From: Pseudomonas laurentiana
Lineage (GTDB): Bacteria; Pseudomonadota; Gammaproteobacteria; Pseudomonadales; Pseudomonadaceae
Reading direction: 5' to 3'
NCBI RefSeq assembly: GCF_014648275.1
Contig: NZ_BMQU01000007.1
Span: 173,562 to 237,561 of the forward strand
Length of the DNA stretch: 64,000 nt
Shown here: positions 1-64,000 of the stretch, one piece after another
Position numbering within the stretch: the stretch's first letter is position 1
Layout: each line of letters opens with the position of its first letter
The notes under the pieces: model-generated
The model's input: only the letters and a program-made list of their open reading frames with translations
Told to the model about the DNA's origin: nothing
The model's database searches: none
Translations under genes and position numbers: made by a program

Positions 1-274
1 ATGGAGCAGGTGCAACGGCGTACTTACTGGCTTCTTATTGGCCGACATGGCTTACCTCCTGGCTGATATGTTTGCGGCTCATACTAGTCTTCTGCTGCTA
101 TCGCCGCTAGGGCATGTTGACCGTAATGGATGCGCCGCGTTGCATGCCTGGGCAAAGTGCGTATCGTTGCCGCTGGAGGCAAGTGTAGATGCTGCTGGAA
201 ACACTGCCGATAAAGCCTTGGACAATACGGGCAGGCTGGCATAATCACGCTTTCCTGAAATCTGGAACATTGCC
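1..274. other. left-edge region without a supported gene
   Basis: No gene is convincing here. One forward frame is open from the first bases to 244, and another forward frame open from base 1 ends at 66, so the tail of a gene lying outside the window is possible. Neither reads like a protein family I recognise. The right part carries the probable promoter of the downstream FKBP isomerase gene. Confidence 0.4.
218..245 (+). promoter_or_regulatory. sigma-70 type promoter for the FKBP isomerase gene
   Basis: TTGGAC (218-223) and CATAAT (240-245) are separated by 16 bases. This places a start site near 252, about 23 bases ahead of the ATG at 275. It is a pattern match only. Confidence 0.45.
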
Positions 275-940
275 ATGTCGCGCTATTTTCTACTGCCGCT
301 TCTTGTGTTGCTTTCACCGACCATGGCGCAGGCAAGTGGCGATACCAACGATGCACATGACCTCGCTTACAGCCTGGGCGCAAGCCTGGGAGAGCGGCTG
401 CGCGAAGAGGTCCCGGACCTGCAGCTCAAGGCACTGATCGACGGCCTGCAGCAGGCCTATCAGAACAAGCCGCTGGCCCTGAGCAAAGCACGCATGGAGG
501 CACTGCTCAGCCAGCATGATGCCCAGGCCAACGACGCCGCAGCGCAAGCGCAGAGCGAACAGTTGCTCGGTGTCGAGCGCCGCTTCATGGCCACTGAGCG
601 TGCCAAGGCCGGCGTACGAGAGTTGCCGGAAGGTGTCCTGGTCAGCGAACTGGTAGCAGGTACTGGGGCCAAGCCCGCCAGCGGCGGCAAGGTTCAGGTT
701 CGCTATGTCGGCAAACTGCCAGACGGCACGGTCTTCGACCAGAGCGAACAACCGCAGTGGTTCAGCCTGGGCAGTGTGATTGAAGGGTGGCAGGTCAGCT
801 TGCCGCAGATGGCGACAGGCTCAAAATGGCGGCTGGTGATTCCTTCAGCGCTCGCCTATGGCGCTGAAGGTGCAGGGGACTTGATTGCGCCGTACACACC
901 ACTGACGTTCGAGATTGAACTGCTCGGCGTGGCGAACTGA
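275..940 (+). CDS. FKBP-type peptidyl-prolyl cis-trans isomerase, exported
   Basis: A 221-residue protein that should catalyse cis-trans isomerisation of prolyl bonds during folding of exported proteins. The first ~20 residues form a signal peptide (hydrophobic LLPLLVLLSP, then AQA), pointing to the periplasm. A helical FkpA/Mip-type dimerisation region follows (about 25-110), then the FKBP domain (about 115-221) with VRYVGKLPDGTVFD and a final FEIELL strand. The ATG at 275 follows GGAA at a suitable distance. It converges with algQ, with only four bases between the two stops. The same neighbour pair is known from P. aeruginosa (PA5254-PA5255). The family is sure; the in vivo substrates are unknown. 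Confidence 0.88.
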   Translation: MSRYFLLPLLVLLSPTMAQASGDTNDAHDLAYSLGASLGERLREEVPDLQLKALIDGLQQAYQNKPLALSKARMEALLSQHDAQANDAAAQAQSEQLLGVERRFMATERAKAGVRELPEGVLVSELVAGTGAKPASGGKVQVRYVGKLPDGTVFDQSEQPQWFSLGSVIEGWQVSLPQMATGSKWRLVIPSALAYGAEGAGDLIAPYTPLTFEIELLGVAN

Positions 941-944
941 CGGT

Positions 945-1415
945 TCAGGCCTGAACCGCCCCCTCTTCCTTGTGCGCGTTGTGCAACACCTCGATCAGGC
1001 AATCTTCCAGCTCAAAGCGCTCATGCAACAGGCTGCCCAGTTCCTGGAGCTTCTTGGCGAAACGCTCGGGATCGTTGCAGTTGCCTTTATCGCAGTGATC
1101 GTTGAAGGCAAGGGCAATTTGGGTAATGTCGTCGATGCGCGGGCTGATCTGTTCAGCCAGCTCCAGGCTACGGTCATCGCCAAAAGCCTTGGCCTCGCTG
1201 ACCAACTGCTCCTGCACTTCGAAGTGCCAAGCCGAGACATAGTCGACCAGCACCGCGCAGAAGTCCCGATTCGTGTCTTTGTCGGCGAAAGCCGGCTTTG
1301 CATCGCGCAGATTACGAAAGGCTTGCACCAGCTCCTCTCGCTCCTGCAGCCAGCGGTCGATCAGCCGATGAACCCCACCCCAGCGTTCCTGAGCATTCTG
1401 ACAACTATCGAGCAT
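945..1415 (-). CDS. algQ: Anti-sigma-70 factor Rsd/AlgQ
   Basis: A 156-residue cytoplasmic protein of the Rsd/AlgQ family. These proteins bind region 4 of the housekeeping sigma-70 factor and shift polymerase towards alternative sigma factors; in P. aeruginosa AlgQ influences alginate and pyoverdine genes. The N-terminus [14 protein letters not shown] and the all-helical, acidic composition fit. I start it at 1415 rather than the upstream in-frame ATG because GGAAGAGA lies just ahead of 1415 and the family begins with M-L-[DE]-S-C. It is transcribed alone, leftward, convergent with the FKBP gene. Confidence 0.9.
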
Positions 1416-1678
1416 GGCGATCTCTTCCCTTCTGGGTCGTGCTGCACTACACCGCGTCACGCATTGTTGTGACCGGTTGAAAGCAGCAAACCGGCATAGC
1501 GTAGTTTTTTTGTCTGCGTGCTGGGGAGATTATTCCCGTGCGCTCATGCCTTCAAGGTACGCAGGCGACAAAGTTCATACAAGTGTTTAATCCTGCGACG
1601 TAGCGCCACTCATCTACAAAGCTGCGGCAGATCAATCAAATCAGCGACTTGCGGCACCAGAATGCACCCTGTCATGGC

Positions 1679-2206
1679 TCAGAGGCGGGGCATTCGCGTG
1701 CGGGCCATGCGTACACGCAGGCCAACAACAATCACCGCCAGGGTCGAAAGCGCCATCCCCATGAACGCCAGCAGGCTCCATTCCGGAACACTCAGGTCCA
1801 TGAAGGTCCAGTTGATACGCACGCAGTCCGGGCTTCCCAGTAGCATGGCCTCAAGCACCTGGCTCCAGGACCGTGTGTACACCAGGTAACCCAAGGGCGG
1901 ATGGCATTCCATCTCAGGCACGAACGAAGCGCTTTGCAGCCAGACATGCCGAGCCGCCAGCAAGACGCCAAGCACGGCACACACCAAGGCCACTGCCGCA
2001 TAGCGACACAACCCGCGCAGCCGCGGCCGCTGCAGCAGCGCCCCCAGGCAGATAATGGCGAACACCGACAACAGGATGCGTTGGCTCAAGCACAAGGGGC
2101 ACGGCACCAGACCGAGACCTAGCTCCAGGTAAAACGTCCCCCCCAATATGGCCAACGATGCCACAAAGACCAGGAGGAACAAGGAGCGCAAACGAACCAA
2201 CGGCAT
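1679..2206 (-). CDS. dsbB: Disulfide bond formation protein DsbB
   Basis: A 175-residue inner-membrane quinone reductase that reoxidises DsbA and so drives disulfide formation in the periplasm. Four hydrophobic segments are visible. The first periplasmic loop carries the redox pair CPLC after LGLVP, and the second carries a Cys in MECHPP and another in SPDCVRI, which are the four cysteines the mechanism needs. I chose the start at 2206 (MPLVRLRS) because the longer frame adds only a short polar stretch; a GGAA lies just upstream. It sits between hemY and algQ, where P. aeruginosa has dsbH, so it may be that paralogue rather than the main DsbB. Confidence 0.9.
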   Translation of the reverse strand: MPLVRLRSLFLLVFVASLAILGGTFYLELGLGLVPCPLCLSQRILLSVFAIICLGALLQRPRLRGLCRYAAVALVCAVLGVLLAARHVWLQSASFVPEMECHPPLGYLVYTRSWSQVLEAMLLGSPDCVRINWTFMDLSVPEWSLLAFMGMALSTLAVIVVGLRVRMARTRMPRL

Positions 2207-2428
2207 GGAAGTTCCAAGGGTGGAATGAACGGGCGTCAACGGTAGAGGAAAGCCGCAATCCCTTTCAATACGAGCCCTTCGGGACTCTTCGCCAACAGGA
2301 AGCGGAAAGTACGGTAAACCAGAACGGACTGGCGAGAGGCCGCTGAAGGGTTAACAGAATACATGCCGTAGGAACAATTACCCGGTCATGCAGACCCGCT
2401 GTGACACGCAGGCCTGCACTCCGCATTG

Positions 2429-3670
2429 TTAGCTGCGAACAGCCTCAGGCAGGGGTAGCGCCAGCAGACGCTCATCCAACAGCACCAGGCCTTCCTGGAA
2501 CAACTGGTTACTGCGATCCGTTTCACCCAGTCCCGCCAGCAAGCGCGCCAGCTCGGCACAGGTCTCGGGGTTGCGTTGCAACGTCAGGCTGCTTTCCAGA
2601 TAGTCGCGCGCCTTGCCCCACAGGCGGTTCTGCAGACACAGACGACCGAGGGTCAACAACAGGCTTGGGTCATCGGGATGCTGCTTCAGCCAGCCTTCGG
2701 CAGTCTGCAACTGGCGCACGGGGTCGTCCCCCCGAACCAGTCCATATAGACGGGCAAGATGGCTCTCGTATTGACGCTTGAGCGCCGTACGCAAAGCCTT
2801 TTCGGCCAGTGCCTGCGCACCTAACTGGCGCAGTTGCTCGGCGTAGGCCAGCACCAGTTGCGGCTCCTGGCGCTGTGCCGAGGTCAACTGCTCCCAGGCA
2901 CGCTCCAATGATTGAAGCCCGGTCTGATCGTCTTTCTCGCGACGGGCTGCCAACGACAGGTTCTCGCCCCAAGCACGCTGCTCCAACTCGCTCAGCTCAG
3001 CAGCTGGCAGGGCTTTTTCCTTGCGCAAAGCCGGGAACAAACGAATCAACGCAGACCAGTCACCGCGCTGCCGATGCAGGCGCTGCAACTGGCGCAACAC
3101 CTGGACACTGTGCGGATGGCGATCATGCATGGCTTGCAGGGTTTCCAACGCGCCATCGAGGTCGCCTCGGTCAGTCTGCAACTGGGCATGGCTCAGGGCG
3201 ATGGCCAGCTCGGCCTGGGGCTGACGCTCCAGGGCGCGCTCAAGCAGATTGTCGCAGTCTTCGGTACGACCGAGCTCGTTGGCAGCACGGGCGGCACCGA
3301 GGTAGTAGAGCAAGGGCTGACGCTCAGCCTCGGCAGCACGGTGGAGGTTGCGCTGGGCGCTGGCCCAACGGCCTTCAGCCAAATCCAGCTGTCCCTGTTC
3401 AATGGCCAGACGGGTACGCCGGTCGCGGTTGCGGCGAGACCACGGATTGACCACCCCACCCGAAACGAACACCACACTGAGCAGGTAGCGAGCGAGCAAG
3501 AACAGCAACCATAAACCCAGCAACACCGCCAACGTTGCCCACACACTGGACTCATAGCGGAAGAAGTTGCCGTAGGAAATCAGCACGTAGCCACTGTGGT
3601 GCGCCATGCCGATACCCACCAACGCGGCGACCACAATCGCCACGAACGTCAACAGGTAGACACGCTTCAT
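2429..3670 (-). CDS. hemY: Heme biosynthesis-associated TPR protein HemY
   Basis: A 413-residue inner-membrane protein. Two transmembrane segments near the N-terminus (about 5-25 and 40-62) are followed by a cytoplasmic array of TPR-like helical repeats rich in A-L-x-x-A patterns. HemY of proteobacteria is co-transcribed with hemCDX and is thought to organise or regulate the pathway; it is unrelated to the protoporphyrinogen oxidase also called HemY. Its ATG overlaps the hemX stop (ATGA), the usual sign of translational coupling. It is the last gene of the leftward hemC-hemD-hemX-hemY operon. Confidence 0.9.
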   Translation of the reverse strand: MKRVYLLTFVAIVVAALVGIGMAHHSGYVLISYGNFFRYESSVWATLAVLLGLWLLFLLARYLLSVVFVSGGVVNPWSRRNRDRRTRLAIEQGQLDLAEGRWASAQRNLHRAAEAERQPLLYYLGAARAANELGRTEDCDNLLERALERQPQAELAIALSHAQLQTDRGDLDGALETLQAMHDRHPHSVQVLRQLQRLHRQRGDWSALIRLFPALRKEKALPAAELSELEQRAWGENLSLAARREKDDQTGLQSLERAWEQLTSAQRQEPQLVLAYAEQLRQLGAQALAEKALRTALKRQYESHLARLYGLVRGDDPVRQLQTAEGWLKQHPDDPSLLLTLGRLCLQNRLWGKARDYLESSLTLQRNPETCAELARLLAGLGETDRSNQLFQEGLVLLDERLLALPLPEAVRS

Positions 3671-4788
3671 GGGCGTGCCTCCTCGGTGGCCTTGCCGGTG
3701 GGCGCCTCTTCAGCCGGCAGATGACGACGCTCGATATACGCCTGAACCGCACTCAAACTTTGCGCAAGATCCGGTGTGACAACCGATACCGGTGCGTCAG
3801 CCAGGGCCTTTAAGCGTTCAAGCATGATCCGGCTTTGTGCATGATCGGGGTTGAAGTTGGCCAGCAGCACGCTACGCGCTTCTGCCAGCGCCTGGGCATA
3901 CACGTTCGGTTCGCCGTTGAGCGCGGCCCACTGGGCTTGCTCAAGCGTCAGGCTCAGGGCCAGACGCACCTGGTTCAGCGCCTGCCCGGCCAACAATGGC
4001 CGGATATTTTCATCGGCATTGAAATCGATGCGAATGTAACGGGAAATCTTGTCCCACCACTGTGACCAACGGCTCGCGCCATCGCCATCCGCGATCAAAG
4101 CCGACTCACCGTCCGCCTTGACCTGGAAATCGGGTGCCAGCGCACTCAACTGCACCACTTGGTCGCGCAATGCTGCCAATTGCAGGAACAGCCCGGTGCG
4201 GTCCGGCTGCTCGACGCTGTGCAGCGCGGCCAGGCTCTTGGCCAACTGCTCACGGGCAGCGAAGGCACCTGGGTCGCTTTGCTCACGCAAAATCTCATCG
4301 GCACCCTGAACCAGAGCGCGGGCACTGGCAATGTCCTGCAATGCAGACAAGCGCAGGCTGGCCAGACGCAGCAGGTGCTCGGCCTCAGCCAAGCGCCAGT
4401 CTTTGCGGCTCGCACCCAACACACTTTCCAGGCGCTGACTCAAGCGTTGCTGGTCGCCCTGCAACTGCGCAACCAAACGGCGACGGTCTTCCAGTTCGGC
4501 GGCCGGTGGCAGCCCGGCAAGCTGTGCCGATAGCTGCTGCTCACGTGTTTGCAGCGCCTCGGCCAAGGTGTTCAGCGCTTGCAAATGCTCGCCTTGGGCC
4601 TGATCAGCGCCCTGGAGCTGGCGCACCTGCCATGCGCCCCAACCACCAACGGCCACACCGGCGGCACCCAGCAACAGTGCGAAAATCGCCAGGCCATTGC
4701 CGCCGCGCTTTGCTGCTGCGGCAGGCGTTTGTTCAGGCGCTTCGGGCGCCGACTGCACTTCATCGTTGGGCAAGACAGTTTCGCTCAC
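3667..4788 (-). CDS. hemX: HemX, uroporphyrinogen-III methyltransferase-like membrane protein
   Basis: About 373 residues: an acidic, Pro/Ala-rich N-terminus, one transmembrane helix (GLAIFALLLGAAGVAVGGW, around residue 30-50), then a long Gln/Leu-rich coiled coil and helical domain. HemX belongs to the hem operon; despite its historical annotation as a C-methyltransferase it lacks the SAM-binding fold, and its role is poorly defined. I start at the GTG at 4788 (VSETVLPNDE) because AAGGA precedes it and the homologous N-terminus is SETVLP. An in-frame ATG at 4821 has no obvious ribosome binding site. Confidence 0.85.
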   Translation of the reverse strand: MSETVLPNDEVQSAPEAPEQTPAAAAKRGGNGLAIFALLLGAAGVAVGGWGAWQVRQLQGADQAQGEHLQALNTLAEALQTREQQLSAQLAGLPPAAELEDRRRLVAQLQGDQQRLSQRLESVLGASRKDWRLAEAEHLLRLASLRLSALQDIASARALVQGADEILREQSDPGAFAAREQLAKSLAALHSVEQPDRTGLFLQLAALRDQVVQLSALAPDFQVKADGESALIADGDGASRWSQWWDKISRYIRIDFNADENIRPLLAGQALNQVRLALSLTLEQAQWAALNGEPNVYAQALAEARSVLLANFNPDHAQSRIMLERLKALADAPVSVVTPDLAQSLSAVQAYIERRHLPAEEAPTGKATEEARP

Positions 4789-4834
4789 GTATCCATCCTT
4801 CGCATTGGGGCACGTCGCCAATCAGCTTAGCGCC

Positions 4835-5602
4835 TTAGAGGGCAGGTGCAGGAGTCTCCTGCAACGCCGCCATCAAGGCCGCGGCATTGGCACCGCGACA
4901 ATCTATTACATTCAGGGCGCCGGCTGCCCGGGCCTGTGCCGCCACCCTCGGGCTCGGCACAAAAAGCGGCAACCGCGCCACCTGTGGCCAGTCATCGCCG
5001 GCCAGTTGCTGCAAATGTTCAAACCCTTGGCCGCTGCTGACCACCAGGCCATTCAAGCGCTCCGCCTCGATACGCTGCTGCAATATCGACGGAGGATAGA
5101 CAGGCAGGCAGCGTCGGTACAATTCGAGGTAGTCGACACTAGCACCTTGTTCGGCCAAACGCTCGGCCAACAACTCACGCCCGCCCTCACCGCGCATGAT
5201 CAGTACGCGCGCATCGGGCCGGTGAATCGCATCATGTAACGCGGGCAGTTGTAACAGCGCCTCGCTGTCATCGCCGGTGCGGGGATAATGCACCTGCAGG
5301 CCATGGTCTTCCAGAATCTGAGCCGAGGCGGCGCCGACCGTGAACCAGGCTTGCTGAGGTGGTTGCGGCCAGTAACGGTCAAGCTGCGCCAACCCCAAGC
5401 GCGCCGCTGGCTTGCTCACGACAATAACCGCACAGTAGCGATCCAGGCGAACCACCCTGCCACGCTGCTCGGCATCAAGCGCCAACGGTTCGATTTCCAG
5501 CAAAGGCAGGCTGCTGCTGAAGACACCGCACTCGGCTAGCGTCTGCGCCAGCGCTGCACAGTCTTCGGCCGGCCGCGTGAGCAGCAGACGCCAGCTACTC
5601 AC
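4835..5602 (-). CDS. hemD: Uroporphyrinogen-III synthase
   Basis: A 255-residue cytoplasmic enzyme that closes hydroxymethylbilane into uroporphyrinogen III with inversion of ring D. Recognisable parts are the opening [16 protein letters not shown], the segment [16 protein letters not shown], and [11 protein letters not shown] in the second lobe. Sequence conservation in this family is low, so the operon position is strong added evidence: its ATG overlaps the hemC stop by four bases, and hemX follows after about 46 bases. Confidence 0.9.
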
Positions 5603-6540
5603 GGGTGACCGGCCTCGCCGTAAACAGCCTTGAGGATCTCACCGGCACCCTGTTTGAGCAGGTCTTCGGCGACCCGAATACCCAGCGCCTCGGCATCGGC
5701 ACGGGCCGCGCGCGCTTCGGCGTTGAGCAACGTGCCGCCGCTGGGCTGGCCTACCAGCCCCCGCAACCATAGCTGATCGCCTTCCAGCACGGCATAACAG
5801 GCAATCGGCACCTGGCAACCACCGTTGAGGTGCTTGTTCAACGCACGCTCGGCACTCACCCGGTCGGCGGTGTCACGGTGGTGCAGCGGCGCCAACAACG
5901 CATGGATTTCGCTGTCGGCACTGCGGCACTCAATACCCACGGCGCCCTGGCCACCGGCCGGCAGGCTGTCATCGACACTGAGGGTGGAGCTGATACGGTC
6001 TTCAAAGCCGAGACGGATCAAGCCGGCAGCGGCCAGGATGATCGCGTCGTACTCGCCAGCATCGAGCTTGGCCAGACGGGTATTGACGTTGCCCCGCAGG
6101 AAGCGGATTTGCAGGTCGGGGCGACGCGCCAGCAGCTGTGCCTGACGGCGCAAGCTGGAGGTGCCGACCACACTGCCCGCTGGCAGGCTTTCGAGGTTTG
6201 GAAAGGTGTTGGAAACAAATGCGTCGCGCGGGTCTTCGCGCTCGCAGATGCAGTACAGGCCCAGGCCTTCAGGGAAGTCCATGGGTACGTCTTTCATCGA
6301 GTGCACCGCGATATCGGCTTCGCGCTCAAGCAGTGCGGTTTCCAGCTCCTTGACGAACAAGCCCTTGCCGCCAATCTTCGACAGCGGCGAATCAAGCAGC
6401 TTGTCACCGCGGCTGACCATTGGCACCAGCGTCACCAGCAAGCCGGGATGGGCTTCCTCTAGACGGGCTTTGACATATTCAGCCTGCCACAGGGCAAGGG
6501 CACTTTTGCGGGTGGCAATGCGGATTTCGCGAGTGGACAT
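5599..6540 (-). CDS. hemC: Porphobilinogen deaminase (hydroxymethylbilane synthase)
   Basis: A 313-residue enzyme that condenses four porphobilinogen units into hydroxymethylbilane. Family signatures are clear: [14 protein letters not shown] at the N-terminus, [18 protein letters not shown], the RGNVNTRL loop, and [13 protein letters not shown], whose Cys carries the dipyrromethane cofactor. It is the first gene of the leftward hemCDXY operon. algR lies upstream in the same direction, 118 bases away. Confidence 0.95.
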
Positions 6541-6658
6541 GGAACGATCCGTACGAGAGAGATGCTACGGATGATAACAGCTCAGTCGAACACGCTAGCA
6601 GATCTAAATCATCGGAAATGGTCGCCATCCCTGGCCCAATTGGCTCCAGCGCTGCCCT

Positions 6659-7405
6659 CTAAAGCTGCTGCATCATCTTGCGTACGCCCGCCACGTGCCG
6701 ACGGCTGACCACCAACGCATCACCATTGAGCCCTTTCAGGTAGAGCTGGAAATGCCCCAGCGGCGTGCGCTGCAGACGCTCAATACGGTTGCGCGCGACC
6801 AATGCATTACGGTGGATACGGACAAAGCGGTCACCGAACTCATCCTCAAGGGCCTTGAGCGGTTCATCCAGCAGCACTTCGCCGGATTCGTGACGGAGGG
6901 TGACGTACTTGTGATCGGCGATGAAGTAAATGACCTGATCCAGCGGGATCATTTCGATGCCTTTGCGGGTTCTCGCACTGATATGGCTGCGAGGCCCGCT
7001 GCCACTTTCGGCGGCTGGCCGTGTCAGTGCCGCCAGTTGCACCCGGCTGGGGCGCTCGGCCCTGCGCAAACTGTCACGCAACTCCTCGGCACGTACCGGT
7101 TTGATCAGGCAGCCCAGGGTGCTGTCTTTGAATACATTCACTGCAAACTCGTCATCCGCCGTACAGAACACCACCGCTGGTGGTGCTTCACGCTCGCACA
7201 GGCGACCTGCCACCTGCAGGCCGTCCAGGCCTGGCATACGAATGTCGAGCAGGACGACATCGGGTTTAAGGCTGTCGATCAGGGCCAGGGCCTCTTCACC
7301 ATTGGTGGCGCTAGGCTCCAGCACGGTATAGCCCTCAAGCTCGCCGAGCATACGGCTCAAGCGTTCGCGGGCTTGGGGTTCGTCATCAACGATCAGGACA
7401 TTCAT
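6659..7405 (-). CDS. algR: Response regulator AlgR (receiver + LytTR DNA-binding domain)
   Basis: A 248-residue transcription factor. The receiver domain (1-~120) has the acidic pair in VDDE, the phospho-acceptor Asp in VVLLDIRMPG and the Lys in CLIKPV. The LytTR domain (about 145-245) includes YFIADHKYVTLRH and FVRIHRNALVARNRI. In P. aeruginosa AlgR controls alginate, type IV pili and virulence genes with the kinase AlgZ/FimS. I start at 7405 (MNVLIVDDEP), as in known AlgR proteins of this length. No intact kinase gene lies upstream; what looks like the last 35 codons of algZ ends on the algR start, sharing ATGA. Confidence 0.93.
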   Translation of the reverse strand: MNVLIVDDEPQARERLSRMLGELEGYTVLEPSATNGEEALALIDSLKPDVVLLDIRMPGLDGLQVAGRLCEREAPPAVVFCTADDEFAVNVFKDSTLGCLIKPVRAEELRDSLRRAERPSRVQLAALTRPAAESGSGPRSHISARTRKGIEMIPLDQVIYFIADHKYVTLRHESGEVLLDEPLKALEDEFGDRFVRIHRNALVARNRIERLQRTPLGHFQLYLKGLNGDALVVSRRHVAGVRKMMQQL

Positions 7406-7509
7406 ATTGCGCTGGATTCCTGCGTGAGTCTCGCACAAGGATAGCGTAGACAGGTGAAGTGACGACCGTCACGGCGATCCACGCTCAGACTCGCACGATG
7501 GCTAAAAAT
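7402..7509 (-). pseudogene. algZ: probable 3' remnant of the sensor kinase gene algZ/fimS
   Basis: In P. aeruginosa algZ lies between algR and argH. Here the whole 7406-7730 gap is too short for it. One reverse frame runs 35 codons from just after a TGA (7510-7512) to a TGA at 7402-7404 that overlaps the algR ATG as ATGA. It reads like a kinase C-terminus (RRDGRHFTCLRYPCARLTQE). A stop overlapping the next start is what one expects of a formerly coupled algZ-algR pair. Assignment rests on position, coupling and resemblance, not on an alignment. Confidence 0.45.
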
Positions 7510-7730
7510 TCACTGGGTCGGCAGTAAAGATGCCAATCCTCAGTCCAACTGTAGACGGTTGCCGGAACACTGCCGTTCATTCGCCAAATATCCTGTCAAG
7601 AACACACCTTCAACAGCGCCTGCCAGAACCCCAATAGCCCATTTATGCCGACCGCCGAACGCCGTCAATGCTGCCAATCCTGCTATTATCGGCGCCACTT
7701 TTCCCGTTCACGCCTTCAACGAGCGAATCC
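7510..7730. other. algR-argH intergenic region
   Basis: About 220 bases with no supported gene. A TATTAT hexamer at 7684-7689 (TGCTATTATCGG) is the likely -10 of argH, about 42 bases before its ATG; no good -35 is visible at 16-18 bases. Nothing else is evident. Confidence 0.35.
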
Positions 7731-9125
7731 ATGAGCACTGACAAGACCAACCAGTCCTGGGGCGGCCGCTTCAGTGAGCCCGTCGACGCTTTCGTCGCCC
7801 GCTTCACCGCTTCCGTCAATTTCGACCAGCGCCTGTATCGCCACGACATCATGGGTTCGATCGCCCACGCCACCATGTTGGCGAAGGTCGGCGTTCTCAC
7901 CGATGCCGAGCGCGACAGCATCATCGACGGGCTGAAAACCATCCAGAGCGAAATCGAGGCCGGCAACTTCGACTGGCGCATCGACCTCGAAGACGTTCAC
8001 ATGAACATCGAGGCGCGCCTGACCGATCGCATCGGCATCACCGGCAAGAAGCTGCACACCGGGCGCAGCCGTAACGACCAGGTCGCCACCGATATCCGCC
8101 TGTGGCTGCGTGACGAGATCGACCTGATCCTCGCGGAGATCACCCGACTGCAGCAAGGCCTGCTGGAACAGGCCGAGCGCGAAGCGGAAACCATCATGCC
8201 GGGCTTCACGCACCTGCAGACCGCGCAACCGGTTACCTTCGGCCACCATCTGCTGGCCTGGTTCGAAATGCTCAGCCGTGACTACGAGCGCCTGGTCGAC
8301 TGCCGCAAACGCACCAATCGCATGCCCCTGGGCAGCGCCGCCCTGGCCGGTACCACCTACCCGATCGACCGTGAACTGACCTGCCAGTTGCTGGGCTTTG
8401 AGGCTGTAGCGGGCAACTCGCTGGACGGCGTCTCCGACCGTGACTTCGCTATCGAATTCTGTGCCGCCGCCAGCCTGGCGATGATGCACCTGTCGCGCTT
8501 CTCCGAAGAGCTGGTGCTGTGGACCAGTGCGCAGTTCCAGTTCATCGACCTGCCTGACCGCTTCTGCACCGGCAGCTCGATCATGCCGCAAAAGAAAAAC
8601 CCGGATGTGCCAGAGCTCGTGCGCGGCAAGAGCGGCCGCGTATTCGGTGCCCTGACCGGTCTGCTGACCTTGATGAAAGGCCAGCCACTGGCCTACAACA
8701 AGGACAACCAGGAAGACAAAGAGCCGCTGTTCGACGCCGCCGACACCCTGCGCGACTCGCTGCGGGCCTTCGCCGACATGATCCCGGCCATCAAGCCGCG
8801 TCATGCGATCATGCGCGAAGCCGCACTGCGCGGTTTCTCCACCGCCACCGACCTGGCCGACTACCTGGTACGGCGCGGCCTGCCGTTCCGTGACTGCCAC
8901 GAAATCGTCGGCCATGCGGTGAAATACGGCGTCGACACCGGCAAGGACCTGGCCGAAATGAGCCTGGACGAACTGCGCCAGTTCAGCGACCAGATCGAGC
9001 AAGACGTGTTTGCCGTCCTGACCCTGGAAGGCTCGGTCAACGCCCGTAACCACATTGGCGGTACCGCTCCAGCCCAGGTACGCGCTGCCGTACAACGCGG
9101 CAAGGCCCTGCTGGCCAGCCGCTAA
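7731..9125 (+). CDS. argH: Argininosuccinate lyase
   Basis: A 464-residue enzyme of the fumarase/aspartase superfamily that splits argininosuccinate into arginine and fumarate, the last step of arginine synthesis. Signatures include [17 protein letters not shown]-type residues in [12 protein letters not shown], and [12 protein letters not shown], the catalytic-Ser loop of the superfamily. The start at 7731 ([14 protein letters not shown]) matches family length; the frame is open further upstream but adds a non-homologous stretch. It stands alone and ends in a strong hairpin terminator. Confidence 0.95.
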
Positions 9126-9133
9126 GCCCCGAC

Positions 9134-9164
9134 ACAGGCTCGCCGTTCAGCACGGCGAGCCTGT
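9134..9164 (+). terminator. argH terminator, probably bidirectional
   Basis: Perfect 12-bp inverted repeat (9134-9145 with 9153-9164, loop of 7), GC-rich, followed by TTTC. It lies between argH and the oppositely oriented glutathione transferase gene and can serve both. Confidence 0.75.
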
Positions 9165-9170
9165 TTCAAT

Positions 9171-9833
9171 TCAGCGCTTGCCGCTGCGAATCATCTCGAG
9201 GAAAGCTGGCATCTGCGCGTCCTTGTCCGCTGCGATCTTCTGCACGTGCGGGTTCTCTTTGATCAGGGCAAACAGCGCCTTGGCCTGCGGGAAGCCTTCC
9301 AGCAAATCCTGACCAAACAACTTGAGACCGACGCCGCGCGCCAGATCGACGCTGTAGAAGAAGTACAGGTCGGCCAGGGTCAGCGTGTCACCGGCAACGT
9401 AAGGTGAGAACACGCCGTTGCGCTTGAGGGTATCGAACCCCGCCAACAGTTCGCCCTTGGCCTTTTCCTTGATGACCGCATCCACCTGCATGCCGAAAAA
9501 CGCCTCGGGATAGCAGGCCCGCGCCGGCAACTCGATATACAGCTCGATTTCCTTGGCCAGTTCGCGCACCTTGGCACGCGCATAGGCCTCGGCAGGCAGC
9601 AAGGCATGCTCAGGATGCACCTGCTCGATGTACTCGATGATCACGCTGGTCTCACTGATAAAACCGTGCTCGGTTTCCAGTACCGGGACCTTGCCGCGCG
9701 GGCTGACCTGCAGAGCGTCGTCGCTCTGGCCGCCGTTGAACGGCACCTCTTCAAATGGCAGGCCCTTTTCCAGCAGTGCCAGTTTGACCATGTTGTAGTA
9801 GTTGCTGACTGCAAAACCATGAAGCTTGAGCAT
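9171..9833 (-). CDS. Glutathione S-transferase family protein
   Basis: 220 residues. The thioredoxin-like N-terminal domain (1-~78) begins MLKLHGFAVSNYYNMVKLAL and contains the cis-Pro glutathione-site motif GKVPVLE and then SETSVIIEYIE. The helical C-terminal domain (about 85-210) has TLADLYFFY. This fits a cytosolic glutathione transferase conjugating or reducing electrophiles; the substrate cannot be told. It is transcribed leftward towards argH and shares the hairpin terminator. Confidence 0.85.
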   Translation of the reverse strand: MLKLHGFAVSNYYNMVKLALLEKGLPFEEVPFNGGQSDDALQVSPRGKVPVLETEHGFISETSVIIEYIEQVHPEHALLPAEAYARAKVRELAKEIELYIELPARACYPEAFFGMQVDAVIKEKAKGELLAGFDTLKRNGVFSPYVAGDTLTLADLYFFYSVDLARGVGLKLFGQDLLEGFPQAKALFALIKENPHVQKIAADKDAQMPAFLEMIRSGKR

Positions 9834-9977
9834 GAAAACAGCCTCCAGGCCGTAAGGAGTTGGCCCGGGGTGTTATAGAACGAATGGCCTGGGCTGACCA
9901 GCATCATGGATAGTGTCGATACTGCGACATGGCCCGTACGCTCATGGCAAACTGCAGGCTCAACGCGAGGAATCACC

Positions 9978-10265
9978 ATGAGCGAACAGAACCAAATCGA
10001 CAACGACGACGAAGAGACCTTCGCCGAAGCGACACTGACCCAAGCCATCGAGAACCAGATCGAGTCCGGTGAGCCACCCGCCGCAAAGGCTGCTTTCAAC
10101 AAGCTGACGCTGGTAGGCTATGAGCGCGAAGACATCCTTAACCTGATGGCTCATGTTCTGGCTATCGAAATTGACGCCATGCTCGATGAGGACCGTGCAT
10201 TCAACACCGAATGGTACGAGACTGCACTGCGCGCACTACCCGAACTACCGCCAGAAAAAGACTGA
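9978..10265 (+). CDS. Conserved hypothetical acidic protein
   Basis: 95 residues, strongly acidic at the N-terminus (NDDEETFAEA), predicted helical and soluble, with no signal peptide or recognisable motif. The start at 9978 follows GAGGAA at good spacing. The same kind of small protein is common in Pseudomonas at this place, but I know no function for it. The TIGR02647-type gene follows 69 bases downstream in the same direction. Confidence 0.7.
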   Translation: MSEQNQIDNDDEETFAEATLTQAIENQIESGEPPAAKAAFNKLTLVGYEREDILNLMAHVLAIEIDAMLDEDRAFNTEWYETALRALPELPPEKD

Positions 10266-10334
10266 ACTACACTCCAAGGCCAGGCATCCGCTACCAAGGT
10301 GCCAACCGAAAATTCAGGAAATGTCGGAGTATCT

Positions 10335-10583
10335 ATGTCGTTTACCCCCGAGTTGGTTGCCGAACTGGAAATACTTGCACTGTTCAACCTGGCTAATACC
10401 CAGGAGGGCCTGAAAATTCACACCAAGACGGCGGCGCCCCAGGCGATTGCTGCCACGAAACGCCTGCATGACAAGGGGCTGATCACCCAAGCCGACGGCG
10501 GTTACCTGACCAGCCTGGGCCTGGACGCCGCCCAGAATGCACAGCTGCTGCTGACGATCCTTGCGGTAACCAAAGCGGCCTGA
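10335..10583 (+). CDS. TIGR02647 family small protein
   Basis: 82 residues, helical. The opening SFTPELVAELEILALFNL and the pattern of an Ala-rich helix followed by RLHDKGLITQADGGYLTSLG resemble a winged-helix-like fold with a beta hairpin; the family (TIGR02647) is found mainly in Pseudomonas and relatives. A DNA-binding role is sometimes annotated, but I see no direct proof. The start at 10335 is preferred over the upstream in-frame ATG because homologues begin M-S-[FL]-T-P-E-L. Confidence 0.75.
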   Translation: MSFTPELVAELEILALFNLANTQEGLKIHTKTAAPQAIAATKRLHDKGLITQADGGYLTSLGLDAAQNAQLLLTILAVTKAA

Positions 10584-10622
10584 GCATCGACCAACACGTC
10601 GTAGACAAGCCTGCTCCCGCAC

Positions 10623-10659
10623 CATGGTCTTGCGCGGCCCTTGGCCGCACAAGACCATG
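10623..10659. terminator. long hairpin downstream of the TIGR02647 gene
   Basis: A 17-bp inverted repeat with one mismatch (10623-10639 with 10643-10659) and a 3-base loop. Rightward it lacks a U-tract, but leftward it is followed by six T. It may be a terminator or REP-like element ahead of the cyaA promoter region (10660-10784). Confidence 0.5.
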
Positions 10660-10784
10660 CCCCGCCTACTAAAAAATGGCGTCAAAAACCAAATACGGCT
10701 TAAACCGACTGCATTACTAGGGCTAAACTCGCCAGTGCTAACTGACGTTCCCTTGTCGAGCCTGTAGGCCGGTTTGAACCCATA

Positions 10785-13622
10785 ATGAACCACCCCTATG
10801 AAATCCGCCCGGACCTGGACGCTGGCATCGACCGCAAGGTGCTCAGCCAGTTGCGCGCGCGTTTTCTTCGCCTCAACGAAGGCCGTCTGGCACGCGCCGT
10901 AGACGGGTTGTCCAGCCGACAACAACGTGTACTGAACCTGTTACCACTGCTCTTCCACGTCAATCACCCCCTGTTTCCCGGCTACGTTTCGGGTACCACG
11001 CCGGCAGGTGTTTCCTGCTACGAGCCCGACGCGCAGCTATTGGCTGAAGCGCAGCGCCTGACACGCTCGTTTGCCTATCGGCCTCGCCACGGCAACCCGC
11101 CGAGCCCCATTCATGGACTGTTCCTGATGGGTAGCCTCGGCACCCTGGCCCAGGCCGAACAAAGCGACATGGATGTGTGGGTATGCCACGCTTCCGACCT
11201 GAGCGACACCGCACTGGCCGAACTGCGCAAAAAATGCACACTGCTGGAGATCTGGGCTGCCAGCCAAGGCACCGAAGCACACATGTTCCTGATCGACCCG
11301 CAGCGATTCGTTCAGGGCGAACGCAACACCCGGCTCAGTTCGGAAGATTGCGGCACCACCCAGCATTACCTGCTGCTTGATGAGTTCTACCGCACAGCGA
11401 TCTGGCTGGCTGGCCGCACACCACTTTGGTGGCTGGTACCCGTGCATGAGGAAGCGCGCTATGCCGAATTCACCAGCACCCTGCTGTCCAAACGCTTTGT
11501 CCGCGCCGAAGACGTTCTGGACCTCGGCCACCTGGCCCATATCCCCTCCGGCGAGTTCATCGGTGCCGGGCTCTGGCAACTCTATAAAGGCATTGAGTCA
11601 CCCTACAAGTCAGTGCTCAAGCTGCTACTGACCGAAGTCTACGCCAGCGAGCACCCACACGTACGCTGCCTCAGCCTGCAGCTCAAGCAGGCCGTATTCG
11701 CCAACCGCCTGGACCTGGACGAGCTAGACCCCTATGTAATGGTCTACCGACGCATCGAGCGCTACCTGAAGGCCAGTGGCGACAGTCAACGGTTAGAACT
11801 GGTGCGACGCAGCCTGTACCTGAAGGTCAACAAAAAGCTCAGCAACCTGGCCCGCCAGCGTATTGGCGGCTGGCAACGCGAGCAGCTCGCGCGTCTGTGT
11901 GATGAGTGGGGTTGGGACGAACGTCAATTGGCCCTGCTAGACAGCCGCAGCCAATGGAAAGTCCGTCAGGTCGAAGCCGAGCGACGTGTGCTGGTCGATG
12001 AACTGAACTATGGCTACCGCTTTCTCAATCAGTTCGCACGCACTCAACAGGCCAGTAGTCGCATCGACCAACGCGACCTGAGCGTGCTTGGCCGACGCTT
12101 GCATGCGGCGTTCGGCCGCCGCGCCGGCAAGGTCGACTTCATCAATCCGGGGGTAGCCCCAGACTTGGCCGAAGACACGCTGACGCTGGTCCAATCGAGT
12201 ACGGGCAACGCACCGGAGCACGTTCAGTGGGCCCTGTACAGCGGCAACCTGAGCCCGCAGGAGTGGGAGCACTTCGCCCCGCTCAAACGGTGCCGCAGTG
12301 TGATTGAACTCCTGACCTGGGCCCATCGCAATGGCGTGATCGACAGCAGTACGCGACTGGTCCTGTATCCCGGTAGCAGCAACCTGAGCGAGTACGAGTT
12401 GTTCAACCTGCTGGGTAGTCTGCAACACAGCGTGGCACTACCACTGGCCCCTGTCAGTGAAGAACGCCTGCTGCAACCCAGCGGGGCCGACGAGGTGCTG
12501 TTACTGGTGAATGTCGGTATCGACCCACTGCGCCACCACCGCGACCTGAACATCCTGATGACCACCGAACGTACCGACTCGCTGAGCTACGCCGGTGTGC
12601 GCGAGAATCTGGTACTGACCCTCGACCAGGTCACGCTCAACAGCTGGAACGAAGTACAGGTTCAGCGCTACGAAGGCGAACATGCCCTGCTACGCTGCCT
12701 GCGCGATTACCTGAGCAGCCTTGAGCGCGAGGCACCTGCGCCACGCCTCAGGGTACGTTGCTTCTGTCATAACCGCGCCCAGGCCATTGCCCTGCGCGTT
12801 GAAGAAGTCTTCTTGTGTGCTCAGGCCTTACTGGAGCAACCGCTCAGTTACCGCTACATGATCCAGGTGCAGCAGCATACGCACGTGCTCGACTTGCAAC
12901 CTGGCGCAACCGATATGGTCACGCTGAACGACCACGCCACCCTTCTGGCGTATCTGGGCCAGGAGCGAGGCCACTACAGCCACCTGCACCTGGATGCCAA
13001 CGCACTGCAGGAACATGACCTGGCGCAGGTACTTGCGCTCGGCCAGCCACACGCCCTTCAAGTGTTCTACCGTCTGTGGGATGACTGGGCCGATGTCTAT
13101 GTCCTGGATGAACACAACGTCTTGTGGCAGCAGCGCCTGCCGCTGCATGACGAGAGCAGCCTGCTATTGCCCTTGCAGCGCTTTCTACAAGCGGTGGCGT
13201 TTCGCCAGAACGCTCGCCAGCCTCTGGCCGACGGCGCCCTGGCCATCCATTACTATCAGATCATGTCATCCGGTGGAGGCCGCGCACGTCGGATCGAGCC
13301 TCGCCCTGCACCACTGGACAGCAGTGGCAGGTCCTTCTATGACGTACAGGCCATCATACAGACGGGCGCAACCGCATCAGCCCAGGTCACGCTGTACTGT
13401 AATCAAAAGGAATTTTCCGCACTCGACCATGGCGACCAGCTGTATGCCATGGTCGCGCGGGAGATCATTGAGCAGCGCCGTGAGACCGCGCACTACCGCT
13501 GCTACATCACCGACCTGGACCTGTCCGACCTGCTCACTGAAAGCCCGGGTTCAAGCATCCGCTACCTGCGCTACAAAGACGAACTGGAAGCGCGCTTGAA
13601 CGAGGCGTTGGCCCTGCTCTAA
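10785..13622 (+). CDS. cyaA: Class I adenylate cyclase
   Basis: 945 residues, the usual length of class I (enterobacterial-type) adenylate cyclases, which make cAMP from ATP. The N-terminal catalytic half includes FPGYVSGTTPAGVSCYEPD, the stretch LFLMGSLGTLAQAEQSDMDVW and DVWVCH (nucleotidyltransferase-like GS...D-x-D). The C-terminal half is the regulatory region. The product is cytoplasmic and signals through Vfr/CRP. In this window another protein, the channel at 31221-32651, carries a cyclic-nucleotide-binding domain. The gene is monocistronic; rnk converges on it with only 7 bases between. Confidence 0.95.
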   Translation: MNHPYEIRPDLDAGIDRKVLSQLRARFLRLNEGRLARAVDGLSSRQQRVLNLLPLLFHVNHPLFPGYVSGTTPAGVSCYEPDAQLLAEAQRLTRSFAYRPRHGNPPSPIHGLFLMGSLGTLAQAEQSDMDVWVCHASDLSDTALAELRKKCTLLEIWAASQGTEAHMFLIDPQRFVQGERNTRLSSEDCGTTQHYLLLDEFYRTAIWLAGRTPLWWLVPVHEEARYAEFTSTLLSKRFVRAEDVLDLGHLAHIPSGEFIGAGLWQLYKGIESPYKSVLKLLLTEVYASEHPHVRCLSLQLKQAVFANRLDLDELDPYVMVYRRIERYLKASGDSQRLELVRRSLYLKVNKKLSNLARQRIGGWQREQLARLCDEWGWDERQLALLDSRSQWKVRQVEAERRVLVDELNYGYRFLNQFARTQQASSRIDQRDLSVLGRRLHAAFGRRAGKVDFINPGVAPDLAEDTLTLVQSSTGNAPEHVQWALYSGNLSPQEWEHFAPLKRCRSVIELLTWAHRNGVIDSSTRLVLYPGSSNLSEYELFNLLGSLQHSVALPLAPVSEERLLQPSGADEVLLLVNVGIDPLRHHRDLNILMTTERTDSLSYAGVRENLVLTLDQVTLNSWNEVQVQRYEGEHALLRCLRDYLSSLEREAPAPRLRVRCFCHNRAQAIALRVEEVFLCAQALLEQPLSYRYMIQVQQHTHVLDLQPGATDMVTLNDHATLLAYLGQERGHYSHLHLDANALQEHDLAQVLALGQPHALQVFYRLWDDWADVYVLDEHNVLWQQRLPLHDESSLLLPLQRFLQAVAFRQNARQPLADGALAIHYYQIMSSGGGRARRIEPRPAPLDSSGRSFYDVQAIIQTGATASAQVTLYCNQKEFSALDHGDQLYAMVAREIIEQRRETAHYRCYITDLDLSDLLTESPGSSIRYLRYKDELEARLNEALALL

Positions 13623-13629
13623 ACCAGGC

Positions 13630-14040
13630 TCAGAGGTCGAAGTCACCGGCAGCTTCTGGCTGGTATTCAACTTCCAGCAGCTTGAGCTTTAGGGTCTTGC
13701 CGCCCGGTGCCGGCCAATCGATCTGCTCGCCTACCGACAAGCCCAGCAAGGCGCAACCAATGGGCGCCAGGATCGAGACGCTGCCTTCGGAACCGGCATC
13801 CTTCGGGTAGACCAGGGTCAGGTGATAGTCCTTGCCACTGGCTTCCTCACGGCAATGCACGCGGGAGTTCATGGTCACCACACCGGCCGGGACCTCCTCG
13901 TGACCGACGACCTGCTCGGCGCGGTCCAGCTCGTCCTGCAAGGCGAGCACACCCGGCACGTTTTCGTCGAGGCTATCGATCAAACGCTCAAGACGCTGTA
14001 CGTCCAATCGGGTGAGGATAAGGGAAGGCTTGGTGCTCAT
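13630..14040 (-). CDS. rnk: Regulator of nucleoside diphosphate kinase Rnk
   Basis: 136 residues. The C-terminal two thirds are the GreA/GreB C-terminal FKBP-like fold (YHLTLVYPKDAG, SVSILAPIGCALLGLSVGEQIDW), preceded by a short helical hairpin. Rnk binds RNA polymerase near the secondary channel and in Pseudomonas is linked to nucleoside diphosphate kinase levels and alginate. Transcribed leftward, convergent with cyaA. Confidence 0.9.
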   Translation of the reverse strand: MSTKPSLILTRLDVQRLERLIDSLDENVPGVLALQDELDRAEQVVGHEEVPAGVVTMNSRVHCREEASGKDYHLTLVYPKDAGSEGSVSILAPIGCALLGLSVGEQIDWPAPGGKTLKLKLLEVEYQPEAAGDFDL

Positions 14041-14080
14041 GATCCAGTCAGACTCCTTTTATGGGCGATATAAAGAAAAA

Positions 14081-14102
14081 CCCCGCCCAAGGGCGGGGTT
14101 TT
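14081..14102. terminator. GC-rich hairpin with flanking A and T tracts
   Basis: CCCCGCCC (14081-14088) pairs with GGGCGGGG (14091-14098), followed by TTTT and preceded by AAAAA, so it can stop transcription in both directions. It lies upstream of rnk and downstream of the leftward cyaY-DUF1289 pair, so its main user is probably that pair. Confidence 0.75.
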
Positions 14103-14184
14103 CAGGAACTCGGCAGTGCCGATATACGTTGGACACTACCACAGCCCGGTAAATACACAAGAGGCGGTGGCGGACAGCCGTGGC

Positions 14185-14406
14185 TCAGCGGACCTCGGCC
14201 TGAGTACGTCGGGCGAGTGCTTCGCGGCAGATCTGACGGCGCTGCTCGTCATCTGCCGAACGCCACTGGCGGATATCCTCGACGTGCCGAAAACACCCCA
14301 GGCAGACCTTCTGCTCGTCGAGTCGGCACAGGCTGATACACGGTGAAGCCACCGCCGGGCTGACATTGCTGTACAGCGGCTTGGCCGGCTTGCTGGCAAC
14401 ACTCAT
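14185..14406 (-). CDS. DUF1289 small Cys-rich protein
   Basis: 73 residues. The core SPCISLCRLDEQKVCLGCFR with CxxxC...CxxC spacing, followed by DIRQW, is the DUF1289 signature; the four cysteines suggest zinc or Fe-S binding. I start at 14406 (MSVASKPAKPL), which places the gene directly after cyaY in the same direction, suggesting one transcript ending at the 14081 hairpin. Pairing with frataxin makes a metal-related role attractive but unproven. Confidence 0.8.
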   Translation of the reverse strand: MSVASKPAKPLYSNVSPAVASPCISLCRLDEQKVCLGCFRHVEDIRQWRSADDEQRRQICREALARRTQAEVR

Positions 14407-14407
14407 T

Positions 14408-14740
14408 TCAAATCTCGTCGAAGTCGAGCTTCTCGCCAGACTGCTCGGAGACAATGCGCACCAACATTTCGCCCAACAGCTCGTCAGTGGTATCACACAT
14501 CCACTTCTTGCTTTCCTGGTCGTAATCGAAATGGAAACCGCCGCTACGGGCCGCCAGCCACAACTGACGCAATGGCTCCTGTCGGCTGAAGATCAACTGG
14601 CTGCCGTTGTCGAACTTGACGGTCAGGACACCGGCCGAGTTTTCCAGATCCAGGTCCAGGTCGCTCTCGTCGAACAGGTCTTCCAGTGCCTGTTGGGTGG
14701 CATCGACCAAGTCGTGAAAACGTGCTTCGCTCAAACTCAT
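14408..14740 (-). CDS. cyaY: Iron-sulfur assembly protein CyaY (bacterial frataxin)
   Basis: 110 residues with the frataxin layout: an acidic first helix (EARFHDLVDATQQALEDLFDESDLDLDLE), then beta strands including GVLTVKF, QLIFSRQEPLRQLWLA and GGFHFDYDQESKKWMCD. The acidic ridge binds iron and contacts the cysteine desulfurase IscS. It is divergent from lptM-lysA, as in other Pseudomonas. Confidence 0.93.
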   Translation of the reverse strand: MSLSEARFHDLVDATQQALEDLFDESDLDLDLENSAGVLTVKFDNGSQLIFSRQEPLRQLWLAARSGGFHFDYDQESKKWMCDTTDELLGEMLVRIVSEQSGEKLDFDEI

Positions 14741-14872
14741 TGCAAGAACCTCGAAAATTTCTGCTCACGCGCAAGCCGGGCACGATACGAGGCCGGCGCG
14801 GCGAATGCAAAGGATACCGACCACTGCCGCTGCGGTGTAGCCTCGCCCCCGCCCGATGGCGGGCGAGCTACA

Positions 14873-14901
14873 TAGGCAAGGCGCTGAGCGCTCGGTATAC
14901 T
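14873..14901 (+). promoter_or_regulatory. probable promoter of lptM-lysA-dapF operon
   Basis: TAGGCA (14873-14878) and TATACT (14896-14901) are 17 bases apart, about 35 bases before the lptM ATG. The -10 is good, the -35 is weak. Confidence 0.4.
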
Positions 14902-14936
14902 CGGGCGCAATACTGCTTATTTCAAAGGATTTCGCC

Positions 14937-15074
14937 ATGAAGCGCCTGATCTCCTCCCTCGCGGCGCTCGTCGCGGTTGCCTGCCTCGTCTCCGCCTGTG
15001 GTCAAAAGGGTCCTCTGTACCTGCCTGACGACAGCAAGGATGGCAAAAAATCGCAATCGCACCAGCACCAGTAA
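14937..15074 (+). CDS. lptM: LPS assembly small lipoprotein LptM (YifL-like)
   Basis: 45 residues. Signal peptide with lipobox VSAC, then [11 protein letters not shown], the hallmark of the LptM/YifL family, and a polar tail. In E. coli LptM stabilises the LptDE translocon at the outer membrane. The start is fixed by the signal peptide at 14937. Always found upstream of lysA; only 9 bases separate them. Confidence 0.9.
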
Positions 15075-15083
15075 GGGAATCCA

Positions 15084-16331
15084 ATGGACGCTTTCAGCTA
15101 CCGCGACGGTGAACTGTTCGCGGAAGGCGTAGCGCTGTCAGCCATCGCCGAGCGCTTCGCAACGCCTACTTATGTCTATTCGCGCGCGCACATCGAAGAG
15201 CGCTACCGCAGCTATACCGATGCGCTGAAAGGCGTATCGCACCTGGTCTGCTTTGCGGTCAAGGCGAACTCCAACCTGGCGGTGCTGAATGTGCTTGCGC
15301 GCTTGGGCGCAGGCTTCGACATCGTTTCCGGCGGTGAACTGGAACGCGTTCTGGCGGCTGGCGGACGAGCCGACCGCGTGGTGTTCTCCGGCGTCGGCAA
15401 GACCCGTGAAGACATGCGTCGGGCCCTGGAGGTCGGTGTTCACTGCTTCAACGTCGAGTCCACCGACGAACTGGAACGCCTGCAGGTGGTCGCCGCCGAA
15501 ATGGGCGTACGTGCGCCGATTTCGCTTCGGGTCAACCCCGACGTCGATGCCGGTACCCACCCGTACATTTCCACCGGCCTGAAAGAAAACAAGTTCGGCA
15601 TCGCCATCGCCGATGCCGAGGCTGTCTATGTGCGAGCGGCACAGCTGCCGAACCTGGAAGTGGTGGGTGTCGACTGCCATATCGGTTCGCAACTGACCAC
15701 CCTCGACCCGTTCCTGGACGCACTCGATCGCCTGCTGGCGCTGATCGACCGCCTCGCCGAATGCGGCATCCACCTGCGTCACCTGGACCTGGGTGGCGGT
15801 GTTGGCGTGCGCTACAACGACGAGCAGCCACCGCTGATCGCCGACTACATCAAGGCCGTACGCGAGCGTATCGGCGGACGTGACCTGACCCTGGTCTTTG
15901 AACCGGGTCGTTACATCGTCGCCAATGCCGGCGTGCTGCTGACCCGCGTCGAATACCTCAAGCACACTGAGCACAAGGACTTCGCCATCGTCGATGCGGC
16001 GATGAACGACCTGATCCGCCCAGCCCTGTACCAGGCCTGGATGGACGTAACGGCCGTGCAGCCACGTGACGGCGAGCCACGCACCTATGACGTGGTCGGG
16101 CCGATCTGCGAGACGGGCGACTTCCTGGCCAAATCGCGCCAACTGAACCTGGCCGAAGGCGACCTGCTTGCCGTGCATTCTGCGGGTGCCTATGGCTTTG
16201 TCATGAGCTCGAACTACAACACCCGTGGCCGCTGCGCCGAAGTTCTGGTCGATGGCGACCAGGCCTTTGAAGTGCGTCGTCGCGAGACCGTAGCCGAACT
16301 GTTCGCAGGCGAAAGCCAGTTGCCGGAGTAA
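15084..16331 (+). CDS. lysA: Diaminopimelate decarboxylase
   Basis: 415 residues; a PLP enzyme that decarboxylates meso-diaminopimelate to L-lysine. The PLP lysine lies in CFAVKANSN; other family motifs are [26 protein letters not shown] and [11 protein letters not shown], whose Cys contributes to the active site across the dimer. It sits in the lptM-lysA-dapF operon: dapF makes its substrate and follows after 4 bases. Confidence 0.96.
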
Positions 16332-16335
16332 CCCC

Positions 16336-17166
16336 ATGCTGCTGCGTTTTACTAAAATGCATGGCCTGGGCAATGACTTCATGGTCCTCGACCTGGTCAG
16401 CCAGCATGCACATATTCTGCCCAAGCACGCCAAGCAATGGGGTGACCGGCATACCGGTATCGGCTTCGATCAATTGCTGATCGTCGAGGCACCGAGCAAT
16501 CCGGACGTGGACTTTCGCTACCGGATCTTCAACGCCGACGGCTCCGAAGTGGAGCAGTGTGGTAACGGCGCACGCTGCTTTGCCCGCTTCGTGCTGGACA
16601 AGCGCCTGACCGCAAAGAAACGTATCCGCGTCGAAACCCGTAGCGGCGTCATCGAGCTCAATGTGCGCAACGATGGGCAGATCTGCGTCGACATGGGTCC
16701 ACCGCGCCTGATCCCGGCGGATATCCCGTTCCAGGCACCCGAGCAGGCCCTGAGCTATTCAGTGGATGTCGACGGCCAGAGCGTCGAGATGGCGGCTGTC
16801 TCCATGGGCAACCCGCATGCCGTGCTGCGCGTCGACGACATCAACCAGGCACCGGTACACACGCTGGGGCCGAAGATCGAACACCATCCACGCTTCCCTC
16901 AGCGTGTGAATGTCGGCTTCATCCAGGTCATTGATCGGCACCGCGCACAACTGCGGGTCTGGGAACGGGGCGCCGGGGAAACCCAGGCCTGCGGTACCGG
17001 CGCCTGCGCTGCTGCCGTGGCCGCGATCAGCCAAGGCTGGATGGATTCCCCCCTGCTTATCGACCTGCCAGGCGGGCGCCTGTCGATCGAATGGGCAGGG
17101 CCTGGCCACCCGGTAATGATGACCGGGCCGGCCGTTCGAGTTTTCGAAGGACAGGTTCGTCTATGA
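16336..17166 (+). CDS. dapF: Diaminopimelate epimerase
   Basis: 276 residues; converts LL- to meso-diaminopimelate for lysine and peptidoglycan. The two catalytic cysteines are visible in [13 protein letters not shown] and [13 protein letters not shown], each in one of the two pseudo-symmetric domains. N-terminus [15 protein letters not shown] is typical. Between lysA and the DUF484 gene in one operon. Confidence 0.96.
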
Positions 17167-17179
17167 GTGAGTATCAGCC

Positions 17180-17914
17180 ATGACCGATCAGCCCCAGGCC
17201 CCCGTCGAACACCCCGCCCCGAGTGATCAGGGCATGACACCGGCCCTTGGGGCCGAGGCCGTGGCCGCCTACTTGCGCGCCAACCCGGCGTTTTTCGCCG
17301 AGCATGATGAACTGTTGGTAGAGCTGCACGTCCCTCACCAGCGTGGCGATAGCGTCTCGCTGGTCGAGCGCCAGCTCAAGCTCCTGCGTGATCGCAACAT
17401 CGAGATGCGCCATCGCCTGTCGCAACTGATGGACGTCGCCCGCGACAACGACCGCCTGTTCGACAAGACCCGTCGCTTGATCCTTGACCTGCTCGATGCC
17501 AACAGCCTCGAGGAAGTAGTCATGGCCGTCGAAGACAGCCTGCGCCAGGAGTTCAAGGTACCGTTTGTCAGCCTAATCCTGTTCAGCGACAACGCTACCT
17601 CGGTAGGCCGCTGGGTCAACAGCACCGAGGCCCAGCAAGCCATTGGCGGGCTGCTCTGTGGCGGCAAGACGGTCAGCGGCTCGCTGCGTGACCATGAGCT
17701 GGATTTCCTGTTTGGCGAAGAACAGCGCAAAGAAGTTGGCTCCAGCGCTGTCGCCGTACTCAACCATCAGGGCCTGCACGGTGTGCTGGCAATCGGCAGC
17801 CGTGACCCGCAGCACTACAAGAGCAGTGTCGGCACCCTGTTCCTGGGCTACATTGCCGAAGTCCTGGGCCGTGTCGTTCCACGCTTCACGCAAACCCTGC
17901 GTTCGGTACGCTAG
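17180..17914 (+). CDS. DUF484 family protein (GAF-like)
   Basis: 244 residues. The N-terminal part has [20 protein letters not shown] and [22 protein letters not shown], a helix typical of DUF484; the rest folds as a GAF-like domain. The role is unknown, but the gene is conserved between dapF and xerC in gamma-proteobacteria. The start at 17180 leaves 13 bases after dapF, and xerC follows after 2 bases, so it is within the operon. Confidence 0.9.
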
Positions 17915-17916
17915 CC

Positions 17917-18816
17917 ATGCAGCGCCAGCTGGAGGCGTTCTGTGCGCACCTGCGTAACGAACGCCAGGTGTCGCCACATACCCAACAGGCCTACCGGCGC
18001 GACCTCGATAATGTCCTGGCGTATTGCGCCAAGGCTGGTATCGACAGCTGGGATGCCCTGCAGATTCAACAACTGCGCCAGTTCGTCGCCCGCCAGCATC
18101 AGCACGGCCAATCCTCGCGCAGCCTGGCGCGCATGCTCTCGGCCGTGCGCGGCTTCTATCGGTACCTCAACCGTGAAGGGCTGTGCAGCCACGACCCAGC
18201 CAACGGCCTGTCAGCCCCCAAGGGCGAGCGGCGCCTGCCCAAGACTTTGGACACCGACCGCGCCCTGCAACTGCTCGACGGTGCCGTTGAAGACGACTTT
18301 ATCGGCCGACGCGATCAGGCCATCCTTGAACTGTTCTACTCCTCCGGGCTGCGCCTGTCAGAGCTGACCAGCCTGAACATGGAACAACTGGACCTCGCCG
18401 CTGGCCTGGTACAGGTACACGGCAAAGGCAGCAAGACCCGCGTACTGCCGGTGGGCCGCAAAGCCCGCGAGGCCCTGCAGCAGTGGTTCAAACTGCGCGG
18501 CATGAGCGCGCCTGAAGATGGCGCAGTGTTTGTCAGTCGCCAGGGTCGCCGCCTTGGACCCCAGGCGGTCCGGCTGCGGGTACAGGCGGCTGGCGTAAGG
18601 GAACTGGGGCAGAACCTGCATCCACACATGTTGCGGCACTCTTTTGCCAGCCACCTGCTGGAGTCCTCCCAAGACCTGCGCGCCGTCCAGGAAATGCTCG
18701 GCCATGCCGACATCGCCACCACGCAGATCTACACTCACCTGGACTTCCAACACTTGGCTGCGGTTTACGACAGCGCCCATCCACGGGCCAAGCGCAGTAA
18801 GGACAGCGACACATGA
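17917..18816 (+). CDS. xerC: Tyrosine recombinase XerC
   Basis: 299 residues. With XerD it resolves chromosome dimers at dif. The N-terminal SAM-like domain (1-~90) precedes the catalytic domain, with the Arg in [13 protein letters not shown], the K in [26 protein letters not shown] (H-x-x-R), and the nucleophile Tyr in [10 protein letters not shown]. It sits in the core dapF-DUF484-xerC-HAD operon, so this is the housekeeping recombinase and not a phage integrase. Confidence 0.95.
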
Positions 18817-19508
18817 GTATCGAGCTGATCACCTTCGACCTGGACGACACCCTGTGGGACACCGCTCCGGTTATCGTCAGCGCCGAAGCCGTCCTGCGAG
18901 ACTGGCTGGCGGCCAATGCACCCAACCTGGGGCCTGTGCCGGTCGAGCACCTGTATGCCATTCGCGAGCGCGTGGTGCAGGCCGAACCGGGGCTCAAGCA
19001 CCGCATCAGCGCACTGCGGCGCCGGGTGCTGTTCCATGCACTGGAAGAGGTTGGCTACAGCGAAGCGCACGCCCGGGAACTGGCCAACGAGGGCTTTGAA
19101 GTCTTCCTGCATGCCCGCCATCAAATCGACATTTTCCCGGAAGTGCAGCCGGTGCTGGAGTTGCTCTGCCGTCACTACAGCCTGGGCGTCGTCACCAACG
19201 GCAATGCGGATGTACGCCGCCTGGGCTTGGCCGACTACTTCAAGTTCACCTTGTGCGCAGAGGACCTGGGGATAGGCAAGCCCGACCCGCAGCCCTTCCT
19301 GGAAGCCCTGCGCCGTGGCCAGGTGGAAGCCAGTGCAGCCGTCCATATTGGCGATCACCCCGGCGACGATATCGCGGGCGCCCAACAGGCAGGTTTGCGG
19401 GCGATCTGGTTCAACCCCCAAGGCAAGACCTGGGAGGCCGAACAACACCCGGATGCTGAAATCCGGCGCCTGTCGCAGCTACCCGAAATCCTGTCCCGCT
19501 GGCGCTAG
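18813..19508 (+). CDS. HAD-IA family hydrolase (YigB-like)
   Basis: 231 residues. Motif [11 protein letters not shown] with the two catalytic Asp, motif II VVTNGN, motif III Lys in [10 protein letters not shown], motif [12 protein letters not shown]. YigB of E. coli is an FMN phosphatase, and the conserved position after xerC supports the same activity here, though substrate cannot be read from sequence. Its start overlaps the xerC stop by four bases. Last gene of the operon, ending at the 19521 terminator. Confidence 0.9.
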
Positions 19509-19520
19509 GAGCCCGCACAC

Positions 19521-19551
19521 AAAAAAGCCCGCAGCGACAGCGGGCTTTTTG
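19521..19551. terminator. bidirectional terminator between the xerC operon and sutA
   Basis: AAAAGCCCGC (19523-19532) pairs with GCGGGCTTTT (19540-19549) around a 7-base loop; A and T tracts flank it, so it serves the rightward operon and the leftward sutA. Confidence 0.8.
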
Positions 19552-19564
19552 TTGCAACAACCAC

Positions 19565-19885
19565 TCAGATAGGGCGGCTACCGTACTTGTTGTCCGGCTT
19601 CTTGGGCGGGTCAGCGACCACGTTCGGCTCAACTTCCTGCACCTTGCCACCACGAGCCAGGAACTCTTCCATGGCCTTGGCCAAGGCATCACGCTCTTTC
19701 TGCTTGGCTTCCATGCTCGGCATCTCGTCAACCGAGACAGCCGCCTTGGATTTGCCTTTGGCGACCGGTACGGGACTGTCGTCACCGTCGTCTGCCACGT
19801 CTTCGGCTGCTGCTTCCAGGCCTTCGTCGCCTTCGTCTTCGTCGCCTACTTCGAGGTCATCATTTTCCAGATCGTCGTCGCTCAT
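19565..19885 (-). CDS. sutA: RNA polymerase-binding regulator SutA
   Basis: 106 residues: a very acidic N-terminal tail (about 1-40, D/E-rich), a central helix (SMEAKQKERDALAKAMEEFL) and a C-terminal tail ending KYGSRPI. This matches SutA of P. aeruginosa, which binds polymerase and promotes transcription in slow-growing cells. Both neighbours (xerC/HAD on one side, amtB-glnK on the other) are the same as in P. aeruginosa. The gap upstream is long, see the sutA leader. Confidence 0.9.
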   Translation of the reverse strand: MSDDDLENDDLEVGDEDEGDEGLEAAAEDVADDGDDSPVPVAKGKSKAAVSVDEMPSMEAKQKERDALAKAMEEFLARGGKVQEVEPNVVADPPKKPDNKYGSRPI

Positions 19886-20313
19886 GTTCTACCTCATGAC
19901 TTGCGAAAAGCACGTTAGTTATAGACCCGCGGCGCCAATAGCGAAGCCGCTGGGTAAAATTCAAGAATGATGGGTAACCCATCACCCGAAACGCTCGCCC
20001 TACAGGCAAACGCCGTGCGAGCCCGACAAACACCGAGCCCGACAAAAAGTAAAGAGCTACCGGCGAAAACCGCGCCGGCCTACCCTGGCGTCATGGGCAT
20101 GCCCACTGACAAGCCTAGCAAAGGGTACCGAAGTGTGCGGACCACTGATAAGCACCCTTCGGCGCGCATTCTAGCGTGCTGTGGGAAAAAACAAAGTGTC
20201 TAAATATCCTTCATCGCTGTAAGCCTTGAGCTTTAGGGCAAACGATCTCTGGCAGTAGCTGTGCAAGTATTTGAGGAAACCGTTTGCGTGTAATTTCCCG
20301 CTCAAATCGCAGG
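19886..20313. other. sutA upstream region with possible long leader
   Basis: About 430 bases with no supported gene. A 13-base direct repeat starts at 20018 and 20034 (CGAGCCCGACAAA, period 16). A reverse-strand promoter-like pair, TTTGTT (20190-20195) and TAGAAT (20168-20173) spaced 16, would start transcription near 20160 and give sutA an untranslated leader of about 275 bases. I see no clear riboswitch or small ORF in it. Confidence 0.35.
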
Positions 20314-20346
20314 CAAAAAAATGCCCGGCGAACCGGGCAGATTTTT
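20314..20346 (-). terminator. amtB terminator
   Basis: TGCCCGG (20322-20328) and CCGGGCA (20333-20339) enclose a CGAA loop; reading leftward, seven T follow. It sits 10 bases after the amtB stop. Confidence 0.8.
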
Positions 20347-20355
20347 TCGTGGCGA

Positions 20356-21687
20356 TTACAGCGCGTAACCACGCTCGTTGTGCTGAGCCAGGTCGAGGCC
20401 GACCGACTCTTCTTCTTCGTTGACCCGCAGCCCCATGATCAGGTCCAGAACCTTGAGGATCACGTAGGTGGCGATTGCAGTGTAAATAACCGTGAAGCCT
20501 ACGCCCTTGGCCTGAATCCAGACTTGTGCGGCGATGTCCTCGACGGTGCCGAAACCACCCAGGGAGGGCGCGGCAAACACACCAGTCAGGAGCGCGCCGA
20601 CAATACCGCCGATGCCGTGTACACCGAAGGCATCCAGCGAGTCGTCATAACCCAGTTTGCGCTTGAGGCTGGTGGCGCAGAAGAAGCAGATCACCGAAGC
20701 AACCAGACCGATCACCAGCGCCCCCATCGGGCCTACGGTACCTGCGGCAGGGGTAATGGCTACCAAGCCTGCAACCACGCCCGAAGCGATACCCAGGGCG
20801 CTTGGTTTACCGTGCGTCAGCCACTCGGAAAGCATCCAGCCCAGCGCAGCGGCGGCAGTGGCAATCTGGGTGACCAGCATGGCCATACCGGCGGTGCCGT
20901 TGGCGGCGGCCGCAGAACCGGCGTTGAAGCCAAACCAGCCGACCCAGAGCATGGCCGCACCCATCAGGGTGTAACCCAGGTTATGGGGCGCCATTGGGGT
21001 GATCGGGAAGCCTTTACGCTTGCCCAAGACCAGGCACGCCACCAAGCCCGCGATACCAGCGTTGATATGCACCACGGTGCCGCCCGCGAAGTCCAGTACG
21101 CCCCAATCCCACAACAGGCCGCCGTTGCCGCTCCAGACCATGTGGGCAATCGGTGCGTAGACCACGGTGAACCAGATAGCCATGAAGATCAGCATGGCCG
21201 AGAACTTCATACGCTCGGCAAAGGCACCGACAATCAGTGCGGGGGTAATGATCGCGAAGGTCATCTGGAAGGTGATGAACACGGATTCCGGGAACAAGGC
21301 CGTCGCAGAGGTCATGCTGGAAGGCGTCACACCGGCGAGAAACGCCTTGGACATGCCGCCGACGAATGAATGGAAGTTGACTACGCCTTGTTCCATACCG
21401 GTGGTATCGAACGCCATGCTATAGCCATAAACGACCCAGAGAATACTGATCAGGCCAGTGATCGCAAAGCACTGCATCATCACCGACAGTACGTTCTTGG
21501 ACCGCACCATGCCGCCGTAAAACAGCGCCAGGCCGGGGATGGTCATGAACAGCACCAAAGCTGTAGAGGTCAACATCCAGGCGGTATCGCCAGAGTTGAG
21601 CGCAGGTGCTGCGTCCTCTGCCAGGGCGAGGCCAGGCATTATGAGGGACAAAAGGGCTCCTAGCCCTGCGAACTGACGCAGAGTCAT
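20356..21687 (-). CDS. amtB: Ammonium transporter AmtB
   Basis: 443 residues with a signal peptide (GLALAEDAAPA) and 11 transmembrane segments. Family signatures include GLALFYGGMVRSKNVLSVMMQ and the DFAGGTVVHINAGIAGL segment with the first pore histidine. It imports ammonium under nitrogen limitation and is blocked by the deuridylylated P-II protein GlnK. It lies 41 bases after glnK in the same operon, transcribed leftward. Confidence 0.96.
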   Translation of the reverse strand: MTLRQFAGLGALLSLIMPGLALAEDAAPALNSGDTAWMLTSTALVLFMTIPGLALFYGGMVRSKNVLSVMMQCFAITGLISILWVVYGYSMAFDTTGMEQGVVNFHSFVGGMSKAFLAGVTPSSMTSATALFPESVFITFQMTFAIITPALIVGAFAERMKFSAMLIFMAIWFTVVYAPIAHMVWSGNGGLLWDWGVLDFAGGTVVHINAGIAGLVACLVLGKRKGFPITPMAPHNLGYTLMGAAMLWVGWFGFNAGSAAAANGTAGMAMLVTQIATAAAALGWMLSEWLTHGKPSALGIASGVVAGLVAITPAAGTVGPMGALVIGLVASVICFFCATSLKRKLGYDDSLDAFGVHGIGGIVGALLTGVFAAPSLGGFGTVEDIAAQVWIQAKGVGFTVIYTAIATYVILKVLDLIMGLRVNEEEESVGLDLAQHNERGYAL

Positions 21688-21728
21688 GATGTTATCTCCT
21701 GGGGCGTTGGGTTTGGGGCGGCTTTTTG

Positions 21729-22193
<465 letters not shown>

Positions 22194-22273
22194 TTACGAA
22201 ACACGTCCTTCGCTCCGTTTGCGCACTGCATCGTCACAGCGGCAGCATCGGTGCATGGGTCACGTTGGTCTAA

Positions 22274-22288
22274 GCAGAAACCTTGCCA
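22274..22288 (-). promoter_or_regulatory. sigma-54 promoter of glnK-amtB
   Basis: On the reverse strand, TGGCAAGGTTTCTGC matches the -24/-12 consensus (TGGCAC-N5-TTGC), including the GG and GC with 10 bases between. Start of transcription would be near 22262, leaving a leader of about 195 bases before glnK. NtrC and sigma-54 control of glnK-amtB is well known in Pseudomonas. Confidence 0.7.
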
Positions 22289-22363
22289 TGTCCGACAAAT
22301 TCACCAATTACAAAGACTTACGGCAATCCGGTCAGTTTGGCCATTCGCCAGCAAGGTACGGAC

Positions 22364-22378
22364 GCACAACTACGGTGC
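22364..22378. promoter_or_regulatory. NtrC-like binding site
   Basis: GCAC (22364-22367) and GTGC (22375-22378) are separated by 7 bases, the core of the NtrC consensus. The centre lies about 110 bases upstream of the predicted start site, a normal enhancer distance. A second, more degenerate palindrome (TTGCGC / GCGCAA, 22386-22403) follows and may be the partner site. Confidence 0.55.
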
Positions 22379-22434
22379 GCGGCATTGCGCCGCGATGCGC
22401 AAAAAGTGTGCAATGCGAGCCCGGTTTCCTTGCG

Positions 22435-22443
22435 TGATACACT
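22435..22443 (+). promoter_or_regulatory. extended -10 element for ubiK
   Basis: TGATACACT, an extended -10, lies 33 bases before the ubiK ATG. No convincing -35 at 17 bases. Confidence 0.3.
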
Positions 22444-22475
22444 GCGGGCCTTGTGGAATTTTCTGGATACTGCCC

Positions 22476-22751
22476 ATGCTCGCGCCCAAAGCCTTTCTCG
22501 ATGCCCTGAGCGACCAGGCCTCGCGCCTTTTCAGCAGCGATACTTCGCAACCTCGCAGCGAACTGGAAAGCCAGTTCAAGGCTCTGCTGCAAAGCGGTTT
22601 CAGCAAGCTTGAGCTGGTCAGCCGCGAAGAGTTCGACAGCCAGATGGTGGTACTGGCCCGCACCCGCGCCCGCCTGGAGGCGCTGGAGGCCAAAGTGCTG
22701 GAACTGGAAGCGCGGATGACACCGCCGGTAGAAACGGCTTCCGAGCAGTAA
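22476..22751 (+). CDS. ubiK: Ubiquinone biosynthesis accessory factor UbiK (YqiC/BMFP)
   Basis: 91 residues. An N-terminal amphipathic segment (FLDALSDQASRLF), FKALLQSGFSKLELVSREEFD and a C-terminal coiled coil (RTRARLEALEAKVLELEARM) define the BMFP/UbiK family, which assists the soluble Ubi enzymes with UbiJ. The start at 22476 matches homologues. In other Pseudomonas comM follows directly; here a 5.5-kb cassette lies between. Confidence 0.88.
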   Translation: MLAPKAFLDALSDQASRLFSSDTSQPRSELESQFKALLQSGFSKLELVSREEFDSQMVVLARTRARLEALEAKVLELEARMTPPVETASEQ

Positions 22752-22795
22752 TCACCCACACGCAGCGGCTGATACCGAGCGAACTGCGTGGGACG

Positions 22796-22876
22796 AGGGA
22801 ACAAGACTTGCCTGCGATAGTACCTACGCGAGGCGCATTAAGTACGCAGTGCCTGCGCTGACCAGCCTTGTTCCCT
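22796..22876. repeat. inverted repeat between convergent genes
   Basis: AGGGAACAAG (22796-22805) and CTTGTTCCCT (22867-22876) are perfect arms, extended to ~14 bp by GGAC/GTCC with a one-base bulge, around a 61-base interior that can itself fold. It resembles a REP pair between the convergent ubiK and NTF2-like genes and may also end transcription. Confidence 0.5.
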
Positions 22877-22882
22877 GTCCGG

Positions 22883-23368
22883 TTACCAGCCCAACTGCTT
22901 GTTGAAGGACAACGCATCATAGTAATCATGCTGCGTCGCAATCTTGCCGTCCTTCAGGCGGATAAAGCTGACCCCTTTAAAGCTCAACGGCTTGTTGGTC
23001 GCAGGGGTCTCAGGTGCCCAGGCACCGGTGTTGTGGCCGTCGAACTGCCATTCAAAAGCAATGTTGTCGCCCTCAATGATGGGCTGACCCACCATTTGCC
23101 ACTTCAAATCAGGCACCGCATCGATAAACAGCTTGATGACTTTGTCCCTGGCCGTCTCCCTACCGACCTGAGGGATCCCAACGGACGCGTCCAGAAACTC
23201 CCCATTTTCGGCAAAGTATTGCGCCGCCGCGTCAGGGTCGTGTTTGTTCCACGCACTCATGTACGCGTTGACGATGCTCAGGGTGTTCTGTTTTTCCGCC
23301 GCAATCGACAACTGGGCGAACAAGAGAACGGTCAGGAAGCTAATCAGACGTATCGATAGTCGACGCAT
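22883..23368 (-). CDS. Exported SnoaL/NTF2-like protein
   Basis: 161 residues. Signal peptide to about residue 23 (LISFLTVLLFAQLSIAAE), then a cone-shaped NTF2-like fold: IVNAYMSAWNKHDPDAAAQYFAENGEF, VIKLFIDAVPDLKWQMVG, IAFEWQFDGHNTGAW, FIRLKDGKIATQHDYYD. SnoaL-type proteins bind or isomerise small molecules, but no catalytic pair can be assigned. It is leftward, about 80 bases beyond the Cache-GntR pair, and could share their transcript. Confidence 0.75.
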   Translation of the reverse strand: MRRLSIRLISFLTVLLFAQLSIAAEKQNTLSIVNAYMSAWNKHDPDAAAQYFAENGEFLDASVGIPQVGRETARDKVIKLFIDAVPDLKWQMVGQPIIEGDNIAFEWQFDGHNTGAWAPETPATNKPLSFKGVSFIRLKDGKIATQHDYYDALSFNKQLGW

Positions 23369-23446
23369 GGTATTTCCTCTTCGTTTGTTGCTGTTGTGGT
23401 AGAGACGGAAACAGGTAGCCGTGGCGACAGCGACGTACGCCAGGGC

Positions 23447-24172
23447 TTATCGCGGAACCGGCAGCTCAACCAATGACCACTCGATCGATAACGGTTTGAG
23501 CTTGTGCACGCGGGCGGCAGCAGGGCGACTGGCGATGTTCCCCACGAACCAGTTGGCCGAATTGGCTGCAACGATTCGACCTTCACCGTTGATGATGAAT
23601 GCCTCGTTTTTCATCCGTAGCAGGCACCGGGTGAGCAGTTGATCGAACTCATGCAAGGCGATATCCGCTGCGGCAACGCCGACAAAATGCCCCTTGGCAA
23701 AAATCGGTACAGAAAACGCCAGTATGTAAAGCTCTGTCCCGTAGAGGTCCACGAACGGTCCTTCCACCGACGCTTCGCCCGTCAGTTTGGGACGCGTAAA
23801 CCAAGGCATGCCCTGATAATTGTAGAAACTCTCACTCTGGCGATTGAAGTTCAGCATCATCGGGGCGATTTTGCCGCTGGAGGGACGGTAGAACCATTCA
23901 AGAAACAGCTCTTGATCCGCGAGTTCGCCCGGCTCTAGCACCACACCCGTCCCGTGGATGTAGTTGTCGTTTGCCAACAGTCGCGCTTCAATGGTGGCCT
24001 GAAGGAAAGCGAGGTCTTTGGACGTCGGCTTTCTGCCTTCGGCATCCAACGCCTCCCACACGGTCACCACCTCTGCGGCCAGTGTGTTGAGTTGCTCGAA
24101 CAGCGTGCTGAGGACTGCTTCCAGTCGCTGGGTGCACTGATGAAGCTCGTCGGTTTGTTCTACGGTGATCAT
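23447..24172 (-). CDS. Soluble Cache/PDC-type sensor protein
   Basis: 241 residues without signal peptide or membrane helix. After a helical N-terminus (LHQCTQRLEAVLSTLFEQL), it contains a Cache-like module: LAFLQATIEARLLAN, GTGVVLEPGELADQELFLEWFYR, SFYNYQGMPWFTRPKLTGEASVEGPFVD, then LAFSVPIFAKGHFVGVAAADIALHEFDQLL. Cache domains normally sit outside the membrane in receptors; here there is no output domain. Its ATG overlaps the stop of the GntR gene by four bases, so the two are translationally coupled and may act together. Confidence 0.65.
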   Translation of the reverse strand: MITVEQTDELHQCTQRLEAVLSTLFEQLNTLAAEVVTVWEALDAEGRKPTSKDLAFLQATIEARLLANDNYIHGTGVVLEPGELADQELFLEWFYRPSSGKIAPMMLNFNRQSESFYNYQGMPWFTRPKLTGEASVEGPFVDLYGTELYILAFSVPIFAKGHFVGVAAADIALHEFDQLLTRCLLRMKNEAFIINGEGRIVAANSANWFVGNIASRPAAARVHKLKPLSIEWSLVELPVPR

Positions 24173-24924
24173 GGTGATGTAGCCTCTTGCAGCCCCAGCA
24201 GGGCGAAACGCAAATCCATCAGACGCTTTATGCCTTCTTTGACGTGGGCTTCTGTCAGGGCACTGGCCAGGTTCGATTCCCCGGCCATCACGGCCTGCAG
24301 AATCGCCCGGTGCTCAGCAATGACCGTGCTCTTTTGAACATCCGTCATGGCTATCCATAGCAGTTCGCCTATTTGGGATTGCAGACGCATTTCTGCATGC
24401 GTCAAGCGCACCGACTGCGCGGCAACCGCAACCTCGATATGGAACCGTGCATCCGCCCGTCGAAGCTCACGTCGGGTCGTGGCCTCCTGGAGTGCCGTCA
24501 CGAAATGCTCCAGCCTTTGATGCTGGGCACTGGAAGATCGACTCGCCGCCAAACCCGCAGCCGTAGCTGAAATAGCGATCTGCTCGTCACACAAGTCGCG
24601 AAGCTCCAGTGAGCTCATTGCCGTCAGCCTGGCCTTGAGGAAGTCCTCGGAAACCTCCACGGGTGCACAGACAAAACTGCCGCCGTTTCTGCCGCGCTTT
24701 GTTGCGACAACACCCCGCTGACGCAAAATGGCCAACGCATCGCGCAATGTCACGGTCGCCACGCCAAAGCGCGTCGCCAGCTCATTTTCACTGGGTAACT
24801 GCTCACCCTCGCCAATCAGCCCCAGCTCAATGACCTCGATCAATCGGCGAGCCACTTCCTCGGGTTTGCCTTCCTGGCTGACCTGCAGCAGGGATAGGCG
24901 GTTCACTTTATTCAGTTGAGTCAT
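24169..24924 (-). CDS. GntR/FadR-family transcriptional regulator
   Basis: 251 residues. The N-terminal winged helix-turn-helix (LPSENELATRFGVATVTLRDALAILRQRGVV) is GntR-like; the C-terminal all-helical domain (RDLCDEQIAISATAAGLAA, FHIEVAVAAQSVRL, HRAILQAV) is FCD/FadR type, usually binding an organic acid with a metal. It is divergent from the aldehyde dehydrogenase gene, and the shared intergenic region holds two inverted repeats, so it probably controls that gene. Confidence 0.85.
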   Translation of the reverse strand: MTQLNKVNRLSLLQVSQEGKPEEVARRLIEVIELGLIGEGEQLPSENELATRFGVATVTLRDALAILRQRGVVATKRGRNGGSFVCAPVEVSEDFLKARLTAMSSLELRDLCDEQIAISATAAGLAASRSSSAQHQRLEHFVTALQEATTRRELRRADARFHIEVAVAAQSVRLTHAEMRLQSQIGELLWIAMTDVQKSTVIAEHRAILQAVMAGESNLASALTEAHVKEGIKRLMDLRFALLGLQEATSP

Positions 24925-24940
24925 CTACTCGCCGTTAAAA

Positions 24941-24969
24941 ATATGGAACTAGATTTCTTTTATCCATAT
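24941..24969. promoter_or_regulatory. inverted repeat next to the GntR start, possible operator
   Basis: ATATGGA (24941-24947) and TCCATAT (24963-24969) flank 15 bases. Another ATATGG lies at 25076-25081. AT-rich and close to the regulator start, it may be an autoregulatory site. Confidence 0.35.
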
Positions 24970-25023
24970 CTGCTCAAAAACTCAACAGAAATGCACGAGC
25001 CAAACAAAAACCAGTCGCGCAAA

Positions 25024-25047
25024 TGTCGTTTTTTGGCAAAAACGACA
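25024..25047. promoter_or_regulatory. perfect palindrome upstream of the aldehyde dehydrogenase gene
   Basis: TGTCGTTTTT (25024-25033) and AAAAACGACA (25038-25047) are perfect 10-bp arms around TGGC. It lies just ahead of a promoter-like pair TTGGCA (25054-25059) and TATGGT (25077-25082, spacing 17) and 122 bases before the ATG at 25169. A regulator binding site is likely; which protein binds is open. Confidence 0.5.
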
Positions 25048-25168
25048 CGTCAATTGGCAGACATAAATTCATAAGATATGGTTTTAAATGTTTAACAAGC
25101 AGCCCGGCTCCGCGACTCACCGATAGCGCTGAGGGGCAATTGGCATCGACACAGAGGAATGGCAGATC

Positions 25169-26662
25169 ATGACGAATCCAACGCTAAGCACATGGGAAAC
25201 CCGAGCGCGAGAACTGAAGATAGAAGGACGGGCCTTTATCGGTGGGGACTACACCCACGCGATCGAAGGCGGAACCTTTGACTGCCTGAGCCCGGTCGAC
25301 GGTCGGCTGCTGACCAAAGTCGCCAGTTGCACCGCCGCCGACGCCGACCATGCGGTCAGCGTTGCCCGCGCCACGTTCGATTCTGGCGTCTGGTCGCGCA
25401 TGGCGCCAGCGGACAGGAAACAGATCATGGTTCGCTTCGCCGACCTGCTGATGGCCAACGCCGACGAGTTGGCGCTGCTGGAAACCCTGGACATGGGCAA
25501 GCCAATCAGCGACTCACTGGCAGTCGATGTACCGCAAGCAGCGCAAGCGTTGAGCTGGAGCGGCGAAGCGATCGACAAAATCTACGACGAAGTGGCGGCA
25601 ACCCCCCATGATCAATTGGGCCTGGTAACGCGCGAACCCGTCGGTGTCGTGGTCGCCATCGTGCCGTGGAACTTCCCGCTGATGATGGCCTGCTGGAAGC
25701 TGGGCCCGGCGTTGTCCACCGGTAACTCGGTGATCCTCAAACCCTCGGAAAAATCACCGCTGACCGCCATTCGCATTGCCCAGCTGGCGATTGAAGCAGG
25801 TATTCCGGCAGGCGTGCTGAACGTATTGCCAGGCTTCGGCCACACCGTCGGCAAAGCGCTGGCCCTGCACATGGATGTGGACACACTGGTGTTCACCGGC
25901 TCAACCAAAATCGCCAAGCAACTGATGATCTACGCTGGCGAGTCCAACATGAAACGCGTCTGGCTTGAAGCTGGCGGCAAAAGCCCGAACATCGTCTTTG
26001 CCGATACCCCGGACCTGCAAGCCGCTGCCGAGTCTGCCGCCGGTGCCATCGCCTTCAACCAAGGCGAAGTCTGCACCGCCGGCTCACGCCTGCTGGTAGA
26101 GCGCTCGATCAAGGACGCCTTCCTGCCGCTGGTGATCGAGGCCCTCAAGTACTGGAAGCCAGGCAACCCACTGGACCCGGCGACCACTGTGGGCGCGCTG
26201 GTCGACACCCAGCAGATGAACACCGTGCTGTCCTACATCGAGTCGGGTCATACCGAGGGCGCCAAACTGGTGGCCGGCGGCAAGCGCATCCTGCAGGAAA
26301 CCGGTGGCACCTACGTTGAACCGACCATCTTCGACGGCGTCAGCAACGCCATGAAGATCGCTCAGGAAGAGATCTTTGGCCCGGTACTGTCGGTGATCGC
26401 CTTCGATAGCGTCGACGATGCCATCCGGATCGCCAATGACACCCCGTACGGCCTGGCAGCAGCCATCTGGACCGCCGATATCTCCAAGGCTCACCTGACC
26501 GCCAAGGCCTTGCGCGCGGGGAGTGTCTGGATCAACCAATACGACGGCGGTGACATGACCGCACCATTCGGCGGCTTCAAACAGTCGGGCAATGGCCGTG
26601 ACAAGTCGCTGCATGCCTTCGACAAGTACACCGAACTGAAGGCGACCTGGATCAAGTTGTAA
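25169..26662 (+). CDS. Aldehyde dehydrogenase, PuuC/KauB-like
   Basis: 497 residues, NAD(P)-dependent aldehyde dehydrogenase. The opening WETRARELKIEGRAFIGGDY and the body closely resemble gamma-glutamyl-gamma-aminobutyraldehyde dehydrogenases of Pseudomonas polyamine catabolism. Motifs: IVPWNFPLMM, VFTGSTKIAKQ (nucleotide site), LEAGGKSPN with the general-base Glu, and FNQGEVCTAGSRL with the catalytic Cys. The permease gene follows after 56 bases in the same direction. The substrate may be an aldehyde from an amine or amino alcohol taken up by that permease. Confidence 0.88.
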   Translation: MTNPTLSTWETRARELKIEGRAFIGGDYTHAIEGGTFDCLSPVDGRLLTKVASCTAADADHAVSVARATFDSGVWSRMAPADRKQIMVRFADLLMANADELALLETLDMGKPISDSLAVDVPQAAQALSWSGEAIDKIYDEVAATPHDQLGLVTREPVGVVVAIVPWNFPLMMACWKLGPALSTGNSVILKPSEKSPLTAIRIAQLAIEAGIPAGVLNVLPGFGHTVGKALALHMDVDTLVFTGSTKIAKQLMIYAGESNMKRVWLEAGGKSPNIVFADTPDLQAAAESAAGAIAFNQGEVCTAGSRLLVERSIKDAFLPLVIEALKYWKPGNPLDPATTVGALVDTQQMNTVLSYIESGHTEGAKLVAGGKRILQETGGTYVEPTIFDGVSNAMKIAQEEIFGPVLSVIAFDSVDDAIRIANDTPYGLAAAIWTADISKAHLTAKALRAGSVWINQYDGGDMTAPFGGFKQSGNGRDKSLHAFDKYTELKATWIKL

Positions 26663-26718
26663 GGCAGCACGACAACAGCAAAAAACAGCCGGCAGGACAC
26701 ACTTTTCAGGACAACAAC

Positions 26719-28197
26719 ATGAACAGCTCTGAATTTTCCATGGCTGATAGCGATGCCGCCCAGTTAAGGGCGCTTGGCTACACGTCCAACTTTGAAAGAA
26801 GCATGAGCCTCTGGGAAAACTTTGCCCTGGGCTTCACCTACCTCTCCCCGGTGGTCGGCGTCTATACGCTGTTCGGCCTGTGCTTGGCGGCGGGCGGGCC
26901 GCCAATGTTCTGGTCGTATTTACTGGTCGGTCTCGGGCAAATGCTGGTGTGCCTGATCTTCTGCGAGGTCGTTTCGCAATTCCCGATTTCCGGTGGTGTT
27001 TATCCGTGGGCGCGTCGTCTGGTGGGCAAGCGCTGGGCCTGGATGGTGGGCTGGATCTATTCCGTCTCACTGTGCGTGACCATTGCCGCCGTATCGCTGG
27101 GCGCAGGGCCCTACATTGCCGCCATGCTGGGCTTTGAGCCCAGCCCGGTGACCAACACCCTGATCGCACTGGCACTCACCGCAATGGCCACCGTATTGAA
27201 CCTGAGCGGGACCAGCCTGCTGGCGAAAGTCGCCATGTTCGGTTTCATCTGCGAACTGCTGGGCGCCATTGTCATCGGTGGTTACCTGTTGATCTTCGAG
27301 CGTCACCAACCGTTCTCGGTGCTGTTCAACACCTTCGACATCAGCATCGACGGCAGCTACTGGCCGGCATTCCTGACCGCGTCGCTGGCAGGCATGTTCC
27401 TTTACTACGGCTTCGAAGCGTGCGGTGACGTCGCGGAAGAAACACCGAACCCGAGCAAACGCATTCCCAAAGCCATGCGCATGACCATCTACATTGGTGG
27501 TGGCGCAGCGATTTTTGCGGCACTGGCACTGATTCTGGCGGTCCCGGACATCGCCAAGGTGCTCTCGGGCGATGACAAGGACCCGATGTCGACCATCATG
27601 GCCAATGCGTTCGGGCCAACCGGATGGCGCGTCGTGACTGCGGTCATCACCATTTCCTTCGTGTCGTGCGTACTGAGCTTGCAGGCTGCCGCCAGCCGCT
27701 TGCTCTACTCCTTTGCACGGGACGAAATGGTCATGGGCAGCAGTGTACTCAAGCGTCTTTCGCCGACAACACGTGTGCCAACGGCCGCACTGATCACCTG
27801 CGGCGTGATCCCGGCACTCATCGTCTGTGCAGGGTTCTTCCTGGAAAATGCCATCGCAATCATCGTCAGCTTCGCCGCTATCGGCATTTACCTGTCCTTC
27901 CAGATGATCGTGGGCGGGGCGCTGTTCGCGCGAATCCGCGGCTGGAAACCGGCAGGTCAGTTTACCCTGGGCGGTTGGGGCTGGATCGTGAACATCCTGG
28001 CGCTGATCTACGGCTTGCTGGCGGTCGCCAACATGTCCTGGCCACGCACCCCGGATGCGCCTTGGTACAGCAACTACGGCATCTTGCTGACCGCCGCCGT
28101 CGTGATCGTCTTCGGCTTGCTCTACATGACCCTGTTCAAGCCATACGACAAAGGCACGGCGCCGTTTGCCGATGCATGGGAGCTACACAAAAAGTAG
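26719..28197 (+). CDS. APC-superfamily amino acid/amine permease
   Basis: 492 residues, about 12 transmembrane helices, inner membrane. The motifs SLWENFALGFTYLSPVVGVYTLFG, FPISGGVYPWARRLVGKRWAWMVGW and FYYGFEACGDVAEET-like segment are typical of the amino acid-choline transporter (ACT) branch. It is downstream of the aldehyde dehydrogenase gene and is followed by a strong hairpin, so the two form an uptake-and-oxidation operon. Substrate not deducible; amines or their gamma-glutamyl derivatives are candidates. Confidence 0.85.
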   Translation: MNSSEFSMADSDAAQLRALGYTSNFERSMSLWENFALGFTYLSPVVGVYTLFGLCLAAGGPPMFWSYLLVGLGQMLVCLIFCEVVSQFPISGGVYPWARRLVGKRWAWMVGWIYSVSLCVTIAAVSLGAGPYIAAMLGFEPSPVTNTLIALALTAMATVLNLSGTSLLAKVAMFGFICELLGAIVIGGYLLIFERHQPFSVLFNTFDISIDGSYWPAFLTASLAGMFLYYGFEACGDVAEETPNPSKRIPKAMRMTIYIGGGAAIFAALALILAVPDIAKVLSGDDKDPMSTIMANAFGPTGWRVVTAVITISFVSCVLSLQAAASRLLYSFARDEMVMGSSVLKRLSPTTRVPTAALITCGVIPALIVCAGFFLENAIAIIVSFAAIGIYLSFQMIVGGALFARIRGWKPAGQFTLGGWGWIVNILALIYGLLAVANMSWPRTPDAPWYSNYGILLTAAVVIVFGLLYMTLFKPYDKGTAPFADAWELHKK

Positions 28198-28215
28198 TGC
28201 CTTGATGCGCTCAAA

Positions 28216-28256
28216 AACGAAGGCCTTGCAGCAGTGCACGGCCTTCGTTGTCTTTT
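28216..28256 (+). terminator. terminator after the permease gene
   Basis: AACGAAGGCC (28216-28225) and GGCCTTCGTT (28240-28249) pair around a 14-base loop, followed by GTCTTTT. Confidence 0.7.
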
Positions 28257-28389
28257 GGGGCCGGTATCAGCCATGGACCGCACCCTACGCCGCAATCTCC
28301 AGCATCACTCTGCCGACGGCATCCCCGCCCTGCACCACTATCCTTGCCTTAGCCGCAGGACGCGGCCCCGTACTGATCATGGAGCGAAC

Positions 28390-29883
28390 ATGTCTCTTGC
28401 TATCGTTCACAGCCGCGCCCAGGTTGGCGTACTGGCTCCAGCCGTTACCGTCGAGGCGCACCTGGCCAACGGCCTGCCCACACTCACCCTGGTTGGGCTA
28501 CCCGAAGCCACGGTCAAGGAAAGCAAGGACCGGGTACGCAGCGCGATACTCAACTCCAGCCTGGAGTTTCCTGCCCGACGAATCACGCTCAACCTCGCCC
28601 CTGCCGACTTGCCCAAGGATGGCGGGCGCTTCGACCTGGCCATCGCACTGGGCATTCTCGCTGCCAACGGGCAGATCCCCATCATGGCACTGCATGACGT
28701 GGAGTGCCTTGGCGAGCTGGCGTTATCCGGGGCGATTCGCCCGGTGCAAGGCGTGCTCCCGGCCGCGCTGGCTGCACGTGATGCCGGGCGGGCGCTGGTG
28801 GTACCGAAAGAAAATGCCGAAGAAGCCTGCATGGCCTCCGGGCTGACCGTATTCGCCGTCGAACACCTGCTGGAGCTGGTCGGACACTTCAACGCTCAGG
28901 AGCCGCTCTCGCCCTACCGCGCCAACGGCCTGATCCTGCAAAGCCGGCCCTACCCCGACCTGAGTGAAGTGCAAGGCCAGATTGCTGCCAAACGCGCATT
29001 GTTGGTGGCCGCAGCCGGGGCGCATAACCTGCTGTTCAGCGGCCCGCCCGGCACCGGCAAGACGCTCCTCGCCAGCCGCTTGCCTGGCCTGCTGCCACCG
29101 CTGGACGAGCGAGAGGCGTTGGAGGTGGCGGCGATCCAGTCGGTGGCCAGCCCAGTGCCGCTGAACAGCTGGCCGCAGCGCCCGTTTCGCCACCCACATC
29201 ACTCGGCCTCCGGAGCGGCACTGGTGGGCGGTGGCAGTCGACCACAACCCGGTGAAATCACCCTAGCCCATCATGGCGTGTTGTTTCTCGATGAACTGCC
29301 GGAGTTCGAGCGGCGTGTACTTGAGGTGCTGCGCGAGCCCCTGGAGTCAGGCGAAATCGTGATTGCCCGGGCCCGTGACAAAATTCGTTTCCCGGCGCGC
29401 TTTCAACTGGTGGCGGCGATGAACCCCTGCCCCTGCGGCTACCTGGGCGACCCGAATGGGCGCTGTCGCTGCAGCAGCGAGCAGGTCCAGCGTTACCGCA
29501 ACAAACTCTCCGGCCCGCTGCTGGACCGTATCGACCTGCACCTGACCGTTGCCCGCGAAGCCACGGCGCTGGCACCAACGGCCCGCAGTGACGACAACAG
29601 CGCCAACGCCGCCGCCCACGTCGCCGCCGCCCGCACACTGCAGCAACAACGCCAAGGCTGCGCCAATGCCTTCCTCGACCTGCCCGGCCTGCGCACGCAT
29701 TGCCCGTTATCCACAGCCGACGAACGCTGGCTGGAAAGCGCGTGCGAACGCCTGACCCTGTCATTACGCTCGGCCCACCGCCTGCTGAAGGTGGCGCGCA
29801 CCCTCGCAGACCTGGAGCAGGCCAAACACATCAGCCGCGCACACTTGGCCGAAGCCCTGCAGTATCGTCCGGCAACGCAGTAA
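28390..29883 (+). CDS. comM: YifB/ComM family Mg-chelatase-like AAA+ ATPase
   Basis: 497 residues. N-terminal Lon-protease-like ChlI domain (SLAIVHSRAQVGVLAP, VGLPEATVKESKDRVRSA), Walker A GPPGTGKTLLASRLP, Walker B HGVLFLDELPEF, and a C-terminal Cys-rich segment CPCGYLGDPNGRCRC. ComM is a hexameric helicase that drives branch migration of incoming DNA during natural transformation. The start at 28390 (MSLAIVHSRAQVG) matches homologues although the frame is open upstream. Confidence 0.92.
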   Translation: MSLAIVHSRAQVGVLAPAVTVEAHLANGLPTLTLVGLPEATVKESKDRVRSAILNSSLEFPARRITLNLAPADLPKDGGRFDLAIALGILAANGQIPIMALHDVECLGELALSGAIRPVQGVLPAALAARDAGRALVVPKENAEEACMASGLTVFAVEHLLELVGHFNAQEPLSPYRANGLILQSRPYPDLSEVQGQIAAKRALLVAAAGAHNLLFSGPPGTGKTLLASRLPGLLPPLDEREALEVAAIQSVASPVPLNSWPQRPFRHPHHSASGAALVGGGSRPQPGEITLAHHGVLFLDELPEFERRVLEVLREPLESGEIVIARARDKIRFPARFQLVAAMNPCPCGYLGDPNGRCRCSSEQVQRYRNKLSGPLLDRIDLHLTVAREATALAPTARSDDNSANAAAHVAAARTLQQQRQGCANAFLDLPGLRTHCPLSTADERWLESACERLTLSLRSAHRLLKVARTLADLEQAKHISRAHLAEALQYRPATQ

Positions 29884-29888
29884 GGCCA

Positions 29889-29959
29889 GCGGGCTTGCCA
29901 GCGATGCAGAGACCGTGCACCGCCGGACACCTCACGGATCTCCTCGCAGGCAAGCCTGC
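29889..29959. repeat. REP-like element pair
   Basis: GCGGGCTTGCCAGCGA (29889-29904) and TCGCAGGCAAGCCTGC (29944-29959) are inverted copies with two differences, as in Pseudomonas REP doublets. The right arm and its flank recur at about 30680-30740 and 31119-31145. Confidence 0.6.
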
Positions 29960-30002
29960 TCACCACATAGATCGTGAAAAGCCGGCCTTGCCAACCACCG
30001 CA

Positions 30003-30230
30003 CTACACCCCTACCGAGCCCGCCCCCTCCAACACCGCATTCACCAGCGCTCGCGCCATTTCCGCGTGTTGGGCAATGCTCAACACCAACGCCTTATCGT
30101 TCAAACTCAAGTGGTCGGCGGCGTCGCTGGCGGTGGCCTCGACAACGCTGAGCAGCACACTGGCATGCATCAATGCGTCTTCGCCGCACCCGCCTATGGG
30201 TCGTAAATACCGTGGTCCTTTAAGCATCAT
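30003..30230 (-). CDS. small DUF3077/DUF6124-like protein
   Basis: 75 residues. After a short polar start the sequence EDALMHASVLLSVVEATASD, then AALVLSIAQHAEMARALVN-type helices, resembles the helical C-terminal core of the Pseudomonas DUF3077/DUF6124 proteins, of unknown function; full-length members are somewhat longer. GAGGGT precedes the ATG at 30230. A decayed copy of the same gene lies at 30738-30822. It is divergent from the XRE regulator gene 18 bases away. Confidence 0.5.
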   Translation of the reverse strand: MMLKGPRYLRPIGGCGEDALMHASVLLSVVEATASDAADHLSLNDKALVLSIAQHAEMARALVNAVLEGAGSVGV

Positions 30231-30248
30231 AACGACACCCTCGAAGGC

Positions 30249-30494
30249 ATGGCAAGAATCTCGGTAGAACACGATAAAGACAGCAGTCTCATGAGATTGG
30301 GTGCTGCGGTGCGTGCTCGACGCAAAGCACTCGGCCTGTCCCAGGAAGCCCTCGCTGATGCAGCAGGGATTGATCGTGCGCACATGGGGAAAATCGAACG
30401 CGGAGAGCGGAACGTCACCTTCCTGAACATCGTCCGCATCGCAGTTGCCATGCAGTGCAGGCCTTCCGATTTGCTGTTAGCGGCTGAGCTTTAG
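30249..30494 (+). CDS. XRE-family helix-turn-helix regulator
   Basis: 81 residues consisting of one Cro/C1-type helix-turn-helix: LGAAVRARRKALGLSQEALADAAGIDRAHMGKIERGERN, then FLNIVRIAVAMQCRPSDLL. It is a single-domain DNA-binding protein. Its start may be ATG 30249 or ATG 30291; neither has a strong ribosome binding site. It sits between the DUF3077-like gene and the upstream fold-back element, which directly abut each other in the second repeat unit, so the XRE gene looks inserted into the unit or was lost from the other copy. Confidence 0.8.
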   Translation: MARISVEHDKDSSLMRLGAAVRARRKALGLSQEALADAAGIDRAHMGKIERGERNVTFLNIVRIAVAMQCRPSDLLLAAEL

Positions 30495-30501
30495 CACAAA
30501 A

Positions 30502-30660
30502 GGTGGCGGCTGTACGCGGGTTCGCAGACCGGGCATAGAAACCGGCGCACCCGAAAGTGCCCCACGTACCGCCGCCATAACACAGTGATGACAAGACCAA
30601 GAAGTAAGGGCGCTGAGTTACCCGCCTGGCCGCTTAATCTGGTCATTGCGACAGCAGTCG
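30502..30660 (-). repeat. fold-back leader element, copy A
   Basis: The first ~75 bases can fold: an outer stem of about 16 bp (30505-30520 with 30561-30576, two mismatches), with an inner hairpin GGCGCAC...GTGCC (30544-30560) and a CCGG..CCGG hairpin (30529-30545). The similarity with copy B extends about 160 bases. Imperfect pairs become G-U on the reverse strand more often than on the forward, so leftward transcription, towards the DUF3077-like gene, fits better. It could also be a small coding region, since one reverse frame is shared between copies. Confidence 0.5.
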
Positions 30661-30679
30661 CCATGCAGATGCGGCACAG

Positions 30680-30740
30680 CTTCGGAGACCTCACTGATAC
30701 CCTCGCAGGCAAGCCTGCTCACCATACAGATCGTGGAGCA
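30680..30740. repeat. REP-like flank, second copy
   Basis: This stretch shares CCTCGCAGGCAAGCCTGCTC and the following TAC/AGATCGTG with the first REP element at about 29930-29976, marking the start of the second repeat unit. Confidence 0.5.
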
Positions 30741-30822
30741 TCGCGCTCATCACCAACGTCCTGTGTTCAAACTCAGGCGAGCAACCTATTGGCCTGCATC
30801 AATGCATGTTCGCTGTAACGTT
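30738..30822 (-). pseudogene. decayed DUF3077-like gene remnant
   Basis: Read leftward it gives EHALMQANRLLA and then a stop, matching EDALMHASVLLS of the intact gene at 30003-30230. The following bases (TTTGAACACAGGACGTTGGTGATGAGC) align with a later part of that gene after a deletion of about 50-70 bases. Written as two pieces: the first part around 30790-30822, the second around 30745-30775. Confidence 0.5.
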
Positions 30823-30839
30823 TGCTGCGAAACGAAATG

Positions 30840-31000
30840 GGTGGCGGCCGTACGCGGGTTAGCAGACCGGGCATAGGAACCGGCGCACCCAAAAGTGCCC
30901 TGCGTACAACCGCCATGACGCGGTGAAGAAAGGACCGAAAAATAGGCGCACTCAGTTACTCGCTTGGCGACTCCATCTGGTCGTCGCGTCGGCGACAGTG
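30840..31000 (-). repeat. fold-back leader element, copy B
   Basis: Near-copy of the 30502-30660 element, with the same outer stem and inner hairpins and a dozen or so differences in the first 80 bases. Here it lies directly ahead (leftward) of the decayed DUF3077-like remnant, 18 bases away, which is why I read it as a 5' leader of those genes. Confidence 0.5.
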
Positions 31001-31220
31001 ATCGCAGAGTAGGCAGCGAACAAGGTTGCCGCAACCGAGTAATGGCCCGCAGGACATGATTCAGAAGCCTCTGACAGAAAACAGCTACAGCCCTGCAGAA
31101 GCCACACACCACCGCACACTTCACTGATACCCTCGCAGGCAAGATGGCTTCCCCCGGATCACTCTGGATTTCCCCGGATTCTGCTCTTTACTTTCAGCAG
31201 CTCACCGAGCCGAGACGCGC
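31001..31220. other. region before the channel gene
   Basis: No gene supported. A third copy of the REP-like tail (TCACTGATACCCTCGCAGGC, starting 31121) ends near 31145. The remaining bases lead to the ATG at 31221; AGCCGAGA lies ahead of it but no strong promoter is evident. Confidence 0.35.
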
Positions 31221-32651
31221 ATGTTTGAACTTATCCACAACTGGCCTTTGCTGATCGGTGCGACCCTGCTGCTGATCGACCTGCTGCTTTGGCGCGCGAT
31301 TCCGGCAGAGCGGCGCAATGCGCGCATCACGGCACGCTTGCTGGCCTTTCTATTGTTCAGCTGGGTGTTGATCAGTGCGGGGATGAGCCCGCTGCAACCG
31401 GCCCCTTGGGTTGAGGATGTACCGCGCAATTTACTGGCAACCGTACTGGAAATCGTCTGGTGGCTGTTCGCCGCACGTACGCTGACGGTTGTGCTCGGGT
31501 TGATGTTGATTGTTCGTAGCGGGCATACCGGTCGGCTGTTGCAGGATGTGCTGGGAGCGATCATTTTCCTGATTGCTATCGTCGCGGCGGCCGCCTACGT
31601 CATGCAGTTGCCGGTTAAAGGCCTGTTGGCCACCTCAGGCGCCATGGCGATCATCGTCGGCCTGGCCTTGCAGAGCACCCTGAGCGATGTGTTCTCCGGG
31701 ATTGTGTTGAACACCACCCGGCCCTATCAAATCGATGACTGGATCTCCATCGACGGCACCGAAGGCAAGGTGCTGGATATCGACTGGCGGGCAACCCGTT
31801 TGCTCACGGCCAACGGCAGTATGGCGGTGATTCCGAACTCGGTAGCGGCCAAGGCCAAACTGCTGAACTTCAGTCGCCCGAACGATGTTCACGGGGTATC
31901 GATCAGTGTCGTGGTGCCCTCGCAGATTCGCCCGCGACGCGTCCTCGATGCCTTGGAAAAGGCCCTGCAGGGCACCAGCGCCCTACTCGCCAACCCCAAA
32001 GCCAAGGCCACGGTAAAGAGCGTCAGCCTGGAATCGGTGGAGTACGAGGCCAGTGGCTTCGTCGCGGCCATGGGTACGAAAACCGAGACGCGCAATTACT
32101 TGTTCGACCTCGCCCACCGCCATCTGGAGGCAGCAGGGGTCAACTGGAACCCGGACGCCGTGCCGAAGCCCTGGAGTCGTCAGCGCAGTTTGCTGGAAGA
32201 TGTGCGCATTTTTCGCTCGCTGAGCGATGAAGAAAAGGACAGCCTGAGCCAACGCATGATGCCGGTTGAGTACCTGGCCGACCAGGTGATTCTGGGGCTC
32301 AATGAGGCCTCTGATTTCCTGCTGGTGATCGGTACAGGGGTGGTCTCGGCGTCAATTCGCGACGGGGAACGTAGTGTCGAAGCGGGGCGGATGGGGCCGG
32401 GGGAGATTCTCGGTGTCGAGGGCCTGCTGGACGGTAATGACTCCAATGTGGAGTTCCGCAGCCTGACTACCTGCCTGCTCTACCGGATCGAGAAAACGGC
32501 CGTACGCAGTTGCCTGGAGCAACGCGAAGAGGTGAAAAGCGCGCTGAGCAAGTTGCAGCGCCATCGTCAGCAAGCCAGCCAGTCGCTGTTGTTACAGCGA
32601 CCGGCTGCGGTCAAGAAAGGCGGCTTCCTGAGCTGGCTAAAGCCGCACTAA
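31221..32651 (+). CDS. MscS-family mechanosensitive channel with cyclic-nucleotide-binding domain
   Basis: 476 residues. About five N-terminal membrane helices, the last containing the Gly/Ala-rich pore segment (ATSGAMAIIVGLALQSTLSD); then the MscS beta domain (FSGIVLNTTRPYQIDDWISI, VIPNSVAAKAKLLNFSRP), and a C-terminal cNMP-binding domain (about 325-445: DVRIFRSLSDEEKDSL, GPGEILGVEGLLDGND). Such fusions are bacterial cyclic-nucleotide-gated MscS relatives and may be gated by cAMP rather than tension. CyaA in this window would be the source of the ligand. It converges with the amaA gene, overlapping stops by four bases. Confidence 0.88.
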   Translation: MFELIHNWPLLIGATLLLIDLLLWRAIPAERRNARITARLLAFLLFSWVLISAGMSPLQPAPWVEDVPRNLLATVLEIVWWLFAARTLTVVLGLMLIVRSGHTGRLLQDVLGAIIFLIAIVAAAAYVMQLPVKGLLATSGAMAIIVGLALQSTLSDVFSGIVLNTTRPYQIDDWISIDGTEGKVLDIDWRATRLLTANGSMAVIPNSVAAKAKLLNFSRPNDVHGVSISVVVPSQIRPRRVLDALEKALQGTSALLANPKAKATVKSVSLESVEYEASGFVAAMGTKTETRNYLFDLAHRHLEAAGVNWNPDAVPKPWSRQRSLLEDVRIFRSLSDEEKDSLSQRMMPVEYLADQVILGLNEASDFLLVIGTGVVSASIRDGERSVEAGRMGPGEILGVEGLLDGNDSNVEFRSLTTCLLYRIEKTAVRSCLEQREEVKSALSKLQRHRQQASQSLLLQRPAAVKKGGFLSWLKPH

Positions 32652-33934
32652 AGCACGACTCGCAGGCACTGACCGGCGTGGTACAGCGAGAAGCCGGTCT
32701 CGTAGAAGCCAGTACGCAGCGAAGCACCCGTCACCGGTTTCATCGGCGAGAATGGAATCGGCAGTTCGTCCGGGTTGTCCCTGAGCAGGTACTCGGCAAA
32801 GGCCTTGCCAATCACTGTACCGGTGGTATTGCCACGCCCGTTGTAACCGGTCACCGCCACAATGCCCGGAGCAGGTTCGAACAGCCGCATCAGGTGATCA
32901 GGGGTGAAGTCGATGCAACCGGTCCAGTGCATTTCCCACTCAACCTTGCCCAGTTGCGGGAAGTAATGGCTCTGGATGCGGTCAGCCCAACTGCGGATAA
33001 ACCAGGTCGGTTTGTTGTCGACCCGCCCCAGGCTGCCCAGCAGCAGGCGGCCCTGATCGTCACGACGAATGCTGCTGAGCACGGTGCGTGTGTCCCAGGA
33101 CCCCTGACCATGCTTGAGCACGTTGTCCGCAGCGGCACCGCTCAGCGGCACTGACGCCACTTGATAGTAGTAACCACGGAAGAAGTTGCGCTGAAGGTCG
33201 GTCCAGTCACCTTCGGTGTAGGCACCGGTGGAGATGATGACCTTGTCGGCGCAGACCGAACCCTTGGCGGTCTTGACCCGCCAGGCGCGGCCTTCGCGCA
33301 CCAATCCCTGAACCGCGGACTGCTGATGAATCTGCCCGCCCAGGCGCAGCACGGCAGCGGCCAGACCACGGGTATAACCCATCGGGTTGATGGTGCCGGC
33401 GCGGCGGTCGAGCAGCGCGGCGGAAATCTTGTCGGTACCGCAGTATTCCTGGCAACGAGCACCCGTGAGCAGCTCGACGTCGGCACCACGGCGGCTCCAT
33501 TGGGCATGCCGGGCTTCAAGGTCGGCCACACCGCTGGCATTGTGTGCCATGTGCAGCGTGCCTTCGTTACGGGCCTGGCAATCAATGCCCAGACGCTTGA
33601 TGGTGGCAAACACCTCAGCCGGGGCTTCGCCCAGTACCTTGTTCAGGCGGCTGCCTTGTTGCTGGCCGAGGGTCGCTTCAACGTCATCCGGACGAATCCA
33701 GGTGCCGGCGTTGACCAGGCCAACGTTGCGTCCCGAGCCGCCGTGGCCGATCTTCCAGGCCTCCAGCAGCACCACGCGCTTGCCTTGTTCCAGCAAATGG
33801 ATCGCAGCGGACAAGCCGGTAATACCGCCGCCGATGATGCACACATCGGCCTTGATGTCCGCGCTCAACTCGGCAGACGGGGCCGCCGCCGGTGTAACGA
33901 ACTCCCATAGACACTCTTGACGCAGGTCGGTCAT
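32648..33934 (-). CDS. amaA: L-pipecolate oxidase (FAD-dependent)
   Basis: 428 residues of the DAO family, with the FAD dinucleotide motif CIIGGGITGLSAAIHLLE near residue 30 and a C-terminal GYNGRGNTTGTVIGKAFAEY. The gene neighbours amaB, lysR and hglS as in P. putida KT2440, where AmaA oxidises L-pipecolate to piperideine-6-carboxylate in D-lysine catabolism. I start at 33934 (MTDLRQECLWEF). It is on the same strand as amaB but a large hairpin separates the two. Confidence 0.85.
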   Translation of the reverse strand: MTDLRQECLWEFVTPAAAPSAELSADIKADVCIIGGGITGLSAAIHLLEQGKRVVLLEAWKIGHGGSGRNVGLVNAGTWIRPDDVEATLGQQQGSRLNKVLGEAPAEVFATIKRLGIDCQARNEGTLHMAHNASGVADLEARHAQWSRRGADVELLTGARCQEYCGTDKISAALLDRRAGTINPMGYTRGLAAAVLRLGGQIHQQSAVQGLVREGRAWRVKTAKGSVCADKVIISTGAYTEGDWTDLQRNFFRGYYYQVASVPLSGAAADNVLKHGQGSWDTRTVLSSIRRDDQGRLLLGSLGRVDNKPTWFIRSWADRIQSHYFPQLGKVEWEMHWTGCIDFTPDHLMRLFEPAPGIVAVTGYNGRGNTTGTVIGKAFAEYLLRDNPDELPIPFSPMKPVTGASLRTGFYETGFSLYHAGQCLRVVL

Positions 33935-33973
33935 GGTCGGCTCCGCTTTATTGATCTTTTTAGTCGGTGGAAA

Positions 33974-34028
33974 CCCCATCGCCGGCAACGCCAGCGCCCA
34001 TTAGGGGCTGGCCTTGCCGGCGATGGGG
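33974..34028 (-). terminator. long hairpin between amaB and amaA
   Basis: Perfect 15-bp arms (33974-33988 and 34014-34028), with a further inner stem GCCAG/CTGGC. It lies between two codirectional genes and could stop part of the amaB transcript or be a REP-like element protecting its 3' end. Confidence 0.65.
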
Positions 34029-34041
34029 GCCTGAGTGGCTA

Positions 34042-35532
34042 TCAGTCGAACACAATACCCTGCGCCAGCGGAAGCTCACGCGAGTAGTTCACGGTGTTGG
34101 TCTGACGACGCATGTAGGCCTTCCAGGAATCGGAACCCGACTCACGGCCACCGCCCGTTTCTTTTTCGCCACCGAAGGCGCCACCGATTTCCGCACCGCT
34201 GGTGCCAATGTTGACGTTGGCGATGCCGCAGTCACTGCCGGCTGCACTCTGGAAGCGCTCGGCTTCACGCAGGTCGGTGGTGAAGATGCATGACGACAGG
34301 CCTTGAGGCACTTCGTTGTTCAGACGCAGGGCTTCCTCGAACTCGTCGTAGGCCAGCACGTAGAGAATCGGCGCGAACGTTTCGTGACGCACGACTTCAG
34401 TCTGGGCCGGCATTTCGACGATGGCCGGGGCCACGTAGTAGGCGTTCGGGTAGTCCTGCTGCAATTGGCGCTCGCCACCAAACACAATGCCGCCTTCGTC
34501 ACGGGCACGGGCCAGGGAGTCCTGCATGGCCTGGAAGGATTGCTTGTCGATCAGCGGGCCAATCAGGTTGTCCTTGCGTGGGTCACCGATGCGTACTTTG
34601 CCGTAGGCGGCTTTGACACGGGCGATGACCTCGTCCTTGATCGAGCGGTGCACGATCAGGCGGCGCAGGGTGGTGCAACGCTGGCCGGCAGTACCGACGG
34701 CGCTGAACAGGATGCCACGCACAGCCAGGTCCAGGTCGGCGCTTGGCGCCAGGATCATGGCGTTGTTGCCACCCAGCTCGAGGATGCTGCGACCGAAGCG
34801 TGCAGCCACACGTGGGCCGACTTCACGGCCCATGCGGGTGCTGCCGGTGGCGCTGACCAGCGGTACGCGTGGGTCGTCGACCAGTACCTGGCCCGCTTCG
34901 CGGTCGCCAACGATCAACTGGCTGAGGCCTTCCGGTGCATCGCCGAAGGCTTTCAGGGCTTTCTCGAACAGCGCTTGGCAAGCCAGGGCCGTCAGTGGCG
35001 TCTTTTCCGACGGTTTCCAGACCACGGCGTTACCGCAGACCAGGGCCAGCGCGGTGTTCCACGCCCACACGGCAACCGGGAAGTTGAACGCGCTGATCAC
35101 ACCGACCACACCCAGCGGGTGCCAGGTTTCACGCATGTGGTGGCCAGGGCGTTCGGAGGCGATGGTCAAACCGTACAGCTGACGCGACAGGCCAACCGCG
35201 AAGTCGCAGATGTCGATCATTTCCTGTACTTCACCCAGACCTTCCTGAGTGATCTTGCCCGCTTCGACAGACACCAGTTCGCCGAGCTGCGCCTTGTGCT
35301 CACGCAGCACTTCGCCGAACAGACGAATCAACTCGCCACGGCGTGGCGCTGGGACATTGCGCCAGGCCTGGAAGGCTTTTTCAGCCTGGTCGATCTTGCC
35401 CACGACCTGGGCTTTGCTCTCCAGGTGAACCGAGGCAATGACGCTGCCATCGATGGGGGTGTGAATGGGATGGTTGCCATTGGTGTAGGCACTGGCCGGT
35501 ACACCCAGGCGATCAAGCAGTCCATCAACCAT
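34042..35532 (-). CDS. amaB: L-piperidine-6-carboxylate / aminoadipate semialdehyde dehydrogenase
   Basis: 496 residues, an aldehyde dehydrogenase of the ALDH7 type. Motifs: SAFNFPVAVWAWNTALAL, SATGSTRMGREVG, ILELGGNNAMI with the base Glu, VGTAGQRCTTLRRL with the catalytic Cys, and TSGAEIGGAFGGEKETGGGRE near the end. In P. putida AmaB makes 2-aminoadipate from the pipecolate oxidation product. Transcribed leftward; divergent from the LysR gene, with about 130 bases of shared control region. Confidence 0.9.
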   Translation of the reverse strand: MVDGLLDRLGVPASAYTNGNHPIHTPIDGSVIASVHLESKAQVVGKIDQAEKAFQAWRNVPAPRRGELIRLFGEVLREHKAQLGELVSVEAGKITQEGLGEVQEMIDICDFAVGLSRQLYGLTIASERPGHHMRETWHPLGVVGVISAFNFPVAVWAWNTALALVCGNAVVWKPSEKTPLTALACQALFEKALKAFGDAPEGLSQLIVGDREAGQVLVDDPRVPLVSATGSTRMGREVGPRVAARFGRSILELGGNNAMILAPSADLDLAVRGILFSAVGTAGQRCTTLRRLIVHRSIKDEVIARVKAAYGKVRIGDPRKDNLIGPLIDKQSFQAMQDSLARARDEGGIVFGGERQLQQDYPNAYYVAPAIVEMPAQTEVVRHETFAPILYVLAYDEFEEALRLNNEVPQGLSSCIFTTDLREAERFQSAAGSDCGIANVNIGTSGAEIGGAFGGEKETGGGRESGSDSWKAYMRRQTNTVNYSRELPLAQGIVFD

Positions 35533-35662
35533 TTTTGTTCTCCTGCATACGATGAGTAGTTGATTTCAATGACGGAGGTCAGTATTAATCCGATTACTCT
35601 GGCACAACAAACGACCTTTACTCAGCACATCATTCCGCCAGGTAATGATTAACGAGATCGCC

Positions 35663-36547
35663 ATGTCCAAACGCCTCGTGCCCTCGATGGCCGCCCTGCA
35701 ATGCTTCGAAGCGGCCGCCCGTCATTTGAGCTTTACCCGCGCGGCCGAGGAGCTGCACCTGACTCAAAGCGCTGTCAGCAAACAAGTAGCACAGCTGGAG
35801 GACATGCTGCGCCATCACCTGTTCCTGCGTATACGGCGACGCCTGCAATTGACGCCGGCCGGTGCGTTGTACCTGGCCGAAGTGAACAAGATTCTCACCC
35901 AGGTCGACATGTCGAGCCGCTACATCCTCTCCTATGGCGAACAGACCGAAGTGCTCAAGGTCGCCACCCAGCCAAGTTTCGGCGTGCGCTGGCTGATCCC
36001 GAACCTGAAGGGCTTCGGCAAACGCCACCCGAACATCCACCTGGATATCCGCAACGAGATGGAACCCTTCGCCCTGCTCCAGGGTAATGCCGATGTGGTG
36101 TTTTTCTTTGGCCAGGGCACGTGGCCCGGCGCAACCTGCATCGAGCTGTTCGGTGAGGAGATGGTGCCGGTCTGCTCGCCGGAACTGTTACAGGGGCGCA
36201 CCCTGAACGATGCCAGTGAAGTGGCCGACCTGGTGCTGCTGCAAGCCACCTCGCGCCCGGAAGCCTGGCACGAGTGGTTCCTTGAGCAGGACCTGCATTC
36301 GGCGAACAGCTATCACGGACCGCGCTTCGACACGTTCTACATGTGCCTGAGTGCCGCCCAGGCCGGTTGCGGCGTAGCCTTGGTGCCGCGCTATCTGGTG
36401 GCTCAAGAGTTGGCCGAAGGCAAGCTGGTCGTCCCTTGGCAGCATGCGATGAAAAGCAACGGCGCGTATTTCCTGGCGTTCTCCGAACATGCTGCAGAAG
36501 TGCCCAAGGTACGCAGCCTGGTGGAGTGGATTCGCGAACACGTGTGA
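35663..36547 (+). CDS. LysR-family regulator of the lysine cluster
   Basis: 294 residues. N-terminal winged helix (FEAAARHLSFTRAAEELHLTQSAVSKQVAQLE) and a periplasmic-binding-like effector domain. It resembles the GcvA subgroup. I prefer ATG 35663 (MSKRLVPSMAAL) with GAGAT upstream over the ATG at 35645. Between amaB and hglS it is the likely regulator of both; a perfect palindrome lies just after it. Confidence 0.85.
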   Translation: MSKRLVPSMAALQCFEAAARHLSFTRAAEELHLTQSAVSKQVAQLEDMLRHHLFLRIRRRLQLTPAGALYLAEVNKILTQVDMSSRYILSYGEQTEVLKVATQPSFGVRWLIPNLKGFGKRHPNIHLDIRNEMEPFALLQGNADVVFFFGQGTWPGATCIELFGEEMVPVCSPELLQGRTLNDASEVADLVLLQATSRPEAWHEWFLEQDLHSANSYHGPRFDTFYMCLSAAQAGCGVALVPRYLVAQELAEGKLVVPWQHAMKSNGAYFLAFSEHAAEVPKVRSLVEWIREHV

Positions 36548-36556
36548 GCAACGACG

Positions 36557-36575
36557 ATTCCTGAATTTCAGGAAT
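36557..36575. promoter_or_regulatory. 19-bp palindrome between lysR and hglS
   Basis: ATTCCTGAA (36557-36565) and TTCAGGAAT (36567-36575) are perfect 9-bp arms around a single T, and contain a T-N11-A as LysR sites do. It is 83 bases before hglS and 10 bases after the lysR stop, so it may be an operator for hglS. Confidence 0.45.
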
Positions 36576-36658
36576 GATGGCTCGACTTTTTTTCGCTTGT
36601 GTCGGAACAGCATTCCTCGCTTTCATGTAAGCCTGCACTTTTCACCAGGAAGCTTTCG

Positions 36659-38056
36659 ATGACCGCTCAAGATTTCGTCAGCCCGGATAGTATTCGCGCA
36701 CAGTTCTCGGCCGCCATGTCGCAGATGTACAAGCAGGAGGTGCCGTTGTACGGCACGCTGCTGGAGTTGGTGAGCGAGACCAATCACCAGGTGATGCAAC
36801 AGCATCCCGACATCGCCGAAGCCCTGCGCTGGACCGGCGAAATCGAACGCCTCGACCAGGAGCGCCACGGCGCCATCCGCGTGGGCACGGCTGAAGAGCT
36901 GGCCACCATTGGTCGTCTGTTTGCGGTCATGGGCATGCAACCGGTGGGCTACTACGACCTCAGCCCCGCCGGTGTGCCGGTGCACTCCACAGCTTTCCGG
37001 GCCGTCCACGAACAGTCGCTGCATGTCAGCCCGTTCCGCGTCTTTACCTCGTTGCTGCGCCTGGAACTGATCGACAATCCGGAGTTGCGCGAACTGGCCC
37101 GCGGCATCCTCGCCAAACGGCAGATCTTCACCCCACGTGCGCTGAGCCTGATCGAGCAGTTCGAGCGTGATGGTGGTCTGAACGAAGTCGATGCCCGCGA
37201 GTTTGTCGAGCAGGCACTGCATACCTTCCGCTGGCACAACACCGCCACGGTCACCGCCGAGCAGTACCGTCAGTTGCATGATCAACACCGCTTGATCGCC
37301 GATGTGGTGGCCTTCAAAGGCCCGCACATCAACCACCTGACCCCGCGCACACTGGACATCGATGCCATTCAGGTCGGCATGCCTGCCAAGGGCATTCCAC
37401 CCAAGGCGGTCATCGAAGGCCCACCCCGTCGGCGCTGCCCGATCCTGCTGCGCCAGACCAGCTTCAAGGCTCTTCAGGAGCAGGTTGCCTTTAGTGACCA
37501 GGACGCCACGGCGGGTGGCAGCCATACCGCCCGCTTCGGTGAAATTGAACAACGCGGCGCCGCACTGACACCCAAAGGGCGTGCACTGTATGACCACCTG
37601 CTCGATGCCACACGCGAACGCCTGGGCGGTGTCCCCGCAGAAGCGAACGCTGAGCGCTACATGAGCCTGTTGGCAGAACAGTTCCAGGCCTTCCCGGACG
37701 ATTTGGGGCAAATGCGTCAACAAGGCCTGGCCTACTTCCGCTACTTCCCGACTAAACAGGGCATGGCCGCACGTGACGCCGCGCAACGACCGACCTCGCT
37801 GGACGCGTTGATCGAAGCCGGGCACATTCACTTTGAAGCGCTGGTCTACGAGGACTTCCTGCCGGTCAGTGCCGCAGGCATCTTCCAGTCCAATCTGGGT
37901 GATGACAGCCATAGCCAGTACGGCAGCAACGCCAACCGCGACGCGTTTGAACAGGCGTTGGGCAAGTCGGTCCAGGATGAATTGGCGCTGTACGCACAGA
38001 GTGAGCGTCGCTCGCTGCAGGCGTGTGCCGAAGCGTTGAACCTGACCTCGTTGTAA
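36659..38056 (+). CDS. hglS: 2-oxoadipate dioxygenase/decarboxylase HglS (DUF1338, YdcJ-like)
   Basis: 465 residues. HglS is an Fe(II) enzyme converting 2-oxoadipate to D-2-hydroxyglutarate in D-lysine catabolism of P. putida. The metal ligands described for the KT2440 enzyme are His70, His226 and Glu294, with Arg74 in substrate binding; here His70 (QERHGAIR), Arg74, His226 (GPHINH) and Glu295 (ARFGEIE) fall in place. Start at 36659 gives the family length; the frame is open for 20 codons upstream. Confidence 0.92.
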   Translation: MTAQDFVSPDSIRAQFSAAMSQMYKQEVPLYGTLLELVSETNHQVMQQHPDIAEALRWTGEIERLDQERHGAIRVGTAEELATIGRLFAVMGMQPVGYYDLSPAGVPVHSTAFRAVHEQSLHVSPFRVFTSLLRLELIDNPELRELARGILAKRQIFTPRALSLIEQFERDGGLNEVDAREFVEQALHTFRWHNTATVTAEQYRQLHDQHRLIADVVAFKGPHINHLTPRTLDIDAIQVGMPAKGIPPKAVIEGPPRRRCPILLRQTSFKALQEQVAFSDQDATAGGSHTARFGEIEQRGAALTPKGRALYDHLLDATRERLGGVPAEANAERYMSLLAEQFQAFPDDLGQMRQQGLAYFRYFPTKQGMAARDAAQRPTSLDALIEAGHIHFEALVYEDFLPVSAAGIFQSNLGDDSHSQYGSNANRDAFEQALGKSVQDELALYAQSERRSLQACAEALNLTSL

Positions 38057-38072
38057 GCCGCTGAACAGCCTT

Positions 38073-38120
38073 GTCTACCCCCACGAAGACCGCCTAGGTA
38101 CGGGATTCGCGGGGGCAGAC
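38073..38120. terminator. hairpin between convergent hglS and LysR genes
   Basis: GTCTACCCCCACGAA (38073-38087) pairs with TTCGCGGGGGCAGAC (38106-38120), with two A-C or G-U type mismatches. It resembles a REP arm pair and may act as terminator for both convergent genes. Confidence 0.5.
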
Positions 38121-38136
38121 TTGCCAGCGATGCTGG

Positions 38137-39081
38137 TCAGCCTGGCGGCGTCGCTTCACGCGCATTCAGTACCTGCACATCCGGCAGGTTCATGACGCGG
38201 GCTTCATGTTGCAGAAAATCGCTGAGCCGCCGCAGCCGCTCGCCACCGGGGCGAGTCTTTGGCCATACCAGGTAGTAATCCAGACCACTGGCCACCGCCG
38301 TCGGCCACGGCAGACTCAAGCGTCCTTGAGCCACATCCTCGGCCACCATCAGCAGGTCGCCCATCGATACGCCATAACCACGCGCTGCAGCGATCATGCC
38401 CAACTCCAGTGTGTCGAAGACCTGGCCCCCCTTGAGCGAGATCTGCTCGGTAAGGTGCATGCAGGCCAGCCAACTGCGCCAGTCGCGCTTATCCGGGGTC
38501 GGGTGCAACAGCTCCACCGATGCCAGACGCTGCACGTCCCAGGGGCCCTCATTGAGCAGCCCGGGCGCACCGACCGGCACCAGCAGCTCGGAGAACAGCC
38601 GACTGACTTCCCAGTCCGGAGGGAAACGCCCATCACTCAACAGCACGGCACAATCGAACGGCTCCTGATTGAAATCCACATGATCGACATCCATCCAGGC
38701 GCTGGTCAGTTGCACCTCGTTGCCGGGTTGCAAATGGCGGAAGCGGCTCAGGCGGGCCAGTAGCCAACGCATGGTGAGGGTCGATGGTGCTTTCATGCGC
38801 AGGATGTCGTCTTCCGTGCGCAGTGTGTTGCAGGCGCGCTCCAGCGCGGCGAACCCCTCACGCACGCCAGGCAACAGTAATCGGGCGGCTTCACTCAACT
38901 GCAACGTGCGGCCATTGCGCACAAACAGCCGACAAGCGAAGTGATCCTCCAGCGTACGAATGTGTCGACTGACGGCACTCTGGGTGATCGAGAGTTCCTG
39001 TGCCGCCCGGGTGAACGAGCTATGGCGGGCTGCCGCCTCGAACGCACGCAGTGCATACAGCGGCGGTAAACGACCTGACAT
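38137..39081 (-). CDS. LysR-family transcriptional regulator
   Basis: 314 residues. N-terminal helix-turn-helix LRAFEAAARHSSFTRAAQELSITQSAVSRHIRTLE, then the substrate-binding domain. Also GcvA-like. I start at 39081 (MSGRLPPLYALRAF); the frame is open 17 codons further. It is divergent from the MATE exporter gene with about 157 bases between starts, and convergent with hglS, so it might regulate the exporter. Confidence 0.85.
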   Translation of the reverse strand: MSGRLPPLYALRAFEAAARHSSFTRAAQELSITQSAVSRHIRTLEDHFACRLFVRNGRTLQLSEAARLLLPGVREGFAALERACNTLRTEDDILRMKAPSTLTMRWLLARLSRFRHLQPGNEVQLTSAWMDVDHVDFNQEPFDCAVLLSDGRFPPDWEVSRLFSELLVPVGAPGLLNEGPWDVQRLASVELLHPTPDKRDWRSWLACMHLTEQISLKGGQVFDTLELGMIAAARGYGVSMGDLLMVAEDVAQGRLSLPWPTAVASGLDYYLVWPKTRPGGERLRRLSDFLQHEARVMNLPDVQVLNAREATPPG

Positions 39082-39238
39082 GACCCTACTCCCGACAACG
39101 CCCCAATACGTGATGAGTGATCTTACTCGCATGAGTTTTAATCATGCCAATGATCGTTATTATCCTTTTGTGCAACATCGTCCAAAGCACGAGAATCAAT
39201 GGCTTCACCTTACCTTGCTCGCGACCAGGACGATCACC

Positions 39239-40633
39239 ATGCAAGCCGTGCCATCTAAAGAACTCAAGGCGTTGCTACGGCTGGCCGGGCCGCTGATTGC
39301 CTCTCAGTTGGCACACATGCTGATGCTGCTCACCGACACCCTGATGATGGCCAGGATTAGCCCACAAGCCCTGGCCGGTGGTGGGCTCGGCGCAGCCAGC
39401 TATTCCTTTGTGTCGATTTTCTGTCTGGGCGTGATTGCCGCAGTCGGCACGTTGGTTGCCATTCGCAAAGGTTCTGGCGATACCGAAGGCGCCACGCGCC
39501 TGACCCAGGCGGGCTTGTGGCTCGGTTGGGTCATGGCGCTGGTTGCCGCATTGGTGCTGTGGAACCTGTCGCCAGTGCTGTTGCTGCTTGGCCAGACACC
39601 AGACAACGTCAAGGCAGCCAGCCAGTTCCTGCTGTTGTTGCCCTTTGCCCTGCCCGGCTACCTGACCTTTATGGCCTTGCGCGGCTTTACCAGTGCGTTG
39701 GGGCGTTCGGCGCCGGTGATGGTCATCAGCCTGGTCGGTACCGTGCTCAACTTCCTGCTCAACTATGCGCTGATCGAAGGCCTCTTTGGCCTGCCAAAAC
39801 TCGGGCTGGTAGGGATCGGGTTGGTCACGGCCATCGTCGCCACTGGCATGGCGGTGGCGCTGGCCCTGCATATTCATTGGCACCCGGCCTATGACGCCTA
39901 TGCCATCCGTCACCGGCTGAGCCGACCATCCTGGCCTGCCTTGAGCGAGTTGTGGCGGCTTGGCCTGCCGATTGGCGGCACCTACACGGTAGAGGTCGGG
40001 CTGTTCGCCTTTGCGGCGCTGTGCATGGGCACCATGGGCAGTACCGAGCTGGCAGCGCATCAGATTGCCCTGCAGATCGTGTCGACCGCCTTCATGATCC
40101 CAGCGGGCTTGTCCTATGCCGTGACCATGCGGGTCGGCCTGCATTTTGGTGCCGATAACCTGCTTGCTGCACGGCATGCCGGCCGGGTCGGGATCGGTTT
40201 TGGTGCCTCGCTGATGCTGGCGTTTGCGGTGTTGTTCTGGCTGCTGCCAGAGGCCTTGATCGGACTGTTCCTCGACCAGGGTGACCCGGCGTTTGCCGAG
40301 GTCATTCAACTGGCGGTCAGCCTGCTGATGGTTGCCGCCTGGTTCGAGCTGTTCGATGGCACCCAGACCATTGCCATGGGTTCGATCCGCGGCCTGAAGG
40401 ACGCCAAGACTACCTTCCTGATCGGCTTTGTCTGCTATTGGCTGATTGGTGCACCCGCCGCCTGGCTGTTCGCCTTCCCACTCGACGGCGGTGCCGTCGG
40501 TGTCTGGTGGGGCCTGGCACTGGGGCTGGCATGCGCCGCGATCTGCCTGACCCTGGCATTTGAGTGGCGGATGAAACGCATGCTGGGGGCACCGGTAGAA
40601 ACCCGCCTTGGCCGTGGTGCAGATACTGTCTGA
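39239..40633 (+). CDS. MATE-family multidrug/cation efflux protein
   Basis: 464 residues, 12 membrane helices in two similar halves. Signatures: LRLAGPLIASQLAHMLMLLTDTLMMARIS in the first half and LWRLGLPIGGTYTVEVGLFAFAALCMG in the second. NorM-type exporters swap drugs for Na+ or H+. Start at 39239 (MQAVPSKELKALL); upstream frame extends without homology. Substrate unknown. Confidence 0.87.
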   Translation: MQAVPSKELKALLRLAGPLIASQLAHMLMLLTDTLMMARISPQALAGGGLGAASYSFVSIFCLGVIAAVGTLVAIRKGSGDTEGATRLTQAGLWLGWVMALVAALVLWNLSPVLLLLGQTPDNVKAASQFLLLLPFALPGYLTFMALRGFTSALGRSAPVMVISLVGTVLNFLLNYALIEGLFGLPKLGLVGIGLVTAIVATGMAVALALHIHWHPAYDAYAIRHRLSRPSWPALSELWRLGLPIGGTYTVEVGLFAFAALCMGTMGSTELAAHQIALQIVSTAFMIPAGLSYAVTMRVGLHFGADNLLAARHAGRVGIGFGASLMLAFAVLFWLLPEALIGLFLDQGDPAFAEVIQLAVSLLMVAAWFELFDGTQTIAMGSIRGLKDAKTTFLIGFVCYWLIGAPAAWLFAFPLDGGAVGVWWGLALGLACAAICLTLAFEWRMKRMLGAPVETRLGRGADTV

Positions 40634-40659
40634 ACGGGCGGCCTCATGCGGGGCAATAC

Positions 40660-41571
40660 TCAGGCTTCGTGCTCGCCTTCGATAGCCTGGGCCTGAATTG
40701 CCGCTTTACCATGTATGGCCGAATAAGTGCCAAGTTGCTGCAGGCGCCGCTCCAGCTCAAGCAGCAGCCGATTGCGTGTGCTCAGTACTTCGCTCTTGTT
40801 GAAGAAACCGGGCTCAACCGTATAGATGTTGAACATCTGATTGATCTCCGCCGGTGCGGCGATGATGAAGTTTTCAGCGGAGCTGTGGTTGTAGAGCGCA
40901 ACCATTTCGCCGGTCTGGCTCTCCGCTGGTCGAGCAAACAGCATGGTAATGTCCTGGCCTTCGCGTATCCGAACCGCCTTGTCGGCGAACTGGAAGCAGG
41001 CCTCTTTACCATCGCGCAACTTCACCCAGAACTCGTGCTCTTGCACGTTACGGCTGCTGACGTAGGACGATGACGAGCTACTCCCGGTCGAGCCGTAGCC
41101 ATTAATGAGATAACCACCGCTGGAATGATGCGAGTGGCCGGCAGCCAAGTGCACCTGATTGCGCTTCTGGGTGTCCAGTACCCGCCCGGTCACGACAAAG
41201 AAGTAGAACTGACGCCCATAGTGGTTGAACGGTTCGTCGATGAAGTTCACCTCTTCGGGTGACAAGCTGATGTCGTACATGGTCCGGATCATTTCATCGC
41301 GGGCTGCCTTGTCGTGCTTGGCCTGCTCTTGAAGCTCGGCGCGCCGGACCTTGGCATCATCAATGGCCTTGAGTGCTTGAGCCTTCAGTACCGGTGTTTT
41401 TTCCTGAGCATAGGCCGCAGCCTTTTCACCAGCTTCTTTCAGCACCGGCGCGGCCTTCTGCCCTGCTTCAACAGCGAGATCCTTGGCTTTGTTCAGTGCC
41501 TGAGCAGCCTTGGCGGCCAGTTCAGGGTTGGCGTTGACGGCTTTTTGCTTCAGCTCATCCCAGAGACTCAT
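40660..41571 (-). CDS. Uncharacterised protein divergent from srfA
   Basis: 303 residues, not recognised. Residues 1-~95 are Ala/Lys/Glu-rich amphipathic helix (KAAQALNKAKDLAVEAGQKA). A beta-rich middle with VNFIDEPFNHYGRQFYFFVVTGRVLD follows, then a His/Ser/Gly-rich stretch (HSHHSSGG, GSSSSSSYVSS), and an alpha/beta C-terminus. No signal peptide or membrane helix. It is divergent from srfA with about 340 bases between, and may share control with that cluster. Confidence 0.6.
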   Translation of the reverse strand: MSLWDELKQKAVNANPELAAKAAQALNKAKDLAVEAGQKAAPVLKEAGEKAAAYAQEKTPVLKAQALKAIDDAKVRRAELQEQAKHDKAARDEMIRTMYDISLSPEEVNFIDEPFNHYGRQFYFFVVTGRVLDTQKRNQVHLAAGHSHHSSGGYLINGYGSTGSSSSSSYVSSRNVQEHEFWVKLRDGKEACFQFADKAVRIREGQDITMLFARPAESQTGEMVALYNHSSAENFIIAAPAEINQMFNIYTVEPGFFNKSEVLSTRNRLLLELERRLQQLGTYSAIHGKAAIQAQAIEGEHEA

Positions 41572-41911
41572 CGTCTATCCCTTTTTTAACTCTTCATCAA
41601 TGAAAAGGCCGTCCACAGACGACCTGGCAACCGGTCAACCGTAACCGTCAACCTGAGGGTATGCCGGGCAGTCTACAGGTACTCATGGACCGCGGCGATC
41701 CGCGCCACACGATCAGGCTGACGCACTGTCGGTGTGCGCCAAGCCACGAAAACCGTGCCTTCCAGCGAAGGTTCACCCATTAGACAAGCCAATAGCACAT
41801 TGCCACCCATTTGAATTGACGGCATGTCGAGTTTGCCGTTAGTGTGGCTGCACTTTTTGGGTGCCAGCAATGGAGGCACTCAATACTTATGGATGAGTGA
41901 CCAAGGTAGGG
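41572..41911. other. divergent control region of the srf cluster
   Basis: No confident gene. A reverse-strand frame (start 41825, stop 41673) would give 50 residues (MPSIQMGGNVLLACLMGEPS...) that read like a protein tail, but there is no ribosome binding site, so it is either a remnant or chance. A forward TTGACG (41816-41821) with a poor -10 17 bases on is the best promoter-like string. Confidence 0.3.
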
Positions 41912-43366
41912 ATGATGCGCGGAGTACTGCTACGTAGCGGCAAAAGTGAAGATTTCACCGCACTAGGAGAAACAGGCCAACCGGTGTACCGGGCAGCGCT
42001 GCAATTGCGCGAGGCCATCCGCCGCAAGAACCCCGGCCAACCTGAGTTGGTCGAGCACCTCGCCATTCCGCAAACCGACGAGCGCGGCAGTACCATCGAC
42101 TGGTACAGCGATCGGCCGGGTGATGTCATCCCCTGGAGCAGCGCCACCGAAGAAGAACGGGGGCCCGCCCGTGCGCAACTGGAAGTGCTGCAGCGCAAGA
42201 TCGATGAGCTCAGCAATGACCTGCTGGGCCTGGATGCCAATGGTCAGCCGCTTCCCGGCAGCAAGCCAGGCGCCCAGGGTGATCGGACGGTATTCGGCAA
42301 GCTGCTGACCTGCGTGGTGCCGTTCCCCGACGAAAATTTCGTGTACTTGGTGGATGGTCGGCCAGTCCTGACGTTCTGGGGCTTCGTCCACGCCGGTGCC
42401 GAGCGCAGCCGCCAGCCACTGCACTGCCTCTACCCAAGCACAGCCAAAGTTGCCGAACCGGCACCACTCGTGCCGCCCGCACCGGTCGCACCGCTGGCAG
42501 CACCCGCCGCAGCGCCGTTGCTCAGCCAGGCAGCCAAACCCTCCTGGTGGCGCCGCTGGTGGTGGCTACTGCCGTTGTTGCTGTTGCTCCTGCTGTTGCT
42601 GCTGTTTGGCCTGCGTGGCTGCCTGCCCAACGCTACGCTGCCAGGTTTGCCGGGTATGCCGCAGGTTGAAGTGCCGTCTATGAATACGCCCTACTTGAGC
42701 GGGCAACCCGGCGTCACCCTGCCTGGCGGCGCAGCCTTACCAGGTAGCGGGCTGAACGTTTCCGGTAGCGCAGCGGGCACGCCGACTACCGCGCCAGGTA
42801 GCGTAGCGGCGCCAGCCAACGAGGGTGCCGGTACAGATCCTGCCGCCAACACCGCGCCGGAGCCCACCACTACACCGCCAGCAGCGCCAAACGAGGCGCC
42901 CGCCGGTGCGGCGCAAACGCCGCCCGCAAGCGCAGGTGGCCCAGCCAACGCCTCGTCGACACAACCGCCAGCGCTTGTGGAGGGCACCCAGCCTTCGCCG
43001 TTATTGAGTATTCCCGCAGATGCCGCAGACGGCACAGCCAACTTCCTCAACGGCGACTGGAGCGGTGCCGGCATCCAGGAGGTCGGCACCGGTAAGCCGC
43101 TGCGCCTGAAGTATGACTTCCAGGACGGCAAGGGTAACGCCACGGTCAGCCGCTCCGACGGCGTGCGCTGCAGCGCCCCGGTGGTCGCGGCAATGAACGG
43201 CGGCAATCTGTCGATCAATAGCGATGGTCAGGCCGCCTGTGCCGATGGCAGCAGCTATGACCTGCCCCAAGTGAACTGCAAACCAGGCGCCAAGCACATC
43301 GCCGACTGCAGCGGTAGCTACGGCACCGAAGCGTTCCCGATGCTGATGAAGCAAGCCGGCCAATAA
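41912..43366 (+). CDS. srfA: SrfA-like bitopic membrane protein
   Basis: About 484 residues. A cytoplasmic N-terminal part (1-~205), a membrane helix preceded by WWRRWWW (about 211-234), a Pro/Ala/Thr-rich linker, and a C-terminal domain (~380-484) with four Cys (VRCSAP, QAACAD, VNCKPG, ADCSGS) probably in disulfides outside the membrane. It matches the SrfA family, first named in Salmonella (SsrB-regulated). The start at 41912 or 41915 fits AAGG 5 to 8 bases upstream; a GTG at 41897 is in frame but less likely. First gene of the cluster. Confidence 0.8.
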   Translation: MMRGVLLRSGKSEDFTALGETGQPVYRAALQLREAIRRKNPGQPELVEHLAIPQTDERGSTIDWYSDRPGDVIPWSSATEEERGPARAQLEVLQRKIDELSNDLLGLDANGQPLPGSKPGAQGDRTVFGKLLTCVVPFPDENFVYLVDGRPVLTFWGFVHAGAERSRQPLHCLYPSTAKVAEPAPLVPPAPVAPLAAPAAAPLLSQAAKPSWWRRWWWLLPLLLLLLLLLLFGLRGCLPNATLPGLPGMPQVEVPSMNTPYLSGQPGVTLPGGAALPGSGLNVSGSAAGTPTTAPGSVAAPANEGAGTDPAANTAPEPTTTPPAAPNEAPAGAAQTPPASAGGPANASSTQPPALVEGTQPSPLLSIPADAADGTANFLNGDWSGAGIQEVGTGKPLRLKYDFQDGKGNATVSRSDGVRCSAPVVAAMNGGNLSINSDGQAACADGSSYDLPQVNCKPGAKHIADCSGSYGTEAFPMLMKQAGQ

Positions 43367-43383
43367 CACGAGAAGCGCAGAAG

Positions 43384-46300
43384 ATGTTGCCTGAAATCAC
43401 CCAGTTCGAAGAAACGGTCACGCTGATCAGCGATACCGGCATTCAGTTTATGGACTTCGCCCTGCGCCTGGGCCCGGATGGCGAGCAAGCCGGCAAATTC
43501 GTGCAGCTCAACAACGGCCTGGTGCCTACGCGCCTGTTGTGGTCCAAGGAATACAAGGATTTCTACGAACCGGAGCCCGACAAAGTCGTGCCGGTAGAGT
43601 TCGATTCCAGCGAAGACAACCACTTCCGGCTGAGTATGGAAGAGAGCCTGAAACTGTTTGACGGTATCTGGCTGCCCATTCCGTTTCTGCGCTTCATGCC
43701 GCCCTATCGCTTCGACGAGGGGCCGAACAACTGGTCGCGGATGCGCTTGGTCAAACTGGCCGAGCCCGATATCGACGGCAATACGCACCGTCTCACGCTG
43801 GCCTTTGATAGCCGTATCATGCCGTCCGTCAGCGGCACCGCCTACCTGGCGCCAAACGAAGAAGACGTGCGCTCCGGTGTAGCCTTCAAGATCGCCTGCA
43901 GCGCCCGTGAGTACGGCTGGTTCCTGACTCACAGCTGGATCCGCGAATGGCTCAGTGAGCTGTACGCCGAAGCCCGTGCAGACTGGACCCGCGAGCGCCT
44001 GGACAAAGACCTCAAGGGCAACCGCCACCTCGGGCATTACCTGAACCTGCTGAGCTTGCTGCGCCGCCCGACACCTGCCGAGCAGAGCACAGAGAAGCCC
44101 AAGGTCGAGATCCCCGAGATCAAGGTCGTCGCCAATGACGCCCTGGGCGTCGTGCGTCCGATTCCGGTGGACCTGGTGCTGGACGTCGGTAACTCGCGCA
44201 CCTGCGGCATTCTGATTGAAGATCATGGCCAGTCGGGTTCGGGCATGAAGCACAACTATGTGCTGGAGCTGCGCGACCTCAGTGAACCCGAGAAGATCTA
44301 CAACCAGGCCTTTGAGAGCCGCGTCGAGTTTGCCCAGGCTTATTTCGGCAAGGACCATTTTTCGGTCAAGAGCGGCCGTCACAATGCCTTCCAGTGGGCC
44401 ACGATTGCCCGCGTAGGCGGCGAGGCCGGACGCTTGGCCAGCCGCCGTCGCGGCACCGAAGGTTCCACCGGTCTGTCCAGCCCGAAACGCTACCTGTGGG
44501 ATGAGAAGGCCTATGGTCATGGCTGGCGCTTCAACGCCTCGTACGTCAAAACCGACAAGGAGCCGCTGGCGACCGCCGCACCTTTCTCGCACTTGATCAA
44601 CGACCTCGGCCAGGCGCTGTACCTGCCGCCAAAGAACGACATGCCGGTGTTCACACCGCGCTATTCACGCAGCAGCCTGATGACGTTCATGCTGGCCGAA
44701 GTGGTCACCCAGGCGCTGTCGCAGATCAACAGCCCGGCCCAGCGTTCACGCCAGGGTCATGCGCGGGTCCCGCGCCAGCTCAACAGCATCACCCTTACCG
44801 TACCGCCAGGCATGCCGCAGGCTGAACGCAGCATCCTCAACAACCGCATGAACGAGGCCGTCGGCCTGGTGTGGAAGAGCCTTGGCTGGCATGAGGGCGA
44901 GAGCAACCCGTTCAAGGACAAGTCGGTCAAACCGCTCACACCGCTGCCGAGCATTCGCGTTGAATGGGACGAGGCCAGCTGCGGGCAACTGGTGTACCTG
45001 TACAACGAGGTCAACGAGAACTTCGCCGGGCACCCGGAAGAATTTTTCGCAGCCCTGGCGCGTCCGGACAAAAGTGAAACCGAGCAAATCACCCTGGCCA
45101 CCATCGACATTGGTGGCGGCACCACAGATCTGGTGATCACCGACTACCACCTGGACCGTGGCAGCAACGGCGGCACAGGCAGTAACGTGCACATTGTGCC
45201 CAACCAGCGTTTCCGCGACGGATTCAAGATCGCAGGCGACGATATCCTGCTGGACGTGATTCAAGAGTTCATCCTGCCCAGTTTCAAGCAGGCACTGCAG
45301 AACGCCGGGGTGTACGCCCCGGATGCCCTGATGTCGCGCCTGTGCGGCAACGGCGATGCCAGCGCCCAGGAGCGGATTCTGCGTCAGCAGCTCAACCTGC
45401 AGGTGTTCATGCCGCTGGGTCTGGCGTTGCTTAAAGCCTATGAGCAGTATGACCCTGAAACCCCAGTGGAGGTTGTTGAGCGCTCATGGCAAGAAGTACT
45501 GGGCGATGCCGTGGTAAACGACAGCGTGCTGGAGTACGTGTATGCCGCCGTGCGCCGTGATGTTGGCCGTGATGGCACCCTGGACCTGCTGAAAACCCCT
45601 ATCGCCTTTGATCTCGAACAGGTGCATACGGCGTTCCTCGGTGGCCAGATCAACATCACCAAGATCCTCGCCGAACTGTGCGAAGTGATCTTCCACTACC
45701 CCTGTGACGCGCTGTTGCTGACGGGCCGCCCTTCGCGCCTGCCGGGCATTCAAGCCTTCATTCGCCAGCGTTTGCCTCTGCCACCAGGGCGCATTCTGCC
45801 GCTGCAGAACTACCGCACTGGCGGTTGGTACCCATTCCACAAAAATGGCCTGATCGACGACCCGAAAAGTACCGCCTCGGTGGGTGCAATGATCTGCCTG
45901 TTGTGCTCCAAGCACAGTGTGCCGAACTTCTACTTCCGCACGGCGGCACTCAAACCGTATTCGACCATCAAGCACTTCGGCCAGATTGATAACGCCGGCA
46001 CGATCAAACACGGTGATGTGCTCTACCACAACCTGACCTCCGACAAAGGCCGCATTCAACTGCCGATTGTGGGCGAAGGTGAACAACGCGGTACGCCATG
46101 GCTGGAGATGCGCGGCGACATGCACCTGGGCTACCGCCAACTGGCCGCTGAGCGCTGGTCCGCATCGCCACTCTACACACTGCGCTTTACCCCCAGAGGC
46201 AGTCGTAACTTCTCAAGCGCCATCGGCAAGGGCGGTGAAACGCCAGTGCTGCGTATTCGCCTGGCCGTGGACGAGCCTTCGGACCAACTGCTGGAGCAGG

Positions 46301-46464
46301 GCCTGATCAGCGACAAGCTGGTCATCGCTGAGCTGCAATCGAATATCCAGGATGCCGATTTCGATTTTGAAAGGGATCTTGAGCTCTCACTCAACACCAT
46401 GCCGACCATGAGCCTGAGTGACAGTGACTATTGGCTCGACAGCGGGAACGTCAAAGGAAAATGA
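43384..46464 (+). CDS. srfB: SrfB-like actin/Hsp70-type ATPase protein
   Basis: 1026 residues, cytoplasmic. It carries the three ATP-site motifs of the actin/Hsp70 superfamily: phosphate 1 in VDLVLDVGNSRTCGI (about 264-278), phosphate 2 in ATIDIGGGTTDLVI (about 571-585), and an adenosine-like motif LLLTGRPSRLPGI (about 777-789). About 300 residues lie between phosphate 1 and 2, more than in MreB or Hsp70, and a ~260-residue domain precedes the fold. The family is annotated virulence factor SrfB; function unproven. srfC starts within its stop (ATGA). Confidence 0.85.
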   Translation: MLPEITQFEETVTLISDTGIQFMDFALRLGPDGEQAGKFVQLNNGLVPTRLLWSKEYKDFYEPEPDKVVPVEFDSSEDNHFRLSMEESLKLFDGIWLPIPFLRFMPPYRFDEGPNNWSRMRLVKLAEPDIDGNTHRLTLAFDSRIMPSVSGTAYLAPNEEDVRSGVAFKIACSAREYGWFLTHSWIREWLSELYAEARADWTRERLDKDLKGNRHLGHYLNLLSLLRRPTPAEQSTEKPKVEIPEIKVVANDALGVVRPIPVDLVLDVGNSRTCGILIEDHGQSGSGMKHNYVLELRDLSEPEKIYNQAFESRVEFAQAYFGKDHFSVKSGRHNAFQWATIARVGGEAGRLASRRRGTEGSTGLSSPKRYLWDEKAYGHGWRFNASYVKTDKEPLATAAPFSHLINDLGQALYLPPKNDMPVFTPRYSRSSLMTFMLAEVVTQALSQINSPAQRSRQGHARVPRQLNSITLTVPPGMPQAERSILNNRMNEAVGLVWKSLGWHEGESNPFKDKSVKPLTPLPSIRVEWDEASCGQLVYLYNEVNENFAGHPEEFFAALARPDKSETEQITLATIDIGGGTTDLVITDYHLDRGSNGGTGSNVHIVPNQRFRDGFKIAGDDILLDVIQEFILPSFKQALQNAGVYAPDALMSRLCGNGDASAQERILRQQLNLQVFMPLGLALLKAYEQYDPETPVEVVERSWQEVLGDAVVNDSVLEYVYAAVRRDVGRDGTLDLLKTPIAFDLEQVHTAFLGGQINITKILAELCEVIFHYPCDALLLTGRPSRLPGIQAFIRQRLPLPPGRILPLQNYRTGGWYPFHKNGLIDDPKSTASVGAMICLLCSKHSVPNFYFRTAALKPYSTIKHFGQIDNAGTIKHGDVLYHNLTSDKGRIQLPIVGEGEQRGTPWLEMRGDMHLGYRQLAAERWSASPLYTLRFTPRGSRNFSSAIGKGGETPVLRIRLAVDEPSDQLLEQGLISDKLVIAELQSNIQDADFDFERDLELSLNTMPTMSLSDSDYWLDSGNVKGK

Positions 46465-49169
46465 GTAATCTAACGCCAAAGCAACAGCAGCTGATGGGTG
46501 CCTGGGGTGCCGTTCACAAAGGTGCGAACGAGGCGCTGGAGTGGATTCAACAGGTGCGCGGCAATGCCGCCAGCGTCGAGGCCGAGGGCGATGCCCTCAA
46601 CCTCCGGCTGCACCAGGCACGCAACCGGGCCAAAGACCTGCAACGCGCGGCAGGCACGCCGATGGTGATCGGCTTCTTCGGCCTGTCTCAGGCCGGCAAG
46701 TCGTACCTGATTTCCGCCTTGGCAGCCGACAGCCGTGGCCGCCTGGAAACCGACTTCGGCGGCAAGACCCTCGACTTCATCGAGCACGTAAACCCCACGG
46801 GCCTCGGCAAAGAGGCTACCGGGCTTGTGACACGCTTCAGTCGCTGGGCCAAACCGAGCCCCGATGCCAATTTTCCGGTAGAGCTGAAGCTGTTCAGTGA
46901 GATCGAAGTGGCGAAGATTCTGGCTAACGCCTGGTTCGAGGACTTTGATCAAGAAAAGCTCGACTACGCCTTCACTGACGCCCGCATTCAGGATGTACTC
47001 AAGGCTTTCGAAGGCCAGGAGCATGAACAGGTACAGCCTGGGGTCACCGCCGACGATGTGGTGGCCCTGTGGGACTACCTGAAAGGCAATTACGAAAAGT
47101 CCGTGCGCAAGCTCAGTGAGCTTTACTGGCCGCGCGTAATGAAGCTGGCACCACGGTTGAACTACCGTCAGCGGGCCAAGCTGTTTTCCGTGCTGTGGGG
47201 CGAGCAGCACCTGCTCACTGAAGTCTACGAACAGTTGGTAGGCGGCCTGCACAAAATGGGCTTCCCCGAGACCGTGTTCGCACCGTTGAGCGTACTGGTG
47301 AAAGACGACAACGGCGTCTACACCCAAGCCAACAGCATCATGAACGTCGATATCCTGGGGCGCCTGGGCACTAATCGTGACCTGCCGGTAAACGTGTTGC
47401 CACTGTGCGACGGCAAACTGCAGAGCAGCGTAGGCCTGAGCATCGCCCAACTCGCCGCGCTGACCGCCGAGATGACCTTCCGCCTGATCAATCGGCCGCA
47501 AGACCCGGTCGTTGAGGAAGTCGACTTGCTCGATTTCCCAGGCTATCGCACCCGGCAGAAACTGCTACGCATCGAGGACGCGGCCGACCCGGATGCGGTC
47601 GAGCAGGTCAATCCGGCCTCGACCCTGATCCTTCGGGGCAAGGTGGCCTACCTGTTTGAACGCTACACCGACTCGCAACAAATGAATGCCCTGGTGCTCT
47701 GCACCAGCTCGTTCAAGCAAAGCGAAGTGGTCAGCGTTGGTCCTGTGCTCACCCGCTGGATTCACCGCACCCAAGGCCGTACACCGAAAGAGCGCGGCCA
47801 GCGTGAACCAGGTCTGATCTGGGCCTTGACCATGCTCGACGGTTTCATCAGCAACACACTCGGCCTGAGCGAAGGGCAACTGCCCGAAGGCTGCGAGAAC
47901 ATGATGAAACTGACAATGATCGAGCGCTTCGGAACTCAGGAATGGATGAAGGACTGGTCGAGTACTCCGTTCAACAACACCTACCTGGTGCGCAAGCCTC
48001 GCCTGGACACGGCCTTCATCGAACGTGACGCGGGTACCGGTGAAGAAACTGCATTCACTGATCGACATACGCAGCGCCTGGAGCAGTTGGGCCAGTGCTT
48101 CGCCGCCAGCCCTTCAGTGCAGCGTCACGTGAAAGACCCAGACACCGCCTGGAAAGCCATGCTTGAGCTCAATGATGGCGGCATCAGCCGTTTCAGCAGC
48201 AGCTTCAAGGGCGTTGCCAACATCGACTTCAAGCTCACCCGGATCGAAGAACAACTGGAAGAGTGCCGTACCGAGCTGCTTGAAAACGGCCTGTATGCCT
48301 GGCGTGAAGAAGACTTTGAGAAAGTGCTGGAGAAGAAGCGCGAAAAGGCGCAGATGCTCCTCAACCAGCTGGGCGCTGATCCCGATGTATTGGGCGAGTT
48401 GATCCATGAGCTCCAACTGCCGGTCGACGAATTGCGCGAGCTGTACCTGGGCGGTGTGTATGACATCGACGGGCTGGACGACGATGCGGAACAAGAGCCG
48501 GAGCATAGCGCCAAGGCCCCGGCCAACAAGGCCCCTGCGATCAATTTCGGCAACCTGTTTGCCAACCCCGCCGCAGAGCCAGTAGCAGCGCCAGCGAAGC
48601 CGCTGACACGGCGACTCACCTCAGAGCAACGCTTTGCCCGGGCGGCCCTCAAAGCCTGGATCAAGCATATGCGCGAGCTGGGTTCACGCACACTGCTGCT
48701 CAATAGCCTGCGGCTGAACAAAAGCGTGGTCGACAGCCTCACCGAGGAGCTGATCAGTGCCGTGCGAAGCCCAAGCTTCCTCACTGAATTGGACGAAGCC
48801 GTGACCCGTCGCGCCCAAAGCGGCACACGACGCGATCAGATGGTGCAGCGTCAGGTATTGGCCGTGCAACTGGTGATGCGCGACTTCATCTCCTGGTTCG
48901 GCCTGCTGAGCAAACCCGTAAGCGCACGCCCCAACAGCCTGTTGGGTGCTCGCGAGCCGTTGTTCAGCTTCTACCGCTCGGTGGCTGTCGGCGAACTGCC
49001 CGTGCTGCCTGAACAGCCCTCGCATCAAGAGCAACTGTATTTGGTGGATTGGTTGTCGGGGCTGGCCTGGCTTACCCAGGAAAACGCCAAGAGTGGCGCG
49101 GACCCCGAAATTACCACCGAGCAGCGACGCCAACTGGCCGTCCTGCTGAACACATTTGAAGCGAGTTAA
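46461..49169 (+). CDS. srfC: SrfC-like P-loop GTPase-type protein
   Basis: 902 residues, cytoplasmic. A Walker A/G1 motif GLSQAGKS (74-81) after a helical N-terminus, and a G3-like DFPG at 358-361 (VDLLDFPGY), with a long insert between. The remainder is helical with heptad-like stretches (EEDFEKVLEKKREKAQMLLNQ), as in dynamin-like proteins, then a Pro/Ala linker near 690 and a helical C-terminus. It matches the SrfC family. Nucleotide preference and membrane action are inferred. Overlaps srfB by four bases; next gene after 3 bases. Confidence 0.85.
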   Translation: MSNLTPKQQQLMGAWGAVHKGANEALEWIQQVRGNAASVEAEGDALNLRLHQARNRAKDLQRAAGTPMVIGFFGLSQAGKSYLISALAADSRGRLETDFGGKTLDFIEHVNPTGLGKEATGLVTRFSRWAKPSPDANFPVELKLFSEIEVAKILANAWFEDFDQEKLDYAFTDARIQDVLKAFEGQEHEQVQPGVTADDVVALWDYLKGNYEKSVRKLSELYWPRVMKLAPRLNYRQRAKLFSVLWGEQHLLTEVYEQLVGGLHKMGFPETVFAPLSVLVKDDNGVYTQANSIMNVDILGRLGTNRDLPVNVLPLCDGKLQSSVGLSIAQLAALTAEMTFRLINRPQDPVVEEVDLLDFPGYRTRQKLLRIEDAADPDAVEQVNPASTLILRGKVAYLFERYTDSQQMNALVLCTSSFKQSEVVSVGPVLTRWIHRTQGRTPKERGQREPGLIWALTMLDGFISNTLGLSEGQLPEGCENMMKLTMIERFGTQEWMKDWSSTPFNNTYLVRKPRLDTAFIERDAGTGEETAFTDRHTQRLEQLGQCFAASPSVQRHVKDPDTAWKAMLELNDGGISRFSSSFKGVANIDFKLTRIEEQLEECRTELLENGLYAWREEDFEKVLEKKREKAQMLLNQLGADPDVLGELIHELQLPVDELRELYLGGVYDIDGLDDDAEQEPEHSAKAPANKAPAINFGNLFANPAAEPVAAPAKPLTRRLTSEQRFARAALKAWIKHMRELGSRTLLLNSLRLNKSVVDSLTEELISAVRSPSFLTELDEAVTRRAQSGTRRDQMVQRQVLAVQLVMRDFISWFGLLSKPVSARPNSLLGAREPLFSFYRSVAVGELPVLPEQPSHQEQLYLVDWLSGLAWLTQENAKSGADPEITTEQRRQLAVLLNTFEAS

Positions 49170-49172
49170 CCC

Positions 49173-50198
49173 ATGGGTATCAGAGTTGACGTGCTGTCAT
49201 TGAGCAGCAACGTTCCAGGCCACGCACGCGTTCGAGTCAGTGGCTGGAGCGAAACCACCGACAGCCTCGAGTTTTCGGTGCAAAGCAGCCAAAGCCAACA
49301 CTTCCTGCAGAAGGAAGCACAGTGGAGTAGCAGCCCCTACTGGTTCCAAATCACGCAGTTGGAGCCCGTAGACGACGCACAAGCCTTCGAGACCCGGATT
49401 GGGCCGGAGTTGCTCGACCCCTTGCTGGAACTCAGCAACAACGCCATGTTCCGCATTGAGCTGAAGGGCTCGGGCCTGAGCGAAGAAACCGTCCTGCGGC
49501 TGGCCAAGGACCTGCAGCATTCGTTGTCGCAAGGGAGCACCCCGACAAGCGCAAACGGCGGCACGCTGGACGTACCGGCAACTGCGCCGGTAGTGGAGCA
49601 GGCGCCAGCCCAGGCGACGACGGTCGCTCCGGCCGAAACCCTGGCAGAACCCGAAGTGGTTACCCCGGCTCCAGCTCTGGCAGCCACAACGCCGACAACA
49701 AAGAACCGCTGGCTGTTGCCGGTACTGCTACTGGTGCTACTGGCCGCCATCGCGGCAGGCGCCTGGTGGTGGTTCAAACAGCAACCGGAACCTGCCGCAC
49801 CCAAGCCTGCAGAGCCGGAGAAGCCTGCACAGGTCGAGCCCGCGGTGACAGCCCAGCCTTGTACGCTGGAAAGCATGAAGAGCCAGTCGGAACTGGCCTT
49901 CGTGCAGAGCTGCATCCAGCAGGCGCCGGACAGCACTGCGCTGCTGGAAGTGATCAACGTCGCCAAGGCCAATAGCACTTGCGGCGTCGCCCAGCGCCTG
50001 TACGCCAACCGCGCTCAGGGCGGCGACGTACAGATCGCCACAGCCTACGCCCACGAGTATGACCCCAAGTACCACCAGGCCAGCGAGTGTTTCAAAGCAC
50101 CCGACAACGCCACTGCCGCCTACTGGTACGAGACCATCCTTAGCTTCGACGAGAACAATGCCGATGCCAAGGCGCGTCTTGAGGAGCTCAAACAATGA
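49173..50198 (+). CDS. Bitopic membrane protein of the srf cluster
   Basis: 341 residues, not recognised by family. Residues 1-~115 form a beta-rich domain (VLSLSSNVPGHARVRVSGWSE); a Pro/Ala-rich stretch follows; a membrane helix (WLLPVLLLVLLAAIAAGAWWWF, ~179-201); then a Pro/Glu linker; and a C-terminal region with three Cys and helix-turn repeats like TPR/Sel1 (GDVQIATAYAHEY, AAYWYETILSF). The layout resembles SrfA: cytoplasmic N-terminus, one helix, linker, external C-terminus. Its stop overlaps the next start (ATGA). Confidence 0.75.
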   Translation: MGIRVDVLSLSSNVPGHARVRVSGWSETTDSLEFSVQSSQSQHFLQKEAQWSSSPYWFQITQLEPVDDAQAFETRIGPELLDPLLELSNNAMFRIELKGSGLSEETVLRLAKDLQHSLSQGSTPTSANGGTLDVPATAPVVEQAPAQATTVAPAETLAEPEVVTPAPALAATTPTTKNRWLLPVLLLVLLAAIAAGAWWWFKQQPEPAAPKPAEPEKPAQVEPAVTAQPCTLESMKSQSELAFVQSCIQQAPDSTALLEVINVAKANSTCGVAQRLYANRAQGGDVQIATAYAHEYDPKYHQASECFKAPDNATAAYWYETILSFDENNADAKARLEELKQ

Positions 50199-52156
50199 GT
50201 ATGCGTCTGCGCGGATTGACGGCTGCCTTGCTAGCCTTGAGTCTCAGCCCGGCCTTGCAAGCAGCGGACAAGCCTCTGCTGCAAGCGGGTAAGAAAACCC
50301 TGTTCCAACGCGTCCTGACCACGCCTAGCTGCCAGCTCAGTAACGCGGCAGGTGCTTCCAGCGGCGCCGCCCAACCCGCGTTCAGCCGTTTTTACGTGTA
50401 TGAACGAGCTCAGGTCGACAACCGCGAGTGGTTGCGGGTTGGCCCCGACACCCAGGGTAAGAGCATCGGCTGGTTACCGGACGAATGTACTGTCGAGTGG
50501 AAAATGCAGCTCACGCTGGCGTTCACCAACCCTGCCAACCGTGACCGTCTGCTGTTCTTCAAGGAACGCAATCAGCTCGAAGGGATTCTCGACGCACCCG
50601 ATCCGGTCAGTCACGTCGCACCACTGCGGGCCAAGCTCAAGAAAGGCAGCGAGGCGCCCGGCGTGTTGGCTCAGGAGCCGGAGTACTTCATCGACCTGCA
50701 GAAGAACTTCTACTTGCTGCCGGTGTTGAGCGGCGAAGAGGTGATGACCGAGGAAGGTTTCCGTACGCGAATCCTCAACGTCGCCTCGGTGAGCAAGGCA
50801 GACGCCAGCAGTAGCGCTGCGGCGAATACGAATACGCCAGGCAATGCCAAGACCCAACTCAAGGCCTTCAGCGCGGCGGTGGTGTTCGTCATCGACTCGA
50901 CCATCTCCATGGACCCGTACATTGATCGCACCCGTGAGGCGATCAAGCGCGTCTATGAGCAGATCGAGAAGGAGAACCTCGGTCAGCAGGTCAAGTTTGG
51001 CCTGGTCGCTTACCGTTCCAGTACCAAGGCGGTACCGGGCCTGGAGTACGTGAGTAAAATGTACGCCGACCCAAACACCGTCAAAGACGGGGCCGACTTC
51101 ATGGCCAAGGTCGCTGACCTGAAACAGGCCAAGGTCTCCAGCAGCACCTTCGACGAAGACGCCTACTCCGGCGTCATGCACGCGGTGGACAAAGTCGACT
51201 GGAGCCAGTTCGGTGCCCGTTATGTGGTGCTGATCACCGATGCTGGCGCCATCGACGGTGGCGACAAACTGTCGGGCACTGGTTTGGGTGCGGAACAGGT
51301 GAAGATCGAGGCCAGCAACCCTGGTGTCGCCCTCTATACCCTGCACCTGAAAACCCCAAGCGGTGCCAAGAACCACAGCAGCGCCGAGGCACAGTACCGG
51401 GCACTGTCGAACTACCCGGGAACCAACACCTCCCTCTACTATCCGGTTAACGCTGGCGATGTAGATGCGTTCGGGCGCAAGGTGGACGGCCTCGCCGCCG
51501 CCATTACCCAACAGGTGAAGTCGGCCTACATGGGCGAAGACGCGATTGGCAGTGCAACCAATGCCAAAGCCGATCCGAGCGAAAAGAAGATGCTCGAAGA
51601 CGCCGCGCTGATCGGCCATGCCATGCAGCTCGCCTATCTCGGTAAAACCACCGGAACCCAGGCCCCCCCCGTGTTCCAGGCCTGGATCAGCGACCGTGAC
51701 CTGATCAAGCAGAATCTGCCGACCACCGATGTGCGTGTGCTGCTGACCAAAGCTCAGCTCAGCGACTTGAGCGACGTACTCAAGCAGATTCTGGACGCCG
51801 CCAACGAAGGCATGATCTCGCCCAGCGAGATGTTCACCCGCCTGCGTTCGGTAGCCGCCACCATGGGGGCCGACCCGAACCAGCTGAAACAGGGTGCCAA
51901 CACCCGTGTAGCGGACCTGGGTGTGCTGGGTGAATACCTGGAAGACCTGCCGTACCACAGCGACGTGTTGAACCTGGATGAAGAAACCTGGAAAGGCTGG
52001 GACGGCCTTGCTCAGGAAAAATTCATCCGCAGCCTGAGTACCAAGCTGCGCCACTACCAGCGTTACAACGCCGACGTGGACCGCTGGGTCGCACTGGCAC
52101 CCGGTAGTGATAGCCGCGATAACGTCTATCCGGTACCGCTCGAAATGATGCCCTGA
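50195..52156 (+). CDS. Exported VWA-domain protein with SH3-like region
   Basis: 653 residues. Signal peptide to ~24 (LALSLSPALQAADK), then an SH3-like region (SRFYVYERAQVDNREWLRVG, GWLPDE), and a VWA domain (about 225-430) whose metal site is DSTIS (234-238), a variant of DxSxS. The C-terminal ~200 residues are helical. A periplasmic adhesion or assembly role with a divalent-metal site is plausible. It is in the middle of the cluster, 5 bases before the ABC ATPase gene. Confidence 0.78.
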   Translation: MSMRLRGLTAALLALSLSPALQAADKPLLQAGKKTLFQRVLTTPSCQLSNAAGASSGAAQPAFSRFYVYERAQVDNREWLRVGPDTQGKSIGWLPDECTVEWKMQLTLAFTNPANRDRLLFFKERNQLEGILDAPDPVSHVAPLRAKLKKGSEAPGVLAQEPEYFIDLQKNFYLLPVLSGEEVMTEEGFRTRILNVASVSKADASSSAAANTNTPGNAKTQLKAFSAAVVFVIDSTISMDPYIDRTREAIKRVYEQIEKENLGQQVKFGLVAYRSSTKAVPGLEYVSKMYADPNTVKDGADFMAKVADLKQAKVSSSTFDEDAYSGVMHAVDKVDWSQFGARYVVLITDAGAIDGGDKLSGTGLGAEQVKIEASNPGVALYTLHLKTPSGAKNHSSAEAQYRALSNYPGTNTSLYYPVNAGDVDAFGRKVDGLAAAITQQVKSAYMGEDAIGSATNAKADPSEKKMLEDAALIGHAMQLAYLGKTTGTQAPPVFQAWISDRDLIKQNLPTTDVRVLLTKAQLSDLSDVLKQILDAANEGMISPSEMFTRLRSVAATMGADPNQLKQGANTRVADLGVLGEYLEDLPYHSDVLNLDEETWKGWDGLAQEKFIRSLSTKLRHYQRYNADVDRWVALAPGSDSRDNVYPVPLEMMP

Positions 52157-52161
52157 GCCCC

Positions 52162-52860
52162 ATGCTTGACATCAAAGGACTGTTGGTCGCGCGCGGGGAA
52201 GGCGCCCAGGCTCATCGGGTGCGGCTCAATGAGCTGCACCTGGAGCAAGGTGAAATTCGTGCCATTACCGGCGAGAGCGGCTGCGGCAAGAGCACCCTGC
52301 TGGAAGCCATCGGCTTGCTCCTGGCGCCTCAGCAACTGAACCACTATCGCCTCGGACGTGAGGCGGTGGATGTACGCCAGTTGCTGGCTGAGAACCAGCA
52401 ACCGGCGCTGGCCGCATTACGCTCCCGGCAGCTCGGTTTCGTGTTGCAGAACGGTGGCCTTCTGCCGTTTCTCAAGGTACGCGACAACATCCAGTTACCA
52501 CGGCGCCTACTTGGCCTCTCCAGCCGCAGTCGGGCCGTCGAGAAAGCAGTTGAAGTACTGCGCCTTGAGCCGTTGCTCGACAAATACCCACAGTCCCTGT
52601 CCATCGGTGAGCGCCAGCGCGTCGCCTGTGTGCGCGCCATCGCCCACGAGCCTCAGCTGCTACTGGCCGATGAGCCCACCGCCGCACTGGACCCACACAA
52701 TGCTCAGCGCCTGTTCGAGCTGCTACTGAGCCTGGTCAATGAGCTGGGCCTTAGCGCTTTGGTGGTGTCCCACGACTGGGCATTGATCGATCAGTTCGGC
52801 CTGCCGCGACTGGGCGCAGTGAATGGGGAAGGAGAAACACGCTTTGAACCCCTGGTTTAA
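52162..52860 (+). CDS. ABC transporter ATP-binding protein
   Basis: 232 residues. Walker A GESGCGKST (37-45), signature LSIGERQRV in place of LSGGQ, Walker B LLLADEPTAALD and the switch His in VVSHD. It resembles LolD/MacB-type ATPases working with FtsX-like permeases, which is the next gene. The permease frame overlaps its end by 38 bases. Confidence 0.9.
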   Translation: MLDIKGLLVARGEGAQAHRVRLNELHLEQGEIRAITGESGCGKSTLLEAIGLLLAPQQLNHYRLGREAVDVRQLLAENQQPALAALRSRQLGFVLQNGGLLPFLKVRDNIQLPRRLLGLSSRSRAVEKAVEVLRLEPLLDKYPQSLSIGERQRVACVRAIAHEPQLLLADEPTAALDPHNAQRLFELLLSLVNELGLSALVVSHDWALIDQFGLPRLGAVNGEGETRFEPLV

Positions 52861-54067
52861 GCAACTGGGGCTGCTGATGCAGCTTTCGGTGGCCGATCTC
52901 TGGCATGACCGCAAGGTCTCGCTGTGCATGGCAGCCTCGCTAATGGCGGTGATCGCCCCCCTGTTGCTGTTGTTCGGGCTCAAGCATGGCGTGGTCAGCC
53001 AACTGCAACAGGAACTGCTGAGCGACCCGCGCAACCTTGAAGTGAAGATGCTCAGCAGCAGCCATTACGACCTCGACTGGCTGGAACGCTTGCGCCAGCG
53101 CCCGGAAGTCGGTTTCGCCATTGGTCAGACACGCTCGCTGAACACCCAGGCCGACCTGCAGGGCGAGCGTGGGCGCTTTGCCGATAACATCGAAGTCATC
53201 CCCACCCAAGCCGGCGACCCGCTACTCAACACGCCCTTGAGTGCAGTGCAAGGCAACCAGGTCATTCTCAGTGCCCGTACGGCTGAGCGCCTGGCCGCCA
53301 AGGTCGGCGATAATATTCGGCTTCGCGTCGTCCGCCGCCTGGACGGTGTCAACGAACGCGGCGAGCAAACACTGCAGGTGCAAGCCGTACTGGAGCCTGC
53401 ACGCTTTGCCCGCCCGGCAGCCTTTGTCAGCCCCGAACTGCTGCTCGACCTAGAGTACTTCCGCGACGGCTATCGCGTGCCGACACTGGGTAGCACCAGT
53501 GGCCAACTGCTGGACAGCGTGAAGGTTGGTTATGCCCGTGCCAGGGTCTATGCCAAAGACATCGACAACGTCGAAGCCTTGGAGCGCTGGCTCAATGAGC
53601 AACATGTGGAAACAAGCAGTCGTCTCGCTGAAATCGATAGCGTCAAGGCGATCAACCATGTGTTAGGGCTGATCTTTGGGGTGATTGCCGGTGCCGCACT
53701 GATCGGTTGCATCGCCTCGCTGGTCGGTGCCTTCCTGGCCAACATCGACCGCAAACGGCGGAACCTTGCAGTGTTACGCCTGCTGGGTTTCGGCAGTCTG
53801 GCAGTGGCCAGCTATGTGGTGCTGCAGGCACTGCTGCTCAGCGCCGTAGGTTATCTCGGCGGCCTGGGTGGCTATTTTGCCGGCAGCGTACTGTTCGACC
53901 ACTTGCTGGGCAGCAGTCAGGCTACCGGCACGTTCATCTGCCACATCACTTTTGGGCACGGCCTGACCGCCCTGCTCCTCGCTTTCCTAGTCGCCGCGCT
54001 GGTCGCCATGATCGGCGCCCTGCGAGCCATTCGAATTCAACCTGCGGAGAGTCTGCGTGAGCTCTAA
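52823..54067 (+). CDS. FtsX/MacB-type ABC permease
   Basis: 414 residues. One membrane helix after ~35 residues, a large external domain (about 60-270), and three helices at the C-terminus with GAFLANIDRKRRNLAVLRLLGF, the hallmark of the FtsX fold (LolC/E, MacB). Such transporters do mechanical work on the outside instead of moving small solutes. The ATG at 52823 overlaps the ATPase gene; a TTG at 52844 has a better ribosome binding site (GGAAGGAG). The next gene starts 11 bases inside. Confidence 0.85.
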   Translation: MGKEKHALNPWFKQLGLLMQLSVADLWHDRKVSLCMAASLMAVIAPLLLLFGLKHGVVSQLQQELLSDPRNLEVKMLSSSHYDLDWLERLRQRPEVGFAIGQTRSLNTQADLQGERGRFADNIEVIPTQAGDPLLNTPLSAVQGNQVILSARTAERLAAKVGDNIRLRVVRRLDGVNERGEQTLQVQAVLEPARFARPAAFVSPELLLDLEYFRDGYRVPTLGSTSGQLLDSVKVGYARARVYAKDIDNVEALERWLNEQHVETSSRLAEIDSVKAINHVLGLIFGVIAGAALIGCIASLVGAFLANIDRKRRNLAVLRLLGFGSLAVASYVVLQALLLSAVGYLGGLGGYFAGSVLFDHLLGSSQATGTFICHITFGHGLTALLLAFLVAALVAMIGALRAIRIQPAESLREL

Positions 54068-55607
54068 AGCCTACGGCCGTCTACTGTTCTTGCCCCTGAG
54101 TTTCGGCTGCCTGATGCAAGCCTCGGCCGCGGCCTGGGAGGAGAAACACTTTAACCCCATGCCCGACACCGACGATGTGGTGCTCCCCATGCCCTGCGAA
54201 GGGTCGATGGTGTTTCGCAAGGTACTGATCCCACTGGCCGGCCCCTTAGACGACTACCCAATCAACATTGGCCAGGACAGTGCCGAGTGGGGCTATGTCG
54301 AACAGACCCGTCCCGCCTTTATCGCCGGTAGTTTCACCAGCGCGAAAGGTGAGAAATCGCGCTACTACCTGATGGCCAAGTATGAAATGACCCAGCTGCA
54401 GTACCGTGCGCTGACGGACGAAACCTGCCCGACGCCGTCGAACAAGCTGCGCCTGCCGGAGGTGTCGCTGAGCTGGCTCGATGCACTGCAAGCAACCGAT
54501 AAATACAACCGCTGGTTACGCGCCAATGCTGCCGCAAAACTGCCCAAGGAGGATGGCGCCCAGGGCTTTCTGCGCTTACCCACCGAGATCGAGTGGGAGT
54601 ACGCCGCGCGCGGCGGGCTGCAGGTCGGTACCGCTGAGTTTCGCGATGCTCGCTACCCGATGCCCGAAGGTTTGAATGCCTACGAATGGTTTGCTGGCGC
54701 CCAGTCGTCGAACGGCAAACTGCAACTCAGCGGGCTGCTCAAAGCAAACCCTCTGGGCCTGCACGATATGCTTGGCAACGCCAGCGAGATGATGTTTGAA
54801 CCCTTCCACTTGAACAAACTGGACCGCCAGCATGGGCAGGCCGGCGGCTATGTGGTGCGCGGCGGCAACTACCTGACTGCCGAGGGCGAGCTACGCACGG
54901 CGCTGCGTGAAGAAGAGCCGTACTACAACGCCGAAGGCCCGGTGACCAGCAAGACCACGGGCATGCGCTTGGTGCTGGTGTCGCCCACGATGACCTCTCG
55001 CGAACGCGTCAGCAGTATTGAGAGTAGCTGGAAGAAGCTGGGCGGCGATGAGCCCACCGGACACGCCAAGGACAAAGGCACCGTGAAAGCCTTGGAAGAC
55101 CTCGCCGCAAAGGTTGATGACCAAGGCCTGAAAGACCAGCTCAAGACCGTAGAAAATCAGCTACGGGCGAGCAACCAGCAACAGCAGGAAGCTCGCGATC
55201 AGGCGATCCGTGCCAGCCTCAACCTCGGCGCCTTCCTCTGTACCAAGATGCTCGACGACGGCCAGTACCTCGACTTTCTGCAGAAGAACTACGCCAGCAA
55301 CTGCAAGGCCGGCGAAGAAGACCCCACCTGCGGTATGCGCAAAACCAAGCTCGACGAACAGAGCACGCGCTTGCACAAGCTGAGCCGTTACTACGCCAGC
55401 TCTTTGGTGGAGTCCGGTTCGCTCTATGGCAAGCCCCTGCTGGAAGCGCAAGTGCCGGTGCTGGAGGGCACGCTCAAGGCCAATAAGAACCTCAAGGAGT
55501 TGATGCCTTACCTGCGTACCCACTGGGCTAACCAGGCCGAATTCCTCAAAACCCAGAAAATCGACACTGCAGCCTGGCTCAACAGCTGCAAGGCCGTAAC
55601 CCTCTGA
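54057..55607 (+). CDS. Exported FGE/SUMF1-like protein
   Basis: 516 residues from a GTG start. Signal peptide (LLFLPLSFGCLMQASAAA). The formylglycine-generating-enzyme fold spans about 60-320: YYLMAKYEMTQLQYRALTD, FLRLPTEIEWEYAARGG, NPLGLHDMLGNASEMMFEPF, GYVVRGGNYLT. I do not see the paired catalytic cysteines of true FGEs, so it may be a binding protein and not an enzyme. The C-terminal ~190 residues are helical with coiled-coil (DQLKTVENQLRASNQQQQEA). Confidence 0.75.
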   Translation: MSSKAYGRLLFLPLSFGCLMQASAAAWEEKHFNPMPDTDDVVLPMPCEGSMVFRKVLIPLAGPLDDYPINIGQDSAEWGYVEQTRPAFIAGSFTSAKGEKSRYYLMAKYEMTQLQYRALTDETCPTPSNKLRLPEVSLSWLDALQATDKYNRWLRANAAAKLPKEDGAQGFLRLPTEIEWEYAARGGLQVGTAEFRDARYPMPEGLNAYEWFAGAQSSNGKLQLSGLLKANPLGLHDMLGNASEMMFEPFHLNKLDRQHGQAGGYVVRGGNYLTAEGELRTALREEEPYYNAEGPVTSKTTGMRLVLVSPTMTSRERVSSIESSWKKLGGDEPTGHAKDKGTVKALEDLAAKVDDQGLKDQLKTVENQLRASNQQQQEARDQAIRASLNLGAFLCTKMLDDGQYLDFLQKNYASNCKAGEEDPTCGMRKTKLDEQSTRLHKLSRYYASSLVESGSLYGKPLLEAQVPVLEGTLKANKNLKELMPYLRTHWANQAEFLKTQKIDTAAWLNSCKAVTL

Positions 55608-55633
55608 TCAACAACGAGTCAAGGAACGCGAAC

Positions 55634-56368
55634 GTGAATACCAATAAAGCAGGCATCTCCCGGATTTGGGTCAGTGTGATGGTAGTGGTCAGCCTGGTGC
55701 TGAGCGGTTGTGCCGGTACCGGTAGCTCAATGTTGGGTGGCAGCAGCAACGCAGACCCACGGCTGACCTCCGGCAACGATGCCAAGTTTTTCACCACATC
55801 GGGCTATCAGGCCTGTGCTGTCGCCGCAGCCGGTGGCGTGCTCGCCTGCACCCTGTCGAACTCGAGCAACAAGGCTACCTGCGCCGTCGTCGCTGGCCTT
55901 GCCGCGTGTGGCGTGGCCATGGGCGCCAACTACTACCTGGATCAGCGTCGTGCCCAGTACTCCGACACTAATCAGCGTCTGACGATGATGACCACTGATG
56001 TTCAACAGGAAACGGCCAAGGTCGCCGAGCGAACCAACACACTGCAACGCGTGATCAACGACGACAAACAACAAATCGCCGCCCTGCAGCGCGATATTCA
56101 AGCCAAGACGGTTAACAAGGCCAAGGCACAGCAAGACGTTGCCGCCATCGACAGCAACATTGCCTTGATGCGCAAGGACGTCAACAACATGAAGGCCCGT
56201 GTCACCGAATTTGAGAAGGTCGCCAAGCTTGAGCGTGAAGGCGGCGCCAACCAGGCTGAGGTGCAGAAGGTCGAGGCAGAGATTGCCAAGATGAACAACA
56301 AGGTCGTTGCCCTGCAGCAGGAGGTCGACGGCCTCTACAGCCAGCGCTCGGCAATTACCCTGGGCTAA
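55634..56368 (+). CDS. Coiled-coil lipoprotein 1 of the srf cluster
   Basis: 244 residues from a GTG start. Lipobox LSGC with Cys26; a Gly/Ala/Cys-rich hydrophobic segment (ACAVAAAGGVLACTL, ACGVAMGANYYLD) that may insert in or hug a membrane; then a long coiled coil (about 115-235, DKQQIAALQRDIQAK). The residue after the lipid Cys is Ala, consistent with outer membrane sorting. No family recognised. Confidence 0.72.
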   Translation: MNTNKAGISRIWVSVMVVVSLVLSGCAGTGSSMLGGSSNADPRLTSGNDAKFFTTSGYQACAVAAAGGVLACTLSNSSNKATCAVVAGLAACGVAMGANYYLDQRRAQYSDTNQRLTMMTTDVQQETAKVAERTNTLQRVINDDKQQIAALQRDIQAKTVNKAKAQQDVAAIDSNIALMRKDVNNMKARVTEFEKVAKLEREGGANQAEVQKVEAEIAKMNNKVVALQQEVDGLYSQRSAITLG

Positions 56369-56378
56369 GGAGCACGCT

Positions 56379-56882
56379 ATGTACCTACGCCTCAGCCTTT
56401 GCATTCTGGCCCTGCTCTCAGTGGGCGGGTGCGCTACTACCGCGTCACAGTGCAATGCCTCCGACAGCGATGTCAGCATGATCAAGAAGCTCAACTGCGA
56501 CTACGGTGGCGGTTACAGCGAGCAGGTGCGCAACAGCGAGCAGGCCTTGGTCGATGCCCGTGAGCAGAACCGTCAGTTCAACGACGTATATGCTCAGCTC
56601 AGCGCACAGCAGACTTCGACCCGCCAAGACCTGGCAACCGTACAACGTCAGCAGGCCAGCCTGGAAAAGTCGCTCAATGGCCTGTTGGCCACGCTCAAGG
56701 CCCGGCATGCCAACAAGCGCGACGTACAACAGCAGATTGCGGGCCTTGAACAGCGGATGAAAGCCTCGCAGAGCGCCCCTGCCAGCATGGCCAACGCTGC
56801 CCAGGTCGAGGCCCGCAAGCAAGAACTGAAAGCTCTGCAGCAGCAGGTCAGCCGCCTCCAGCTGAGCCTCGGTTACGAGTAA
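56379..56882 (+). CDS. Coiled-coil lipoprotein 2 of the srf cluster
   Basis: 167 residues. Lipobox VGGC (Cys18), then coiled coil (EQVRNSEQALVDAREQNRQF, LATVQRQQASLEKSL). It begins 10 bases after lipoprotein 1 and could pair with it. The start at 56379 is set by the signal peptide. It ends just before a strong hairpin. Confidence 0.72.
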   Translation: MYLRLSLCILALLSVGGCATTASQCNASDSDVSMIKKLNCDYGGGYSEQVRNSEQALVDAREQNRQFNDVYAQLSAQQTSTRQDLATVQRQQASLEKSLNGLLATLKARHANKRDVQQQIAGLEQRMKASQSAPASMANAAQVEARKQELKALQQQVSRLQLSLGYE

Positions 56883-56890
56883 GCCTCTTA

Positions 56891-56918
56891 CCGGCAGCCT
56901 CGGCTGCCGGTCTTTTTC
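56891..56918 (+). terminator. intrinsic terminator inside the srf cluster
   Basis: ACCGGCAGC (56891-56899) and GCTGCCGGT (56904-56912) pair perfectly over a CTCG loop, followed by CTTTTT. It lies only 12 bases before the next ATG (56930) in the same direction, so it may reduce and not abolish expression of the two VWA genes that follow. Confidence 0.75.
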
Positions 56919-56929
56919 AGGACATCCTC

Positions 56930-58162
56930 ATGCAACGGGTTACCCGTGATGCCAGCACGAGCCAGGACGGCTTAGCCTCGCTCGAACACACCGTAGCGAT
57001 TATCGCCAAGCATTTTCCACCCAGCGTTGCTCACCTCTATGCGGTCCCGCGAAAAGGCGCCGATGGCACCCGTGAATGGTGGTCGGAACTGACCGGACAG
57101 CCACGCCAGTACCGCGAGCTCAATGCCGATGAGCAACACGCGCTGCTTGAGATCTATGCACAGCGCCAAGACGCCGTCACACAGTTGGCCAATGAACTGG
57201 AACGTCGCGGCCAGGGCACAGAAGCTAGCGCACTGCGGCGACTGGTAGGGCCACCGAACCTCGACAACCTCTACAGCATCAATGGCTATCCGCTGTTGGT
57301 GCGCTGGGGTGATCCTGAACCCAGGCCGGCACCAAGCCCGGCTCCACAAATAGCCGCTCCGATTGCGCGTCGGCGAAAGTGGATCTGGTTGCCATGGTTC
57401 CTGCTGCCATTACTCTTGCTGCTAGCACTGCTGCTCGCGCTGTGGATAGGCTGGCCTTACCTGCAACGGTGGCTGAATACACCCCAGCCGCAGCACTTCG
57501 CCTGCGTTAAAGACCCCCAGGCACAGCCCCCTGAGTTTTCCGTGGTCCTCGATACCTCCGGCTCAATGCAACTGAGCGTGGATGCCACGCTCGAAGACGA
57601 GCAATGGTTTTTCACCCTTGGCCAAGAGGACGGGGCCGACCCTGAGCGCCTGGCCCGGATAACCCGAGGCCCAATACGCATGGACGTGGCCAAGAGCGCG
57701 TTGAGCCAGATGGTGAACGACCTGCACCCGGCCATCGACATGCGCATCGTGACCTTTGATGGCTGCCGCGCGCCAATCGACCATGGCCAGTTCAGTCTTG
57801 CTCAACGCCCGGCCTTGATCCAAGGCATTAAAGGCCTCGTGGCCAACGATGGCACTGCACTCACGGCAAGCCTGGAAAGCGCCGCGCGCACGATGAATGG
57901 CCGGGACCGCGACGGGGTCATCGTAATGTTCGTCGATGGTGCAGACGGTTGTGGCCAAAACGCTTGCGAGGTGGCGAAACGTATTGCCCGAGAACAACCA
58001 CGGTTGCGGGTCAACCTGGTCAACATCAGCAATAACAGCCTGGCCAGTTGCATTGCCGACAGCACCGGTGGCCGGGTGTACTCAGCGAACAATGCCTTGG
58101 AAATGGCAAAGGCCCTGCAAGACGCCAGCCAAGAGGTTTCCGGCAGTGCCAATTGCGACTAA
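56930..58162 (+). CDS. Membrane-anchored VWA protein 1
   Basis: 410 residues. A cytoplasmic N-terminal domain (1-~125, TVAIIAKHFPPSVAHLYAVP ... NLDNLYSINGYPLLVRWGD), a basic stretch RRRKW before one membrane helix (~150-172), then an external VWA domain with a perfect DTSGS metal site (208-212), GTALT and DGADGCGQ. Several Cys suggest disulfides. The basic residues before the helix indicate a cytoplasmic N-terminus. A paralogue follows after 28 bases. Confidence 0.82.
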   Translation: MQRVTRDASTSQDGLASLEHTVAIIAKHFPPSVAHLYAVPRKGADGTREWWSELTGQPRQYRELNADEQHALLEIYAQRQDAVTQLANELERRGQGTEASALRRLVGPPNLDNLYSINGYPLLVRWGDPEPRPAPSPAPQIAAPIARRRKWIWLPWFLLPLLLLLALLLALWIGWPYLQRWLNTPQPQHFACVKDPQAQPPEFSVVLDTSGSMQLSVDATLEDEQWFFTLGQEDGADPERLARITRGPIRMDVAKSALSQMVNDLHPAIDMRIVTFDGCRAPIDHGQFSLAQRPALIQGIKGLVANDGTALTASLESAARTMNGRDRDGVIVMFVDGADGCGQNACEVAKRIAREQPRLRVNLVNISNNSLASCIADSTGGRVYSANNALEMAKALQDASQEVSGSANCD

Positions 58163-58190
58163 TGCCTGTTGATTGTAAGGAATTGAACGT

Positions 58191-59480
58191 ATGCAACGGG
58201 TAACCCGCGATACCTACGCAAGCCAGGACAGTGCACAGGCTCTGGATCAGACGGTAGCGTTGATTCGCCTGCACTTTCCGCCAACTATTGCTCACCTCTA
58301 TGCCATCCCCCGCCAAGGCAAAGATGGCGTGCTGGAGTGGTGGTCAGAGCTTGCCGGCCAGCCACACCTCTACGCCACGTTGAACCGTGAACAGCAGGCG
58401 GCGTTGTTGATGCGTTATGAAGAACGCCAGACCGCAGTGGGGCACCTGGCCCTGGAGCTGGAGCGGCGTGGCCAGGAACAGGCAGCCAAGGCGCTGCGTG
58501 GTCTGATCGGTGCGCCTGACCTCGACAATCTCTACAGCGTCAATGGCGAGCCTCTGGTGGTACGCTGGGGGCAGCAACCGGCACCGCTGCAGGCTCCCCC
58601 CGCAGCCCACAAGCCAACACCTGCTCCGGTCGCAGCACCGGCCAAACCTCCGGTCCCGAAACCGGCCCCGGCGTCACGCACGGTGTCTCCACGTCGACGC
58701 TGGCTCATGTGGCCCTGGTTACTGGGCTTACTGCTGCTGGCAGCGCTCTGGTGGATCTACGCGTGGTGGCCTTCAATTCACCAATTGTGGGTAGCACCAG
58801 GACGCCCTACCTTTGCCTGCGTTCCAGGTACCCCGTCACAGGCAGCCGAGTTTTCCGTGGTACTCGATACCTCAGGCTCAATGGACAGCCGTATTCGGGT
58901 CAAGCAAGAAAGCGACCCGTGGTACATCGACCTGTTGCAAAAAGTCCCGCTGCTGGAGGATTACCTTGCATCCAAAGGCCCACAACGGGTCACACGCATG
59001 GAGGTAGCCAAGAACTCACTCAGCACATTGGTGGAGAACCTGGACAAAGACATCGACATGCGCCTGGTGACGTTCAACGGTTGCCGCGCACCGCTGGACC
59101 ATGGCGTATTCGACCGAGACAAACGTCCACAATTGACAGATCTCATCCAGAAACTCGATGCCAAGGGTGGCACCGGATTGGGTATCAGCCTTGAAGCGGC
59201 AGCCCGACAGATGAATGGTCGTGACCGCGATGGGGTCATTGTGATGTTTGTCGACGGCAGTGACAGCTGTGGCCAAAGCGTCTGCAAGGTGTCCAGTCAG
59301 ATTGCTCAGGCACAGCCGCGACTGCGGATCAATGTGGTCAACATCAGTGCCAGTACAGGCTCGAACTGCGCGGCCGAAAATACCGGCGGCCGGGTCTACA
59401 CAGCCAATGATGCGGCAGCCGTGGCAGCAGCACTGCAAGAAGCCAGCCTGGAAGTGTCAAGTGGCGTACGTTGTGAATGA
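58191..59480 (+). CDS. Membrane-anchored VWA protein 2 (paralogue)
   Basis: 429 residues with the same layout as its upstream neighbour: N-terminal domain (MQRVTRDTYASQDSAQAL, DNLYSVNGEPLVVRWG), Pro/Ala-rich linker, membrane helix, VWA domain with DTSGS (226-230), GTGLG and DGSDSCGQ. An additional segment after the metal site (VPLLEDYLASKGPQ) differs from VWA protein 1. It probably arose by tandem duplication. No gene of the srf cluster follows. Confidence 0.82.
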   Translation: MQRVTRDTYASQDSAQALDQTVALIRLHFPPTIAHLYAIPRQGKDGVLEWWSELAGQPHLYATLNREQQAALLMRYEERQTAVGHLALELERRGQEQAAKALRGLIGAPDLDNLYSVNGEPLVVRWGQQPAPLQAPPAAHKPTPAPVAAPAKPPVPKPAPASRTVSPRRRWLMWPWLLGLLLLAALWWIYAWWPSIHQLWVAPGRPTFACVPGTPSQAAEFSVVLDTSGSMDSRIRVKQESDPWYIDLLQKVPLLEDYLASKGPQRVTRMEVAKNSLSTLVENLDKDIDMRLVTFNGCRAPLDHGVFDRDKRPQLTDLIQKLDAKGGTGLGISLEAAARQMNGRDRDGVIVMFVDGSDSCGQSVCKVSSQIAQAQPRLRINVVNISASTGSNCAAENTGGRVYTANDAAAVAAALQEASLEVSSGVRCE

Positions 59481-59619
59481 CCGCCTTGCCAGCGATCCGA
59501 ACCTTGCGCCAATGACGCTTTTCAATTGGATCAATGCCGCTTTCAACCTTGCCCTGTGGTGATTACTGCACGATTCTTTAGCTATCGATCGTCACTACCA
59601 CCACTTGGCAGGACTCTCT

Positions 59620-60060
59620 ATGAAAACCGTGGCACAGCTCCTGAAATTGAAGTCCCAGCAGCATCAGCAGGTTCATACCATTGCCCCTGACCAGATGGTG
59701 CTCGATGCGCTGCGGGTGATGGCTGAAAAGAACGTCGGTGCCTTGCCCGTCGTTGAAGGCGGCAAAGTGATCGGCGTAATCAGTGAACGCGACTATGCGC
59801 GCAAGATGGTACTGAAGGGTCGTTCATCGGTAGGCACGCCGGTCAGCGCTATCATGAGCGCACCCGTGATTACGGTAGGCCCGCATCAGAACATCGATAC
59901 CTGCATGAGCATGATGACCGATGGCCACCTGCGTCACCTGCCGGTAGTGGAGAACGGTGAGCTGCTGGGCCTGCTGTCGATTGGCGACCTGGTCAAGGCG
60001 GCCATTGCTGAACAAGCGGACCTTATTCAGCAACTGGAACACTACATTCGCGGTGACTGA
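59620..60060 (+). CDS. CBS-domain protein
   Basis: 146 residues made of two CBS domains (VLDALRVMAEKNVGALPVVEGGKVIGVISERDYARK and IDTCMSMMTDGHLRHLPVVENGELLGLLSIGDLVKA). Such pairs bind adenine nucleotides and signal energy state to a partner. No partner domain is present. I start at 59620 (MKTVAQLLKLK). It is separated from the srf cluster by 139 bases and converges with the next gene. Confidence 0.85.
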   Translation: MKTVAQLLKLKSQQHQQVHTIAPDQMVLDALRVMAEKNVGALPVVEGGKVIGVISERDYARKMVLKGRSSVGTPVSAIMSAPVITVGPHQNIDTCMSMMTDGHLRHLPVVENGELLGLLSIGDLVKAAIAEQADLIQQLEHYIRGD

Positions 60061-60075
60061 AACCGAGGGCTGATT

Positions 60076-60423
60076 TCAGATCAGCCCTGCACTGTCGTCG
60101 TCATCGTCGACCAACAGGCGGGTGAGGCCACCCAGTGCAATCCGCGCCTGAGAGCGCCCCAGCAACTTGCCTTGGGCGCCTTCCGGCAAATCGGTAATGC
60201 TGATCAGCCCTTTGCGGGTCAGCACTTCGATCAAGTCTTCCAGTACCCGGATCATCTCCTGGTCACTTTGCTTGAGCCGCTGAAGGCTGCCTTCCAGCAC
60301 GTCGTCAGCAAACCATTTCTGAATCTCGGTGTTGTCCGCTGGCAAGGTTTCCGTGGCCTCGGCATAGGGTGCGGCCTCTACCCGGCGCAGTTGGCCCTGT
60401 GCATCGCGTTGCACGTAGTACAT
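60076..60423 (-). CDS. Tryptophan-synthase-beta-like small protein
   Basis: 115 residues, cytoplasmic. MYYVQRDAQGQLRRVEAAPY, then a helical central part (VLEGSLQRLKQSDQEMIRVLEDLIEVLTRKG) and an acidic end DDDDDSAGLI. In Pseudomonas it is usually annotated tryptophan synthase subunit beta-like, but it has no resemblance to a full TrpB and no enzymatic motif. The start at 60423 has AGGGAAA upstream. Its function is unknown. Confidence 0.75.
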   Translation of the reverse strand: MYYVQRDAQGQLRRVEAAPYAEATETLPADNTEIQKWFADDVLEGSLQRLKQSDQEMIRVLEDLIEVLTRKGLISITDLPEGAQGKLLGRSQARIALGGLTRLLVDDDDDSAGLI

Positions 60424-60584
60424 GGGGGTTTCCCTCGTGTGTGTCAGTCCATATCCGCCATCAGCAGCATAGGCAAAGCCCGCCGGACGATAGCGCCCGG
60501 CGCGCCAGTATGCGCCGCGAAGACGGTACAGGGAAAGGCCCGAGGCCAGCGACAACCCGGGTCGGGCTGCCGCTGGCACAGGCA
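60424..60584. other. gap between small gene and adhesin stop
   Basis: About 160 bases downstream of the adhesin stop; no gene or clear terminator is evident, though an inverted CCCGG/CCGGG pair is present. Confidence 0.3.
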
Positions 60585-63500
60585 TCAGCTGTTGGAGTGA
60601 TCGATCTTGATGGTCGGGTCTGCACCCGAGATCAACGAGTTGATCGTGGTGTTCGACCAGTTCACGCCTTCAAGCTTGATGGTGGCATCCGCATTAGCCA
60701 AATTGCCGGCCTCATTGAGCTTACCCTCGGAACTGACCTGCAGCGTAGAAACGCCATCGACGGTGGTGATTTTCAGGTAATTGTCGATAGTACTGGCCTT
60801 CTCACCCTGAAGCAGGTCGCTCAGGTCAAGACGGTCGCCTTCAGCAGGCTTGAAGTCCCTGACGACATCATGCCCCGTCTCGCCGGCTTTCCATACGAAG
60901 GTATCGGCGCTGCTGCTTCCCACCAGCAGATCATTACCATAGCCACCGGACACCGTGTGGTTGTCACTCTGAGTGAAGAGGATGCTCTCGTTATCACTGC
61001 CCAGCAGCGACAGCGCTGCAGCCTGCGACACCGGAGCACCTGGACCCGTTGCATCAATCGTGATGTTCAAATGCGCCGAGTCCGTATCACCATCGGCCTG
61101 GGTCAGTTTGTACTCGAACTGATCCGTGTGGCCCACGTTGTCCTTATTGTTAACCGGTGTATAGGTATAGGAGCCATCGCTCTTTATGACCAAATCACCA
61201 TAGCTACCCGTAACAGTGGTCCCCCCTGCCGGGACATCTACCCAGGTGCCATTGACCTTGACCGACAAGGTTGAGGTTTCGCCGCTAGCGCCCCAGAGGT
61301 CGTTTGCTTGCACCGAGCCGGTGACCGGTGTTGCTGACCACTCGATACTCGTAGCACCCGGTACCTTGGCTGTGAAGTCGTCGAACGTCACAGTGGCCAG
61401 TTTGCTGGAGGAGTTCCCGCTACCGTCATGTACCTCCAGGAATATCCGATACAGGGTATTGGCATCCAATGCGCCGGTTGTCGCTGTTCCGCTCCCGGAG
61501 ATGGAGTTGTACTCCACGGAGGACCAGGTATTACCGCCATCCGTGCTCTTGAAAAGCGTCCATCCAGCCGTATCACCATTATTGAAGTTACTGGTGCTGG
61601 TAGAGAACGACAACGTTTCGCCAGCAACCGCACCCGTCTTGTAGGTCGGCGTCAGCGCTTGGGCATCACCAGAGCTGCTGCCGTTGTTGTCTGTCAGCTT
61701 CAAAGCATTGCTGCTGATTTTTGCATCAGGATTGTTGCCGTTGAGGGAGCTGGACTGCCAACTGTTCAGGTTTACTTTCAGAACAGCACTATCCGACAAA
61801 CTTGTCTGGTTCTGGTCGACAGGAGTGGTGAACTTCCACTGATTGGTTTCATTGCTGGAGAAATTCGCCAGCGTTGTGGGCGTATCCGCTGCGGTGACTG
61901 TCTTGGATACCAACGTAGCCGTTACGTTGTCATCGGTGGCAATCGGATCGCTACGATCATTGACTGTCAGCGTCAACGTCGAAGAGGCTGTCGCGCCATT
62001 GGCATCCTTCAAAGTGACATTCAGTACGGCCTGAAGGGACGTAGGGGTGTCGAAATTGTCTTTCCCGCTAAAGGTGTAGGTGCCATCAGCCTTGATAATC
62101 ACCTTACCGACATTACCGAGGTCAATCGTCTTCACGTCGTTCGCATTGGAGAACGTGTAGGTCACATTATTGAACTCAACGGACACCAGCTTCCAACCAT
62201 CCGCTGCCCAACCGGCAGTACCACCAGTGTCATTGCTGGTGACATTACCCGATGCAACGCTGCCGCCGGCACTGGTCACCAATGCGTCAGTCAAGGCGCT
62301 GAGTGTGGTGTCCACCACCAGCACGTGGTTGTCATTCGCCCCACTGGTGATGGTGCCGGTTTTCTCGCCCGGCTTCCAGGCAATCGGCTCCAGATAGTTT
62401 TTGTCGCTGTTGCTCAAGCCGCCAAAGCCCACAGCAAAGGAGTCACTGAACCCTTTGTTTTCAAGGAAATTGATCCAGGTGGACTCAGGCGCCGCTCCAT
62501 CGTTGGGCACGCCATCTGACATGAAGATGCTGACCAGCTTGCCGCCGCCCGCTGGAGGGGCCGAGAAATTAGTGATTACACTATTCAGTGCATCGTTGTA
62601 GTCGGTACTGCCGGTTGCCTGCATCTTGTTGATCGCAGCCAAGGCATCGTCCAGATTGGTGAACCAGCCACCATCTTTGCCCGAACTATGGAACGTCGCG
62701 CTGCTGGAAAACGAGACAATGAACACCGAGTGCACGGAGCCGGATGCGAAAAGATTCTTCACCGCATCCTTGAGCATTGCCAGCCGGGAGGTGTATGGGC
62801 CTGAACCATCCGGGTCGCTGCCATTCTGTCCATTGCCCGCAGGCCCCATACTGCCAGAACGGTCAAGAACCAGAACCACATCGCTACCGCCAGCCGTTCC
62901 GCTTTCCAGGATGGACGCGCTATCGCCGCTGACGGTTGGCCCCTGGTCATTGTCGAGGATGGTGCCGGTGGCCGTATTCTGACTGCCGACTGCGACATGC
63001 TCGAACACGTTGTTAGTGTCCGTCACACCCTTGATGGTAGCGGTCAACGACTCGCTGTTTTCAATCTTGGTGTCATCAACGGTCTGTACAGGGAACGTAA
63101 CGCTGCTGGAACCACCGCCGATGGTAACGTTGGTTGGCAGCGAGCCGTTCACATCACCGGAGTCCGCAGTACCGCTCCAGTCCAGGCTCACGGATACCGA
63201 TTTACCGCTTGGAACTGTTACCGCGTTACCGTCCTTGTCTACCAACTCAACCTTATAGGTCAGTACACCACCCTCGGTGACGGAGCCTGCACCAGCAAGG
63301 CTGATCTTGGCGAATACTGTATCGATCGTGTCGGCAACAGTGGCTGTGGTGCTAGCACCGGCCAGACTGACGCCCTCAAAGTTACCGCCATTGACCGCAG
63401 TGACCGTTGCAGAGAGGCTGCTGGCATCTCTGTAGACGTCTTCACCGTTGGTGTTTGGAACCACCAAGGTGCCTTTACCGCTGGCATCAACGTTCACGGT

Positions 63501-64000
63501 GTAGTTAGTACCACCGACGTTGACGGTCAGGGTCGTCGCGCCCTGTGGCGGATTGCTCAACTGGAAGTTGAAGGTGACGTTCGCGTCGCCTTCTTTAGCC
63601 GGGTCAGCAGTCACCGCTACGGTGGTGTTCTGGATCGTGTCGGCAATAGTCGCCGTGGCAGACGCACCCGACAGGTTTGTGCCTTCGAAGTTGCCGCCGT
63701 TTACCGCCGTAACGGTCGCGGTGAGGCTGCTGGCGTCGGTGTAGACGTCTTCACCGTTGGTGTTTGGAACCACCAAGGTGCCTTTACCGCTGGCATCAAC
63801 GTTCACGGTGTAGTTAGTACCACCGACGTTGACGGTCAGGGTCGTCGCGCCCTGTGGCGGATTGCTCAACTGGAAGTTGAAGGTGACGTTCGCGTCGCCT
63901 TCTTTAGCCGGGTCAGCAGTCACCGCTACGGTGGTGTTCTGGATCGTGTCGGCAATCGTCGCGGTGCCGGTGGCACCGGTCAGGTCGGTCGCTTCGTAGT
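60585..64000 (-). CDS. C-terminal part of a giant LapA-like RTX adhesin (5' end outside window)
   Basis: At least 1138 codons, open past the window edge. From the visible N-side: ~103-residue repeats (309 bp), then a Calx-beta-like module (AKISLAGAGSVTEGG, about 62960-63310), a VWA domain with DRSGS (about 62849-62863), cadherin/VCBS-like modules with DGSYTYTPVNN, one RTX-like turn GGYGNDLLVG, and a C-terminal secretion region ending DHSNS. This order is that of LapA, exported by type I secretion and held at the outer membrane for biofilm formation. The ATG at 63923 is internal: the frame stays open upstream. Confidence 0.85.
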   Translation of the reverse strand, partial: YEATDLTGATGTATIADTIQNTTVAVTADPAKEGDANVTFNFQLSNPPQGATTLTVNVGGTNYTVNVDASGKGTLVVPNTNGEDVYTDASSLTATVTAVNGGNFEGTNLSGASATATIADTIQNTTVAVTADPAKEGDANVTFNFQLSNPPQGATTLTVNVGGTNYTVNVDASGKGTLVVPNTNGEDVYRDASSLSATVTAVNGGNFEGVSLAGASTTATVADTIDTVFAKISLAGAGSVTEGGVLTYKVELVDKDGNAVTVPSGKSVSVSLDWSGTADSGDVNGSLPTNVTIGGGSSSVTFPVQTVDDTKIENSESLTATIKGVTDTNNVFEHVAVGSQNTATGTILDNDQGPTVSGDSASILESGTAGGSDVVLVLDRSGSMGPAGNGQNGSDPDGSGPYTSRLAMLKDAVKNLFASGSVHSVFIVSFSSSATFHSSGKDGGWFTNLDDALAAINKMQATGSTDYNDALNSVITNFSAPPAGGGKLVSIFMSDGVPNDGAAPESTWINFLENKGFSDSFAVGFGGLSNSDKNYLEPIAWKPGEKTGTITSGANDNHVLVVDTTLSALTDALVTSAGGSVASGNVTSNDTGGTAGWAADGWKLVSVEFNNVTYTFSNANDVKTIDLGNVGKVIIKADGTYTFSGKDNFDTPTSLQAVLNVTLKDANGATASSTLTLTVNDRSDPIATDDNVTATLVSKTVTAADTPTTLANFSSNETNQWKFTTPVDQNQTSLSDSAVLKVNLNSWQSSSLNGNNPDAKISSNALKLTDNNGSSSGDAQALTPTYKTGAVAGETLSFSTSTSNFNNGDTAGWTLFKSTDGGNTWSSVEYNSISGSGTATTGALDANTLYRIFLEVHDGSGNSSSKLATVTFDDFTAKVPGATSIEWSATPVTGSVQANDLWGASGETSTLSVKVNGTWVDVPAGGTTVTGSYGDLVIKSDGSYTYTPVNNKDNVGHTDQFEYKLTQADGDTDSAHLNITIDATGPGAPVSQAAALSLLGSDNESILFTQSDNHTVSGGYGNDLLVGSSSADTFVWKAGETGHDVVRDFKPAEGDRLDLSDLLQGEKASTIDNYLKITTVDGVSTLQVSSEGKLNEAGNLANADATIKLEGVNWSNTTINSLISGADPTIKIDHSNS
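63432..63956 (-). repeat. two near-identical 309-bp repeats in the adhesin gene
   Basis: 63432-63647 and 63741-63956 are identical over 216 bases by my reading, offset 309. The flanking bases diverge. Such homogenised repeats are typical of LapA-type adhesins and easy to mis-assemble. Confidence 0.8.

Follow-up and report, generated by a model that had tools for sequence, protein, structure and literature searches.

The srfABC genes of Pseudomonas laurentiana lead a twelve-gene operon that joins two known modules: SrfABC, in which SrfC is predicted to be a dynamin-like GTPase, and a set of homologues of PpkA and TagQRST, regulators of the Pseudomonas H1-type T6SS. This anatomy has good support, whereas the function is inferred from it; we give about an even chance to our proposal that the operon is a trans-envelope damage-response machine, in which an envelope-damage sensor drives dynamin-type membrane remodelling. 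The arrangement suggests that the SrfABC 'virulence proteins' belong to a membrane-remodelling response to envelope damage.

SrfABC have been labelled virulence effectors since Worley et al. 2000 (as cited in PMC5664417), and their function is called unclear in the available text of PMC3608642. A reading of this DNA made from the sequence alone (the sequence-only reading) had presented the gene set as undescribed. A srfABC-tagQRST-'ppkA' neighbourhood had in fact been printed for host-associated Deltaproteobacteria in 2013 (PMC3608642), apparently the same one when compared by description, and is mentioned for Xenorhabdus (PMC6950479). The claim is therefore half right; the 2013 paper noted the neighbourhood and gave no mechanism for it. 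PMC4534456 names no srf gene.

Organization of the operon

The window, a stretch of 64,000 nucleotides from the source contig of P. laurentiana, carries the twelve open reading frames on one strand between positions 41912 and 59480.

41912..43366, + strand: SrfA (NF040486, E 1.7e-116)
43384..46464, + strand: SrfB, predicted Hsp70/actin-fold ATPase (PF07520, E 0)
46464..49169, + strand: SrfC, predicted dynamin-like GTPase (PF10139, E 2e-298; GTPase motifs; AlphaFold2 model)
49173..50198, + strand: Bit, bitopic protein (TM near 177; TPR matches)
50195..52156, + strand: VwaP, exported VWA protein, PpkA homologue without kinase (profile match to PpkA)
52162..52860, + strand: T, TagT-like ABC ATPase (ABC_tran; match to T6SS loci)
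52823..54067, + strand: S, TagS-like FtsX/MacB-type permease with 4 TM (FtsX, MacB_PCD)
54057..55607, + strand: R, TagR-like FGE-fold protein with signal peptide (FGE-sulfatase, E 1e-28)
55634..56368, + strand: Q, TagQ-like lipoprotein with coiled coil (NF041250; lipobox LSGC-A)
56379..56882, + strand: Q2, second coiled-coil lipoprotein (coiled-coil matches; lipobox VGGC-A)
56890..56911, + strand: terminator- or attenuator-like hairpin with T run, between Q2 and VwaM1
56930..58162, + strand: VwaM1, membrane VWA protein (VWA_2; SrfA-type N-terminal domain)
58191..59480, + strand: VwaM2, paralogue of VwaM1 (54% identity)

For SrfA, SrfC and Q2, the internal ATG codons at 41912, 46464 and 56379 were preferred over the mechanical GTG/TTG starts. 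SrfA and SrfB are separated by 17 bp, SrfB and SrfC overlap by 1 bp (TAATG), and SrfC and Bit are 3 bp apart. Bit and VwaP overlap by 4 bp (ATGA), VwaP and T are 5 bp apart, and T/S and S/R overlap by 38 and 11 bp, respectively. The remaining gaps are 26 bp (R/Q), 10 bp (Q/Q2), 47 bp (Q2/VwaM1) and 28 bp (VwaM1/VwaM2). The sequence-only reading had described twelve rightward genes with tiny gaps or overlaps, and the three junctions that it gave (ATGA, 38 and 11) are all exact. It was also right about two cytoplasmic NTPases (SrfB and SrfC) and about a chain from the inner to the outer membrane made up of bitopic proteins, the ABC/FtsX pair, periplasmic FGE-like and VWA proteins and lipoproteins. 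Its observation is confirmed, and its interpretation is partly supported overall.

A family scan found the VWA family in three operon proteins. The lipoboxes of Q and Q2 were assigned from the sequence by what we take to be the usual motif. Hairpins of differing sequence are present at a similar place between Q2 and VwaM1 in most, not all, of the Pseudomonas loci listed. A sigma-70 promoter scan gave one site, below the mean of shuffled sequences. Two neighbours were considered and rejected as components: a CBS-domain gene (59605-60060), whose profile is limited to this genome and two near relatives (L159 and L160) in a comparison in which some fetched loci end before its position, and a LapA/BapA-type adhesin gene, which lies on the opposite strand.

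The sensor half is homologous to T6SS regulators

Profile comparisons give good support to VwaP-T-S-R-Q as homologues of PpkA-TagT-TagS-TagR-TagQ with the order kept, the case being weakest for Q. In Pseudomonas, the latter belong to the threonine-phosphorylation pathway by which the H1-type T6SS senses outer-membrane damage. The VwaP profile matched PpkA from about residue 360 to the PpkA end with E values of 1e-142 to 1e-149 (from residue 251 in one PpkA ORF truncated by the locus edge), a match which covers the whole mature VwaP and all of PpkA behind its transmembrane segment. T6SS PpkA carries a Ser/Thr kinase domain at about residues 8-255, present in three of the three PpkA scanned, whereas no kinase family was found in the 12 operon proteins (family scan, E 0.1). 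Where PpkA has its kinase and transmembrane segment, VwaP has a signal peptide, and is thus a free exported protein.

Profiles of T, S and R matched the ATPase (E 1e-57 to 1e-65), TagS (E 1e-66 to 1e-83) and TagR (E 1e-58 to 1e-66) of six of the seven T6SS loci fetched. The Q profile matched true TagQ at E 1e-4 to 1e-9, a score to which the coiled coil may contribute, and Q itself reached 28 bits against a cut-off of 300 with NF041250 (E 1.3e-6). Its place in the gene order and its lipobox are as expected for the outer-membrane lipoprotein TagQ. Q2 sits directly after Q in Pseudomonas loci. In R, the aligned segment around GGN-Y-L, presumably the site of the FGE-type catalytic cysteine, contains no Cys in 28 of 28 sequences, a feature shared with TagR, and FGE enzyme activity of R was rejected on this ground.

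The sequence-only reading had held the set to be unlike T6SS. This is wrong for five of the twelve genes, which are collinear homologues of TagTSRQ and the periplasmic half of PpkA. The 'SH3' assignment that it gave to VwaP was not borne out either, as a Pfam scan of this protein at E 0.1 detected no SH3 family. A sequence/profile search of VwaP against the PDB gave no match. The Srf locus differs from the T6SS module in adding Bit, Q2 and VwaM, and in having SrfABC as output genes. A T6SS structural cluster was rejected, since no Tss structural family exceeded the cut-off in the 12 operon and five flanking proteins scanned; TssR_VWA gave a sub-threshold match to a VWA (E 0.02).

Taking into account the homology to TagQRST, the operon might control, in trans, a T6SS whose genes lie at another place in the genome. 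The P. laurentiana genome has a single sensor copy, its two TssB genes lie on contigs other than that of the operon, and TssB is present in four of the eight genomes with the extended operon. TssB was not found in the other four (G231, G506, G410 and G478) despite their extended operon, and the kinase is missing, so that we regard this possibility as extremely unlikely.

SrfC and SrfB are predicted to be a dynamin-like GTPase and an Hsp70-type ATPase

In 23 SrfC sequences, the motifs GxxxSQxGK, DxxDxP and TxxD, which we take to be G1, G3 and G4, are largely conserved. Residues G73, K79, D354, P359, T456 and D459 are invariant, and S75, Q76, G78 and D357 are at least 90% conserved. When an AlphaFold2 model (pLDDT 74.8) was compared with known structures, dynamin-superfamily proteins filled the first 32 rows of a structure aligner and the first 21 of Foldseek. 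The model therefore matches best a dynamin-like GTPase, a fold with a GTPase domain and a helical bundle or stalk. Phmmer and profile searches against solved structures in the PDB gave no match, and beyond the SrfC family itself a Pfam scan of the 23 sequences gave weak matches only (MMR_HSR1 in 8 of 23). No paper connecting SrfC with dynamin was found in a literature search. By predicted fold and GTPase motifs, SrfC resembles the bacterial dynamin-like proteins BDLP, SynDLP, the Campylobacter DLP pair, IniA and LeoA. We know of no bacterial dynamin-like protein wired to a Tag-type envelope sensor. The likeness of SrfC to DynA, which collects at damaged membrane in Bacillus (PMC8844932, available text), is taken from papers only. 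The membrane-remodelling role put forward in the sequence-only reading is plausible because SrfC models as a dynamin.

In SrfB, residues D267, G269, D575, G577-G579, T580, D582 and G781 are invariant among 23 sequences, and fall in motifs that we take to be phosphate-1, phosphate-2 and adenosine. The full model was poor; its confident part matched lobe II of the Hsp70 ATPase domain. These motifs and this lobe, both shared with Hsp70/DnaK, suggest that SrfB is an Hsp70/actin-type ATPase. It differs from Hsp70 in its length (1026 aa, with long additional regions) and in giving no match to solved structures in sequence and profile searches of the PDB. A Pfam scan of the 23 proteins produced weak matches only beyond their own family (FtsA in 2 of 23). 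With the 'SrfB/SrfC' of Rickettsia, SrfB and SrfC apparently have only the name in common, judging from the accessible text of PMC11258249.

A dynamin next to a MacB-like pair could also form a membrane-vesicle or envelope-export device of the kind suggested for LeoA, carrying material to the outer membrane or through it. TagST, to which the S/T pair is homologous, is known for a role in signalling, and no cargo gene common to the operon loci was seen; we consider such a device unlikely.

SrfA, Bit and VwaM may connect periplasm and cytoplasm

SrfA consists of an N-terminal domain (about residues 30-158), a TM near 213, a Pro-rich linker and a Cys-containing C-terminal domain, which is probably periplasmic. 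A SrfA profile search gave chance-level matches only. Bit has an N-terminal domain, a TM near 177 and C-terminal TPR-like repeats (TPR matches down to E 1e-10), also probably periplasmic, and divergent loci too carry a bitopic gene at its position. VwaM1 has a SrfA-type N-terminal domain, a TM near 150 and a VWA domain with a DTSGS motif. Its residues 31-127 matched SrfA_fam at E 8e-9, under the cut-off, and profile-profile comparison indicated that SrfA and both VwaM have this N-terminal domain in common (prob 99.2, E 7.9e-20). SrfA, VwaM1 and VwaM2 each cross the membrane once. Many loci have one VwaM only.

Proposed mechanism

In P. aeruginosa, the T6SS response to outer-membrane damage requires TagQ and PpkA (PMC11881912, accessible text). 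In the Srf operon, the lipoproteins Q/Q2 together with R would sense contact or a local breach of the outer membrane, upon which the MacB-like T/S pair and VwaP would switch state in the periplasm. Being without a TM itself, VwaP would then engage Bit, SrfA and VwaM on their periplasmic side. The cytoplasmic domains of these three proteins would recruit and switch SrfB and SrfC. SrfC may assemble on the inner membrane at the damage site and reshape, tether or seal the membrane, with SrfB as a putative ATP-driven chaperone for assembly or disassembly. SrfA, SrfB and SrfC have been reported to co-precipitate (PMC6950479, available text).

Should SrfC prove to be a dynamin and a damage sensor be part of the operon, the role of SrfABC could be tested by simple cell biology in harmless Pseudomonas. 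The 'tit-for-tat' sensor of T6SS would then be a portable module, able to drive a second, protective output; in one genome it adjoins an S41 peptidase gene instead. To our knowledge, the upstream signal is known for few bacterial dynamins; in this case it would be encoded within the same operon.

The long-standing annotation implies a different function, namely that SrfABC, chiefly SrfC, are effectors exported to the host, with the Tag-like module governing their release. PMC3608642 suggests PpkA as a possible trigger of SrfC export through a kinase pathway, and cytotoxicity has been reported for cloned Xenorhabdus SrfABC (PMC6950479). We consider this quite improbable. The PpkA-like gene of Pseudomonadota, VwaP here, has no kinase, SrfC and SrfB are modelled as a dynamin and an Hsp70-like protein, TssB is missing from half of the eight extended genomes, and a species without T3SS, Erwinia billingiae, is reported to carry srfABC (PMC2897811); of these papers, parts of the text were available.

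Distribution and origin of the operon

Among 52 SrfB loci from named genomes, 50 have the first nine genes in the P. laurentiana order and the remaining two are interrupted by contig ends, in agreement with the single conserved operon of the sequence-only reading. In four of the 50, one additional upstream ORF also matches the ATPase profile. Of the 50 genomes searched, a set that excluded L007 and L045, 49 have a VwaM relative, and in 48 of these it lies just past the locus edge by coordinates without contig matching. In a sample of 119 Pseudomonas genomes, all 12 loci from the other SrfB-positive genomes, some of which also belong to the 52-locus set, have the 11-gene order plus one or two VwaM.

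The kinase-less sensor is present in exactly the 13 SrfB-positive genomes of the 119, and the long, kinase-type form in 36 others, with no overlap. Frame length alone is a soft sign of a kinase, because a 1291-aa frame in L042, rejected as a Bit-VwaP fusion, is a chance stop-free frame. Srf and TagQ were shared by no genome where 4.0 were expected (P 0.006, kinship ignored). Both sensor types occur in one of 50 named SrfB-positive genomes (G529). Among 398 genomes of the phylum, eight of nine kinase-less sensor matches fall in SrfB-positive genomes, as scored on the best three candidates per genome, by which weak extra copies may be missed.

Patchy distribution, as in Pseudomonas (13/119), is frequent among defence genes, and a dynamin shielding the membrane against phages or predators would fit it. 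DynA has such a protective effect against phage in Bacillus populations (PMC8844932). PADLOC gave no model match (E 0.01) in the 8 of 12 proteins scanned, by which an anti-phage system of the known models was rejected, and we judge a defence role very improbable.

SrfABC without the sensor occur in 13 of the 21 SrfB-positive genomes of the phylum sample. This counts in part against the sequence-only reading, for which srf homologues mainly lacking the VWA, ABC and FGE-like genes would have been a refutation. Of the 13 genomes, 12 come from one family, and the SrfB tree, in which the three-gene enterobacterial srfABC form one clade, points to secondary loss. The Salmonella and enterobacterial loci agree with ours in the SrfA-SrfB-SrfC order and in full-length homology, whereas the P. 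laurentiana operon has nine further genes downstream. The three-gene form probably arose by sensor loss.

In Salmonella, srfABC are under the flagellar control of FlhDC, and a srfC mutant swarms poorly and swims normally (available text of PMC4219756 and PMC3946378). The Tag sensor is reported to respond to mechanical force (PMC11881912). The machine might sense surfaces or contact and adjust the working of the envelope or flagella to swarming, instead of serving repair. We find this rather unlikely; the three-gene form has no sensor, so that its swarming phenotype may be derived.

The damage-response proposal can be extended to a new class of envelope-repair machines, in which the sensor had its ancestral setting and from which it was later borrowed by H1-type T6SS through fusion of the VWA half to a kinase, the Salmonella srfABC being a sensor-less remnant. 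We put this forward tentatively and think it doubtful as a whole. In a sensor tree rooted with distant ABC ATPases, T6SS TagT fell among the Srf-type sequences, with a low support of 0.35 at the key node.

Composition of the operon

Twelve genes running as one operon had been claimed in the sequence-only reading, and both ORF packing and family scans bore this out. The 12 same-strand ORFs are spaced at -38 to +47 bases. The host genome is a Pseudomonas, and its SrfB matches the P. defluvii WCHP16 protein at 100% identity.

41912-59480, one strand: Srf operon, SrfA-SrfB-SrfC-Bit-VwaP-T-S-R-Q-Q2-VwaM1-VwaM2
56890-56911, plus strand: GC-rich hairpin with a T run, between Q2 and VwaM1
60585-64000, minus strand: large repeat adhesin of LapA/BapA type, carrying VWA and a type I secretion signal

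Family scans assigned SrfA, SrfB and SrfC, and identified VwaP as an exported VWA protein, T as an ABC ATPase, S as an FtsX-type permease and R as an FGE-fold protein; Bit, a bitopic protein, matched no family above cut-off. Q and Q2 are coiled-coil lipoproteins, and VwaM1 and VwaM2 membrane VWA proteins. An SH3 domain had also been ascribed to the exported VWA protein, but could not be upheld, as the family scans gave no match for it. With longest-ORF starts, Bit and VwaP overlap by ATGA in 38 of 50 Pseudomonas loci; the others have an alternative start upstream.

The Q2/VwaM1 hairpin looks like an attenuator that would reduce VwaM expression. A hairpin of differing sequence occupies the same place in most Pseudomonas loci listed and is absent from three (L137, L143 and L163). 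The adhesin adjoins the end of contig C7, which is also the window end; an adhesin-like gene likewise adjoins the srf genes in excerpts of PMC3608642.

Relation to the T6SS regulatory module

Q gave a weak TagQ match in NCBIfam. True T6SS regulatory loci were located via the TagQ family, which exceeded its cut-off in 37 of 119 Pseudomonas genomes, and seven loci were fetched. The Srf-locus profiles matched six of the seven, in the order PpkA-T-S-R-Q.

Table. Srf-locus profiles against their counterparts in six T6SS loci
VwaP on PpkA: E 1e-142 to 1e-149
T: E 1e-57 to 1e-65
S: E 1e-66 to 1e-83
R: E 1e-58 to 1e-66
Q: E 1e-4 to 1e-9

The seventh locus (L117, genome G091) gave a Q match only: its TagQ is above the family cut-off, PpkA, T, S and R were not found in the fetched stretch, and a whole-genome search of G091 returned no PpkA-type match.

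The alignment joins VwaP, from the end of its signal peptide to the C-terminus, with PpkA from the end of its TM segment to the C-terminus; at the junction PpkA reads 'DRPLLMAGKKTLFQRVL' and VwaP 'ADKPLLQAGKKTLFQRVL'. All three PpkA proteins scanned carry a Pkinase domain within residues 8-255 with VWA behind it. In family scans, no Srf operon protein matched any kinase family. Cysteine is absent in 28 of 28 aligned R and TagR sequences at what we take to be the FGE-type site. By homology and gene order, half of the Srf operon corresponds to the damage sensor of the T6SS.

Distribution

SrfB was above cut-off in 21 of 398 genomes of the phylum, and layouts were read from the fetched neighbourhoods. 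Eight carry the sensor (our own genome, G141, G506, G411, G157, G410, G478 and G231, the last with the sensor on a second contig). Twelve, all in family f14, have SrfA-B-C only. The remaining genome, G255, has two SrfA, SrfB, SrfC and Bit without the sensor; its SrfA-like genes form a tandem pair ahead of SrfB-SrfC-Bit (locus L109, 274-2940). The G231 locus is split across two contigs (L108/L150), and its SrfC showed up as a tblastn match, with no complete reading frame found for it.

The VwaP profile had 15 matches in the 398 genomes. Frames were short (657-738 aa) in the eight extended SrfB-positive genomes; in six SrfB-negative genomes they were long (1017-1189 aa) and lay in T-S-R-Q loci, with frame length and context suggesting a kinase. 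The last match, 757 aa in G132, belongs to a sensor with neither Srf genes nor a kinase match. It presents a third setting (locus L149, 9520-18684): kinase-less VwaP-T-S-R-Q-Q2, with an S41 peptidase gene behind it. No SrfB was found in L149, and the divergent genes adjoining its sensor gave weak matches to alpha-2-macroglobulin and Sel1/MORN.

Four of the eight extended genomes (G231, G506, G410 and G478) yielded no TssB match, and the sensor is therefore unlikely to serve a T6SS there. TssB was present in the other four; our own genome has two, both on contigs other than that of the operon.

Within Pseudomonas, 49 of 119 genomes matched the VwaP profile. In 13 of them the frame is short (657-690 aa), and these are exactly the genomes that carry SrfB; in the other 36 it is long (877-1292 aa; one in two pieces). 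None of the 119 had both. No SrfB-positive genome is among the 37 TagQ-positive ones, against a chance expectation of 4.0 (P 0.006, uncorrected for kinship). Among named SrfB-positive genomes (50 of 52 taken), all 50 searched had the Srf-type sensor. G529, the genome of locus L019, alone among them also has the kinase-type form, about 61 kb away; the two lie on contig C86 near 280571 and 343345.

History of the operon

In an unrooted tree of 30 SrfB sequences, the three-gene forms made up a single clade (support 1.00); it adjoins G411, an extended genome from their own family (support 1.00). The remaining branches, except G255, were extended. A tree of SrfB plus SrfC gave the same split, with some inner nodes weak. 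With a root outside the family of the three-gene forms, such as on the long branch leading to genomes of f50 and f64, which belong to another class, a single sensor loss would be the simplest reading; rooting the tree on the three-gene branch would cancel this argument. T6SS-type sensors formed one clade in the sensor tree. Taking into account that Srf-type sensors occur in five families of the 398-genome sample and T6SS-type in one, the distribution hints at a sensor borrowed by the T6SS.

Standing and proposed working

The operon is real, conserved and partly described before. According to excerpts of PMC3608642, in host-associated Deltaproteobacteria srfABC is found with tagQ, ppkA and, in most cases, tagRST; T6SS machinery is present in only one of these, and PpkA could trigger SrfC export. 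In our Pseudomonadota data a kinase-less protein stands in the position of ppkA. Among the matches listed, and in the portions of text they offer, srf and Tag were linked only in PMC3608642 and PMC6950479. As far as our searches show, the reading as a damage sensor joined to a dynamin/Hsp70 machine is new within that literature. Its anatomy is well supported; its function we infer.

T6SS assembly upon mechanical or chemical outer-membrane damage requires both TagQ and PpkA in P. aeruginosa (PMC11881912, in part). Since the sensor is the same and the kinase absent, the signal would have to pass by contact, possibly from VwaP through Bit, SrfA or VwaM across the inner membrane to SrfB and SrfC. 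Xenorhabdus SrfA, B and C bind one another, and SrfB is also found in a larger complex (passages of PMC6950479). An output of dynamin type would suggest local membrane reshaping or sealing, which Bacillus DynA has been proposed to carry out where membranes are damaged (PMC8844932, in part). The Srf operon may act in repair. To our knowledge, Salmonella is without the sensor. The swarming defect of its srfC and srfB mutants, as given in excerpts of PMC4219756, would then be a trait of the sensor-less form.
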